From Bryoerythrophyllum caledonicum (Eukaryota > Streptophyta > Bryopsida > Pottiales > Pottiaceae), in the NCBI GenBank assembly GCA_963971425.1, contig OZ020514.1:19689406-19753405 (forward strand): a stretch of 64,000 nucleotides of DNA. Reading direction: 5' to 3'. Position 1 is the first letter of the stretch. Each line of letters opens with the position of its first letter. The notes beneath the pieces were generated by a model that searched no databases, had not been told where the DNA came from, and worked only from the letters and a program-made list of their open reading frames with translations. The position numbers and the translations under genes were made by a program. Positions 1 to 64,000 of this stretch are shown in pieces.

Positions 1-2200
1 AGAGCATGGTAGAGAAGACTCCATATCTTCATCATCATTATGTTGAACCCTCTCTAAATCCACTTGGGGAGCAACACTCGAATGATTGTTGCATCCGCGG
101 TTACAGGTTCAAACTGGTGCAAATCGAGTGGCCAAGGTAGTTCGGACTTCGGTCAGCAAAGGCAAAGACCCAGCGTACGCACAATCTTTATGAATGAAAT
201 CATTCATGCCATACTTAAATACCAACTTTGTATTAACCTTGTATGATAGTTGGTAGTCCTTGTCAATGACACCAAGTTCCAAACATCCGCAAAGTACAAC
301 ATATAATTTGTTGAAGAATCAAACAAGACAAGCAAAGAGCATAAGTAATGACATTAGATAAACATTAGAGACATCAGGATCTCATAACACACAATCAAAA
401 TAAATTCATCCTCAATTCATAGATAAACTGAACAATGAAGAGAGAATTAATTACCTTGTTGGCCAGCACAAACTTTGAGCCACTATATATTCCTAATACA
501 CGGTTTCCTTGATTGCAGAACTGCGATGTAAGTTCGAGAAAGAACTTCATCCGCAATTCGGAGCCATGGATTGCATAGCATGCCTGCAAGTACTTATTCT
601 TTTCTATATAATACAATGTATCCACGCCGGAGTAACTTGGTAGCACTTTCTCAAGTAGAGTGTTGCAAGTCGTTAAGTCAATATTCCTCCAGAAGGCACT
701 CAATTGTCATTAAATGCTTCCAAAGTAAACTGCTCTGGTTTTGTTCCCACAGAGACCTATTGTTCCTTTTTGAATATATTGCAAAAACTAAACCACCAAA
801 CACCACTCCATAGGTTAGCTTTTCTATTCAATCTTTTGCTAAAAATCCGGATCCTTACGGATTTCGGACTTCTTACAATAGCTTCCGGAATTAATTTCCG
901 GACAATTGAAAGGGAGTTTTATTTATCTTTGTTCCTCCTCAAAAAGTCTTCTGGACGGTTTAAACGAGTGACCGGAAGGCCACTGATCCTATTTGTGTAA
1001 GTGGCCGGATTCTCCACTATTTGATTATTTGAAGTGGCTAGACACCCACTACCCTATATTTTGAAGTGGCTGGACACTTACTCTTCCTACTCCGCTAACC
1101 GATGTATGATTGTTGTTGCTGAATCAACACTCAAACAACATCCGGATGGCCATTTGAATGCGGTCACGTAGAGGACGATCCAAACTACAACGACATTCCG
1201 GCGAGTTCATGTGTGATTCTACCGAGTGAGTTTTACAATTTACAAAGAGGACTCCTTCTAGACATACATATCAGGCTTTTTCTCTATTGCAGGGGTAGAT
1301 TGTGGCCTCAACTGAAATCTAGGTTTACACGGAGCTTTCGAGCCTTAGACTATACCAAGCACACCTCTACAATATGTCTCTTCCCCTCCGGGCTACTTGT
1401 GGACCCTAGAGAGTATCAAGCCTCTCTCCAAGCTCTTCTCTAGCTCTTCCGGGCGCTCTCCTGATGGAAGTCACAATCGATTACCTCAAGTACAAACACG
1501 ATAACCCTCACCATAAAGAACTTAATCACCACAATATAAACCACAATAGATCCGTTCCTCATAAGGAAACACTCAATACCACAATGTCTAGACAACCAAA
1601 ATAATGAGAGGTTGAGACATTCTCAGCAAGAGAAAACAAGATCCTGAGTCTCTAAAACTCATCCACTAAGTACAAGCTAAGTCCTTATTTTAGTTCTACC
1701 TTATCCGCAAAAAATCTAGAAAATCTTATTCTGACGGATAAAAAGATCCTAGACTCTACTTCTAGAAGTCCAATTATTCCTAGATCAAATCCGAAATTTT
1801 TGGATCTGAGATTTATACTCGCCGTCTTCTAATTCTAAGGTATGTACAAAAATTTATTAGTCTATTGTTTAGAAACTAGGTGCAATTTTGAGCCTCATTA
1901 TAAATCACAACTAAACCTAAGTAACTAAGAATTTCCTAAGTGTAATCCTAAATCTAACTAGGGGGTGTTCTGAACACCTTTGAGTCTAGGACTCCTACGC
2001 CTAGGCGACTCCTCTACTGCTATCTTCCCAGTGTCCACTTCCCTGGGCGCTACTTCCGGCTATCGCCTCTGGGATTCGGATCCAAGAGCTGTTGGTGGAG
2101 ACTCCGTCATCAGGACTGCCTTAGTTGGTGAGTTGACCACCATCACAACTTGTCTTCTGAGGAAGTCCCAGAAGCTCACACTCGAGCGAGGAGGATCTTC
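1..2200. other. AT-rich stretch without a recognisable gene
   Basis: No reading frame here has a recognisable domain, and none is longer than about 100 codons. Several CCGG-bearing short motifs occur near 0.84-1.2 kb, including an imperfect palindrome at 883-902 built on TTCCGGA and TCCGGA arms. I see nothing else that can be supported. It may be the decayed flank of the old element whose ParB-like remnant lies at 3.7-5.0 kb. Confidence 0.4.
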
Positions 2201-2239
2201 CACCAAGCATCGTGCCATCAATGGTGTAGTCTTTTAGGG

Positions 2240-3000
2240 ATTGGAAGTTGGTGAACTAGGCATCAACCAGAAGGTAGGGGGAGTCTCTAGAGAAAGTTCG
2301 TCCGGAAGCACGTTCTCCCAACCTTTGAGCATCTTCGTACTCGGCAGTGTGTAGTACTCGAATTCATCGGAGAGGCGAGTTCCGGAGTTGTCAGTACCTC
2401 CTTTCGCTTTCCGGAGCTCTTCGGATGCACTTCTGAGGGCCCAACCACGTCCGAAGTGGTCGTGACCCGCACTGGGGTGGTCAGGTCTTCCGCTGCTTGG
2501 ATACTTCGGATCTACGGCCCTTCTCGAGACATGTTCTCCACCACTTCCAACATTTGGCTCTAGGTCTTTTCCATCTTCCGGATGTGGATTCCGGAGAAAC
2601 CGGATGATCCGTACTAGCCAACCGCTCCATGAAGAGGAGGCTCCAGTTGACGGTGTCAACCGGAAAGTCAAGCGTCGTTTGGACTTCTGCCAAGGCCTAG
2701 GCCGAGGCGTTTGTCCGATCCTCCACCTCCTTCCGCACCACCTGCGCTTCTGCCAATGCCGTCTCCGTCCTTTCCAACTATTCCTAGATCTGGCTCTGAC
2801 TCCAAATGATCGTGGCCTGCTGGTCCTCCATCGCCTGTAGCCGGAGCGTGTATTTCTTGAGCTCCGTTATGTGGAGGAGAATGTCGAGTAGTTCTTCAAC
2901 TCCCTAGTTTTGCCAGATCTCGTCAATGATTTCCAGGTTATCCTCATTTGCCTCGTTGAATAGGATAGCCGGCCATGCCACATGGGTGATGAGCTCTACG
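2240..3000 (-). pseudogene. Decayed coding remnant with coiled-coil character
   Basis: On the minus strand the translated stretch from about 2.95 to 2.65 kb is rich in Glu, Leu, Lys, Ala and Gln (for example ELKKYTLRLQAMEDQQATI and ERTETALAEAQVV). That pattern is typical of a coiled coil, but stops interrupt it. The GC content is higher than in the flanks. It continues towards 2.24 kb as a 145-codon frame. No family was recognised. It could be part of the decayed gene upstream at 3.2-5.0 kb or a separate relic. Confidence 0.3.
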
Positions 3001-3159
3001 ATGTCTATGTGTGCTCGTCTGTTGAGCTTGAAAGGCTTTGCCTGCGGCACCTGGCCTGCTCTTGGTGGTGGTCCGGTCAATTCCGGCTCCTAAATGTACC
3101 CGTATGCTTAGAAGTAGGAATAAAAACAATAGGAAAATAGAATTAGTAAATAAGAACTT

Positions 3160-4971
3160 TAGATGACATACAAACTCCTTAAAAGCCCTAACTCCTTAGG
3201 GTACCCGTACGTTTGATTGCTATTTATCAAGTAGGTGAACAGATCCCTCAGATCATTATCGGTATGATGGCCCAACCTCTTAAGGAATTTGCGATGGATC
3301 GGTGAAACTCTACCCCCCTTGACTTTGTAGGTAGTCATGGTGTCAGGGTTGATAATCTCTCCCCTGCTGTGCATTTCAAGGAAATCCTCCCACATTTGAA
3401 GATGTCATCAAGAACTGAGATCACCTTGATCTCATTTATCATGTTTGATGACTTGCTCACGTGCTTTCCTTCCTTTGTAGAATTGATATTGTGGGAGCCA
3501 TTAACAATGAGCTTCATAAACAACTAGAAATACGAAACATGATTTGTCAAGTCTCATATACATTACACTCAAGAGGCATTTAGTCTTGAATAAAGGTATC
3601 TGATCTTTAAGAATAGATGGCATTGCAAATCAGTTTACTCGAATAAAAAATAAACTTCAGACGGGCGACTTACAAGGTACTTCTCTGTGTCAAAGACAAC
3701 ACCATTCTTCCTAGTTATCCCCTCTTCTGATTGGTAATTCGGACGTTCGGAGTTGAGCCAAATTCACCGACAACTTGAGATCTAATTCCCCCATGTCAAT
3801 TGAACATGGTCAAGGTAGTTGGTGTCATTGTAAAATATCAAAATTCTTCCCAACTTTTGAGGATCTCTTCACCAAACTACATGTGTATCCCATCACTGCA
3901 AGTCATTTTTCTGATTCTCTCTGCAATTCTCATTATCTTAGAGTCTCTTGGATGTCTTGACACTATGATGTCCGTTGATGAGCATGAACTTGTCATCCTT
4001 CATGGCATTCCATGAGATGGGCTTTGTCTTAATTGGCTCACTATGCTTATCAATCAAAGAGATGCAAGTCTTTTGGTGTTGATTGATTTTGCCAAGCTCC
4101 ACGAGAAAATCTATCGTGCTCAACACAATGCTAATCTCCATCCTCCAAATCACATATCGTGCCTTAGCGACAACACACTGCTGGATTCAGACTAAGTACA
4201 AGGATTTAAATGGAAAGCACCCTCTATATTCCTCCCAGAATAGGCGTTGTGATTCCATGATCTTTTGAAAGTCCACCTGCGGGTCGTTTTGTGCCTTTTT
4301 GAAGGTTGTGACCCTTATAAGGGTGGATGTTTATCTGCCATCAACGGTGGACTGCCTATTCTTGGTCGAAGATTCCCCTGATGTCGCTGGCGTTGTTGAT
4401 GACCGCTTAGAAGGAGCACGACTTGAGGCATGGGGCGCAATTAATCCCAAAGGATTTGCTTGGACAGTTGCTTTTCCGCGTGCTAGACGTCGTGGATTGG
4501 CTTCGACTAGAATTGGTTGAGCCTCAATTGGAGAAATCAACTAGTGAATTTGTATCAATAGCTTGTGTATTTTTTCCACATCCTTGTTTGTCTAGGGCTC
4601 ATGCTTTTCGAATGCCTCCTTCAACGACCCCTGCCCGTTTCTTGCAACACTTTCAAGCAATTTGAGGAAGTCAAACCGATTGAGACTGATATTAACTTTC
4701 ACAACAGTGGAGTGGCAATGTGTGATATCAACTTCCGCTTTATCAAATGCCTGAATGTCAAGAACAATGTACTCTTGCAGCTACTCCTCAAGAAATGCCA
4801 CCCGCTTGTCTTTGTAGAGAGAGGCACAAAAGGGACTTCATCGTTTACCTTGTGCATTACTTGAACAAACTTCCCAAACTTTGAGAATGACCAACTCTTT
4901 AAGGAATTCCTTAACATCCATAAGGACCTATAGTTCTCTACGTCATCGTCAATAAACGGGGACAGTGCCAA
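3160..4971 (-). pseudogene. Ancient remnant of a ParB-like domain gene
   Basis: Minus-strand frames at 4971-4699, 4540-4331, 4153-3938 and 3395-3159 can be read in order with stops and frame changes between them. The frame at 4153-3938 contains KFMLINGHHSVKTSKRL. This lines up with HFYIIGGQHTVVAHKVL in the ParB-like exon of the large gene at 33.2-34.6 kb. After it, a W-x-RDPQKLGRI stretch resembles WTKPDPKDMTLL of that exon. A Ser/Thr/Lys-rich linker precedes it, as in the better copies. In bacterial ParB and sulfiredoxin-like folds the G-x-H/R segment is part of the nucleotide-binding site. I infer a decayed, distant homologue of the ParB-FCP1 gene. The similarity is short and was judged by eye. 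Confidence 0.45.
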
Positions 4972-5629
4972 AGGATTTTCAAACCTCTAGATGAAAATCT
5001 TAGAGGCATAGTAGTCGTAGTTATCTTAATCTTGTTGTGGAGAGAATGCCATGTGCAGAATCTAAAAATACACAAATATTTTTTTGCAAACTCTTAGCTA
5101 TATCCTCGAGTCAAGGATGACTATTAGCTTATTGGTCTCTTATTCAAACAATTGAGGAGACTTTTATCCTCGAATCGAAGATAACTTTCATACCTAAGCC
5201 TTTATTTGTGGTTTTGAAAGAAGGTTGCAAATTCATATGAATCATGGGCATTCTTATAACATAGGGATTTGAATGCCTACACATTAAAACTAACACTACC
5301 TATGAGAATTGTATATCATTGCAATAGAATGTCGATGCTGATGGATTAGAAACAACAATTAACAAATATAGATAACATTCAATGACCATTGTACGAATTT
5401 GGATGATATAGTAGAATGATATCAATTACTAAGATTTACATAGTATGACTCCGTTGTTCTCGCCTTGAAATTTTTTTTCTCTTTGAGAGAATTTTTGAAG
5501 ACATGAAGTATCCTTGACGCAAGGATAACTTGGAATTGTTCTCTATGGAATACGAGGGATACAATGTGCTCTATCATTTTTTTTAAACTGTGAGGGGAGC
5601 ACAATTGATTTACCAATGGTTTATCCTTT

Positions 5630-5960
5630 ATTAGAGGATAAATGCGACTCATGCATGGTTGAATTCATCAAATCTTGACTTTTTCACATCCAACCACTAA
5701 GAGTTGAGAAATGCCAGACTACAAATTCTGCACACTATCGTACATGGAGTTTAGCCTCAACTCGAGGATAAATTGCGACTCATATATGGTTGTTTTTGGC
5801 AAAGCTTCACGTCTTAACACGTAGGTCTGACACTTCAAATTGCCAGACTACAGGTTAACACAATATCAATCATGGAGTTTATCGTTGACTCGAGGATAAA
5901 CTGCGACTCTAATATGGTTGTTTTCGGCAATGCTCTACGTCTTAACTCTCTACGTCACAC
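5630..5960. repeat. Degenerate tandem repeat of about 118-140 bp, about 2.5 copies
   Basis: The phrase GAGGATAAA-TGCGACTC followed by ATGGTTG recurs at about 5635, 5776 and 5894. The last two copies are 118 bp apart and also share GGCAA-GCT-ACGTCTTAAC. No gene overlaps. The copies differ at many sites, so the array is old. Confidence 0.55.
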
Positions 5961-6714
5961 TCCAAAATTGCCGGATATCATATTTTGTACAATATTAGAA
6001 ATTCAGCACTCGCCATCTGCAGACTAATTTATGAAATGCTGAATTTTGCACCTATGAATTACCGACAAAAATGTGGATATGGTTTACAATTTTATGCATT
6101 TTGATGCGTTCTGCAAAGCAAGTTGAATTGTAAAACATTAGTTCCATCAGCAGCCAATAAGACATCCTGACGCAAACACACAAATGTATACACACATTTG
6201 ATCCCACAGACGTATATAAGCACATACTTACACATACTTTCAATAATGAATGTCAAAAGATGAATTCAGAATGAAATCATAAAACTTACTGGAAGTGTAT
6301 AGAGAACAACAGTCAACAAGCTCCTCAAAAACACACCGGCAGCATACAAAACCCGAGCTACAAACCCTATCGCTCACACAAGAATCCCAATCTTAAAACC
6401 CTTTCACTCAAAAGACACTCAATGCTTCTAAAAACGTCATAGAATTTGTATAAGCACTCCCAGAATCAAGGTACATAAAACCTTTGCAAAACTCTTGCAC
6501 AATTACCTAATTTTGTGAGAGCTCACTAAAAACCCCTCATAGAACTCTTCGCAATCTGAAAACCCTGAAAATGCATACAAAATCCCTTCCGAAATCAAAA
6601 CTTAAGTCAGCAGTTCCTACTCACCTTGTCGCACACAAAAACGGTTGTAATGAGACCTCACAAAAACCTTGCGAAATTCTTGCACACAGTTCTCTTGCGC
6701 AACACAGATGATAA

Positions 6715-6840
6715 TGTTGGTTTTGCACGCACGCACACACACGCACTCAAAAACAAACACTCACTCGTACACACACTCAAACACACACAAACACACAAAG
6801 AAACAAAAGCAACACACTTGCACACAAAAACACTCACAAG
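6715..6840. repeat. CA-rich simple repeat
   Basis: Runs of CACACA and ACACACAAA interspersed with CACTC make an impure (CA)n tract. Its short reading frames are low-complexity by-products of the repeat. Confidence 0.8.
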
Positions 6841-7324
6841 TCACAACTGAACGAGGAGGAGACTGAAATGGCAGCGGCGGTTTGAGGTCGGCGTTACTAC
6901 TTCGCGCCCCCTTAACCTCGGGAAGTATATCATTTGTCGCATAACGGTTGCGACAAATAAATAACAAATCAGAGTCAATTTGGAAATTACATGGAACGGT
7001 GCATTGGTTCATTTAAAGATTTGTTGTTTTCGAATTGAATATTTGTAAAAAAATTGTAACCTTTTTGTTAGGATTTTTTTTAGAGGCATTCTCTAGATGT
7101 AATGTACCCGTTTCTGAGGTCCTTTCGTACACACGCTGGCAGAATGGCCCGCCTCTCGACACCAAGGGCACCATACATTCGCTCTACTTATTGGGACAAG
7201 CCTCCTGGGTTTCCAATTATTTGCCAAGTTAACCCGGATCGCCTCAAACGACTCCTAAATTCATTTCAAGACCTTCTTTGATTCTTCGTCCTTGTTCTTG
7301 ATCTTCACGACCACCTAAATTTGA

Positions 7325-7510
7325 CACACTACACACAGACAGAACACACAGAACACACAGAACACACAAACACAAAAAAACACACAAAAACATGACTATA
7401 TAGACACGACAACAGATACATAAAAGCACACACAAATTCTAAAAAATCAAAACACACAAGAATGGAAACATTCACATACATATAAGCACTCACACAAATG
7501 CACACACATA
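7325..7510. repeat. ACACAGA/ACACA simple repeat
   Basis: The tract starts with repeated ACACAGA units and passes into AACACACA and CACATACAT runs. It is similar to the tract at 6.7 kb. No coding content. Confidence 0.8.
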
Positions 7511-8099
7511 AAAATTTAATAAACACCATTCCACAACTGAATCAATAGGTTATGATTGCAACAATTTACCTTAACAATAGTAATATGCAACATTACTCCT
7601 TCCAAAATCTACCATCGCCCTTGCAATAAACCTAGGCCATAACTCATCCTCCATAGACAATAATGAATTCCTAAACACCATCTTATTCATCGTAACTTCA
7701 CACGTCAACACCTCTTCACGCAACTCCTTCCCTTGCATGCACTTACTCTCACTATTGTTGACAAACAAGAAAATCCTCAAAGAGAAAACCTCTCCTTCTA
7801 CAAAACTCTAAACGAGCAACACCACTCAACTTCCTACACACACAACAGCAACAACACTCACGCTACACACACAAGAGAACGACACAAAAATCCTAACACG
7901 CAACTCTTTGGGACGAAAAGAAGAAAAGGAAAGAGGGAGAAGTTGGAGTCGTGTGGAAGGTGTATGCAAACCCTACACCTAAGACGGCGGACTTCAAACC
8001 TCAAAGCCGTGCGAGCGTGGCATCCACTGGCTTATACCCGATTTGGTTAGACCCAGGTGATACCCTTGAGCATTCTCACGCTTCTTTCTAGTATTTTTA

Positions 8100-9520
8100 T
8101 CATAATCAACGCGATACTCGAGTGATACCTTCATGGACCAATTTTTTCTTAAAAAAACTACATTGTTTTAATATCATAAAAATTATATAGAATTGAAACC
8201 GACATCCTACAATAGAAATTGAAGATTACCTCAAATTTATGATTTAAAGATTCCTAAGCTAACATCTAAAATTTGATGATTCTTTAGCTAACTTCTAATT
8301 TTTTTGTTTACTAATATAGAAAAAATACAAGGATAATTGAATAGACTGATATTGAAATACATCTAGACCCTTTAAAATAGTATTATTTTACATTTGATTC
8401 TAATGTATTTGCCATTTAAACAACTCACAAAATCATTTTTAAAAATAATATTCATAATATAGAATGTAAACAACAAAATTTGTATATTCAAGCACAGTAC
8501 AAACCCCCCACATAACAATTGGTTATCATTGTAGTGGATTTTTGAATCATTGGAGGAATAGTAAAGGATGGTTTCCAAATTCATTATATTGCAAGTTTCC
8601 CACTGATTGTATCTAGAGTATTTGTTATTGAAATGCTAAAACCTATTATTTTTGAAGTTTTTTTTAAAGAATAAGCAAACATATCTTAAGTACTTCAGAA
8701 TTAGGATCATTGCGTACATAGTTCATAAAAATACCTTGCAAAGAGGAAAAACTTATAGCAGTTATAAAAAAATTAGTGTGGTCAATATTTAATACAATTT
8801 TTAGTTTAATATATATTGAAATTTTGTAATATATTTTTATTATGAATAATTCAAAACCAATAGCAATACAAAGAATGATTAATAGTAAGCATATATCAAA
8901 CCAAAATTCAAAGTGTTATATTAAGTTTTATGGAAGAGAATGTTGAAGGTATCATATGAATGCATGCTTGGTTAGATTATGAATTTTGAATTTCACTGGT
9001 TTTATTCAATGTACTTTTTCTTTTTTGACCTAACTACGTTTTGATACATTTTTAAATTGCTTAATTACCATTTCTCATTTTTTTCCCAATTTGGGTTTAA
9101 CCCATTTATTCTAGGTCCAATTTTACGGTTTTTCACATGAATAGGCTTCACCATTACAAATTATCGATGAATATTGACTTCAATAATTATTACACGTCAT
9201 ACCTTGTATACACATATAAGACATATAACTAGTTTATGGCTCTTATGTATTACAGACAATAATATAATTTAAATCCACCATACCTATGATTTTGTACCTA
9301 TGTCCATTAATCCTTTCATTGCCTACTGATTTGAAATTAATTTTAGAATTATTGAGCACAAAAATAAATATTATACTATTGTTAAGTCTTGTTAGGTTGT
9401 TATTGTGATTTGCTAATAGAAGCTAAAATCTTAATTGAAATTTTTAAACAAAAAATGAATAAAATATTCAATAGTTGTAAATAGATCCTTTACCTTTGTT
9501 ATTTAATTATTATTTATTAT
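8100..9520. other. AT-rich intergenic DNA
   Basis: Very AT-rich sequence with no reading frame beyond about 70 codons. I see no structured repeat other than A and T runs. It ends at the left edge of the Helitron-like element at 9523. Confidence 0.5.
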
Positions 9521-9522
9521 TA

Positions 9523-9731
9523 TTATACTACTAAAATCATAATCTACGCAGTGAACCATGCGGCAATCAACCATGCAGTCAATCGTGTAGTGAACTATAG
9601 AAACGCTACAGTCAACCGCGGAGTTAATTGCGCAGTGAATCATGTTACGGTTTTTTATTTATAGTTTGTGATATTAAAACTACATTAGAATGGTTGGACT
9701 GGTGCGTTGCAAAGCAAGCGCCAATTGCTAG
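9523..9731 (+). mobile_element. Short non-autonomous Helitron-like element (209 bp)
   Basis: It starts TTATACTACTAAAATCATAA and ends CTAG. Just before the end is a hairpin formed by GCGTTGC and GCAAGCGC around an AAA loop, with one bulged G. Helitrons typically start TC, end CTRR and carry such a 3' hairpin. The left flank is A and the next base after CTAG is T, as expected for A|T targets. Here the first dinucleotide is TT; the neighbouring copies keep TC. The interior is built from GCGCAGTNAACY-like units. A 210-bp relative is present at 38,090-38,299. Confidence 0.6.
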
Positions 9732-10591
9732 TCATACTACTAAAATCATAATCCGCGCAGTGAACTGCGCAACAATCAATTGCGCAGTTAATCGTGCACT
9801 GAACTATAGAAAAGGTTCAACCAACCGCGCGGTTAATTGCGCAGCCAACTGCACAGTTAATTGCGTAGCCAACGGCGCAGTGAATCATGTTATTTTTTTT
9901 TAATATAGTTTGTAATATAAAAACTACTTTAAAATGGTTGGACTAATGCGTTGCAAAGCATTAGCTTGAGTTTTTGGGTGTGACAAATTTGAATTTGTGT
10001 GTTGCAATTTGTGCTCTTGATTACAAATTTGATGTTCAAAATATTTTTTGAGTTAAGCACTTAAAGATTGAATTGTAAATTATGAGTTGTAAACTTGGAG
10101 TGAAAAAGTTATGGAGTTGGAATTGTGATCTTGGAGGTTGGCATACAAAGTTGGAGTTGCAAAATTGCATATTCGAGTTGTGGAGATTGAAATTACAAGT
10201 TTTGAGGTGAGATTGCAAGTTTTGAGATTGTAATTGCAAATTGAGTTTGTGGGTGTGAAATTGAGATTGTAATTGCAAGTTGAGTTTGTTGGTGTGTAAA
10301 ATTTGCATTTGTGTGTTGCAGTTTGTGCTTATCCAAAAGAAATTTGAAACTCTTGATTACAAATTTTACGTTCATAATTTTTTTGAAATTCCATGTTAAA
10401 ATGCAAAAATCTAAAATCTAATTATTTTTTTTCTATTCTATTCTATTACATTATTAAAATTCATGCATAGGTTCTAAAGACATATTTATTTTTTATGTAG
10501 AAAGTTGTTACTTTTTTTTAAAACATTTTGTGATATATACTACATTAAAATGGTTAAACTAATGCGTTGCGAAGCAAGCCTCAACTGCTAG
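9732..10591 (+). mobile_element. Second Helitron-like element, directly abutting the first
   Basis: It begins TCATACTACTAAAATC immediately after the CTAG of the first element and ends CAACTGCTAG at 10,591, with a GCGTTGC-GAA-GCAAGC hairpin just before. It contains an internal pseudo-end near 9,950-9,975 (same hairpin, no CTAG), followed by TTGCAATTTG/GAGTTG-rich repeats. It therefore looks like a composite of two related elements. No helicase or Rep gene is present, so it would need proteins from elsewhere. Confidence 0.5.
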
Positions 10592-10599
10592 TAGTAAAG

Positions 10600-12390
10600 T
10601 ATAATATTATATTGGTCTTTAAATAATTGCACGATTTTTGTTTTTTTAAAATGTAATGTATGGATCAAAGGAACATATATTTTTAACGTTATGTCATTGT
10701 ATACTCAAGTACAAAGGAATTCAGTCCAACTATTGTTTAAATTTATAATTATTAGATAACAGATTACTTTTGTTATACAAATAATCCAAATTCCATTTAA
10801 TGTGGCATTTCAAAATAAATATTTTGAATAAAGGCACCAACAAATGTAATAATATACATTGCGAAATGTTGAATAAGTAAAATGATTATAAACTTTCTAT
10901 AAAACACACTCAATGTTGATTCACAACATACTGAAGTTCATATAATCTATATTGCTTACCAATTAGTAAATACACTATATAGTTGCAAAGTTACACAAAA
11001 TATTTCACTGAAAATTGCCTTTCAATATTACAAACATGAGCCCTTTTCATATTGTATTACAAAAAAATGTGCATAATTTCTTACTGTATTCATTAACACA
11101 TTTAAAAACCTCCTTTATAATGTCTTCATCATGTTAACACCTTGCAAAAAAATCATCAAAAGGGTTAACAAGTTACCTTGGGCACCAAATTTAATTATTT
11201 GCCAGAAGTCATAAAACCTAAATTTTGAATCCTAAACCCTATATCTAAACCTAAATCTAGACCTAAATATAGCACTTACGATGAGTAGAACAGAGTTGTG
11301 GTGTATAATCATTTAATAGACCTATCCTCGAGTATTTTGTTGGGAATGCTGATCCTAAACGTAGTTGTTGGATTTTCCCGCTAGAATGCTCACAAGCAAC
11401 TATTTTACGGTCCTCCAAATATCGCAATCGCGCCCATTTCCGGACTCTACGTCAAACCGGAAACGATTCAACCTGCGTCCCATAATTTTACGACCCTCGC
11501 TTAATTTCACCTTTTATTCTGTTTGCAATATGGTTTGTATATGCGTATGGTTGGTGGAAAGCCTACAGAAGATTGAATTGCGCTAGGTTGAGCAAAGCAA
11601 GGTTGAGCTTAAGTTGAGGGTGACCAAGGCACATGTGATTAAGAAAATTTCAACATTTCCGTGATCAATCACGTGCAAAGAATTTAGTTCTTCTAATCTT
11701 GTAGCTTTTGTGAATTTACTCAGTAGGATTTGACTTCATGCTTCTGTGCAAAATTCCTTATGTAGTAGTGTTCCACTTGTCTAGTAGTAATAACGGTTGA
11801 TCCATTCAATTCTACAAGGAACTCATATCATTTGTACCGTACTCAACGTCGCAAGGATGTTTGCTACCATAAATGTCGCCAAGATTTATGGATGTATAGT
11901 TTAGCACGAGTCCAACTAGACTCTTGCTTTGTTCATGGCTGACAATTTAGCTTGACTAGAGCTAAACTGATAACCTTGGATGAGATCATGACAATTAATC
12001 TCGTCTTAAACTTTGTTGTCATTAATTTTGTTGCTGATTGCTAGGCTCCAATTCTCGTACACTGTCATGTTTCATATTGCTAATACAGTTTAACTCAAGT
12101 CAATCTAAATTGTCAATTGAAAAATCGTTTGAAGATATAATTTGGGACGTGGTAAACTACCCTGTTGAAATTGTTCATTTTATAGTCGAAATAGTTGGGT
12201 TTTATTTCAACCATTACATAACAATGTCAGCTAAGCTTGACTAAGCTACACCATCTTGCTGAACTTGATTCTGTATCAACCTTCATTTTTCAATCTCGCC
12301 TTATACCTCAGTTGTCGTAGAGGTGAATTTTTCACTTTTCTCCGTTCTATCCGTTTTGATATGATGTCTTTTTTCCTCCTTTTGCAATTC
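10600..12390. other. AT-rich stretch without a gene
   Basis: No recognisable domain is found in any frame. Telomere-like hexamers are too sparse to call at 11.2 kb (CCTAAACCCTA-like). The right part leads into the decayed transposase. Confidence 0.4.
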
Positions 12391-12393
12391 AGG

Positions 12394-15200
12394 ATGTTTT
12401 CTTTGAAGGAGGATGAAGTTTATGTTGACGCTCCTTGGAACCTAGATTTGGTTGGGTTTGATGTCGTTCCTTGTCGCCTTTGGGATGGAACTACAGTCGT
12501 GCTTCATAATAGAATTGGCGTTCGCATCGCAAAGGGGTTGGTTTGTAATTTGAGGTCAAGTGCAATTGTAGGTTCTTCTGATCTCCTTTGCAAATCAAAT
12601 GTTGTGGTCCAAGTGTCTAGTACGTTTATTGAAGACGAAGCTCCTGATGAATAAACAAATCCGTTTAAAACTTGGCATATTCAACAAATCTATCTAAATG
12701 GAGTTAGTCTTTTTAATCACAACCTTAGAGACGTTTATTACACGTAGATGCTTGAGCAAAATAAACCTATAGGTGGAAGCACCCAGTCTTAAGAAGACTT
12801 CTCCAGGAATAACCGTCTTCTTGTTTCTAACAAAGCTCAATTCCTCATGATCCTAGAGTCCATCAATGTTGTAGCCAACAATAATTGTTGGAGCCAAAAT
12901 TGTGTCATGTACTACTCTAGGGCAAAAAATTAAAGTTCTGCGGATGCACATGTACGATGAGATTATCGTGCACTTCAAAATTCATATCAAACTTGACATT
13001 CATAGACATTTTTACAAAAACCTTGCAGGTAGGAAGGTTGTGACTCTAAAGGAGATAGATGTTTGCTCGATTGCGTAGATGAATATTATGGGAGTGAATT
13101 CAAGCACATTCTATTGCAACGCCAAGGACGTTGTTGTTGGATATGCAACCCAACACCACGACAACACTAGTTTACAAAAGCTTAGAAGTCATACCATTGT
13201 TGCTACTGCTATGCTTGGGGCCATCCTTGATGGTGCGGACTGGATATCCCCTACGCTTGGACTTATCCGAGGTAGGCCCCATCTTAAATACATGGGGTCA
13301 CGTTTTTTGGCCTCTTATTTTGGGAGGTCCAGAGGTTTTTTTTGGAATTTTTTTGACAACTTTGGGGCCCACGGCTATTTACCTTAAAAATCCCTCGTTT
13401 GTTCTAAATAGGGCCCCATCCAAAAACAAAATAGGGGCTGGGTTTGGCCCCACTACCTTGTGGCTCCACGCGATAAGTCCGAGCGTGGGGGATATCCTGT
13501 CAAATTGATCCTTGATAGGCATGCCGACCACATGCCTTATAAGTCTCGTGTTTTTTTGTTTGGCAGAATGGCTTTTGGGAAGGTCCTCCCTTCAAATTTT
13601 AAGTAGAAGGATCAAATTCCTCTTTTTGATGAGCACCTCATTGATTGAGCGTTGATTCCAATCTCAACCTCAAAGTTGAGTAAGATACATCGCGTGAGCT
13701 TTCTTAAATTCTCTGTGAAGAAGGGAAGAGACAATTTTGCCAGGTGTTCTACTTGTGGAAAATATCAGGACTAAAAGAAGCTAATTGAACGTGGAACGCA
13801 AGCATCTTTGTTGTGGAAAAAGAAGATGCAAGTTCACATCGGTTCTTCTTTTGTACATCGAGACTTGTATTATCTTAGCCGTTTTCGATCAAAATCGTCG
13901 CCCTAAGAAGTTGTAACTATAATGCATGACAAGATCGACCATTCAAAGATAGCCTCACCAATTTTTTTATAGAAGACAATGCACTTGGATGGTCTTCTGA
14001 TGTTGCCTCTTGCAGTTAGTGGCATGCACACACATGGTCATGAAGACTAGCACTCCGCCCATTATGGCCTCAATCTTTACTCTCACGTTGCCAATTACAC
14101 GGACATGTTTGCAAAAAGATCACACGACTTTGAAAAGCCTCTCAAATCATTGTCTTGGCAACTATTTCCGGAATCTTGTTCCCATCTATTATACGAAGCA
14201 GTGTTACGTGGCGTAGAGGTTTGTTTAGATCTTTTAGGCTAGATTCCAAATATACAGGTTCCGGGTAGGCCTTTGCCTCCAATTGTGAATGAACACATGG
14301 ATAACGTAGTAGGTGATAACCAAAATAGGTTGTTTTTTGTTTTTGATCTCTTCTTGTTGCAAAACGCATCTCTTGCGAGATGCCCAGTGATGAAATATAA
14401 ATTTTTTTGTCATGACGAGGATTGGCTTCAAAGGAACAAGAAGGCACTGGCATTAAATTGTGAAAGGAGGTCTCAGGCAGGCGGTCATAGTGGCCTCGTG
14501 GAGAACCAAATGCATTGCAGCCTTCTTCAATGCGGCATCTCTCAGATGTATTGAAGGGACTACTAGGATTCATTGATTCTTAGAAGAGATCATTGCGGTA
14601 GTCGGTTGAAGCTCGAAGACGTTTGGAGCCATTGTCCTACTACTGGGGAGGGGTTAGAGATGCTCTTATTCTTCACGTGGAAACCCCGATTTCATTGCAA
14701 GAGAGCTTCTAGCCAACGACAAGAATTGTCCATGCTATTGAAGATGAGTTCACAACAGAGGGTGGTGTTCGCAAAGAGTATACTAAAGATGACCATTTTT
14801 TTGGATAGTTGTGTAATCGTCCTTCTCCTTTATTTCGAGTTGAACGTGATTTTTTTGCAGGGTACTTTGTCACATTGCGACCCTGTGGCACTGACCCTAA
14901 ACGTGTTTGGATTGCCCAAGCAATGTCAGATCGGAAATTGAATCCAAATAGGCCAAACACTCTTTAGATCCAATTCTTCTATCCTATATCAAGCAATCCA
15001 CATATTGAACATTTCCATAAAGATTGTAATATAGATGACAACCTTCAATGGACAGTTGAAAAGGGAGTAGCCATGACATGGGAGAGTATTGATTCTGTTT
15101 TGACTACTTGGAAATCAAAGACCAAAAGTAAAGATGGAGGTCATGGTAAAGAAAATTATCCAACCACAAAATTTCCAAGGGGGCAATTAGAGATCATAAA
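12394..15200 (+). pseudogene. Decayed DUF7869-type DNA transposase
   Basis: This is a plus-strand relic of the same protein family as the whole-looking gene at 40.1-43.6 kb. In order it shows IGVRIAKGLVCNLRSSAIVG (cf. VGLQVQRLDRDGLVLCSGRI), VCSIA/NIMGVNSSTFYCN (cf. VCSVAWYTIHGIRKSTFH), ADHMPYKSR (cf. ADQMPHQMR), FARCSTCGKY (cf. FVKCSTCDEF), TIMHDKIDHSKIASP (cf. VIHDKMDTAKTALP) and PPIVNEHMDNVVGDNQNRLF (cf. PPKLFLQLNNSAKDNKNQYL). The HD and DN motifs probably mark the RNase H-like catalytic core. Several stops and frame changes, plus a MITE insertion, show it is long dead. The first half appears as a 132-codon frame at 12,256-12,654. Confidence 0.7.
13250..13489. mobile_element. MITE, 240 bp, with 18-bp terminal inverted repeats
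   Basis: The ends are CCTACGCTTGGACTTATC and, reading inward on the other strand, CCCACGCTCGGACTTATC, which match at 16 of 18 positions. It is flanked on both sides by the 8-bp duplication GGATATCC (13,242-13,249 and 13,490-13,497). Eight-base duplications are typical of hAT-type insertion, but the end sequence is not a classical hAT end, so the superfamily is uncertain. It lies inside the decayed transposase, between the GADWI and ADHMP segments, so it is younger than that gene. Confidence 0.75.
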
Positions 15201-15249
15201 GGAGTCCATGCAACACTAGGTGCTTTTGGATTATAATAGCCCTAGATAT

Positions 15250-16250
15250 ATAATCTTTGATATCAATGCAATTGCAAATTGTGATGAGTAGTACTTCATG
15301 TAGTACGGTTAGGTCTTTTGGGTCTTATTTGTTTGGGGACATTATTCCAATCCTCTCCATTTTGGATGCTAATCATTCCTATACAATAATAATTAATTCA
15401 CTATTTAAGCCAATACATTCTAAATTGTTAGTATGTTGTTCTTAATTTTTTGTTTTGAGTATTGATCAACGTGGGTAGAAGTCAGCTAGGATTACTTGCT
15501 TTTGGGCAAAAAAAATATACCTGAAAGTATATTTTTTGGACATAAAAACTTGATTTTGCCCAATTCAATGGAAAAAAAGGTTTTTCTACAGAAAAAAATA
15601 TGTTTCAAGATGTATCTTTGCATGTTGTATTTGATTGGATAAGATATCAAAGAAAAAATCAACATTAATTCCTATTTTAGGAGCCTTGAAGAAATATCTC
15701 GTTTTTTAGCAATAAAAGTGAAAATAAGTTTCCAATCTAGAATTTTCAATTATAACATATGAACACATTATGGCGTAAATATGTTCCAAAACTTTTGAAG
15801 TATTTAACTTCCTAGAACTCTCAAAATAAGTATATTTGGCGAATGTTATACACTTGTGACAAGTATATATTGATGAAAGATATACCTATATTAGCCAAAC
15901 CGTAAGTCATAACTCAATATTTTTCGGGTTCTCAGACTTTAAATCAAGGCAATTATCACATTCCATCAATAGAATTCCAAGATTGGTCTCACATTTGCAC
16001 TATGCAACAAAAGAAGGTTCATGACTCTATTCAAAACCATTTGTGACACTATAAATATACCACCTTAGTGGACTTTCACCCATATGTAATGTTTGATTCT
16101 CGTCCTTCAATATTGCAACATTAGAAATTGTCTCCTCTACGAGGGCGCTTTATCTTTATCTTCTCCTCACAATTTGTCATAGAAATATAGTGGTAGTGCG
16201 TACTTTAGCTATAGCAAGTTGATGTGTATGCATGGTATTTTTTAATCACT
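15250..16250. other. AT-rich stretch without a gene
   Basis: No reading frame of note. It may contain the decayed 3' part of the transposase at its left edge. Confidence 0.4.
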
Positions 16251-16275
16251 ATAGTTGCATCAGATGGTGCACACT

Positions 16276-18900
16276 TTACCTCCACCCAAGCTGAAGTGTA
16301 TAGAATGTGGTTGCCCAATTTTCTACTAATATGTTGTAAAACTCATATCTTTGGTTTTTATGAAATGTATAGCAGAAGGATTGTACGGAATGTATACCTC
16401 TAATGGTTTGATGCACAACTATATTATTTTGGAAGACAATAAATCTCCCAATATAATGAATACGGTGTTGTGGAAAAAACCTATTCATGCAAGCCATGGT
16501 ATCTAGGCATGTTGGGTGGAAGACATGCGTACAAGATCCGAGCGTGTATGCTGGCTGTAGACCAAATCTCTCCAAATACAACGAGCACGTTCTTCCATTT
16601 TGAGCCACTCTAGGAAGCTTTTAGGCGTTCTCATGGTTGCCTTCGTAGGATCAATAGCACGGTTCTTCACGGCATACGGCAGTTACTCCTCATTATGCTC
16701 ATTTGACCAATCAATTGCACCATTGCCGGTCAAGGCCTCATTTGAATGACGCAGCCTCTTAAGCATGATGTTAGAGTCTGCCCATTACCTTACGTGAGTT
16801 GTCAAGTTGATAGCTTCCGAGTAAATTCTTGTGTCTAGAGGCGCTTCACATCCTTGACGCTCGTACTGTATAACAACGCTCAAAGGGCTAGCCTAATGCA
16901 ATGCCGTGGCCTCTTTCTCTTCAACTTTGTAACCAATGTGCAATGTAACACCGTGGCCGAGAGAGCCAACAAGGTTGAATCCAAATCAATGCGCACCATC
17001 AGCGCGTCTAGTTTCTTCACACTTTTACACTATCAACACAACTATCTCATTCTCGGCCTCATCTCTGCCCATTTTTGCCAATGTTTTTCCCTTCTCCAAG
17101 ATGATAATGGACTCAACCGTCTCCCTGACATATGTCACTACTTCCTTTCTACAAAGGTGGTAGTTAAGTAGGATGCTCTCTATGGAAGCTGTTGGACCTC
17201 CTCCTTCAGATGTTCATCAAACATACTCTCTTCCGCACTTGCCTATTCAACGACAATCTTTGCCATTGACTCCTGTACCTTTGAGTCAAATTTGGCCTCC
17301 AAGCATACCCGTTCTTCTGCTAAACTATCCCTACAACAATGTCTGTACGCCCTCGTCTACCGTTATAGGGCTTGCTTGCGGCTAAGGCATCCAAGTGTCA
17401 AGGTTGTCGTCACGATCTATGGGCAGCCATAAGGGATCCTCCGTCAACGCGCCTCAGGGTTCAAGTATTGATGGAAGGCATGCATGGCATTTGCCCTATA
17501 TTGTTGCAGGCTCGGCCCGACACATTGGAAGGTCATCATCATTAACAACAATGGCTCCAATGATCTCCTAGACTATGGTGTCTACTTCAATTAAATCCAA
17601 CTCCTCTTGTAACTCACAAATCTTGAGCATGAGGGCGTCTGTGCATTCTCTCTCGCTCGCACCAATGTTCTTCTTGAAGATAGTCCCTCTCCCATTGGAC
17701 TATCTCAGCTCTTCCTTCAACTATATGATTTCTGCACGGTCTTATGCTATTACATTGTCTAAATCACCCATGTGCTTCTTTAAGTCCTCCACAGTCTTCC
17801 TACGGCATGCTTGTCCTTCAAAACTTGCTCTATCTCGTGCCAAACTTCGTCGTGTTGTTTATTGAGGTTTTCTAAGTCGTAGCTCATAGCCTCATCTAAG
17901 GCCCATTTCACTATGTTGTAATCTTTGTTACGTTGTGTCAATTGCTCCTCTAATGTGGCAAAGGATGCCTTGATCTTGTCCCTCTCTACCGTCAACAGGT
18001 CGAGCTCAGAGACAATCCTTGTATTCTCCTCTTGTTCAAAGTTGAATAGGGTCAATATAAAGTGCCCTTTGGAAGCAGAGAGGCGGCGTCTTGGGGCGGA
18101 AATTGTACAAAGGGGCCCAACGGAGTCTGTATCGTTCCCTAAACTTGGGCTCGATGATTGAGCGCGGTGCCTTCCAATTCCATGTACCAAGTTCTCCTTT
18201 GATGTTGGTTCTACGCTACTCCTAGTATGGAGCATGTGGTCAATGATGCTTGCCTCTCCTATGCAACATGTTCCAAAATTGTCTGTCTCATGTAGGCAAT
18301 GCCTTTGTTTTTGGTACGTATAGATTCGGGATGTCACTTCCCTTGTGAATGGAGTCCTTTGCATAAGGTAAGGACTTCCAATCCACCTTTCTACCCTACC
18401 TCAACTCCGCGTAGACCATTGTGGCAAATCCGTAGCACATCTTGCCCTTTGAAAATGTCCGCTTGGGAGACAATGTTTTCTGCACCTTACGAGCATTTGA
18501 ACAAAGTGAGGATCAACTGAATGGTTGAAACTTATCTCATTTTGTTTGTAATTATACATCCACCAGTCCTTGTTGAACACCTTATCAATGTGGCACATCT
18601 TCACAAACTTCCTTGCCGTACTTAAGATCCACGGCTCCCCCGCGTCTTCTCAACCCAACTACGCCTTTATAGCGTTGTTGAGTGTAATTTCTAGTGAAAG
18701 AGGTTGGGGCTTCCCTTTTTACTTCTTCCTAAAGTTCCAAGAACCTTCAATGTCTATATAAGTCAACTTCTTCTTGTTCTTTTGTTCCCTACTATTAATA
18801 ATATGTGCAACAAACAAAGCCATGGTAAACGAGACGCGTATAGTCCACAATAGTCCTTTCACTCTCTAAGCACCCAATATTTTATGGTTCCTGCAAGAAG
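16276..18900 (-). pseudogene. Decayed gene: coiled coil plus C-terminal RING-like zinc finger
   Basis: The minus-strand frame at 18,364-17,780 carries a clear coiled-coil segment (ELDLLTVERDKIKASFATLE onward, then QHDEVWHEIEQVLKDKHAV). Downstream, at 16,608-16,276, the frame has CSLYLERFGLQPAYTLGSC followed by THVFHPTCLDTM, a C-x2-H-x-F-H-x2-C pattern like the middle of a RING or PHD finger. Later cysteines expected in a full finger are replaced (FPQHR where CPxCR would be usual). Upstream, at 18,604-18,401, is a conserved-looking NEISFNHSVDPHFVQML segment. Stops break the reading between the parts. I infer one degenerate repeated gene of unknown function. Confidence 0.4.
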
Positions 18901-19129
18901 CAACGTGAATTAGATAAAATGGTGCAAGCATGTATTGGGCAGTCCTCCTTGCCACTGCTCTATAATGAGAGGGCGCAAAAATCAGCCCCACTGAATGCTT
19001 GTGACCTCCTAATTCTTTTATCAAGTTTGCGCCAAGGCACCCAAGAGGCAAACCTTATATGCTCAATCCAAAGGGAAGGAGAGGAAGTGATCAAAAAATG
19101 TTCTGATAGGGCCTCATAAGGCCGGTCAG

Positions 19130-19470
19130 TGTTGGGGACCCGAGGTTGGGCGACCGGAGCGGCCAGGCCTGTCGCTTGACTAGTCGCCCCATGGAAGAGG
19201 CTGCCTCCCAAGGTCGCCTCTCTTAAGGATTGACTACCCTTTTGATAAGATTGGTCGCCTCACCAAACGCCCCTTGGGAAGGGCTGCCCTTGCAAGGTTG
19301 CTAGAAGGCGACCCCTTCTAGAAGGCAACCGCCAAGGTGACTAGATTAAATGCCTGGACGATTGCCCGGTTGAAAAAGTTGCCTTTTCAAGGTTGCCCTT
19401 AAGTGATCTCTTTAAAGGGGAGCGACACGGTCACCAGCTATTCCCATCCTAGAAAAGGTCGCCAACAAAG
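19130..19470. repeat. GC-richer patch with repeated GGTCGCC/GGCGACC
   Basis: GGTCGCC or its complement recurs about ten times between 19,150 and 19,460 in otherwise AT-rich DNA. The patch starts near TGTTGGGGACCCGAGG, which looks like an LTR start, but no matching end or second copy was found. It is possibly an LTR relic. Confidence 0.3.
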
Positions 19471-20534
19471 ATCCAAAAAACGACTTGAAAAGTGACATGC
19501 TCACAAAATTTCATAAATTCTAACTGGACGGATTGAAAGATTATAGTATTTAAAGTCAATTAAATTGTTCAATTCTTTTACCGCGTTCATTGGATCAGCA
19601 AGCTTTGACTTCACTTGGTGTCAAACCTTTACACTATATAAGGACTAAATCCATTAGCATCGTAATGAGCATGATGTTAGTTTTCTTGTACACCAAATTG
19701 TAGAGATAGAAGAGGGGTGTAGCATATGTAAAACAATTGTGCAAGGCGTGGAGGTTTAAAAATTGCAAGTTTGCGTTTTAATTTTTTACAAAACTAATAA
19801 ATTTATAGTTCAATGATAATCCAAATGATCAGTAAGAAGATTTACATTTCAAATTGTTGTAGGGAGAATTTTTAAAAAAAAATATGAATACCACTAAGTT
19901 TTATGTGGAAAGGAAGAAGTCCTTTTGCTACCTTGCCCGACAATGTGTAACAATGTGTAAAAATGTTTGACTTGGGTTAATATGCTATTTTTATTAAATA
20001 TGAAGAATGAATTTCTTACAATATGAAGGAAAAGAATATTATTTGCTAGTATTGAAAATCTCACATTCAATAGAGTGTCCTAGCAAAGTTTTTGGAGGTG
20101 CCCAAATTGCTTGCTCTCCACATTTGAAATTCAAAACCCTATAATTTTTTCTTTATATGTCGGGTTTAGGAAAAGATTGTTCTCCCATTGAGGTCTTAGT
20201 AATGTCTTTCTATTGAAAACATTTAAAAGTGGAATGCCAAAAATTGACACCATAAGAACCTAATTAAACTTTCAAAAAGCCGATATATTAATAAATGTAC
20301 TAGCCCATATGTTTACAAATGTACAAACTTTGTATAATATATATAGAGTCTCAAATTTTGTATTTTAATCATTTACATCACCTATGAGTCTATGATTTCA
20401 AATTTGTCCAGTTGAACACCATTTTTGTTTCAATCATTATAATACTCTTTCAAACTAATTTAATTATGATTTTTTATTCCAAGAAACTAACAAATGAAGG
20501 TCAACATTGTTAAGTAGTAATCAATATTCCATAT

Positions 20535-21590
20535 TCACAATGTTAAAAGATTGCAAAGCCAGATAATTTCCATTGTACTTTGGCTAGTTGCCATGCACTC
20601 GGCTTTTGTCGTGAACAAGGCAATGGTTGGTTGCCTCTTGCAATTCCACCAAATGGCACCAACTCTAACAAAGAACACATACCTTGTTGTCAAACAACAA
20701 TCGTTTGTACCTGCTGCCCAATCTGCATCGCAATACTCCCTTAAAGGAATGTCCTTGTCACTAAAACACAATTTGTGATCTATGTACCTTGCAAGTACTA
20801 CATGATGCGCTTCACGGCACTCTAATGTGTTGGACTAGCCCTAGACATGAATTGGCTCACCATGCTCACCGCAAATGCAAGGTCAAGTCGTGTGTCTACC
20901 ATGGCATACATCAATGACCTAACTCTATCCTTGTATGACACATTTTTCATCACACATTGAATTGCCTCAAACTCTTCCTCCAAAAGCTTCAACAACTTGA
21001 CATTCACATCAAGAGCGGTACCAATAGGCTTGCACTCCTCCATGCTGAAGCGCTTGAGCACCTCAACGTACTTCTTTAGGCTCATGGTGATGGTGCCTAT
21101 CTTGTGGTCTTTCACAAATTCCACACCAAGACGATACTTTAAATCACTAAGACTGCTCATCTCAAACTCCGTGTTGTGCTTACCTTTGAGCCACGCCAAC
21201 TTAACCAAAAGTCTAGCCAAGATGATCAAGTCATCCATGTAGATGAGGACTATCAACAAGAACTCACCCGTTTTCTTGATGTACAAAGAATGCTCCGCTT
21301 ATTTTCTAGTAAAACCTTCCTTGGTGATGAAGCGTCAATGCGTTGGTACCATGCTCTTGGTGATTGCTTGAGTCAATATAATGACTTTTTGAGCTTGCAT
21401 ACAAGATGATCAAAGTCTCCTTGTACAAAACCTTGCAATTGGTCCATGTAGATGTCCTCCTCCAACTCAACATTCAAGAATGCGGTCTTCACATCCATTT
21501 GGTGGATCTCCAAGTCCAAGGCCGCTCCAAGTGCAAGAATGCACCAAATGGTGGTGAACTTGGCAATGAGAGGGGTGACAGTCGACTAAG
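20535..21590 (-). mobile_element. Ty1/copia retrotransposon fragment (RT and RNase H)
   Basis: Minus-strand frames show copia-type reverse transcriptase pieces (MDVKTAFLN-like at about 21.5 kb; YMDDLIILA at about 21.25 kb) followed by the copia RNase H (LREYCDADWAAGTND and TTKAECMATSQSTMEIIWL at about 20.6 kb). The order RT then RNase H fits copia. It is an old, broken fragment with several breaks. No LTRs were identified beside it. Confidence 0.85.
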
Positions 21591-21599
21591 GTAGTACAA

Positions 21600-22185
21600 A
21601 AAACCTGTCACATAGGATGCAGGGATAAGTCATGAGATTCTTTTGCTATCTAGTGCCAATGTGGGTTTGATTTTAGAATTCTTCTGATGGAGTGTTATTG
21701 CTTACTTCAATAGCAGTAGAAGAATCCTAAAAAAAAAAAGTTCCTGCTCATGGTATTGCCAATAAAAGTATGTCTTTCATTACTACATACTTGTCACAGA
21801 CAAGACAAATCAGACAAATATACTCTTTTTGAGAGTTTCAGGAGGCAAAATACTTCAAAATTTTTAGAAGACATTTATACCATAATGTGCTCCTACATTA
21901 TAATTGAATATTTTAGATCCAAAACTAAGTTTGTTTCTTATTGGTAAAAAATAAGCTATTTTTCCAAGTAGCCTAAATGAGAAGTTAATGTTGATTTTTG
22001 CTCCAAATTCTTATTGAACATTCTTTAGCATACAAAAATTTATCTTACAATATAAAATGTTTTCAAAAATACTTATTTTTTCCATTATTTTCTTCAAAAT
22101 CTACTTTTCGGTGCCTTGATTCAACATATATACTACGTAGTATATTTAGTATATTATTAGTCTTTGTAGTATGCAGTATTATCAT
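21600..22185. other. AT-rich DNA between copia fragment and LINE
   Basis: No gene seen. It carries several short A and T runs and ends at the presumed 3' edge of the LINE. Confidence 0.35.
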
Positions 22186-22216
22186 CTCGGGAAAGGGTTG
22201 AGCCACAAGAAGAAGA

Positions 22217-22243
22217 ACGCCGGTTCCCAAAGGGGACCGGCGT
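22217..22243. other. Hairpin near LINE 3' end
   Basis: ACGCCGGTTCCC and GGGGACCGGCGT form a 12-bp stem with one G-T pair around an AAA loop. It sits in the putative 3' untranslated part of the minus-strand LINE. It may be a structure recognised by the reverse transcriptase; that role is inferred. Confidence 0.5.
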
Positions 22244-22364
22244 GAATAAAGTGTGTTTGTTCCACTACTAAGACCATGCCCACCGGATAGGGTATTAGTA
22301 AGCTGGAACTACTTCCCCCTTTCGAGGATAGACACTATGTAACGGGTAGCAAGAAACTCCCCAA

Positions 22365-22470
22365 ACAAACAACCAACCAATTAACCAACCAACTAACCAA
22401 GCGAGTAGCCAAAAACCAGAAACTGACCAAGCAAGTAGCCAAAAATTACAAACCTAACCAATCAAGATAA
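22365..22470. repeat. AACC/CAAG-rich short repeat in LINE 3' region
   Basis: Repeated ACCAACCAA and TTAACCAACCAACTAACC, followed by repeats of CAAGC-AGTAGCCAAAAA. The tract is short, impure and non-coding. Confidence 0.5.
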
Positions 22471-22489
22471 ATCAAGGCAAGGGAAGAAA

Positions 22490-23770
22490 TTAGGGGGGGT
22501 CTTGCGTATCGAGAAGGGCTTGGTTGTTTTCAATTTTGAGTTCATGTAGTAAAATGGACATGGCATATTGAGTAGCGATGGTGTTAATGTTTTTGAAGGA
22601 GGTTTTAATTGTTTCAATGGATATCTTGAAGGTATCCTCTAGAGTTTTCATAGATGGGATAAAGGTGGTGGCACGAGCGCCAAATGTGATTACAATAAGG
22701 GGGTCCACATTCCATCCGAGGGCAATGATATAGTCAATAAGGGGTTGGTATTTATCTATTTTATTTTGGATTGTTTCGGGGGAAAATCTATCGTTGCAAT
22801 ATGTGAATTCAATGAATTGAATGGTGTAGTCTTGGTTGATGTTATCGAATGGTGGGTCATTATGTGGTAAACCTCTAACACAAAGGATGTCGGGTTTGAG
22901 CCTAGCGTTGCAATGACACCTTTGGGTCACACATGAGCATGGGAGTAGCCAAGGAGGGACCATATTTTCTTGTGGATTGTTATTAAAGGTGCCGGCGTTC
23001 AGTAGTATAAAACATCTCGATTTGTTGCAGGAGGTGATTAGTTTTCGAACTTCCCATACCGCTTTATTATGTCTTTTAACAATTAGAGAGTGTATGTGGT
23101 GGTTTCGGCATTTGAGTAGAACATGAAGCCATGTGTCGCGGTCCGTTGAGGAGCATATGGGGCATGATATGGATGGGAATCTTTCTATTCCAAAGAAGTG
23201 TTGTTTGCGAGCGTTTCCCATATATTGGCCAGTACGGAATTTGATGAGGCATGTTATTTGTGAGTCTGAGATGATGGGGTTTTTCCAAAAATTTGTAGAG
23301 AGTTCATTGTCTATGTTGTTATTGTTAGTCCATTTTTCTATGTTAGGAATATTATCTGAGATTGTGTCAAGGTTGTTGTAGAGGTCTTGTTTTTTGAGAT
23401 ATTTGCCCAAGAATCTAATTGGGCCTTTGTCGGGGGTATCTTCTTTGGAAGGCCAATCTTCTTTTTGGAAGTAGTATGGGGTGGCATGGGCATGTTCGTG
23501 TGGATCTTTGGCATTTTTGTGTGTTTTTTCTCGGCCTTCTTTTGCTAATTTGTCTGCTTGTTCGTTACCATCAATGTTGGCATGGGTTCTCACTTTGTGG
23601 AGGGTTGTGATTTGTGTTCGGTTTTGTAACATTTGGACCATTGACGTTAATATGGTTTGGTCGGGGTGGCTATTGTAAAGGGTAGGGTGTGTGTAGTGTG
23701 ATTTTTTACCACTCTGATAAAACACCCAAGTGTACCTACACCTCATAGGATTCGTTACGGGGATGATCAT
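22490..23770 (-). CDS. LINE ORF2 C-terminus: RNase H end, zinc finger, PD-(D/E)xK-like endonuclease
   Basis: This open frame of 426 codons is the longest piece of the LINE. Codons before about residue 25 belong to the inserted DNA. From SHYTHPTLYN it is LINE. RNase H motif HANIDGNEQADKLAKEG lies near residues 62-80. The cysteine-histidine segment CPICSS-HVLLKCRNHH is near residue 200. KPDILCVRG and FIEFTYCND near residues 285-315 fit the conserved acidic pair of restriction-like endonucleases, with K/Y-rich text following. The usual role is target cleavage during target-primed reverse transcription. The piece has no start codon of its own and is not a stand-alone gene. Confidence 0.7.
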   Translation of the reverse strand: MIIPVTNPMRCRYTWVFYQSGKKSHYTHPTLYNSHPDQTILTSMVQMLQNRTQITTLHKVRTHANIDGNEQADKLAKEGREKTHKNAKDPHEHAHATPYYFQKEDWPSKEDTPDKGPIRFLGKYLKKQDLYNNLDTISDNIPNIEKWTNNNNIDNELSTNFWKNPIISDSQITCLIKFRTGQYMGNARKQHFFGIERFPSISCPICSSTDRDTWLHVLLKCRNHHIHSLIVKRHNKAVWEVRKLITSCNKSRCFILLNAGTFNNNPQENMVPPWLLPCSCVTQRCHCNARLKPDILCVRGLPHNDPPFDNINQDYTIQFIEFTYCNDRFSPETIQNKIDKYQPLIDYIIALGWNVDPLIVITFGARATTFIPSMKTLEDTFKISIETIKTSFKNINTIATQYAMSILLHELKIENNQALLDTQDPP

Positions 23771-25675
23771 ACGCCTAGTTTTAAGTAATTGGAGATTAAT
23801 TGTATCGTTAAAGCTATCTTTTTGGTTAATTCTTAAGGTTATCTATCTATTTTTAGGAAATTAGGGCTGTTAGCATCACTCTTAAGGGATCCACAAACAA
23901 AGTCTAAACCCCAAGGATCTCCCGTGCCTTAAGGAGGTACATTAGTCCTTTTAAGATTGTGCTTATGCCACTAATTCTTAAACACTTGCCACACTGGGCT
24001 AATGGAAGTTTCCATTAAGTCTCATTGCATTGGTTCTTTAATTATAGTCTTTAAGAATTCAAATTCTTACCTCATGCAAAAACGCTCCACTTTTCACGTC
24101 CGTCCACTCGGTCCACGTGATCACGTTCTTAAGACAATGGTTAGTCTCGAAAATCCCATACACAAGTTAACTTAAGTCTTAAGGAGTTTCAGCTCTTAAG
24201 TCTCCACTTAAGTTCACTTATCCACATTCAATTCTTAAAGACTACGGTGTTTTACACTTACTTCTACCATTTGGTCTTTAAGATCTCTGATTAGTTCTTA
24301 GGACTTCCTTCTCGGTCGTCTCGATGTTGTTAAGGACACAGTCTCTGGCCCTTAGTTCTTAAGTACTCACTTACTCACTTAGGCCTGATTTCTTAAGAAC
24401 CTGCACTATTTAGACCAATTCAGCCCTACAGTGTTCTTAAGTTTCTGTCTTTAAGTCTTCCAGAACCGGGAGTGCATCTCACTAAATGCAAATATTGTCC
24501 CGTATTCTCACTTATACGAACCTTTAAGTCCAAGCCCTTAAGTTTCCTCGTACTTAAGGTCTCACTCTTCATAAGCTCATATACCCAAACTTGGACTTAA
24601 GATTCTTAAGTTTCTATGTTTTCTTCTTAAGTCTTTCTTTGGGATTTATTCCTTATTTTCTCCCTTATGATAGATCCTTAAATACTCACAACTTAGCCTA
24701 CCTTAGAGAATCCCTTCTATTAAGGTTAGACTTAATGCCAATTTTTTATATGCATAATATGACACTCTTGCCATGCATCAAGGTATGCCACTCTTGATGT
24801 TTATTGCATAAATTGCATTAACATGAATAAGAACTCCATTCTTATTCTTATGATACTCAAGTTATGCTCACTCACACTTGAGATCTTATTAAGTACTTAT
24901 GCATCACACACCTTATGCACTAAGTCACTTAATTTCACATTATCTCCATTAATATTTACACTCATGATTAATGCTCCAACACACACACACAAGGTCACAC
25001 CGACGACCATAGTAGTTAGGGTATTTCCCTAATTTATTCCATGAAGAATAAATATACAATGCATTCATGCATAGGAATTTTTTCCACAATTAATACCTAA
25101 TGCATGCACTTGCATTTACAACACACAATGTCAAATTTATTCAATGAAGATCACATATTATTGCAATTATACATATGACTCAAGTCACACACAAGACTCT
25201 ACACATGCAAATTCAATAGTAATTATATATTCATATATAAAATTAAATACTCTTACAACATTAAAAGTCATCAACTAGCTTTTTCACCTAAAGCTAGGGC
25301 TCATTCCAATCTTCCTCCAAGGAATTTCTATGGTAATGGCCAAGAATGCTGAAAATTCAAGCTAGTCAATCTATTCAACATCCAAGAGGTACACCTCTTG
25401 GCAAGAGATTTTCCCTAGTATTAACCATTAAGATTAATTCCACTAAATCTTCACATCTCTTCATATCCATTTATGAAAAGGTACAACCTATCCAAAGGGT
25501 GCGAGTTCAACCCTTTTCCCATTATTTCCTTATTCTTGGATATGAATAGGTACTTCCCAATTAATTAGCTACTTAGTGTAAATTTAATCATTAATTATTT
25601 AATTCTTCATATATCTACAACCCTTTTTACACTTAATTTTCGAAAAAAATCTATTTTTGTCATTTTGGCTCTACA
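23701..25675. mobile_element. Insertion in the LINE, possible solo LTR (1,975 bp)
   Basis: The LINE RNase H text NIQITH / YTHPTLYN is cut by this segment, and the 5-bp GTGTG is present on both sides (23,696-23,700 and 25,676-25,680). The segment ends GGCTCTACA, and TG immediately precedes its left end, so it may be a TG...CA LTR that shares bases with its target. It has no coding content and is notable for dozens of CTTAAG and TTAAGT motifs. It is younger than the LINE. Family unresolved; looks like a fossil without internal genes. Confidence 0.6.
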
Positions 25676-26413
25676 GTGTGTTATTTGGATGTTTAGTAGG
25701 TAGAGTGCATTTATACAATCGGTGAATATATGTGCGGGTTCATTGTTGTATTTTGTTGTGAAGATTTGTAGTGTTTTGTAAATGGCCATGAGTTCTAGTC
25801 TAAGGATATTTTGTAGTTCGTGAAGTCTTTTGGCTAATTTAATTTCCTTAGTAGAATTATATATGCCACAACGAGCTTTTTTCTCTGCGCCAAGAGCGCG
25901 GGCTTATTTGTTCTGGTGGTTTAAAGGAGCCATCAATGTAATAACTATGTGCGGGGTTAAATTTTGAGGTAGTATGAGTTGGATAATTTGGGAGAGGGGG
26001 CGGTGTGACGAAGTAGTTTAATGTATTATTGATATAGTTTAGTTTTGACCCGTTTTTACTACAATTTACGGGGGTCTATATAGGTGTCGGTGGGGCCGGT
26101 TTGTGTATAATCTGTGTATGTTTAAATTGTCTGATATGGAGGTAAGTTCGACAATTTGCTCTAGGGTGCCAAGGGTTTGGTTTTGATGATGGACACATAG
26201 TATTTGTAATGTAGATGGCTCGATTCGGGGTTTTTTTAGCTCAGGTGGAATCGTAGGTTCTTCGTATGGTATTGAGTCTGCCTCAAATATTGCAATTTTA
26301 TGGGAGTCTGGGAATGGGTTTGAGTGTTGGCTGTTGTTTTGGTACCAATTGTTGTTTGGTGTAATGATGATTGTGCTTGTGTTATTTGGATCATGTTTGG
26401 CGGCAAGTCTAAC

Positions 26414-27112
26414 CTAATGTATTGCTTGTTCCAATTCCTTATCGTTGTGGGGGTGAGCTATCCCATTACCGGTCCATTTGTAGTCAAATGCCTTTCCCAG
26501 GGATCCGAATATTTTGTCTCTTTCATAAGGTGAGTAGAATTTTTTTATTTTGGTGGAACATGTGACCGGGGAAGAAAAGTATGATTGTTCGATGTTAAAG
26601 GATGAAATTAGTGAGTCTAAAATGGGAGCGGGTATTGTATATTGCGCAATTTTTAGGGGGTCATTTTTAGGTATTCGATATTTATACCTTTGGTAGAGCG
26701 AGATTAGTTCGGTTTTGAAGGGTTGGGTCGTTGGTCCAATGTTTGTAGGAGTTTGTAGTTTTGTATTGTATTGATTCCATTGCCATTGGAGTCGAGTAAC
26801 GGAGATAGTATGCAAATGTCGGCCATTTTCTTCATATAGATGTACTTGATTGTTGTCCATTTTAATTGTGTTTGAGAATGTAAGGATATCATTTTTGGGG
26901 TTACATTCTGATGTATGGATTTTTAAGAGTGGAATAATTATGGGTGGTATTACGGATCTTGAGTCTGGGAATTGTTCTTGGGGGTGGTGGGCAGAATGAT
27001 ATCCGAATAAATTTTGTTTTGAGTTTTTTGGTAGTATTGTCTTAATTTTTCGATGTTGTGTGTGGAGGTATTGGTGTCGTGTCGTGGGAAAAAGGCTCTT
27101 TGGGGAAGCCAT
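26414..27112 (-). CDS. LINE middle region with a possible methyltransferase-like segment
   Basis: This frame of 232 codons lies between the reverse transcriptase end and RNase H. Its C-terminal part reads RDKIFGSLGKAFDYKWTGNG, then IAHPHNDKELEQAIHWA, then an ITP stretch. FGS-FDY...(N/H)P followed by a helix and a strand ending in P recalls the PCIF1/N6-adenine methyltransferase arrangement, where the NPPF motif would correspond to AHPH here. I could not verify this. It is inferred to be part of the LINE because it keeps order and strand. Alternatively it is an uncharacterised LINE-specific domain. Confidence 0.3.
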   Translation of the reverse strand: MASPKSLFPTTRHQYLHTQHRKIKTILPKNSKQNLFGYHSAHHPQEQFPDSRSVIPPIIIPLLKIHTSECNPKNDILTFSNTIKMDNNQVHLYEENGRHLHTISVTRLQWQWNQYNTKLQTPTNIGPTTQPFKTELISLYQRYKYRIPKNDPLKIAQYTIPAPILDSLISSFNIEQSYFSSPVTCSTKIKKFYSPYERDKIFGSLGKAFDYKWTGNGIAHPHNDKELEQAIH

Positions 27113-27357
27113 TTGTTGTATGTATTATCATTGTGTTGCCATTGGCAAAGATATTTTGTGTAAGTATTTTGTATATTATTTGTATCTGTGTGTTGGATAT
27201 GTTTATGGTGTATGATGTTATTAATGGGATATGTGGTGGGGTTTTTGGAGATGTATGTTGAGGGACGGGGGTGGTATGGATGTTGGGGGTAAGGGGGGTA
27301 GATTGGTAGGGGGATATTCCTTGGAGTGATGCAATTCTTGATGGTGGTGTATGGGTC

Positions 27358-28235
27358 TTAAAGTATATAGGAGTATGGATGTATGTTACAAGGGGTATGA
27401 CATGTGGTGGGGCATGTTTGGTGGCAAAAAAATTGTTTAGCAATGTTTAGAGCACTTTTTAATAGTTTGGATGGGGTGAAGTGGTGGGCTTTGAAATCCT
27501 CATTGTTCATAATGTGTGTGCCGTTAGGTAAAGTAATTTGGTTTAGTTCAAAGATATTTTTTGAGAGGAGTTTTTGTAGAAGTTTTTGGGAGAGATGGGA
27601 ATTGATTGTGTTGTGATTTAGTATTTCTTGGCGCCATAGTATTTCTAGTGGTGAAGGATTAATGAAGAAGTTTGGGAGCGTACTTTTAAGGTGGATTTTA
27701 GTTATGTGTTTTAATAAGAAGAATGTTCGTGTTATCGGTGATCTTATGCAGTCACTTGTTTTAATTCTGGGTATGTTTTTGGCGCCACCGTATTGGGCAA
27801 GTACATAATGAGTAAGTCCATTATATATTTTTCCAAGTCTACCTTTATCATTTAAGGTATTTTGTAGTTGTTCACCTATACATCGGAGATATGCGTTTTT
27901 GAGGGAGAAAGCTTCAAGCCCAAAGAGGTTATGTGGGAGTTGGGATATTGCATTTGACATACATTTTGGTAATCCACATATGATTTTTTGTATGGCTATT
28001 ATTTTTTTATCAAGTTTTTTGATGGCAGGCATAGAATATGGTACACCGTAGAAACTGTATGCCATACCTGGGCGTAGTACGGTATCAATCATTTTTATTT
28101 TTTGTTTCATGGTGGCTGGACATGTTGTTAGTTCATTACATTGTTTGATGAGTTTCGTTGTTGTAGTGTGGATTTGGATTTTTGATTTTTGTGAGGGAAA
28201 AAGGTTTGTACCTAAGTATATGCCATATTTAACTA
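27358..28235 (-). CDS. LINE reverse transcriptase, thumb/connection part
   Basis: The LINE text begins at KYGIYLGTNLFPSQK, just inside the truncation point. The 250-codon open frame starts at 28,110 with MKQKIKMIDTVLRPGMAYS and YGVPYSMPAIKKLDKKI. Non-LTR retrotransposons carry such a stretch directly after the YADD-containing palm. The palm itself is absent because the element stops at about 28,240, where the transposon region begins. Confidence 0.65.
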
Positions 28236-28440
28236 TTTCTGGACTATGAGGTGAATTTTGGACTAAGGACTAAAAGAAAGATCCGGAGATGTGCCTCATA
28301 AAAGATAGTGAAGCATAAAAGTCGAGGAGTTTAGAGTACTATTCAAGCATTAAATGCATCACCAATGACACTTATGAAGGAAGAAATGGCTAGAGCGACC
28401 AAATTTGAATTTAGACAATACGTGAGTCCGTTGCATGCAG

Positions 28441-28626
28441 CCGGATATCTCCGGGTAAATATCAAGGTGGAATTCAGAAGAAGAACCGAGTCCTGAGAAC
28501 AAAAATTAATGGACATACTGTACATCACAAATGTGTGGTTGAGAAAAATGTAGTAGGCAAAAATGGGACAGAGTTGCGGATAGAAAATACTCGCAATTGA
28601 TAGAACATGCAACCGGATATCTCCGG
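28441..28626. repeat. Two CCGGATATCTCCGG variant sites
   Basis: 28,441-28,454 and 28,613-28,626 carry the palindrome with one change (GATATC for GAGATC). They are the leftmost members of the site family and help to set the left limit of copy A. Confidence 0.7.
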
Positions 28627-28742
28627 ATGAAATCAGAGTAAGAGTCCAATACTAAATTGTTTCATTATAAAAAAGTGTCATACAATAAATAAAGGGTGGC
28701 CGTTGCTAAAAGGCGCGTGTAATCTACGGAAAATCGATTCAA

Positions 28743-29198
28743 CTATTCTAATTTTAGTGCTTTACAGATGCCCTCTACCCGTCCAGTATGGTGTCTCCCA
28801 TAAGTTAGATAATGAACTATAGCCTTTCTAGGATTCTTGAATGGATCTAGATCTGCAACAACAACACATTTGGGCCACAAATAATGCCTTGTTCGAGGAT
28901 TAAATGAAGCCTTCTTGAAGATGTGGAGAAACCTAACATAGCTGGGCCTTCGAGTCTGTTTGCTGGCATAGCAAAAAAGAATATCTGATAAGATGTCTGG
29001 GGGCAATAACACTTGGGCCGCCTCCATGAGCCTATCTGGACGCATAGGAGACCAGATCCCGACATTGAAATACCGCAGTAGTATTCGAATAACATGTGCG
29101 GTGTCATCAAAGGAAGGCAGCTGCCCGGATTGGGACTTGGCCGAGTCAAGGACCTCGTCCGAGCAGAGAGGACCACGGAGAGATATGATTATGACCTG
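28743..29198 (-). CDS. Extra FCP1/NIF-like exon
   Basis: Minus-strand text YFNVGIWSPMRPDRLMEAAQ followed later by VVVADLDPFKNPRKAIVHYL resembles the middle and end of an FCP1/NIF phosphatase domain (family pattern: F-VGIWS ... LIDDSPxK ... NPxxAI). An acceptor TTTCGCAG at about 29,199 precedes VIIISLRGP. Upstream, in the presumed intron, is a perfect CCGGAGATCTCCGG at 29,287-29,300. It lies 350 bp past the end of the main ParB-FCP1 gene on the same strand and has no counterpart beside copy B. It could be a second, diverged FCP1-like gene or a relic from an older element copy. The upstream exons were not identified. Confidence 0.45.
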   Translation of the reverse strand, partial: QVIIISLRGPLCSDEVLDSAKSQSGQLPSFDDTAHVIRILLRYFNVGIWSPMRPDRLMEAAQVLLPPDILSDILFCYASKQTRRPSYVRFLHIFKKASFNPRTRHYLWPKCVVVADLDPFKNPRKAIVHYLTYGRHHTGRVEGICKALKLE

Positions 29199-29547
29199 CG
29201 AAATAGATGGCACGACCATAGAATTAGAAATTGAACATTGAAAAGAAGAGAAAATATGGTAGGAGGAACTCAAGTCACATCCTGGACCGGAGATCTCCGG
29301 GTGCCCCTCCCAGACCAACGTTCTGCAGTGGAAATGGTCAGGAGAATACTCAATAGAGTTCACAAATATTAAGGGTGAAGTTTGGGGGCGAGACACCAAC
29401 AATAACAAATAAAATGAAGGACCTCAACAAATAACGTTACTGACAAGAACATTTGTCTTCAAAATTGAAAGGTCAAAATCCGACAGACATTCATGACGAA
29501 ACATTTACAAAGCATAGAGTTAATACTATCCAATATATTTCATTGTT

Positions 29548-30221
29548 CTAAGGCGCCGAAATTATGCCCTTCACCACGGAGCGAGCCTGAGTGGAATTTT
29601 TGTCTACTGGATCACTGACAAACTTCAATTGATTCCGTCTAACAAAGTCGGGAACATCCTCATTTGACGCTAGCAGTCCGGAGAGCCATGGGAGAAACAT
29701 GGTGGTCAACCAGGCTTCACCCAAATTCCCAGTCCATGATGGCGGATGAACTGCGCTGAAGGGATCATTAAGGATGTTCTTTAGTGGGGTATCGTCCACA
29801 AGCAAGACATCTTTAGGAGATGTGGGCGACGCTTTGCTATTATAAACTGTCAGGTCCTTTAGGAAAATTGGCTTCTTTGGATGAGATGGAAGCATATATG
29901 ATGTTTTTGTGCAATCGGCCTGTGTCAGGATTCTGGCGCCTTCCGGAATGGTAGCACCTTTCTTGCGCAACTCCTTGATGATATCCACAATATTCTTTTC
30001 CAGTACACAGCTCCAGAATGAGACAGTAGCCTTCTCTCCCACAAAGTTCAGGATTTCAGTGGAACCAGGCCTTACTTTGATGTCTCTCGGTTGTCCCTGT
30101 TTGAATTCCCCCCTGTGCACAAGAACTCCATTTAAGTCAAACACGACATGATAAACCCGTTGTTGTGTTACCTGATCCTCGATTGGAGGCTCTCGGACGA
30201 TCGTCGTAAACTTCTTCAGAC
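29548..30221 (-). CDS. FCP1/NIF-like phosphatase domain exon (copy A)
   Basis: HAD-type motifs in order: VVFDLNGVLVHRG (motif I), KVRPGSTEILNFVGEKATV then SFWS (motif II region), PIFLKDLTVYN, and DVLLVDDTPLKNILNDPF (the DD motif). FCP1/SCP/NIF phosphatases dephosphorylate proteins such as the RNA polymerase II C-terminal domain. Motif I is normally D-x-D-x-T/V; here it is D-L-N-G-V, so the first Asp is kept but the second is Asn, which should weaken or abolish catalysis. The exon begins after TTGGGTTCAG and ends with a stop at 29,548. The same end is seen in copy B, so it is the true C-terminus. Confidence 0.7.
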
Positions 30222-33200
30222 CTGAACCCAAAATACGAGTACGTCGGCTGAGATGAGGAACTTGTACAGCTTAGAGAAATTGCAAAGATACATATAAAAG
30301 TGTCCCGCACTCACAACCCAGAAATGCTCGATGAAAGAATGAGCACTATATAGATGATGGCACGTAAGTATGAATGTCCATATTAGGCACCTGGGACAGT
30401 AGGTGTAGTATCCCTAGAAGTCTGAGCTACACCAGCGACTTCAGCAGTCTCTGCAAGGTTTCTGCCACCGACATCCTTCGACTGTGTTGATCCGGCCGAC
30501 ACCTGAATACCAGTAATGTAGTGGTAAGAACACGGTCTGCAGAGAGTGCACTGTCTTGAGAACAATCAAGAAGGTTTGATGGACAAGTAACTGTTCACCT
30601 TATCTTTCTGGGCCCTTGTCCGAACTGTAGGCGGAGGAGGAGGAACTTTAGGCACAGGATTCTTCGCGATTGCCTTCTTCTTCTCTTTTTGAGCTAGCTG
30701 CCCGTGGCTCCGTGGAGGGCTGCGCGGAGGGCTCATAACCTGTAATTCACGCAATGTTTGTTGCGCCGATGCCTCATCCATCGTGTGATCAGTGTCACGC
30801 AAAGTCAGGTCCTCGGCAGTCTTGGACACAACTTCTACTTCAAGACGCGTCATGAAAGGGTTGTCCAGCGGGAGATCTCCGGGTGCTCTGTGGGTGTGGT
30901 CGAACTCCAGGCGATCGGACATTGCCGTGTCATCGTCCAGATCTGGCGGAGGAGAACGTTGCCTATCGGAATGCGAATTGGTTTCCATTTGAGAGGGACG
31001 CCGTCTACCGTCCAGAGTAGAGTCGCTTGTTGAACTAGGCGAGGCACGTCGGACAGCAAGATGTGGTTCATCATCGTTTACCTGCAATGGGTCGATTGGG
31101 GTGCCCGCACCGATGATCCGAGCGGCTGTAGCCAAGGACTCGAGTCTAAAATTGGGAACCGCTGATGAACTTGGTTCATTCCGCACATCAACATCAAGCA
31201 TCGTGGCATCAGTCGTCTGCGTCACATTGACGAAGTCAGTGTGGAATACATTAAAACGCAATACGAAATGAAACGGTATCATACACCCGGAGATCTCTGG
31301 TTCAAAGTTGTCCGAGTCTACCGGGGGAACTAAAAATAAACATGGCAATGATAAAGACGAGTCCTAAAGAATGGAGGGCATCCGAATGGAATAAACATCC
31401 GGAGATCTCCGGGTCAGGTAGTATCCGTAGGCGTTATACCTCGCCGGTGTAATTCATCCTCGACATAGCCCGTGTTTGAACCCCAGCGCCTTGGGTCGAC
31501 TCAGTGATGTCAGTCTCCACTAACTCCTCAGGATCGGCGTCGGTAACGTCGGCTAAGATATTCAAGTGGAATTTGAATATTTGTTCTGCGCAGGATTTGG
31601 CATTTACTTTGGCATCTTCGCTGTTCAAAATCTCGAGGACCCGCGCGTCGTGAGTCTGCAAACCAAAAAAAAATTAGGACGACGATATCCAATTCATATA
31701 ACTATATGCGGACCGGAAATCTTAGACATTGGATTGCTTGGGAAGGATGTCTTGCTTACCAAGCCGAGGTATGTAATATGTGGTCCTCCATGAACATTGA
31801 CGACCACCATACCCTCTCTGATGTATCCCGTGAACAGCGAATCGAGGACCGAGATCCTCAGCTGTGGGACACCGGTTTGCTTCCAGCGCTGGATGGTTTC
31901 TTTATGTTGAGCGGCTGAAAAGAAGGCCGGCATTTTTTCGGGGTGGCCTTTGAAGAGCCTCTTGAATGACTGAGCAGGCATCTCGCTTGAATCGTATTCA
32001 TATAGGAATACGCAGTATACTGTCTCCTCGACCCCAATTACTGGAACCGGAAATCCATCACCAGGGTGGGGGAAGTAGTAGACGACATGCGTTGCCCACA
32101 ATTTTACCTTGCCTCTGGACTCTCTCTGCCGAAGACTGATGTACCTCTTTAATTCAACGAATCCTGCGACGTCAGTGATAAGAACCGACGGTGATCTGAC
32201 CCTCGTCCGCCCGTCCTTCGTGTCCACTTCGAGATGGTCAAAAATGGTTCTGAAGTCAAACACATCTAGCACCTGTGCACGGCATATGTCGTCTTTAACG
32301 CGGTAAAGGAAAAAGAAGTAAAAGTGAGGGTCAGTGACGTTACGCCACTGCTGAATGTCCGGCATGATAAGTACTTCGGCGATCTCGCCCCCTCTGTCAG
32401 GCATAACCCTGCAGGTGTATTTGGAGTCGAACAGGGACGTATCATCCGTCGGTGTGGCCTCGGCAGCATCTTCAATGATGTGTTGACTCCAAATGGACAC
32501 GAGGAAGTCTGGAGTGGGGTCGGTATCCTTGTTTATCGCCTTCAGTCGACCCTCAAGCCAAGCTTTACCCTTGGCAGAGTGATTAGCGGCGTCGACCCAG
32601 AACTCGAGCTAGACCCTTCCAATATTCCTGTCTTCGGCAAATGCGTCCCACTGCTCCTTCGTGTATGGGACGAAGTCAGCAGACTTCGAGGGAAGGGGGT
32701 GCGACTTGTATTTAAGCATCAGTTCATTCTTCATAGCACGGACTCTCTTCTCTCTGTTCGCCGCGTTTTCGAGAGTCTCGGCCTGCCCTTTCATAGTACC
32801 TTGGTTTGCCGCTTTGGAGGACTTCACACAGACCTTCTTCTCGAGCACTAATTCCGCGAGGTAGTCTAGGTCTTCAGTGCGCATTTTGTAAAGAGGCTTG
32901 AAGTCGTTCTGCACCAGAGGTTTCCGCTTCAACTTAACAGGGTCCCCCGTCTTCCCGTTGGAGTCTGGTAAGACTCCAGCGACGAACAGCCTGTCGATTC
33001 GGATCCACTTCTGGACCACCGCATCATCCATCTCAAATAGAAGTGGGACCTTCGTGTCTTTGGGGTCTGTTTTACCGAGGTGTGTAAAAACCGTTGGCAC
33101 CACTTGCCGTTGGAACGTCTACAATGAAAACAATTACAGGGTGTAAGCAGCCGGAGATCTCCGGATGATTGGTTTGGTTGCTGTGAGGATAGAGCACATC

Positions 33201-36130
33201 CACGGAATAAAAAATATTTTCAGGTTAAGAATGGTTATTTACCGAGAATGCGTTAGATTGAGGACGAACATACAGTTGGGGGGCTGGTTTACCGAACTCA
33301 AACCACTTCACTCTGCACGTCTGCAGCTGCTCAGTGAAACTCTGCTCCTTCCGCAAACCCGTCAGATCTTGGTTAAGAGCGCGCGAGAGCTGTAGCAGGG
33401 TCATGTCTTTGGGGTCCGGTTTTGTCCAAACCGGGATGATAGAGAAGTGGGAGATCTCTTCGAGCGTCCACGTTGCTGGCAATTCGTGTGACAGAACCTT
33501 GTGCGCCACCACAGTATGCTGACCTCCGATAATGTAAAAGTGTGTCGAGTCCCTCAGGCAGTCCTCCTTCGTCGGCTTGGTCGCGAAAAACTCTACCTTA
33601 CTTCCTTCAGGTTTCTTCTTCAGTGGCAGGACTCGAATGTGAATCTCAGGTGCCGTGGCTTTCGAAGATACGCGAACTGCGTTGATAATTCCTTCAAGCC
33701 GTTCTTTCTGGATGCCCCTATATACTAATCCTCCAGGGGGGGCCCGGTGCAGCTTATCGAAATGAACGAGCTTCACGACATCCTTCTTCGTGTCAGGGTC
33801 TTCTACTGTCAAAGGCTTATTATTGTGTATGTAAACGTTTTTGAACGCGTCGTCGAGTACCTTACCAATTGCTTCCACTTCAGTCCGCTTCATTTTGGTG
33901 AGGTCAGCCTGTGTGAAGTTCAGGCACCTTTCGATCGCGAGGCCAGGCTCATCGGCCTTCGCTTTCTTCCCCTTCTCCGCCCGCGATGAAGAACCTGGGG
34001 TCGAAGTCTTCAAGGTGGTCTTGCGTTTTCTTGCCAAGGTCGATGCTGGTGTCAGAGACAGATTGGGAGTTGCGTCTTGAACGGGCATTCGGGACTTCTC
34101 TTGTGCTTCAGCCATCCACTTCCACTGCTCATTCACGTACTCCGGATACCACGTATCACCCGTTGGAGGGGCAAATAAAAAGTTCTCACTCTGGCAGGTC
34201 TCCACCATCTCATCCGAAATCTTAGATGATTCAAGGATCAAGCCGTATATATGTGGCTCGGTGGAGGAGTCCACGTTCTCCTGGACGATAACGAGACTGA
34301 CCTCGTCATCAAGACCCTGCAACTCGAGAACCTGGAGACCAATGTCGGGGTGACCCTGTTTGCCAATCCGAAGCTGAGGGACGAATTCCCAGGCACCGTC
34401 AGGGGTTTTAATGAGCTTGATGCCCCACTGGGTTATGCTCTTTCGGCAATTGTATACGTAGCCGACATTGTGTATCCCTCTGTAGACAAACTCAGGGAGC
34501 CAATACTCTACAAATGCCCCAAGTTTCCCGGGTCGACATTCAGTCGGAAGTGTGGTTGTCCACGAATCCCTGCAAGATGATTTTGAAAGAACACGCAGGT
34601 AGTTTAGAATCGATGCAATTGTCTGGTCAATAACAAGAATCCGAAACAAAATCACCTGACAAGTTCCTAGATGTTGAAACCATGAATCGTGCTTCCAAAT
34701 CTGTATCACAGTGCCATCAGGGGACAATACCCGGAGATCTCCGGCTGATTTGGGGAAGTCGAGTGCATCCGACAAGGAACGAATCCTGGCTGCTTTGACG
34801 GGTCTATTTCTGACCTGAACCGGAGATCTCCGGTTAATGACCCCTCAACGCGAATTTCCACTGTTTCGATACGTCCGGAGATCTCCGGCTGCTTTCGAGA
34901 ATAACTAACGCCTGTATAGGGAATACATATTCATCTGATCGCTACATCATCCGGAGAACTCCGGCTGATTACTGGAACTCCGTATTTTCAGCCGGAGATC
35001 TCCGGCAGAAGCACGTACGGCACTTCGAAGCACTAATCGGATCATATCAGGACTCGAATATTTACATTCATTTACAGAGAGGTTTGCCGTGTAACTCTTG
35101 AAGTTTGACATACTTAAATAACAAGTTACATAATTGAGAACATAAATATATGTATCAAATGAGCTCACACAATTCTGTTATAGCTCGACCTTACACACTA
35201 GAAGAAGAATCCGCTAATGTTTCGATGGAACGCCAAATTTGACGACTCTACATGAATTTAACTATATACATTGAATCGAACTAGACTCGACAGACTCAGT
35301 GAAGAAAAACACATTCAAACATTCCTGGAATTCCAAAATCATTCGCATATTCATGAATAGATATACAAATATGTTCACGGGACAACAAAAAACCAATCGA
35401 CTATAGCCAAACAGACAACTGAATTCTAGTACGCAATTTTTGAGGTTTTTCAAAATCATTCAAGTGTTCGTCCACTCCGAAATTAGAACTAATTCGGAAC
35501 TCACTCAAAAAAAGGAAACCCACCTGGTCGCCCGGACTGAGCATAAACAGTTCGATTGTGTATACTTACCGGTTTCCATCCCATGCAATCTCATCCGACG
35601 TCGCTGCTGTAGTCGCCATTTTGCAATCTCCTCCAGTAACTGCTCTGGATTAAAGCGTATACACAACTCTGCACTACATAAGCATTCAACAACTCAGAAC
35701 GACAAACTATACAATCTCTCAAATGCCCTAGAATGTATGGTCCAGTTCTGACATACAGGAATTCGGTGGAATAAATTTCAACACTGCATAAATTGCTCAA
35801 TTACGGCCCTTCGAAACTGAATGCACAGAACACTATAACCCTAAATCCTAAATCCTTCTATTTCGCTCAAACGATTATCAAGATCAGTACTATTCGACTC
35901 TCTCGAACCCTAATGAAGCTTACCGAACCCTACACCTGCTCCAATGACGATTCTATGAAGTCCTGTGCAAATTCAACTGAAATTTCACTGAAAGCCATTT
36001 TTGAGACTTTACATACCTCTTCACTTGCTGAATCGGCGCACCCGTACGTCGTGGTCGTTCGTGTTGACGCCACCCTCAACCGCAACGTCGTTCACTCTTG
36101 GTTGCTGAACCTAGGCGCTCTTCAACTCTC
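29548..36130 (-). CDS. ParB-like/FCP1-like fusion protein gene, copy A (multi-exon)
   Basis: Proposed coding exons on the minus strand are 34,569-33,243; 33,118-31,760; 31,655-31,440; 31,216-30,599; 30,502-30,391; and 30,221-29,548. Every junction is GT-AG and the phases agree (0,0,0,0,1), giving one chain of about 1,434 residues. Small upstream exons are likely at 35,668-35,570 and 34,700-34,656, and a 5' leader ends at 36,017. The ParB-like motif HFYIIGGQHTVVAHKVL lies in the first large exon, after an STPGSSSRAEKGKKAKAD linker. The last exon is FCP1/NIF-like. The second large exon has one in-frame stop (about 32,610) that copy B lacks at that place. Every intron holds a perfect or altered CCGGAGATCTCCGG. 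The join to the 5' exons is unresolved (phase mismatch). The protein is probably nuclear because of the Lys-rich linker; its role is unknown. Confidence 0.6.
30599..31216 (-). CDS. Proline/serine-rich linker exon (copy A)
   Basis: 206 codons of low-complexity, probably disordered text: Ser/Asp-rich start (TTDATMLDVDVRNEPSSSA), RRRPSQMETNSHSDRQRSPP, then SPPRSPPRSHGQLAQKEKKK and VPKVPPPPPTVRTRAQKDK. The last part is basic and could be a nuclear-localisation region. A CGGGAGATCTCCGG near-site (30,869) lies inside this exon and is read as APGDLPLD. In copy B a retroelement has inserted into the same exon. Confidence 0.55.
31760..33118 (-). CDS. Second large exon, unknown domain (copy A)
   Basis: After TFQRQVVPTVFTHLGKTD comes a 453-codon exon with a charged, helical middle (ANREKRVRAMKNELMLKYKS) and a C-terminal part rich in strands (VKLWATHVVYYFPHPGDGF, YCVFLYEYDSSEMPAQSFK, GMVVVNVHGGPHITYLGL). 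The same text is found in copy B with mostly conservative differences, so it was protein-coding when the copies split. No family recognised. It holds one in-frame stop near 32,610 in this copy. The exon ends at donor CTTG|GTAAGCAAG. Confidence 0.6.
33243..34569 (-). CDS. Exon with ParB-like domain (copy A)
   Basis: This exon is flanked by acceptor ATCTTGCAG and donor TCTCG|GTAAATAA; both sites are conserved in copy B. It starts DSWTTTLPTECRPGKLG. A basic Ser/Thr-rich linker runs to about residue 220, then a helical segment (NFTQADLTKMKRTEVEAIGK). Then comes the ParB-like core: QKERLEGIINAV, strands IHIRVLPLKK, FYIIGGQHTVVAHKVL, ISHFSIIPVWTK and a helix LLQLSRALNQDLTGLRKEQS. ParB/sulfiredoxin folds use G-x-H/R for nucleotide or substrate binding. 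In bacteria, ParB is a CTP-dependent clamp that loads at palindromic parS sites. The assignment is by motif only. Confidence 0.55.
34731..35005. repeat. Cluster of five CCGGAGATCTCCGG sites (copy A leader)
   Basis: Sites start at 34,731, 34,820, 34,875, 34,951 (one change) and 34,992. Copy B has a matching cluster (61,500-61,816) with similar spacing. The cluster lies just upstream of the first large ParB exon, within the presumed 5' introns of the minus-strand gene. Dense palindromes here suggest binding by a protein encoded by the element; this is inference. Confidence 0.85.
35570..35668 (-). CDS. Probable small 5' exon of the ParB-FCP1 gene (copy A)
   Basis: Between acceptor AGTGCAG and donor AACCG|GTAAGT the frame reads LCIRFNPEQLLEEIAKWRLQ then QRRRMRLHGMET. 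Copy B (about 62,395-62,495) keeps IRFDPEE-LEEVGKWRLELERRMRLHGKET, with differences mainly at third positions and conservative residues, as expected for coding sequence. It is a helical, basic segment. A further 45-bp exon at 34,700-34,656 (LEARFMVSTSRNLS) is also kept in copy B. The link from it to the next exon is not in phase by my reading. Confidence 0.5.
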
Positions 36131-36556
36131 TTCCTAACGCATTCGCTCTCTTTCAGTCCTACTCTCTGACCTTCAGTCCATATCCAGTTAACAACCTCTC
36201 CACGGCACGCTCAACGTCCCTCACATAAATCAACACTCACCTCGCACACCAACGGCCTCTCACAGCGCATACGAAACTAACCTAATGCGTCGACGCCGAC
36301 TCCGCAAACCAAGAAAGAAAACCCCTCCCGCCACTTCCGCTCACTACCTTCGACATTACGAAGACAAAAGCCAAAAAAATCCAGAAATGGTTCATTCTTG
36401 GAGTTCCCAAAACCCAAAGAGGACAAGTTGGACGGCTCAAGGGTGTGACGGCTCATGATGACAGTGGGTGAAGTTAAAAATCAGCTGAAATGACGTACAT
36501 GTACAACGTGTCCATTTCACAATCATGACATTGTCAATGTCGTGAGCATGCGTGAG

Positions 36557-36690
36557 AAGACGTATTGATACCCGGTTTCATGGGTATTACATATGACTAT
36601 AATAGATACTCGGGTTCACCGGGTATTAGAGTAATAATTATACTTGAATTTAAAACGACATTAGTGGAAAAGCTGAATCTCCCTTTCCGT
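36557..36690. promoter_or_regulatory. Conserved inverted-repeat block upstream of the ParB-FCP1 gene (copy A)
   Basis: GATACCCGG at about 36,568 and CCGGGTATTAG at about 36,620 form inverted arms, with a second partial arm TACTCGGG between. The block is retained almost unchanged before the CT-rich repeat in copy B (63,427-63,520). It lies upstream of the gene on its strand, so a regulatory or element-end role is possible. No TATA box can be assigned with confidence. Confidence 0.45.
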
Positions 36691-37925
36691 TACTCTCCCT
36701 CCCTTCTTTCCCTCACTTGTTTTTCTTATTTTTGTTCTACTCTCCCCTCCTTCTCCATCTCCATCTTTTTTTTAATCTTGATTCTAATATTTTTTAGACT
36801 CCCCGTGAGTTCAATAATTACACATTCTTAAATTAACTTACCACTCTAAAAAAATCCCTTACTCTCCCTCTCTTACTCTTCCTCTCTCTTACTCTCCCTC
36901 CCCATCTCTTTTTTACATTTTATTTTATTTTTAGATTCACCTTATTACATATTCTAAAAATTTAAACCACTCTAAAAGTAATTCTCTCAAGTCTCTCTCT
37001 CTCTTACTCTCCCTCCCTTACTCTCCCTCCTACATGTTTATTTATTTATTTTAGTTTTACTCTCCCTTCCTTCTCAATCTCCATCCTTAGTTAATAATAT
37101 TGAACTATTGTAATAATATTTTTTAACTATCCTATTCTTTCCCTCACTTGTTTTTCTTATTTTTGTTTTACTCTCCCCTCCTTCTCCATCTCCATCTCTT
37201 TTTTAATCTTGATTCTAATATTTTTTAGACTCCCCGTGATTTCAATAATTACACATTCTATAATTAACTTACTACTCTAAGAGAATCCCTTACTCTCCCT
37301 ATTTTACTCTTCCTCGCCCTTACTCTCCCTCCCCATCTCTTTTTTACATTTGATTTTCTTTTTAGATTCCCCTTATTACATATTCTAAAAATATAAACTA
37401 CTCTAAAAATAAATCCCTCAAGTCTCTCTCTCTTACTGTCCTTTATGTCCCTTCTTTACTCTCCCTCCTACTTGTTTTTTACTTATTTTAGTTTTACTCT
37501 GCCCACCTTCTCCATCTCCATCTCTATTTTACTTTTGAATTTTTAAATTTTTGGATTTCTCCTTATTTCAATAAATTCACATTCTAAAAATAATGAACTA
37601 CTCTTTAAAACAATCCCGCACTCTTCCTCGCCTACTCTCCCTAGTATCCCTTACTTTCCCTATCCCTTACTCTCCCTCATTTACTCTCCCTATCCCTTAC
37701 TCTCCCTCTCCATCTCTTTTTTACATTTTATTTTATTTTTAGATTCCTCTTATTACATATTCTAAAAATATAAACTACTCTAAAAGTAAATCCCTCAAGT
37801 CTCTCCCTCCCTCCCTAACTCTCCCTCATACTTGTTTATTTATTTATTTTAGTTTTACTCTCCCTATTTTATCTCAATCTCCATCCTTAGTTAATAATAT
37901 TGAACTATTGTAATAGTATTTTTTT
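36690..37925. repeat. CT-rich tandem modules (TACTCTCCCTCCC family), about 2.5 units
   Basis: A module of roughly 440-480 bp that contains TTACTCTCCCTC runs, TTCTCCATCTCCATCT, TTTTTAGATTCCCC and TTACACATTCT recurs starting near 36,690, 37,130 and 37,490. The same module begins after copy B at 63,540 and runs to the window end. The tract is strongly pyrimidine-biased on this strand and could form triplex or other unusual structures. No coding content. Confidence 0.8.
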
Positions 37926-38089
37926 TTCTATCCCATTGTATTACATTATTCAAATTAATGCATAGGTTTCAAATATATATTCATATTTTATGTAGATTGT
38001 TGTTACCTTTTTTCTTAAATACTTTGTGACATAAAAACTACATGAAAATGGTTGATTTAATGTGTTGCAAACCAAGCGCCAACTCCTAG
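37920..38089 (+). mobile_element. 3' end of a Helitron-like element
   Basis: It matches the last 170 bp of the element at 9,732-10,591 (ATTCATGCATAGGTT..., TTTATGTAGA, GTTGTTACTTTTT, ATACTACATTAAAATGGTT family) and ends CTAG at 38,086-38,089. A hairpin GTGTTGCAAACCAAGCGC precedes the end. It inserted into the CT-rich repeats, which resume after 38,300. Confidence 0.5.
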
Positions 38090-38299
38090 TCATACTACTA
38101 AAATCATAATTTGCGCAGTAAACCACGGAGTGAACTATCACGTAGTCAACCATGCAGTGAACTACAAAAACGCTACAATCAACTGCGTTGTCAACAATAT
38201 AGTGAACCATTCCACCTTTTACTTTTTAATACTTTTTAATATTATAAATACATAAAAATGGTTGGGCTAATGCATTGCAAAGCAAGCGCCAACAGCTAG
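38090..38299 (+). mobile_element. Short Helitron-like element (210 bp)
   Basis: It starts TCATACTACTAAAATCATAA right after the CTAG of the previous end and itself ends CAACAGCTAG, with GCATTGCAAAGCAAGCGC before it. Almost the same length and layout as 9,523-9,731, including GCGCAGTAAACC-type internal units. The T after CTAG fits Helitron targets. No genes. Confidence 0.6.
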
Positions 38300-38569
38300 T
38301 CTACTCTAAAATTAAATCCATTACCCTCCTTCTCTTCTTTATTCTCTCTCTAAATAAATTATAATGTATCAAAATAAATAGTTATTGTTCAATTCTCGCT
38401 AAATTTCCTTACACTCTATAGTATCCAGGATTTTTTTAAAAGTTATGGTTATCGATGAACTTAAGGTTATAGTTCATAGTTATAAAATATTTTTAATTTA
38501 TACATTTATAGGTGATATAAGCCCTCAACCTTCATGAACTCAGACCCCTCCACGGTGAACCGTGAACCC

Positions 38570-38755
38570 TGAATCCTTAACCCTAAACCCTAAAACCGTG
38601 AACTAGAAACCGTGAACCCTAAACCCTACACCGTGAAAACCATGAACCCTAAAACCTAAACCCTAAAACCCTAAACCCTAAACCCTAAACCGGACACATT
38701 AAACCCTAAACCCTAAAACCCTAAAACCCTAAACCCTAAAACCCTGATGCACAAT
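38570..38755. repeat. Interstitial telomere-like repeat (CCCTAAA/CCCTAAAA)
   Basis: About 20 near-tandem units of CCCTAAA or CCCTAAAA, interrupted by CGTGAA and CCGGACACATTAA spacers. CCCTAAA is the plant-type telomere repeat. The array is impure and lies between repeats, so it is internal rather than a chromosome end. It may derive from telomere-healing or from insertion of such repeats. Confidence 0.85.
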
Positions 38756-38759
38756 CCAG

Positions 38760-39800
38760 CCTGAACACGGAAGCTGTACCCGAATTCATAGGACCGGGTT
38801 GTTGTACTTCTTAAAGCATCTGCTCAGTTATTTGTGCACGTTTCTTCTCAAGCATGCATATAACTTCTGTCGAACTAGGAAATATTGGAGATTATTCTAA
38901 TTGGTAACGAACGCGGATGTTCTACTTGAGTCTTGTATTGCTTGATGAACAATACTAGTAGGCAGCAGAGGGCCGTCTCTTTTCCTTGGGAAGGGTATAA
39001 TTTAATTAACAAAGGTGAGTACGAGAAGTCCTGTACGATTACAATTTACTGTGATTTAGTCTAAGACGTGATACGGCCCTAGTATATTCAAAGATACATC
39101 ATGGGGCATACTTCATCATCCGTTTTCAAATTTGCACCACTCTAGGAACTAGATGGTATCCTTACAATACGGTCATCCCATGAGTACGAGCCTTTCATTA
39201 TCATGAGTGGAATGTGGCCTCGGTCGTGGGCACGTCGAAGAATGCGCACAATCATGATGGTGTACAGCAATTAGTTTGAAGGAGCATGCATGCCCAAGAT
39301 TCGTTTCAAATTTGAGCGTCTGAATTTTCCCTCCACGAGGTGATGGAAAGGTGGATAAGAGTATCCTTCAACTCAGCTCTCATCCTTTTTTGCTATGGAT
39401 GTTTGAGATACTATGGGAGCTGAGCGAGTCAGTGACAGTGTTCGCTTGCGCGACATCGTGCTAGATAACTATAGGGAAACGAATCGACATTATTCCAGGA
39501 ATGTTAAGTATGTTCCCTCGTATAATTCCGTATTCGTTGGCTGTCTGTGAGGATTGGTGTAGATTGTGTTGCATTCTGTCCTCTGAGTCGATCGGGAGCT
39601 CTCGTGTAGAGATTTTTAAACTAATTCGTCTCCGAAGATACAGTCATAGCCCTGAAGCAGTAAATTTAGTCGACTCGAGTATATAGATGACGTAATTGCT
39701 TGGCGTGTGAATCCGAACTGTTAACCGGGTTTTGCAACTGTATCACACCGCCATACCCGCGAATATTTCGTACGGCTGTTGATTTGATCAAGGCCAAAAA
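38760..39800. other. Non-coding stretch before the transposase gene
   Basis: No recognisable domain in any frame. The base composition is closer to the transposase gene than to the AT-rich left part. It probably holds the upstream region of the transposase, but no core promoter could be named. Confidence 0.4.
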
Positions 39801-39806
39801 ACTCAA

Positions 39807-40016
39807 CCGGAGATCTCCGGCTGTTCATGCCGTGATATTCTGGATTCTACCAATCTCGCCCAGTAACCACGGTTTCACCCCTTGATTCCAGTGGCTGTTA
39901 GAATCATCGAAAGCAGGATTCCCGGAGATCTCCGGCTACTTCTGTTCTGTTCTCTCGTTTAATCAAACAAGAAGTCGTCGTTGTTGATCATTCTCCACTC
40001 TACCGGAGATCTCCGG
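39807..40016. repeat. Three perfect CCGGAGATCTCCGG sites upstream of the transposase
   Basis: Sites start at 39,807, 39,922 and 40,003, at 308, 193 and 112 bp before the proposed ATG. The last base pairs after each site are often CTG or CTA. Clusters at this place and before the ParB exon suggest binding in both leaders. Confidence 0.85.
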
Positions 40017-40114
40017 CTATCCCTGCCGACGATATTGAGGTTGGTCATCCAAATCGACACAACATACACACAATTTCTCATTCAGGACATCAGCCACCAA
40101 CCGAGAATCCACCG

Positions 40115-43100
40115 ATGCAGCATGGGACTATGTCTGACTCAGATTGGTGGGAGAGTGACTCAGAAGACCTTGCCATGGTCGCAGCTCAGTGCTCCGATTC
40201 TGGACATGTGAATTTCACGGAAGAAGATGATCCATCCCAGGAGTCTACTAGAAGATCGGAGGTCCTGTGGTCAAGAATGTCCGTGAACCTTATGAGGCCA
40301 GGTTCAGGCGAAATTGGAGAAGCGTCCGTTGTTGAGGTTCACCCCATGGGTCAATGGCTTGGAGTTGACATACCAGTCGGATCTAGTGAGTTCGTATTAC
40401 TTAGACCAATCGCCATAAGCCACGTGGCGGAAGAATTACCACTCATTCCTTTGCAACGCGGATACGATTCACTTATTCACACACTCCGGCGGACCGTTTT
40501 ATGGAGAAGGGCGGATGTCATGATTCCAACCGGAGATCTCCGGTCCGACGAGTCCCCATTCGTACCACGAGAGCGATGGGTTGGACTTCAAGTGCAGCGG
40601 TTGGACAGAGATGGGTTGGTGCTCTGCTCTGGGAGAATCATGGCCGCTTTCCCAGCAGATCATTTCCGAAGTGGATGTTTGGGAGAAGATAATATTGGTG
40701 TAACTGTCCTTGATGTTTTTGTGGGAGACACGGAGAGAATTATGAGTCATGAGTCGTGGCCCATTCGTGAATGTTGTTTTCCTTCCGGTCGTTCTTTGAA
40801 AAGCACAATTGATCATTTTGCATCCCTGCCTTTACAACAAGATTCTGGCGCTCATTTGGGGGGTCGTGCGAAGGAGCCATACCGCTTCATTTCCCGACAG
40901 CAAGACCTTAACAAGAAGGAATCCTTGTACACCAAGAGGACTACCGACGACGAAATTTGCAAAGTCAGCTCGGAAAGGTGCTGTCCCATACGATGCTGCC
41001 AGTATTTTCAACAATCCCAGACTCTTTCTAATAGACAGAAATTCTATGACAAATCCATTGAAGATAGAAAGGAGTATGCGATCTCGGTAGGCGGGCAGTT
41101 CCACTCCATTGATGGGGACCGGAAGAGAATGTACGTCACGCTCTTGGGAACGGAGGTCTGCTCCGTTGCATGGTACACGATCCATGGAATTCGGAAGTCC
41201 ACGTTTCACACGTACATCGCACATTTCAGTAGAGGAATCATTAATGCAACTCACGGTAACAAGGGCATCAAGCGCCCACGGCTTGCCACTATACAGGCGA
41301 TGGGCTCAATGACGTCGATTATTAATGACAACGCGGATCAAATGCCTCACCAAATGCGGAATGTCGGGAATGGTCGGATTGACACTCTCAAGTATCTTCC
41401 TGCGGGAAACAACTGGAAGCAAATTCGAGCCAGCGTCAATGATGTACGTTATCAGTCCCCGCATATTGCAATGGATTTGTACTCTCCTTGCTCCGTCGAC
41501 CGATGTCCAAGTATCTTAACCGGAGATCTCCGGCTGGGTCATCGTTGTTCTGCATTGACCTTCAATTGATTAACTCTGTACTTCGCACTGTCTGTTGGAT
41601 TGTACTTCTAAATTTTTCCTCTCACTCGGTTAATTTTTCATTTTGCAGACAAACGACTCCTACGATCTCCCTCCTGTAAGTCAGTCCACAGTTAGTAGGG
41701 TAAGGAAGGAATTCTTCGGGAATGTTGCTATTAAGCCGTCTGGAAGCACCTTCGTAAAATGCAGTACTTGCGATGAGTTCAATCAGTTCTTACTGACAAC
41801 TCCAAAGGGTATGCCCGCATACGAGCTCTTCTATAGCAACAGGCAAGCTCACTTGAATCACCAGCAATCATGCCGGAAGCTTTACGCGACATGGAGGGAG
41901 GAGTCGAAGGCGAAGCCGCTGACCTTTCTCTGTGTCATTCACGACAAGATGGACACTGCAAAGACGGCCCTTCCACGCATGTGGAGGACTACTAAGGCGA
42001 CATCTGGTCTCGGACAGCTTCCCGTGAATGTCACCGGAATGGTGGCTCACGGTCATGTCGACGGAGCGTATGCTCACTATGCTCCTGCTTTATGGCCTGG
42101 AGATTCGAACGCCACCATATCCTCTCTGGCAAAACTTTTTAGGCGGCTTGAGGGAGCACCATTACATGAGACGCGCGCGCTCTTCGAGCACCCTCCTCCA
42201 AACTCGATGTTCGCGGCGCTCATGAGGGGAAAGAGCAGGTGTGTCGACGCTTTAGAGCCCGTGGAGCCCAGTGCTTTTAAGGGACCGAAACCGTTGCCAC
42301 CAAAATTGTTTCTACAGCTCAACAACTCAGCGAAGGACAACAAGAACCAGTACTTGATGGCATTCTTATCACTGCTAAGTGCTCGAGGTGTTTTCAAGGA
42401 GATACAGGTTGGCTTCTTGGTTGTCGGACATACGCATGAAGATATTGATGCTTACTTTAGTCATCTATCGAAAGAACTGAAGAAAAGCAGTACATATATT
42501 CTAGCGGATTTGATGAAGGCATTCATGAAGTCACAGAAACTAGCCTTCATGCCGGAAGTTATCCAAGAGGTGGCCGACTTTAAATCTTACGTCGATGGCT
42601 TCTTATGCAGTGGGGCGGCACGTCTGGTGGGACTTAGTGATATGCATCTTTTCAAGTTCTACGTTGACAATGATGGTGTTCCGGTCATGAAGTTCAAGAA
42701 GTTTGCCGTTGACGCAGAGTGGTTGCCGATGAACAGAGAGCCGATAAAGCTCTGGAAGGTAGATGACAGCGGACGTCCCAAGCTTCCAACAGGCTCTCCG
42801 AAGCCCGTCCCTTTCAAGCCCATATGGGGTAATGAGGAGCAGAACCCGGTCGGAAACCAAGATGTTGCCAGAGACAAGGCCAGAAAAGCGACGGAGAACA
42901 AAAACTTCATTAAGACGGGGCTTCGGAAGTACGTTGACTACTGGGCGTCTGGAATGTCAAAGTGCGCAGGTTACGCAGACTCCATCCGCCCATACCTGCA
43001 GTACTGGAGGGACGTCATCGACGAGCTTGACAAGCCACTTCCACAGACGCCCTCTGAGCTCGAAGAGGGATTCTGGCCTGCCCATGATTGGAGAGGCCCT

Positions 43101-43586
43101 CATGAGGGAGGTGAAAATCCGCTAGGATCGCTTCCACAACCATTGGATGTCACCCCCGAAGATGAGGTTCTCGAGCCTTACTGTGGACCCACCAATGAAG
43201 CCCCAAAGTCCACATTTAATCCTTGGCGTGATATTCGTCTCGGGTCCTGGATTTTAGTTAGACCTAGTGATCCAGACATCTATCATGTCTGGCAGGGTAG
43301 AGCAGTTTCGGACGTCGTCAGGAATGAGGGTAATGTCAACCACGGAAAATTCCTCGTTAAGTATTGGGAGCCTGATAACAAGCAGAAGAATCTAAAGCGG
43401 AAGTACCAGGACTGTTGGGAAGCCACTTGGGTTCCGGACCAAAAGAAGCCTGTATGGTGTCATGTGAGTTCTGTTTTGTTTGCGACTTGGTCATACAAAG
43501 TTAACCAACTCACGAGATCCATTCCACGTAAAATGAAGGAAGCAGCGCTTGTGAACTTAGAGAAAGCGAATGCCGCTGACCCTTGA
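40115..43586 (+). CDS. DUF7869-type DNA transposase, two exons, looks whole
   Basis: Exon 1 is 40,115-41,443 and exon 2 is 41,649-43,586. The intron has donor GAT|GTACGT and acceptor TTTTGCAG, is in phase 0 and is 205 bp long. The product has about 1,088 residues. The N-terminal part is acidic (SDSDWWESDSEDLA), followed by a Cys-rich segment (CCPIRCCQYF), a helical stretch and CSTCDEFNQF. The presumed RNase H-like core has VIHDKMDTAKTALPRM, LFLQLNNSAKDNKNQYL and VGHTHEDIDAYFSHL. Family members usually read LDN where this has LNN, so one predicted catalytic Asp is Asn. The C-terminus carries W-rich text (IYHVWQGRAVSDV, YQDCWEATWVPD). It presumably moves the element by cut and paste. The start was chosen as the first ATG of the long frame. 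Exon 1 includes one palindrome (40,530) read as TGDLRS. Confidence 0.75.
41444..41648 (+). other. Intron of the transposase gene, containing a palindrome site
   Basis: GTACGT...TTTTGCAG. A perfect CCGGAGATCTCCGG sits at 41,520-41,533. Reading through the intron would add about 40 codons and then stop, whereas splicing restores the frame TNDSYDLPPVSQSTVSRV, which aligns with the decayed homologue at 13.6 kb. Confidence 0.7.
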
Positions 43587-43678
43587 TTCGGTGATCAGTC
43601 CCAATACCTAAAATTCTGTTGTGTGAAGTTCTGTTTCTGAAAAATCTCGTCGAGTCTCTTTGTCCTCACGGAGGAGCA

Positions 43679-43982
43679 CCGGAGATCTCCGGCTGTGAAG
43701 ACTATTATTTTCTGGTCCAGAGTTCGACATCCCTCCTATCAGCTCTCGCCACTTTTCGTGAAGAGAACCGGATTTGAGCTCTTCCATTCACTGTTATTAG
43801 GATACATTGAGTAGTGACACAATTATTAATGAGTGGTTTATTCCACCGGAATATTTTCAGACCCGCATATCTTATAGAACGCTTACCGGAGATCTCCGGG
43901 TATGGAAGACAAATTTCGTGGTCGGACGAATGTTCATGTATTGCCTTATTCAAGTGGGTGAGATCTAGCCGGAGATCTCCGG
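43679..43982. repeat. Three perfect CCGGAGATCTCCGG sites after the transposase
   Basis: Sites start at 43,679, 43,886 and 43,969. A further damaged copy lies at about 44,073 (CCGGAGATCTTCTG). They occupy the presumed 3' flank of the transposase gene. Confidence 0.85.
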
Positions 43983-44537
43983 ATACGAGATTCACATCTA
44001 CCATTCTTAACAATGAGGTCCACATTTCCCAATTTTGAGCTTTCCTAGGTGTTCTGAATATTATTCAGTCATATCCGGAGATCTTCTGTGACTACGATAC
44101 TGCAATTTCTCTAACAATGGAACTTGTTTCAAAATGACAGAGATCTTTTTGGCATTCTCTTGGCTGGTTCCTTTTTTGATTTATGACATGCCAGTGCTAA
44201 TATGAAAGTGGGCGGTCAATTACACAGTTAATATCAGTCATCCGAGTTCCTTCATTCGATTGAAGTGATGCTGATGGTTGGCGGCGGAGATTGTACTTCT
44301 CACATCTCATTATCACAGGACGTTTGACGCGTGGCCTACCATGTTGTTCGTTCATGAATTTGGCATCTGCCATTAAGTCCATCAGTCTCGGTGTTATGGC
44401 GACTTAAATCAATGTACCTACGCTCGAGAAGTGTAGTTAGTGGGTGGGTGGGGAGGATTGTATAAGAGAGGGTTCAGGGCTGCAGTAATCCATATGTTTT
44501 GTCTTTCAACCATAAGTCTTGTTAGGCCATAGCCACG

Positions 44538-44918
44538 GTGGAGAGAGAGGAGATGGCTTTCGGAAGTAGAAAGAGGGAGAGGGAACTCTCTGATTCGGTA
44601 GAGAGGGGAGTTTCACGAAGGATGGTGAGCGAGGCTCAGGGTTCGGAGAAGGGAAGACTGCTTTTCTTACAAGTCGAGTACAGAAGGGCGATCTGTTCCG
44701 ATCGGCGTGTTCTAGACGAATTGGAGGATGATGCTGAGAGCAAGTTTGTTCAAGAGGAGGACTACGGCATCGACTGTGATGCGGAGGACGACCCCTGGTA
44801 TGAAGACGAGGAGGAATCTTCTTCGGATGGCGGCTGCAGCCCATTTCAAACTGGGTGTGACACAGGGTCTGATGTCGATTCGGACATGTACGCACCGGCT
44901 CACTGGAAGGATCTTTAG
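44538..44918 (+). CDS. Small acidic protein, unknown
   Basis: 126 codons from ATG at 44,538; an ATG at 44,553 gives MAFGSRKRERELSD. The first part is basic (SRKRERELSDSVERGVSRR). The second part is very acidic (DDAESKFVQEEDYGIDCDAEDD, then EDEEESSSDGG). A TATAAGAG lies at about 44,461. It sits downstream of the transposase on the same strand and converges on the FCP1 end of copy B. No family recognised. It may be a regulator of the element or a chance frame; the length and strong charge partition favour real coding, but no homologue in the window supports it. Confidence 0.35.
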   Translation: MEREEMAFGSRKRERELSDSVERGVSRRMVSEAQGSEKGRLLFLQVEYRRAICSDRRVLDELEDDAESKFVQEEDYGIDCDAEDDPWYEDEEESSSDGGCSPFQTGCDTGSDVDSDMYAPAHWKDL

Positions 44919-45124
44919 AGCTCTTCAGAGAGGTAGTGCAAGGATAGAATTTGTTGTTAGATCCACGAATTTTGCTCAGACCAGTCACTACTTTTTCCTA
45001 CATTTGGTCTTGTATCACTGAAACCATCCGGAGATATCCGGCTGAATGATTGAAATAAATTAACTGGGTATCCCTTTCATATTCTTTGGTGCGACTATTT
45101 TACGAGACTAAAATCCTTCTTCTT

Positions 45125-45154
45125 TATTTCTGGACTTTGCAAAGTCCAGAAATA
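45125..45154. other. Perfect 30-bp palindrome
   Basis: Arms of 15 bp, TATTTCTGGACTTTG and its exact complement, meet at 45,139/45,140 with no loop. It lies between convergent genes (small acidic frame, plus; FCP1 end of copy B, minus), and homology between copies A and B stops about here. It could be two element ends placed head to head, a junction formed by inverted termini, or a bidirectional terminator. Confidence 0.8.
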
Positions 45155-45201
45155 GTTAAATACAACATTAGAGTTTATAATATTCAGTATAATTCATTGT
45201 T

Positions 45202-45860
45202 CTAAGGCTCCGGAATTATGCCCTTCACCACGGACCGGGCCTCTTTGGAATTTTTGTCTATTAGATCGCTGGCAAACATCAAAGGATGACGTCTAACAAA
45301 GTCGGGAACATCCTCGTTTGACGCTAGCAGTCCGGAGAGCCATGGGAGAAAAATGGTGGACAACCAGGATTCATTCGACAACCCAGTCCATGATGGCGGA
45401 TGAACTGTGCTGAATGGATCGTTAAGGACGTTCTTTAGTGGAGTATCGTCCACAAGCAAGACATCCTTAGGAGACCTGGGCCACGCCTTGGTGTTATAAA
45501 TTGTCAGGTCCTTAAGGAAAATTGGCTTCGATGGATGGGGTGGGAGCGTATACGATGTTGTTGTGCAATGGGCCTGCGTCAGGATTGTGACGCCTTCCGG
45601 AATGACAGCACCTTTCTTGCGCAACTCCTTGATAATATCCACAATGTTATTTTCCACCACTCTACTCCACAATGAGAGAGTAGCCTTCTCTCCCACAAAG
45701 TTCAGGAATTCAGTGGAACCAGGCCTTACTTTGATGTCTCTCGGTTGTCCCTGTTTGAATTCCCCCCTGTGCACAAGAACTCCATTTAAGTCAAACACGA
45801 CATGATAAACCCGATTGGATGTTACCTGATCCTCGGTTGGAGGCTCTCGGACGATCGTAG
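45202..45860 (-). pseudogene. FCP1/NIF-like domain exon (copy B)
   Basis: Open from the acceptor TTGGGTTCAG to the stop at 45,202. Motif I VVFDLNGVLVHRG, PIFLKDLTIYNT and DVLLVDDTPLKNVLNDPF are all kept, including the D-to-N change in motif I. Blocks of about 100 bp are identical to copy A. The exon itself is intact; the gene as a whole is broken upstream. Confidence 0.7.
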
Positions 45861-46619
45861 TAGGCTTCGTCGAACCTGAACCCAAAATACGAGTACGTAG
45901 ATTGAGATGAGGAAGTTGTTCAGCAAAGTGAAATTTCAATTATACATATAGAAGTGTTCTGCACTCACAATCTAGAATTGCTCGATGGAAGAATGAGCAC
46001 TATATAGATGATGGCACATAAGTATGAATGTACATATTAGGCACCTGGGACAGTAGGTGGAGTATCCCTAGAAGTCTAAGCTACACCAGCGACTTGAGCA
46101 GTCTGTGCGGGGTTTCTGTCACCGACATCCTTCGACTGTGTTGATCCTGCGGACCCCTCCATACGAGTAATGAAGTGGTAAGAATAAGGTCTGCATCGAG
46201 TGAACTATCCTTAGAACAATGAAGAAGGTTTGATGGACAAGTAACTATTCACCTTATCTTTCTGGGCCCTTGTTCGAATTGTAGGTGGAGGAGGAGGAGC
46301 TTTCGACGCAGGATTCTTCGTGATTGCTTTCGTCTTCTCTTTTTGAGCCAGGTGCCCGTGGCTCCGCGGAGGGCTCCGCAGAGGGCTCATAGCATGTAAT
46401 TCACGCAATGTTTGTTGCGCCGACGCCTCATCCATCGTTTGATCGGTGTCACGCCACGTCAAGTCCTCGGCAATCTTGCACACAACCTCCACTTCTAGAC
46501 GCGTCCTCGAAGGGTCGTCCAGCGGGAGATCTCCGGGTGCTCTTTGGATGTCGTCGAAGTCTAGGCGATCGGACATTGCCGTGTCATCGTCTCGATCTGG
46601 CGAAGGAGAACGTGGCATG

Positions 46620-48624
46620 TGTCGTAGTACGCGTTGGCAAGTATTTCACATCTTAACACAAAGATACCCTTAAGGTAATCGTTCCCACAGAGAGACACCG
46701 AGAACTACAACGACTAACAACAAACCATGATCTGTACAATGTCAACTATACAATATATACATCAAAAGAAAGGAGAGAAAGGTTTAGATTACAAGGGTGG
46801 ACGTTAATTACACAAACCGCCCCACCCAAGTACTTTACATGGCCCGGATTCCACTTGGCCCAGATTCCACATGGCCCGGATCGTACATGGCCCGGATTCC
46901 ACATGGCCCGGATCGTACATGGCCCGGATTCCACATGGCCCGGATCGTACATGGCCCGGATTCCACATGGCCCGGATCGTACATGGCCCGGATCGTACAT
47001 GGCCCGGATTCCACATGGCCCGGATCATACATGACCTTTACAACTATATACATTATAGACATCCGGATACTTGCGTATCCGGGGGGTGTTTTATCACCAT
47101 GAACGACGGTTCAGGGACTCAAACAAGTTTTAGTAAACGTTACTTCTTTCTCACAGCTTCTCCAATCACTCCTACTCACTAACTTGGGATGGTTGTGGTG
47201 TCACTGGGTTCCCCCCGTAAGAGGGGATAAGGCTTGGGCCTTAAGGACTAACACTTACTCTTGTGGCACGTACGTGGTGTACCCACCCTTTGAGCTGTTA
47301 GACCTTCCTTCACCTCAGAATCAACTAAAGGAATAGTACGTCGTGGGTTCGCCTAGCTACTAGCCCCGGGTACCCGATTCCCACTCCTTTTCTTCAGGGA
47401 ACAAAGTCCTCCTCCTATTACTCCGATGGTCACCTCGCAAAGGGGTTAGTTGGATCTCCTTTCTTCTCTCAAGATAATCCGAGCTATTAGAGTCGGTCTG
47501 GACTTACTGCCCTTAGGTCAAACCAGTCTACTCCGTCCTCAACACGAAGGGTTGATGGTGTGTAGTGCTCCTATGGATCAACGTATCCGACCAAAGGTTG
47601 ATGCGTCTGGGATCTAGAGTACACCTTCACAATCGATGACATACTGCCGCCGGCCGGTCACACAAGACATATCAAGACTCCTTCCACACCCGTCACTCCC
47701 CCTCGTCCTGCCCTAGCCACTTATAATCTCACATGTTATTCCCCTCCACCACGACTAATCTACTTGAGGGAACAAGGAAACAATCACAAGGGGTCAGAGT
47801 TAGAGTCACGCCCAACTAACCATCTAACCATCTCACCTATTATTCCCCTCCACCACGACTAATCTACTTGAGGGAACAAGGAAACAATGACTCGACGGTT
47901 AGTATGGACTTGAGGAGTGGACTACTTGAGATGGTACTCACAGTCATATAGAATCCGAGCTCTCCAACCGTCGAAGGTTTTCTGAGAGCGTAGGTTTAGA
48001 ATTGAACTGAAAGCAAGTACACACATCAAGCAGTGAAGAGAGACGCCACGAGACTCCTCTCTTATGCTGCTCTCGACTCCTCGTGAAGGCTGCTCTCAAC
48101 TCCTCGTGAAGGCTGGCCCGGACTGGTCCTGCTCTTCGTCTTGATCTTCACGCGCTCTTCGTGTACGCCGTAGCTCTTCGTCCTGTGATGATCTTCTTCG
48201 TCTACTAGCTATGTTGATCCTCCTCGTGGAGATGGTCTTTATGCCTGGTGGCCCGCGTCTTAGGAACCTTCCTGGTCCTATCCAGTCCCGCTTCTCCCCA
48301 CCTTCCGGGCCAGATTCGGGCTCCTTCCTTCTTCCGGGCCAGATTCGGGCTGGTGCGGGTTGGCCCGGATGATGGCCTTCCTTGCCTCTTGGTCTTTTTG
48401 CAGGGTTGGGGCCCGAGGGACTGTGTTTAGGCTAGAGTCTAAGTCATAGCTCTAGGTCCCTCCTTGCTACTATTAAGGCTTTTATAAAAGCCCCGTATTT
48501 CTCCTATCCGAATCTTACTTAAAGATTAATCCCGGTTGGGAATAACCTTCTAGCCAAGCTACCTTTCCTAATTTTAATACCTATATGTACCTAACTAAAA
48601 AAAACAAAAATTTGTGGTACGACA
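46620..48624 (-). repeat. Left LTR (3' LTR of the minus-strand element), 2,005 bp
   Basis: Begins TGTCGTAGTAC and ends GTGGTACGACA, so its tips are inverted repeats of TGTCGTA. It contains a 16-bp minisatellite at 46,838-47,030. The partner at 55,512-57,516 has the same length and very few differences. Confidence 0.93.
46838..47030. repeat. 16-bp minisatellite in the LTR (GGCCCGGAT core), 12 units
   Basis: CATGGCCCGGATTCCA and CATGGCCCGGATCGTA alternate through 12 units (192 bp). All six frames stay open across it because the unit is not a multiple of three and lacks stops, which explains several artefact reading frames. Confidence 0.9.
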
Positions 48625-48642
48625 TCACCCCCTTCTCACCTG
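48625..48642 (-). promoter_or_regulatory. Polypurine tract of the LTR element
   Basis: On the minus strand, CCAGGTGAGAAGGGGGTGA directly precedes the left LTR. A purine run at this place primes plus-strand DNA synthesis in LTR retroelements. Confidence 0.75.
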
Positions 48643-49099
48643 GGAGCGTCCTCGCGAGCAGACAAGTCCCCGTCTTCCTCTTCTTCCGTTCCCTCTTTTT
48701 TGCGGTATAATGTAATACGCGAACCGTTGGTCTTAGTCTCCAAGAAGTTCCCTTGTAGATCTTTCAGCTGCAGGGACCCATTGGAAAACACCTCATGTAC
48801 TCCAAAGGGTCCCATCCATTGGCGGTGTAATTTACCTGGAAAATCTTAGTGTCGGCTGTCGAAGAGCAGAACGAGACTCCCTGCTTCAATGCCCTTATTG
48901 CTAGTCAGCTTCAGGTCGTACGTCCTCTTCCTCCGAGCTTAGACCTCTACCGTTCGTTGCAACGCGTCACTCCGGGTTTCTTCCAAGGCTTCCAAGTCGG
49001 CAAACCGAGTCTCCAGGGACGTACTTCGATTGGCGCGGTTGGATGCCAAGACCCTATGGGTTTTGATGTCCGTCTCGATGCAATACCTCTTGTCCATGG

Positions 49100-52000
49100 A
49101 CTAGGAAGTAGGGGCTTTTTCCTGTGGTGGTCTTCCTTGTTGTGTTGTAGGCGTATACGGTAGAAAAAAGCTTCGCGTCCCAGTCTGTTTTGTGCGCTGC
49201 TACAACTTTGTTGAGGATCGCGCCTACTATGCCATTCGCACGTTCGGTGAGACCGTTGGCCTTAGGATTATAGGGCGTGGTCTTCCTATGCTTGATGGCA
49301 TACCTGGAGGTTAGGTCTAGGACTACTTCATTCAAGAAGTGAGTTCCTCTGTCACTGACAATCTCGAGGGGGTGGCCAAACCTCATACATATCTGTTCGA
49401 AGAGGAGGGCGCAGATGTGACGGCGTCGTTTTTCCGGGTCGCTCGGGCTTCGATCCACTTGGTGGCGTAATCCGTTGCTAGGATAATGTATTTGTTCTTG
49501 TTCCGGCTCACCGGGAAGATGGGCCCGATAAAATCTATCCCCCATTTCTCGAATGGTGCTAACGGAATGATGGGGGTCAAAGGCCAATGGTTCCAGGTGG
49601 CCGGATTTCCGATCCTTTGGCATGGGTCGCAACCCTGGACAAATTGCTTCACATCTCGGTGGAGCTGCTGCCACCAATACCCCGCCGCTCGGACTCGCTC
49701 CAGAGTGCTCATCACCGCGAAGTGTCCTCCAGCAGGGTCATCGTGTAGGGCACGGATGACAGGTCTTCTCTCCTTAAGCTCCAGGCATCTTCTTAACTTC
49801 TCATCGGCTCCATACTTAAAGATGATCCCTTCAATGAGGGTGTAAGGAGCTACCTTTTGCTGGAATACGGCCTTCTCTTCCCTGCTATACCCTTCCGGGT
49901 ATGTGTGATCAAGGAGATAGGTTCGGATGTCCTTGTACTCCGATTCTTCATCGGGATCCGTTTGGAAGATCGACACCTCTTCCGTTGTCGGTCCACCCCC
50001 GTCAGCGTGAATCTTCCACGCCCATTCGGTGGTTGGCCCAGAAGGGTGTTGTTGGGTCGAGCGTTCCTCAAGGATGTCCGGATTAAGATCCACGCTGTCA
50101 TCCGGGCCAGATCTGAGAGGATCCGGGCCAGATTTTGAAGGATCCGGGCCAGATTTGGGATGCTCCGGGCTAGATGTTGACGTCAGGTCCGGGAATTCGT
50201 CGGGGAATTCTGTTTCGAGGTCGTTGGCGCTCTCCAACCCTCGTTGTCGCGACAGGTAGTTGGCATTTTGGTTGGCTTTGCCCGGCTTTACTCTCACTTC
50301 GTAGTTAAACTCTTGAAGCAGAAGTATCCAGCGAGCAATCCTCCCTGAAAGGTCAGGCTTGTTCACGAGGTACTTCAGTGAGTCATGGTCGGTGTGGAAG
50401 ACAATCTTTTACCCAAGAAGGTAATGGCGGAACTTCTTACAGGCGTATACCACTGCCAACGCCTCCCGCTCGGTGGCGGTGTAGTTCCTCTCTGCTGCGC
50501 TCATCTGACGGCTAGCATAGTAGATGGGCTTCTCTCCGCCACTTGGGCCTTCCTGCCACAAGATTGCTCCTAGGCACCATTCAGATGCATCAAGAGTAAC
50601 GTGAAAATCTTTATCCCATTGGGGTGGGGATAGGATGGGTGCGGACGACACTCGTACCTTGAGTTCTTCAAAGGCCGCTTGTCTTTGTTCTGTCCACACG
50701 AACTCTTTATCTTTCTTGAGTAGTTCCGTGAGGGGTGCGGCCAGCTGAGCGTACTTGTTGATGAAACGCCTGTAGTAACCTACACATCCTAGGAACCCTC
50801 TTATTTCTCGCACGTTGACCGATGCAAGTAGCTGGAGTATCGCCTTCACCTTGTCAATGTCAACGTGCAGCCCATCTTTGCTGACCACATGTCCAAGAAG
50901 TACGCCGGAGAGCATTGCAAAGAAACACTTACCCGGATGTAGTTTCAGGTTTGTCTCTCTACACCTCTGGAACGTCTTCCGTAAGTACTCCAAATGGTCC
51001 GTCTGTGGACTGAACACCGCGAAGTCATCAATGAACACTTCAAGGAAATGCTTGAGGAAGTCCTGGAATATGTCCATCATCAGGCGCTGAAAAGTGCCGG
51101 GTGCGTTACATAGCCCGAAGGGCATTCGATTGAACGCGTAGGTGCCCCATTCGGTGGTGAATGTCGTCTTCAGTTGGTCGCTCTGTCTAATGGATACCTG
51201 ATTGTACCCAGAGAACCCGTCCATGAAGCTAAAGCACTCATTCCCTGCTACGTGATCTAACACCATGTCAATGAAAGGTAGGGGGAAGTAGTCTTTCTTG
51301 GTGGCCGCGTTTAACTTACGGAAGTCCTGGCACACACGGATTTTTACCTTCCCATCTCGTCCTACCTTCTTGGGTACGATCACTATGGGTGACACCCACT
51401 CCGAGTTGTTGACCGGATAGATGAATCCGGCCTCCAATAGTTTATCCAATTCCTCCTTCACCATAAGTGCATACTTGGGGTTTAGGCGGTATTGGCGTTG
51501 TCTAACCGGTGCGGCTCCCTCTACAAGATCGATTCGATGCTCCCCTAGCCGCGCGGGTATACCGGTCAGATCTGAAGTCTCCCAAGCAAACACATCTGCA
51601 AACTCTTGCAAGAGTTCGGTGTACAACTTCCTATCTTTCTTCGTCAAGTTCTTTCCGAGGTTGAAAGACTTGCCTGGAAGGACCTCGATGGTGTTGTAAT
51701 CTTCAGGAGACACGACAGGTTTGGTGCGATCCGCTCCTTCCAATCCGAGCAAGCACGGATCGCTCCACTGTGGGGGTGTCTGAATATGATCCCCTTCTTG
51801 TATCGGGAGAGTCCCGTCCTCCAGTTGCCTCCTCAGCCATTCTTGAGTAAGAGTCATCGAAGACTCTCCTAAAGAGCGATCCTCTTGTGGCCAAGGTAAA
51901 ACATCCGGGCCAGGTTCCTCTTCGTCCACCTCTTCTACCACACCTCGTTCCGGGACCGCTTCCAGGAAGCCGTAGTCCGTTTCGACTTGGTCCCGAAAGT

Positions 52001-52500
52001 TCTCCACAAGGTACGAAGAGGTGGAGTCATCTCCTTCTTGGTCTGACCAATTGGAGGTGTAGCCTTCATTGTCACTCGTCTCTCCCATGGCCTCTTCGTG
52101 CTTCCATGGGATGGAGGTAGGTGGGTTGCCGAATGTGAACTCCTTCCTTCCCCAATTCACCCGCACATCTGCAAGATATAACCAAGGGCGTCCGAGCAGC
52201 AATGGGAAAGGCTTACCCATTTCGACTTTGAGTATGACATAGTTGAGGGGCTAGGTGATGGGACCTATCTTGGTAGGGATACCTGATAACTGTCCTAGAG
52301 GTAAGACACGTGATTGGTCGGCCATCCTCAAGACCTGATTAGTAGGGTCAAAGGCTGTATACCCTAGGTCATTGGCGGTCTCTTCTGTCATGAGGTTGAC
52401 TCCTGATCCTCCATCAATGGGTACATTACGGATTAAACACCCATCTATCTCCACCGCTATTTCAGGGGCGCCGTAGTCTTCCACCGTAGAGAAGTTCACA
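49100..52500 (-). other. pol region of the Ty3/gypsy element
   Basis: Protease (PIDGGSGVNLM), reverse transcriptase (MPFGLCNAPGTFQRLMMDIF and FIDD), RNase H (TLDASEWCLGAIL, NYTATEREALAVVYACKKF) and integrase ([45 protein letters not shown]) follow in Ty3/gypsy order. No chromodomain was seen after the integrase. Fossil; broken as part of the whole element. Confidence 0.88.
50100..50185. repeat. GATCCGGGCCAGAT minisatellite inside the element's coding part
   Basis: Three or four units of ATCCGGGCCAGAT(T/C)TG separated by a few bases, read on the minus strand as SGPDP-type repeats between RNase H and integrase. Confidence 0.7.
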
Positions 52501-52854
52501 GCGACAGTGGGAAGTCGGATCCTACGCCGCCTAGAGTGAGTACAAGCTTCCTTGACTATCTTCTGGTAATTGGGGTTGTCCCGCAGGAGCTATCCTATAA
52601 TCACGTTAGCTTGTGATCCCCTAATGTCCTGAAGGATGTCATATTCGTCTACTCTGAGAGTTGGCTCCTTCCCTACGGTGAGATAGGGCGCAAATCTAAC
52701 TTGGCAACCTGTTCTCGTTTCCTGCCTTCTAGGTTCTACTAGCTGTCTCCTTACCTCCGCACTAATGTCGGGGCAGGTGGTACTCACCCCCTTCTCGGCT
52801 TCGGCTAAGGGGTCTCCTATAGGGCTCTGGTTAGCTCTGGGATAGCTTTCGTCC

Positions 52855-52995
52855 GGGGTGGTCCGGAGTGGATCCGGGCCAGAGCGGAGAGGTTCCGGGC
52901 CAGATCTGGGTAGATCCAGGCCAGATGTCAGAGGATCCGGGCCAGATCTGGGCAGATCCGGGCCAGATCGGAGAGGATCCGGGCCAGTCTCTAGA
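52855..52995. repeat. GATCCGGGCCAGA minisatellite, about seven units, in the gag-protease interval
   Basis: Units of (A/G)GATCCGGGCCAGA with 6-9 bp spacers, read on the minus strand as R-SGPDP repeats. It shares GGCCCGGATC with the LTR minisatellite, but in the opposite orientation relative to the element. Confidence 0.75.
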
Positions 52996-53199
52996 TGTTC
53001 TTCTCGCATTATTGGCTCGGCTCCTAAAGGTTCGGGATCGGTGGTCTCGTGATCAGTGTCCGAACTAGATGTACTACTACTACTACCAACAGGCCTTGCT
53101 AAAGGTCGAGGCGCTCTACTCCTACGATTGTGACGATTGGTTCGGGTGGAACTGCGAGTACTAACCTTGTGCACTACCTCCTCCTTAACACCTGGCGGT

Positions 53200-54900
53200 T
53201 CCACCTCCTCCCGTCATTTCGGAGGGTTCTCCACCCCTTGGTATTGCCGTAGTTCAGGGCCGTCTGGCTCCTCGGAGGTGCCTCTACCTGCTTGTATGTT
53301 ACCTTTGGTACGGGCGGTTGTGGACAGTGAGGTGCGTCGTGACCGTACTCTTGGCAGTTCAGGCAAGGTAGCTCCAACGGTGCCCCTTGTCCTCCTCTCT
53401 TCGGCTGGTCACAAACATTGGCAAAATGATATGGAGAATCACAATTGTAACACACTGGCGTACCTGCTGGAACGGAGTATGGGGGATACAATGTTGGGGC
53501 CGGGGCGAATGGCGCTACATCTTGGTAGGCAGTGGGTGGGTATGTTGGTGGCTGAAAGGCCTGCTTGTACCCGAGTTGTCGCAAGGGTGGGTTGGTGGCT
53601 CGATAGGTTGGAACGACGCCTCGTCCTCGCCCGTACGAGGGAAGTACTTGGTAGACCGGGGCTTCCTCCTCCAATACCTCCTCCTCTTCTTCGGTCCAAA
53701 AGCTCGTCGTTCCGTCGGTATTGACAAGGTGCACCCTCCTCGGTCCAAATTTTGGGCACTCTCGGTTGGCATGTCCGGCCTCTCCGCACTTGGTACACCA
53801 CACATTGGTTCTCACCGTGGGTATAGACCTTTGTGGTACCGGGTTGGCCGCTAAATTGACCTTGATCGCTTCCATGGTGTCTCGGAGGCTCTTTAGTACT
53901 TCCTTTGATTCTTGGGCTTCCACTTTGACCTCCTTCAGTCGCCGTGCAGTCCTCTCGTCCGCTCGAGTCATCTCCTTGTGGTGCGTCGTTTTTGCGGGGA
54001 TATCACTCGAGGATTCTTCGCTTGAGGACGAGCTGGAGGAGCTATCCTCCGAACTGGAGGAGTCGCGCTTCGACTTCTTCTTCCTCTTCTTGTCGGTGAT
54101 TGCGTACTTATCACGGGTCTTCCTCATCGAGTGAAGGGAGTCCTCATAATCTTGGGCCGCTTCTATGGCTTCAACAAGGGTCGTTGGTTTGGCCATCCTT
54201 ACCGCAAACCCCATGGCCGAGGGAAGGCCTCCGACAAACCACTCCTTCTGCAATCTCGGGCTTCCCTCCGTGGCACACTTCTTGATGAGGCTCTTCACTC
54301 TCAGGTTGTACCTGCAAACCAACTCTTTATCCTTCATGGTGATCTTGTTCAGCCGACTTAGAGCACGTGATTCTCCTCCCGATTCGCGGAAAGCTTGGAT
54401 GAAGTGGTCCTTGAGCTCCTCCCAATCCGCCTTCACCTCGTCTGCCAACCCATGGTACCAATTGAGAGCTTCTCCCTTCAACACCCCGGAAAGACCCGAA
54501 GTCGCGAAGGATCATCCTCCTGATTGGCCATGGCAATCGTCTCGAACTCCCCGAACCATTCATGAACGTCCGCCTCCCCATTACCCTTGAATGAGCTATA
54601 CCTTAAGCGGATCGCGGGTCGAGCCATGGTGACGGGGGCTTCGTCTTCTTGGACCTCCTGGTCTTCGAATTCAAAGGTTGTGGTCTATCCTAGTGGGTTT
54701 ACTTCAAAGTTTTCTAGGAATGGCTCAAAAGACGGAGTGAGAGGTGGCGTGTCACTCCCTACATAGGTGTGTACTTCCAGGATGTCTACTGGGGGACTTA
54801 TGATCCTTACTCCTCTACTTGGCCTACGGGTTGGGGTGTTCCTAGGACTAGGTTCAGCACGGACGGGTTGGCTTCCTCGTCTCGTACCTCTATTTCTACG
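53200..54900 (-). other. gag region of the Ty3/gypsy element
   Basis: Shows LNWYHGLADEVKADWEELKD and FIQAFRESGGE (capsid-like retrotransposon gag text), a Ser/Glu-rich stretch, and three zinc knuckles: CTKCGEAGHANREC, CYNCDSPYHFANVC and CLNCQEYGHDAPHC. Such knuckles bind the element's RNA. Fossil; broken as part of the whole element. Confidence 0.8.
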
Positions 54901-55488
54901 TTGGGATCGACGTACTCCTATTTCGCTAGGTTCTTCTTGACTCATGAAGGTTCATGGTACTGTCTAGGCACTCACTACGTCTAGCTTTTGATCTAGGATT
55001 ACTTAGTCTCAACTACTAGCTACATTGATGGACTAGCTGTCTTGCTTAGAGAGTGCTCGAATCTTTGCTTGGATCTGTGCGCGGACACGGCTTGGGCATG
55101 ATACAGGTGCGTATTGAACGCGGCACGGACACAACGCGAGTGCATCTACTTTCACAAGATCGGGATAGACTGCAGTTACTTGGGTTCCGACAGGCCCACC
55201 GGATGTTATACCTTCCACCGGTGTTTCCATTCCAAGAATGGAGTTCCTGGCCCCCGTTGCCCGCTCGTTCAGTAAGGTACTTGAGCCGCTCCCCTTACAG
55301 ATCCCCCAGCCCGGGCAGCTCTGGAGTGAACTTGGCAGCCATCGTGATGGACGGTTGAAGCTCCTTCACTATCTCCCTCGTTCTTTCTCTTCGCCTCGTA
55401 GCTGCTAAGTATCCAAGGATCACAAAGTTAGTTTCAGAAAGAATATACAAAAGGACATGTTATTAGTCTTTGAGTTCAGCGAAGTGAC

Positions 55489-55506
55489 TCCCCGACAGCA
55501 GCGCCA
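55489..55506 (-). promoter_or_regulatory. Primer binding site of the LTR element
   Basis: On the minus strand, TGGCGCTGCTGTCGGGGA starts 5 bases inside the right LTR. It resembles the complement of a plant tRNA-Asp 3' end with three differences by memory, a primer also used by Athila/Tat-type elements. Confidence 0.65.
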
Positions 55507-55511
55507 CTTTG

Positions 55512-57516
55512 TGTCGTAGTACGCATTGGCAAGTATTCACATCTTAACACAAAGATACCCTTAAGGTAATCGTTCCCACAGTGAGTCACCGAGAACTACA
55601 ACGACTAACAACAAACCATGATCTGTACAATGTCAACTATACAATATATACATCAAAAGAAAGGAGAGAAAGGTTTAGATTACAAGGGTGGACGTTAATT
55701 ACACAAACCGCCCCACCCAAGTACTTTACATGGCCCGGATTCCACTTGGCCCAGATTCCACATGGCCCGGATCGTACATGGCCCGGATTCCACATGGCCC
55801 GGATCGTACATGGCCCGGATTCCACATGGCCCGGATCGTACATGGCCCGGATTCCACATGGCCCGGATCGTACATGGCCCGGATCGTACATGGCCCGGAT
55901 TCCACATGGCCCGGATCATACATGACCTTTACAACTATATACATTATAGACATCCGGATACTTGCGTATCCGGGGGGTGTTTTATCACCATGAACGACGG
56001 TTCAGGGACTCAAACAAGTTTTAGTAAACGTTACTTCTTTCTCACAGCTTCTCCAATCACTCCTACTCACTAACTTGGGATGGTTGTGGTGTCACTGGGT
56101 TCCCCCCGTAAGAGGGGATAAGGCTTGGGCCTTAAGGACTAACACTTACTCTTGTGGCACGTACGTGGTGTACCCACCCTTTGAGCTGTTAGACCTTCCT
56201 TCACCTCAGAATCAACTAAAGGAATAGTACGTCGTGGGTTCGCCTAGCTACTAGCCCCGGGTACCCGATTCCCACTCCTTTTCTTCAGGGAACAAAGTCC
56301 TCCTCCTATTACTCCGATGGTCACCTCGCAAAGGGGTTAGTTGGATCTCCTTTCTTCTCTCAAGATAATCCGAGCTATTAGAGTCGGTCTGGACTTACTG
56401 CCCTTAGGTCAAACCAGTCTACTCCGTCCTCAACACGAAGGGTTGATGGTGTGTAGTGCTCCTATGGATCAACGTATCCGACCAAAGGTTGATGCGTCTG
56501 GGATCTAGAGTACACCTTCACAATCGATGACATACTGCCGCCGGCCGGTCACACAAGACATATCAAGACTCCTTCCACACCCGTCACTCCCCCTCGTCCT
56601 GCCCTAGCCACTTATAATCTCACATGTTATTCCCCTCCACCACGACTAATCTACTTGAGGAAACAAGGAAACAATCACAAGGGGTCAGAGTTAGAGTCAC
56701 GCCCAACTAACCATCTAACCATCTCACCTATTATTCCCCTCCACCACGACTAATCTACTTGAGGGAACAAGGAAACAATGACTCGACGGTTAGTATGGAC
56801 TTGAGGAGTGGACTACTTGAGATGGTACTCACAGTCATATAGAATCCGAGCTCTCCAACCGTCGAAGGTTTTCTGAGAGCGTAGGTTTAGAATTGAACTG
56901 AAAGCAAGTACACACATCAAGCAGTGAAGAGAGACGCCACGAGACTCCTCTCTTATGCTGCTCTCGACTCCTCGTGAAGGCTGCTCTCAACTCCTCGTGA
57001 AGGCTGGCCCGGACTGGTCCTGCTCTTCGTCTTGATCTTCACGCGCTCTTCGTGTACGCCGTAGCTCTTCGTCCTGTGATGATCTTCTTCGTCTACTAGC
57101 TATGTTGATCCTCCTCGTGGAGATGGTCTTTATGCCTGGTGGCCCGCGTCTTAGGAACCTTCCTGGTCCTATCCAGTCCCGCTTCTCCCCACCTTCCGGG
57201 CCAGATTCGGGCTCCTTCCTTCTTCCGGGCCAGATTCGGGCTGGTGCGGGTTGGCCCGGATGATGGCCTTCCTTGCCTCTTGGTCTTTTTGCAGGGTTGG
57301 GGCCCGAGGGACTGTGTTTAGGCTAGAGTCTAAGTCATAGCTCTAGGTCCCTCCTTGCTACTATTAAGGCTTTTATAAAAGCCCCGTATTTCTCCTATCC
57401 GAATCTTACTTAAAGATTAATCCCGGTTGGGAATAACCTTCTAGCCAAGCTACCTTTCCTAATTTTAATACCTATATGTACCTAACTAAAAAAAACAAAA
57501 ATTTTGTGGTACGACA
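55512..57516 (-). repeat. Right LTR (5' LTR of the minus-strand element), 2,005 bp
   Basis: Same tips as the left LTR, TGTCGTAGTAC and TACGACA, and the same minisatellite at about 55,730-55,922. Only about four substitutions and two one-base length differences from the left LTR were seen by eye. Confidence 0.93.
55730..55922. repeat. 16-bp minisatellite in the right LTR
   Basis: Identical unit pattern and copy number to the left LTR, as expected for a recent insertion. Confidence 0.9.
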
Positions 57517-57842
57517 GCATGCCAGAATGCCAACTGGTTTCCTTTTCAGACGTACCCAGTCTAGCGTCCGGAATAGAGTTGCTTCTCGAACTAGGCAAGG
57601 CTTGCCTCATAGGAAGAGGTGGTTCATCATCGTGTACCTGTATGGGGTCGATTGGGGTACCTGCACAGATGATCCGCGCGGCTGTGGCCAAGGACTGGAG
57701 TCCAATGTTGGGTGCCGCTGATGAACTCGGTTCATACCGCACATCAACTTCAATCATCGTGGCATCAGGCGTCTGCGTCACATTGACGAAGTCAGTGTGA
57801 GAAATATTAGGATGAAATACAAAAGAAAACGGTATGATACAC

Positions 57843-57856
57843 CCGGAGATCTCCGG
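57843..57856. repeat. Palindrome site in the copy B intron
   Basis: Perfect CCGGAGATCTCCGG, matching the altered site at 31,287 in copy A. It lies in the intron before the linker exon. A damaged second site is visible at about 57,955, in place of the perfect site 31,399 of copy A. Confidence 0.85.
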
Positions 57857-58410
57857 TTCAATGTGGTCCTTGCCTATCGGGTGAACTATATCTGAGCATG
57901 GCCATGAGAAAGAAGAGCCCTAAAATATGGAAGGCATCCTAAACGTATGAACAGCCAGGGATCTTCGAGTCATGTAGTTTTCTTAGCTGTTATACCTCGC
58001 TAGTGTAGTTCATCCTCGACATTGCCCGTGTTAGAACACCATCGCCTGGGGTTGACCCAGTGATGGCAGTCTCCTCTGCCTCCTCGGCAGCAGCGTCGGG
58101 TACGTCGGCTAAAATATTCAAGTGGTACTTGAATATTTCTTCGGCCCATGATTCTGCCTTGAGTTTGGCATCTTCGCTGCTCACAATCTCGAGGACCCGC
58201 GCGTCGTGAGTCTGCAAGATAAAACCTGCGTAAGGCGTCATCCAAAACATATAACTGAAGACAGACCAGAAATCTAAGACGTTGAAGTGCTTGGGAAGGA
58301 TGTCCTGCTTACCAATCCGAGGTATGTTAAATGTGGTCCACCATGGACATTGACGACCACCATATCCTCTCTAATGAACCCGGTGAACAGCAAATCAAGG
58401 ACCGAGATCC

Positions 58411-59670
58411 TTAGCTGTAAGACACCGGTTTGCTTCCAGCGCTAGATGGTTTCTGGATGTTGAGTAGCTGAAAAAAGGCCTGCATTTTGTCCGCATGGAC
58501 TTTGTAGAGCCTCTTGAATGACTGAGCAGGCGTCTCGCTCAAGTCGTATTCATACAAGAAAACACAATACATTGCCCCCCCGACCCTGATTATTGGGGTC
58601 AGAAACCAATCACTTGGGTGGGGGAAGTAGTAGACCACATGCGTCGCCGACAATTTTACCTTGCCCCTGGACTCTCTCTGCCGAAGACTGATGTACCTCT
58701 TCAATTCAACGAATCCCGCAACATCGGTGATAACAACGGACGGTGATCTGACCCTCGTCCTCCCGTCCTTCGTGTCCACTTCCAGATGGTCGAAAATGGT
58801 TTTGAAGTCCAACGCATCCAGGACCTGTGCACGGCATATGTCGTCTTTCACGTGATAGAGGAAAAAGAAGTAGAAGTGAGGCTCATTGACGTTACGCCAC
58901 TCCTGAATGTCCGGCATGATAAGTACTTCGGCGATCTCGCCCCCTCTCTCTGGCATAACCCTGCAGGTGTATTTGGAGTCGAACAGGGACGTGTCATCCG
59001 TGGGTGTGGCCTCGGCAGCATCTTCAACGATGTGTTGACTCCAAATGGACACAAGGACGTCAGGGCTAGGGTCGGTGTCCTTGTTGATCGCCTTTAGTCG
59101 ACCCTCAAGCCAAGCTTTACCCTTGGCAGAGTGATTAGCGGCGTCCACCCAGGACTCGAGCTGAACCCGTCCAATATCCCACTCTGCCGCAAAGGCGTCC
59201 CACTGCTCCTTCGTGTAAGGGACGAAGTCAGCAGCCTTCGAGGAAAGGGGGTGTGACTTGTAATTTAACATCAGTTCATTCTTCATTGCCCGGATTCTCT
59301 TCTCCCTGTTCGCCGCGTTTTTGAGTGTCTCGGCCTGCCCTTTCATAGTACCTTGGTTTGCCGCTTTGGAGGACTTTACACAGACCTTCTTCGCGAGCAC
59401 TAACTCCGCGAGGTAGTCAAGGTCTTCAGCGCGCATTTTGTAGAGTGGCTTGAAGTTGTTCTGCACCAGAGGCTTCCGCTTCAGCTTAGCTGGGTCTCCA
59501 CTCTTCCCGTTCGAGTCTGGCAGAAGTCCAGCAACGAACATCCTATCGATTTGGATCCACTTCTGGACCACCGCGTCATCCATCTCGAATAGAAGAGGGA
59601 CCTTCGCGTCTTTTGGGTTAGTTTTGCCGAGGTGAGTGAAAACCATCGGCACCACTTACCGTTGGAACGT
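58411..59670 (-). pseudogene. Second large exon of ParB-FCP1 gene (copy B)
   Basis: 414 open codons from 59,655 match the copy A exon and show the text VQLESWVDAANHSAKGKAW, where copy A has a stop. It is preceded by acceptor ATTGCAG at 59,671. The frame is lost near its 3' end compared with copy A. Confidence 0.6.
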
Positions 59671-59702
59671 CTGCAATAATATATAACTCAGTGTGTGAGC
59701 AC

Positions 59703-59716
59703 CCGGAGATCTCCGG
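59703..59716. repeat. Palindrome site in the intron between the ParB exon and the second large exon (copy B)
   Basis: Perfect CCGGAGATCTCCGG; the counterpart in copy A is 33,151-33,164 in the same intron. Confidence 0.85.
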
Positions 59717-59792
59717 TATATTGGATTGGTTGCTTGAAGAATGAGCGCATTGATATAATTGAAATATATTCAGGCGGAGGATGTAAGCTTAC

Positions 59793-61110
59793 CGAGAATT
59801 CGTCAGATTGTGGACGACCATAGAGTTGGGGGGCTAGTTTTCCGAACTCAAACCACTTCACTCTGCACGTTTGCAGCTGCTCGGTAAAACTCTGCTCCTT
59901 CCGCAGACCCGTCAGATCTTGGTTCAGAGCGCGTGAGAGTTGTAGCAGGGTCATGTCTTTGGGGTTTGGTTTGGTCCAAACCGGGATGATAGAGAAGTGC
60001 AAGATTTCTTCGAGGGTCCACGTTGTTGGCAGTTCGTTTGACAAGATCTTGTGCGCCTCTACAGTATGCTGACCACCAATAATATAAAAGTGTGTCGTGT
60101 CCCTAAGGCAGTCCTCCTTCGTCGATTTGGTCACGAAGAACTCCACCTTAGTTCCGTCAGGTTTATTCTTCAGAGGCAAGACTCGAATGTGAATCTCAGG
60201 GGCCGTGGCCTTCGAGGACGCGTAAACTGCGTTGATGATTCCTTCGAGCCGTTCTTTCTCGATGCCCCTGTACACTAATCCTCCAAGGGTGGCCCTGTGT
60301 AGGTTATTGAAATGAACGAGCTTCACAACATCCTTCTTCGTGACAGGGTCTTCTACTGTCAAAGACTTATTCTTGAGTTTGTAAATGTTTTTGAACGCGT
60401 CGTTGAGAACCTTCCCAATTGCTTCAACTTCAGTCCGCCTCATTTTGGCGAGGTCAGCCTGTGTGAAGTTTAGGCACTTTTCGATCGCGAGGCCAGGCTC
60501 ATCGGCCTTCGCTTTCTTTCCCTTCTTTGCCCGTGACGAGGAACATGGGGTCGAAGTTTTCAAGGTGGTCTTGCGTTTTCTTCCCGGGGTTGATTCTGGT
60601 GTCAGGGACAGAATGAGAGTCGAATTTGGGACGGGCTTTCGGGACTTCTCTTGTGCTTCTGCCATCCACTTCCACTGCTCATTAACGTACGCCGGACTCC
60701 ATGTATCACTCGTGGGAGGGCCGTATAAGAAGTTCTCATTCTGACATGTCTCCGCCATCTCATCCGATATCTTAGATGTCTCCAGAATCAAGCCGTATAT
60801 GAGAGGCTTGGTGGATGAGTCCACGTTCTCCTAGACGACAAGGAGGCAGACCTCGTCGTCAAGACCCTGCATCTCTAGAACCTCGAGTCCAATGTCGGGG
60901 TGTCCCTGTTTGCCAATCCGAAGTTGGTGGACGTATGTCTAGGGTTCTTCAAGGGTTTTCAAGAGCTTCATTCCCCACTGGCTAATGCTCTCTCGGCATT
61001 TGTAGACGTAGCCAACATTGTGAATTCCTCTGTAGACAAACTCAGGGAGCCAGTACTCTACAAACATCCCAAGCTTCCCGGGACGACTTTCAGTCGGAAG
61101 TGTGGTTGTC
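59793..61110 (-). pseudogene. ParB-like domain exon (copy B)
   Basis: 378 open codons from 60,824 include the ParB-like core HFYIIGGQHTVEAHKIL, LHFSIIPVWTKPNPKDM and LLQLSRALNQDLTG. The N-terminal part (SCRDSWTTTLPTESRPGKL) is in another frame at 61,253-60,939. Donor AATTCTCG|GTAAGC at 59,792 matches copy A. Differences such as VVAHKVL/VEAHKIL show protein-level constraint before decay. Confidence 0.65.
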
Positions 61111-61352
61111 CACGAATCCCTGCAAGATGAGTTCGAAAGAACACAAATGCAGTTAGAAATCACTACAATTAACCGGTAACCTATGGGGAGTCCGTCACTC
61201 AAAACCGGTTGTATTCCTAGAGATGGATGATAGAGAACGAGCTTCCAAATCAATTATTTACTGCCCCAACTAGGGGAGGTCTTCGCACAATTATCAGATC
61301 TACAGACACTTGAATTATCTTAAATCGCTTGAAGTATCTTGCATGCACTCAA

Positions 61353-61816
61353 CCGGAGATCTCCGGTTCGGCAGGCAAGATCTGTAGTCGTCGTGAGGGG
61401 ATATCGAAACTTACTTGAAACGTCCCGAGATCTACAGCTCTATGTCGGATTGTGAGCAGCAATGGCGTTCGTTTTCGTTTAATTCCATTGCGAAAGTAAT
61501 CGGAGATCTCCGGCTGATTTGTGGAAGTCGTCTGCATTCGTCTAGGAACGATTCGGTGCAAATCAGTCGGATCCATTTCTTTCATGAACCGGGGATCTCT
61601 GGATAATGACCAGAATGACGAGTTTCACAATATTCACATCGTCCTACGCGCGTATATGCACTTCTTCGTATCGTCCGGAGATCTCCAGATATTTTCAAGA
61701 TTTACTAAATCGTGGATATATATTTTAAGACTCATCAAACCTCGACATTATCCGGAGATCTCCGGCTGATTATTGGAACTCCGTCTTCCGTTCGGGGTGC
61801 AACCGGAGATCTCCGG
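61353..61816. repeat. Cluster of six palindrome sites (copy B leader)
   Basis: Sites start at 61,353, 61,500 (one change), 61,589 (two changes), 61,675 (one change), 61,752 and 61,803. Spacing parallels the copy A cluster (89, 86, 77, 51 against 89, 55, 76, 41). Confidence 0.85.
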
Positions 61817-63426
61817 CTGCAGCAAATACGGAATAACATTGCACTAATCGCTACTGACCATCACGCGTATATTCACATTCATTCACAGAGAAGTTTGACA
61901 TACTACTCTGGAAGTTTTACATACTCAAAATTCATGTTTCAAATTAGAAAACACAATGAGACGTATCAAATGCTCACACAATGCTTTCAATAACCGACCT
62001 TACACACAGGAAATTGAACCTGCAAATGTTCCGATGGAACGCCAAATGTGACGTTTGCACATGGATTACTCTTGTCATTAAATCGGACCGGACTCGAAAG
62101 ACTCAGTATGGACAAGCACATTCTAACATTCGTACAATGCCATAATCACACGCATATACATGAAATGAAACACACTTCTGTTCATGGGACATCAAAAAAT
62201 GAATCGACAATAGCCTAATAGATATCTGAAAACTAGTACTCATCTTCTGAGGTTTCTATTCATTATTCAAGTGTACTTTATTGTCATACACCTGCTCAAA
62301 ATCAAATGAACAAACTTGAATCACAATCAAATAAAGAATCCACACACGGTCGCTCGGACACAGTGGACACAGTTCAATGTTGTGGACTTATCGGTCTCCT
62401 TTCCATGAAGTCTCATTCGACGTTCCAGCTCCAGACGCCATTTCCCAACCTCCTCGAGGAACTCCTCGGGATCGAAGCGAATTCACAGCTCTGAATAACA
62501 TCAACAATCAACAACTCAGCTTTTTAAAACCTACAATTTTTCATATGCCCTAGAATTTAAGGTCCACATCTGATTGACAAGATTTCCGCGAAATAAATTT
62601 CAACACTGCTCATTTACGGATAACATGCCCATTTAAACGCATAACATCCATAACATGCTCGTTTACGGACCTTCTATACTGAATGCACTGAACACCAGAA
62701 CCCTATACCCTAAGTCCTACAATTCCGCTTCAACGTCTAACAAATTCAGAATTACTCGACTCTCTTGAACCCTAATGGCGCTTACGGAACCCTACACCTG
62801 CCCCAGTGCCGATTCTAAGCAGTAAGCAACTACGATACTTGATGACACTGAATTTTACTCTGTGAGAAAGTACATACCTCTTCACTGACCGATTTGGCGC
62901 ACCCATTCGTCGTGGTTGTTCGTGAAGACGCCACCCTCAACCGCAACGTCGTTTCCGCTTCGCTCGTGAACCGAGACGCTCGCAAAATTTAAATGCCTAT
63001 TTCAATATCTTTGTTCCAGTCCTGCTCTCCGACCTTCAGTCCATATCCAGAAACAACGTCTCGACGATATGCTCAATGTCCCTCACTATTATCAACACTC
63101 ACCTCGCACACCGACAGCCTCTCACAGCGCACACCGCCCTAACCTAATGCGTTGACGCCTATTGCGCAAACCACGAAAAAAACCCCTCCCGCCACTTCCG
63201 CTAACTACCTACCACATTACAAAGACAATAACCATAAAAAACAAGAGAGGTTTGATGCTTGGAGTTCCCCTAACCCGATATGGACAAGCTGGACGACTCA
63301 AGGGATGTGACGGCTCATGATGACAGTGGGTGAACTTAAAAATCAGCTCTAATCACGTACATATACAACGTGTATATTTCACAATCATGAATTGTCAATG
63401 TCGTGAGCATGCGTGACAAGACATAT

Positions 63427-63520
63427 TGATACCCGGATTCCTGGGAATTACATATGGCTACAGTAGATACTCGGGTTCACCGGGTATTAGAGTAATCATT
63501 ATACTTGAATTTAAAACGTC
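63427..63520. promoter_or_regulatory. Conserved inverted-repeat block upstream of the ParB-FCP1 gene (copy B)
   Basis: GATACCCGG ... ACTCGGGTTCACCGGGTATTAG, nearly the same as the block in copy A. Conservation outside genes suggests a role for the element. Confidence 0.45.
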
Positions 63521-63539
63521 ATAAGTGAATAAGCTTAAT

Positions 63540-64000
63540 CTCCCTCTCCGTTACTCTCCCTCCCTTCTTTCCCTCACTTGTTTTTCTCATTTATGTTTTG
63601 CTCTCCCCTCCTTCTCCATCTCCATCTCATTTTTAATCTTGATTCTAGTAATTTTTAGACTCCCCGTGATTTCAATAATTACACATTCTTAAATTAACCT
63701 ACTACTCTAAAAATAAATCCCGCACTCTTCCTCGCTTATTTTCCCTCCCTATCCCTTATTCTCCCTCACTTCCTTACTCTCCCTCTCTATCTCTTTTCTA
63801 ATTTTGACTTTTTTTTTTATTCCCTAAATTTCCCTAGTGGCATATTCTAAAAATATAAACTTAGACTTTAAAATAAATCCCTCCCTTACTCTCCCTCACT
63901 TACTCTCCCTCTCTTCCTTATTCTCCCTCCCTTACTCTCCCTCCTACTTGTTTTTAATTTATTATACTCTTACTCTCCCTCGCTTACTCTCCCTCCTATT
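63540..64000. repeat. CT-rich tandem modules after copy B
   Basis: Same TACTCTCCCTCCC / TTCTCCATCTCCATCT modules as at 36,690-37,925. The window ends inside them, so copy B may continue to the right, where a second transposase gene would be expected by analogy with copy A. Confidence 0.8.

Follow-up and report, generated by a model that had tools for sequence, protein, structure and literature searches.

The closest published case to the locus described here is a gene of the Ectocarpus giant DNA transposon Sola1-1_Ec32. Located opposite the transposase gene, it joins a ParB-like domain to a DNA methyltransferase, and its authors propose that the protein binds and modifies its own element; similar ParB proteins are cited in the same paper for green and red algal transposons (PMC12477816). 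Judging by titles and the starts of abstracts, this is the only paper among the literature matches listed that treats a ParB fusion in a eukaryotic transposon. In Arabidopsis, VANDAL transposons encode VANC anti-silencing proteins, for which both binding and a loss of methylation have been demonstrated; the VANC21 motif, YAGTATTAY, is non-palindromic, with its sites arrayed in one orientation (PMC5735166; PMC10398659).

We analysed a 64,000-nucleotide stretch of the Bryoerythrophyllum caledonicum genome (hereafter, the window), in which an earlier note had proposed a transposon family of a kind not previously described in eukaryotes. The open-licence PMC texts yielded no paper combining FCP1, ParB and fusion, and none on DUF7869, but the ParB-methyltransferase gene of Sola1-1_Ec32 narrows the claim of novelty (PMC12477816). 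The combination of a transposon, a ParB-like gene linked to a phosphatase-like domain, and private palindromes suggests that the element encodes a protein that recognises and controls the element's own DNA.

Borders of the element and its neighbours

The first copy of the element, which belongs to the family that we call A, is a 16,949-bp DNA transposon, terminal inverted repeats included (Table 1). Its terminal 20-mer occurs 250 times in the 437-Mb genome, compared with no occurrence of the control, and 4-bp target duplications were found in eight of ten sampled end pairs and in 0/90 cross pairs. The flanks of ten other end pairs also moved the element end outward by 6 bp and corrected our reading from the window alone, which had given TTAA or TA as the duplication. 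The idea that the parts form one element, to be checked by aligning the outer edges of further copies, was thus borne out: such copies defined the ends and target duplications, other genomic copies (for example, C1:49.97M) contain the same gene set, and a second, distant family has this set together with a palindrome of its own. The span first proposed, 28250..64000, requires division, since the inverted ends of copy 1 lie at 28220 and 45168, and a second copy follows.

Copy 2 starts directly after copy 1 and extends to 92753 (coordinates continued beyond the window). Homology between 29515-37087 and 45169-63997 upholds the proposal of two side-by-side copies, but the window holds only one such transposase gene: that of copy 2, located at 68.6-71.1 kb and 89.9-90.8 kb and split by an insertion, lies outside it, as does the right end. 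Another insertion, a Ty3 LTR retrotransposon at about 46620-57516, splits copy 2 within the window. We discarded the reading that copy 1 inserted cleanly next to copy 2, because the flanks of copy 1, GTAT and TAGA, are unequal, and GTAT recurs as the right flank of copy 2. Joining the sequence left of copy 1 to that right of copy 2 yields an open LINE reverse-transcriptase frame across the junction, and the empty site lies within a LINE. We initially mistook the left neighbour for a 5'-truncated LINE, but this LINE resumes beyond the far side of copy 2. Rfam, searched at gathering thresholds, gave no match.

Table 1 Positions of the element copies, genes and palindrome sites in the window
Feature	Position	Strand	Remarks
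Target duplication GTAT	28216..28219	+	Partner at 92754-92757 (extended coordinates), right flank of copy 2
Element copy 1 (family A)	28220..45168	.	Bounded by terminal inverted repeats
Left terminal inverted repeat, ATGCCATATTTAACTATTTCTGGACT	28220..28245	+	Copy 1
Two variant palindrome sites, CCGGATATCTCCGG	28441..28626	+	Near left end; sites at 28441 and 28613
Probable exon of a further element gene	28746..29195	-	150 aa; also in C1:49.97M copy
ParB-FCP1 exon 7	29548..30221	-	NIF/FCP1-like domain, DLNG motif
ParB-FCP1 exon 6	30391..30502	-	
ParB-FCP1 exon 5	30599..31216	-	
ParB-FCP1 exon 4	31440..31655	-	
ParB-FCP1 exon 3	31760..33118	-	Conserved middle part, no Pfam match; one in-frame stop
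ParB-FCP1 exon 2	33243..34569	-	N-terminal beta-rich part and modelled ParB/Srx-fold domain
Five-site palindrome cluster	34731..35005	+	Intron 1 of ParB-FCP1 gene
ParB-FCP1 exon 1	35570..35619	-	Start codon, 50 nt, phase 2
Three exact palindrome sites	39807..40016	+	Just upstream of modelled transposase start codon
DUF7869 transposase exon 1 (model)	40130..41443	+	dN/dS 0.22 against C1:49.97M copy
DUF7869 transposase exon 2	41649..43586	+	Carries the Pfam match
Three exact palindrome sites	43679..43982	+	Downstream of transposase gene
Variant palindrome site	45028..45041	+	Near right end; inverted relative to left-end variants
Right terminal inverted repeat	45143..45168	-	Copy 1; inner part identical to left (20/20 bp), outermost CAACAT matches left at 3/6
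Copy 2 (related subfamily)	45169..46619	-	FCP1-like and neighbouring exons up to Ty3 insertion
Copy 2, continued	57517..64000	-	Rest of exon 5, exons 4 to 1, flank

Transposase and ParB-FCP1 genes

The assignment of the transposase to the DUF7869 type in the earlier note agrees with a Pfam match to PF25273 at 41634-43583 (E 7e-44; 150.1 bits, cut-off 26). This was the sole Pfam match of exon 2, with none to a Mutator transposase. In the window copy, another residue replaces a conserved acidic position of the LQxDN-type motif, which reads QLDN in other copies. The acidic residue is kept in all seven sampled copies with a visible motif (10 fetched), in C1:49.97M, in an element nested in copy 2 and in the four alignments of other clades that were displayed. 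The transposase is probably active in some copies. The C1:49.97M copy also carries additional stop codons, both in its transposase gene and in exon 3 of its ParB-FCP1 gene. At a DUF7869 locus of another clade (C9:16.37M), no ParB or NIF match was found within 18 kb, indicating that this transposase is not always accompanied by a ParB-FCP1 gene.

In copy 1, the ParB-FCP1 gene lies on the strand opposite to the transposase gene. Six large exons had been proposed; our model has seven, and the matching splice phases noted before hold for it (2/0/0/0/0/1). From these conserved, phase-compatible splice sites we infer that the ParB-like and FCP1-like exons encode one protein. Both copies in the window contain internal stop codons. 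Genome-wide, at least 76 of the 95 scored ParB copies have an FCP1-like exon downstream among the 150 matches listed, and 19/95 have no such partner among them; 47/95 are at least 95% identical. Purifying selection acts on the transposase and ParB exons. The FCP1-like exon is under weaker constraint: its dN/dS is 0.26-0.35 within the copy-1 subfamily and 0.78 within that of copy 2, and reaches 0.56-0.65 when the subfamilies are compared with each other.

Of the two domains previously suggested for this protein, NIF was recovered by Pfam (E 6e-12 in copy 1, 1e-13 in copy 2 and 3e-17 in the nested element), whereas the ParB-like domain had no significant Pfam match and was recognised by structural modelling. 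FCP1/SCP (NIF) phosphatases carry the catalytic motif DxDx(T/V). This motif does not occur in the NIF domains of copies 1 and 2, C1:49.97M and the nested element, all of which have DLNG; as the second catalytic aspartate is replaced in both families, the domain may lack phosphatase chemistry.

For the ParB-like domain, scans of Pfam, PHROGs and NCBIfam gave no significant match; the weak profile matches were to PHROG 1033 (ParB-like; best E 0.011) and DUF6551 (E 0.029), each in 2/13 members of the exon family. An AlphaFold model of P0012, a homologue from metagenomic data that shares about 35% identity with the window exon, was built from a 13-row alignment that included this exon. The modelled core resembles ParB, Noc, KorB and sulfiredoxin structures, with weak Foldseek E-values (best 0.019) and low confidence after the core, and by this comparison exon 2 has a predicted ParB/sulfiredoxin core fold. 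A model of the window exon itself (8 rows) was poor, with a mean pLDDT of 52.7, and its Foldseek matches were not usable. The signature motif reads GGQHTV. Classical ParB proteins have a GERR-type box in its place, so nucleotide binding may be altered. PDB sequence searches returned no ParB or NIF chain; one of them listed four histone H2B chains at E >= 0.84. No relatives were confirmed in viral contigs, nor in GTDB contigs searched with the ParB exon alignment.

Palindromes and their proposed role

The palindrome CCGGAGATCTCCGG occurs 21 times in copy 1 with at most one mismatch. Allowing two mismatches, the window holds 32 sites, 20 of them exact, compared with 0.14 expected, and 31 of the 32 fall within 28441-61816. 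Across the whole genome, the palindrome occurs 2718 times, compared with three for the reversed-pattern control. The 14-bp palindrome reported earlier is indeed dedicated to the element, but it is hardly scattered through the genes' coding parts, as 19 of the 21 sites lie outside modelled coding sequence, some deep in introns (33151, 41520). The sequence flanking the palindromes varies between sites, indicating that the palindromes are not parts of some longer sequence that was itself copied. Introns 1-4 of copy 2 differ from those of copy 1 by 0.24-0.29 substitutions per site, yet eight of the nine alignable sites in copy 2 keep at most two mismatches to the consensus.

The distantly related element nested in copy 2, family B, repeats the design, with DUF7869, ParB-like and NIF parts and a palindrome of its own. 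This palindrome is 21 bp long and differs from that of family A, none of which is present in family B; it occurs 3562 times genome-wide (control, 0). Its sites cluster in two regions, 75.06-75.56 kb and 81.5-82.7 kb; the first is upstream of the transposase gene, which is on the minus strand, and the second is upstream of the ParB-like exon. A third palindrome, GGTCGAGGCCTCGACC, with seven sites near C9:16.37M, was set aside because its sites repeat about every 2 kb and the one further long open reading frame there looks, by eye, pogo-like.

These sequence patterns lead us to predict that the ParB-like protein binds the palindromes. We favour, as the fairly probable reading, that these giant DNA transposons encode a sequence-specific self-recognition protein that binds their own palindromes and likely controls their own expression. 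The ParB/Srx-fold half would bind its family's palindrome in introns, upstream regions and subterminal parts, and would thereby recruit the middle part and the NIF/FCP1-like half to the chromatin of the element. By analogy with VANC proteins, such binding would most likely serve to regulate the element's expression, chiefly by maintaining transcription of its genes in the face of host silencing; assembly of the ends for transposition would rank second. More tentatively, the system may resemble ParB-parS, with each family's private palindrome evolving together with its ParB-like protein, which would deliver a CTD-phosphatase-like domain to chromatin or Pol II. The protein might then load or spread on the element, and each family would mark, protect and express only its own copies.

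We weighed three other explanations. Like maize En/Spm TnpA, a transposition cofactor, the ParB-FCP1 protein could use the palindromes to synapse the ends or license excision rather than to control chromatin. Variant sites inverted near both ends (28441 and 28613 versus 45028) and clusters near both ends and both genes fit such a role, but the densest clusters are found within the first ParB-gene intron and ahead of the modelled start of the transposase rather than at the termini. The sites deep in introns and the placement of the family-B clusters also argue against it, and we consider it unlikely. Less probable still is an autorepressor or copy-number control that shuts the element down as copies build up: clusters at the starts of both genes, and many near-identical copies despite long-term purifying selection, would suit it, but repression alone needs no sites in introns and 3' regions. 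Finally, because palindrome binding is a prediction, the palindromes could have another cause (for instance, a hairpin, an embedded miniature repeat, or a signal for replication or methylation), with the ParB gene as unrelated cargo, but this is very improbable given the unlike flanks, the different palindrome of the second ParB-like family and the retention of sites amid diverged introns.

If the palindromes are the protein's sites, this is a natural system of matched protein-site pairs that diverge from one related transposon family to another, and a single genome contains thousands of the sites. Such a system would extend sequence-specific anti-silencing or self-recognition beyond Arabidopsis VANDALs, offer a testable role for ParB fusions of the kind described from algal transposons, and provide orthogonal DNA-binding domains with long, rare palindromic sites.

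Comparison with known systems

En/Spm TnpA is a transposon-encoded accessory protein with short subterminal, non-palindromic repeats in its own element. The present system resembles it in that the transposon encodes an accessory protein and contains short repeated sites, but the proteins differ, and the sites here are palindromic and not confined to subterminal parts. Bacterial and plasmid ParB proteins such as Noc and KorB share the core fold, by model comparison, and parS sites are palindromic, with several per replicon. Unlike classical ParB, the proteins here carry GGQHTV or GQHSVA as signature motif, no helix-turn-helix domain was identified in them, and they belong to a eukaryotic transposon rather than to a replicon with ParA.

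The VANDAL elements are Mutator-like, whereas the transposase here is DUF7869. In both systems, as the VANC papers describe theirs, a transposon encodes the protein, a short motif that other transposons seldom contain is concentrated in the family's non-coding DNA, and related families have different motifs, here a different palindrome in family B. Unlike the VANC21 sites, those here are palindromic, and their binding is predicted from sequence.

With respect to Sola1-1_Ec32, the section devoted to it does not mention dedicated palindromes (PMC12477816). The fusion partner here is NIF/FCP1-like, and no methyltransferase was among the Pfam matches of the copy-1 open reading frames scanned (exons 2, 3, 5 and 7). 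What the two systems share is a giant DNA transposon with a ParB-like fusion gene, here joined by the splice model, opposite the transposase gene, an arrangement seen in both the window and C1:49.97M.

Ends and genomic copies of the element

As the earlier note had supposed, the DUF7869 transposase and ParB-FCP1 genes belong to one mobile element; its palindromes are private and its coding sequences are under constraint. The window corresponds to C1:19689406-19753405 of a eukaryotic genome. A perfect 20-bp inverted repeat occurs at two places in the window (28226-28245 and 45143-45162), and this terminal 20-mer gave 121 + 129 matches in the genome (437 Mb, 894 contigs), compared with 0 for the reversed control. 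Among the 100 matches listed were at least 17 neighbouring convergent pairs less than 30 kb apart (spans 16.5-28.7 kb); among the matches listed, an FCP1-like match lay inside 16 of these 17 pairs and a ParB match inside 11 of 17. In the flanks of 10 of these pairs, the inverted repeat ran 6 bp further outward (left, ATGCCA or ATGCTG), and 8 of the 10 pairs had a 4-bp direct repeat outside the ends, as opposed to 0 of 90 cross pairs. The two pairs lacking the full repeat were each alike at three of four bases. The left terminal inverted repeat (TIR) stood at its predicted place, with at most two mismatches, in all sampled cases (eight close-group copies and two palindrome clusters); because rightward spacing varies, a right end turned up where it was looked for in no more than 2 of 10. 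A 30-bp perfect palindrome at 45125-45154 (TATTTCTGGACTTTGCAAAGTCCAGAAATA) overlaps the right TIR, and a similar one is seen at the matching end of other copies.

The ParB exon gave 95 scored matches from 1265 candidates; 47, window included, were at least 95% identical, and 49 had no stop in the aligned stretch. The FCP1-like exon gave 150 scored matches from 2267 candidates. For 76 of the 95 ParB matches, an FCP1-like match followed 2.8-6.7 kb downstream on the same strand; among the matches listed, 19 of 95 ParB and 74 of 150 FCP1-like matches had no such partner. Ten close-group copies checked at the expected places held the FCP1-like exon (10/10) and the transposase (9/10). Another copy in this genome (C1:49.97M) is 18.2 kb long and flanked by the target duplication AAAT. 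It contains the ParB and FCP1-like exons, exon 3, both transposase exons, a further ORF and 21 palindrome sites, and additional stops interrupt its transposase exons and its exon 3. A locus of another DUF7869 clade, one met at several genomic places, has a 1087-aa open frame (C9:16361000-16378999), and the 18 kb examined there contained neither a ParB nor a NIF match. A tandem array of 2-kb period with GGTCGAGGCCTCGACC adjoins this locus.

Gene structure and selection

Exon 2 of the ParB-FCP1 gene encodes an N-terminal beta-rich part and the ParB-like domain; the NIF/FCP1-like domain is encoded by exon 7 and matches Pfam at E 6e-12 for copy 1 and 1e-13 for copy 2. Copy 1 has GT-AG borders at all six introns (phases 2/0/0/0/0/1); copy 2 has lost the first donor, and its remaining donors and acceptors are still GT and AG. 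NIF/FCP1 domains normally carry a catalytic DxD motif. In families A and B, DLNG stands in its place, which suggests that the domain may function in binding or as an altered enzyme. Because stop codons interrupt the ParB-FCP1 gene in both copies and the copy 1 transposase has lost a conserved acidic residue, the two copies in the window are probably not active themselves; other copies are free of these defects at the places sampled.

Between copies 1 and 2, dN/dS was 0.30 overall, with 0.23 and 0.17 for exons 2 and 3; 0.35, 0.52, 0.77 and 0.62 for exons 4-7; and 1.65 for exon 1 (16 codons). Copy 1 compared with C1:49.97M gave 0.17 for ParB, 0.16 for exon 3, and 0.22 and 0.12 for the transposase. 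Constraint on the FCP1-like exon was weaker: 0.56-0.65 between subfamilies, 0.78 inside the copy 2 subfamily and 0.26-0.35 inside that of copy 1. Introns 1-4 differ by 0.24-0.29 substitutions per site and introns 5-6 by 0.13-0.16; it therefore appears that recombination between subfamilies affected the 3' half. Across introns 5-6 and exons 5-7 (29548-31216 against 45202-46617), intron and synonymous divergence fall below the rest of the gene, which suggests gene conversion or recombination between subfamilies.

Between the divergent genes, both copies hold a CT-rich tandem array with a 431-bp unit (36678-37885; extended 63540-64400). CCCTAAA telomere-like repeats come next in copy 1, and plant-type telomere-like repeats lie at 38.56-38.75 kb of the window. 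Towards its right end, copy 1 has a 120-codon ORF (44559-44918) for a very acidic protein without a match in a Pfam scan.

A composite insertion

Features of the composite; extended coordinates carry the window numbering rightward into adjoining sequence
Feature	Coordinates	Strand	Remarks
LINE-like retroelement, target of the composite	26414-28219; extended 92754-93900
Copy 1	28220-45168		Flanks GTAT (left) and TAGA (right), mismatched
ParB-FCP1 gene, seven exons	35619 to 29548	-	Splice model
DUF7869 gene, two exons	40130-41443, 41649-43586	+	Gene model; Pfam 7e-44
Copy 2	45169 to right end 92753 (extended)		GTAT follows; start falls within its 3' untranslated region
Ty3 element in copy 2 exon 5	about 46620-57516		LTR identity 99.65%; flanked left and right by GCATG
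Further element inside copy 2 (family B)	71.09-89.87 kb (extended)		Mirrored layout, same design as family A

When the outer flanks are joined over GTAT, an open frame runs through the site; the reverse-transcriptase motif AYADD is in the right flank and its continuation in the left. This argues that the whole composite is a single insertion site in a LINE. In the simplest history, an element would have entered the LINE and a relative the element, after which their homologous left arms recombined. A PCIF1_WW-like match (E 8e-10) falls in an ORF at 26417-27124, downstream of the LINE reverse transcriptase. The Ty3-type retrotransposon is young, and its LTRs of about 2.0 kb hold arrays of a 16-bp repeat. 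A repeat at 21573-22206 is 84% identical to extended 64693-65328 in copy 2, with an inverted relative at 15545-16081.

Family-specific palindromes and known systems

Palindrome A has 32 sites in the window at up to two mismatches (0.14 expected), 20 of them exact, and 2718 exact sites genome-wide, compared with 3 for the control. The 50 listed of these 2718 form four clusters (16, 16, 7 and 11) spaced as in the element; among the matches listed, three of the four include a scored FCP1-like match. Only 2 of 21 sites at up to one mismatch in copy 1 fall in modelled coding sequence, which makes up 45% of that copy (P 0.0006, with transposase exon borders slightly unlike those of the final model). 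Nine sites could be aligned between the copies; in copy 2, eight of them depart from the consensus at no more than two positions and one at four. The surrounding sequence differs between sites.

The inverted ends of family B, the distant relative nested in copy 2, are 27 bp long, and its target duplication is the 4-bp ATAT; the uninterrupted counterpart of its insertion site is at about 42640 in copy 1. Its DUF7869 is 34.7% identical to that of family A, and its NIF domain scores 2.8e-17 (motif LDLNG). When the 431 ORFs of the nested element and the C9 locus were searched with a ParB-like profile, one scored above threshold, the family B exon (E 3.3e-6, motif YIINGQHSVAA). Palindrome B (TTTAGCTCGASTCGAGCTAAA) has 29 sites in the element at up to four mismatches (20 mononucleotide shuffles gave a mean of 0) and 3562 exact sites genome-wide (control, 0). 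No palindrome A sites were found in the family B element, and no palindrome B sites in the two family A copies examined. Positions 11900-15202 probably represent another family B relative, judging by 71-76% identity to the nested DUF7869 region at 12382-15202 and three weak palindrome B sites at 11900-12089.

Since gene and palindrome co-occur in two families, the palindrome differing by family, we infer that the ParB-like protein recognises its own family's palindrome. Palindromes cluster where both genes start, indicating that they would act in the control of element expression. The Arabidopsis VANDAL VANC system shows that a design of this kind can serve anti-silencing (PMC5735166). A ParB fusion in a giant transposon is already reported, the Ectocarpus Sola1-1_Ec32 ParB-methyltransferase gene (PMC12477816). 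Among the papers listed by the literature searches, neither an FCP1-like partner nor family-specific palindromes turned up, and we therefore count the present element as a variation on this already known type of system.
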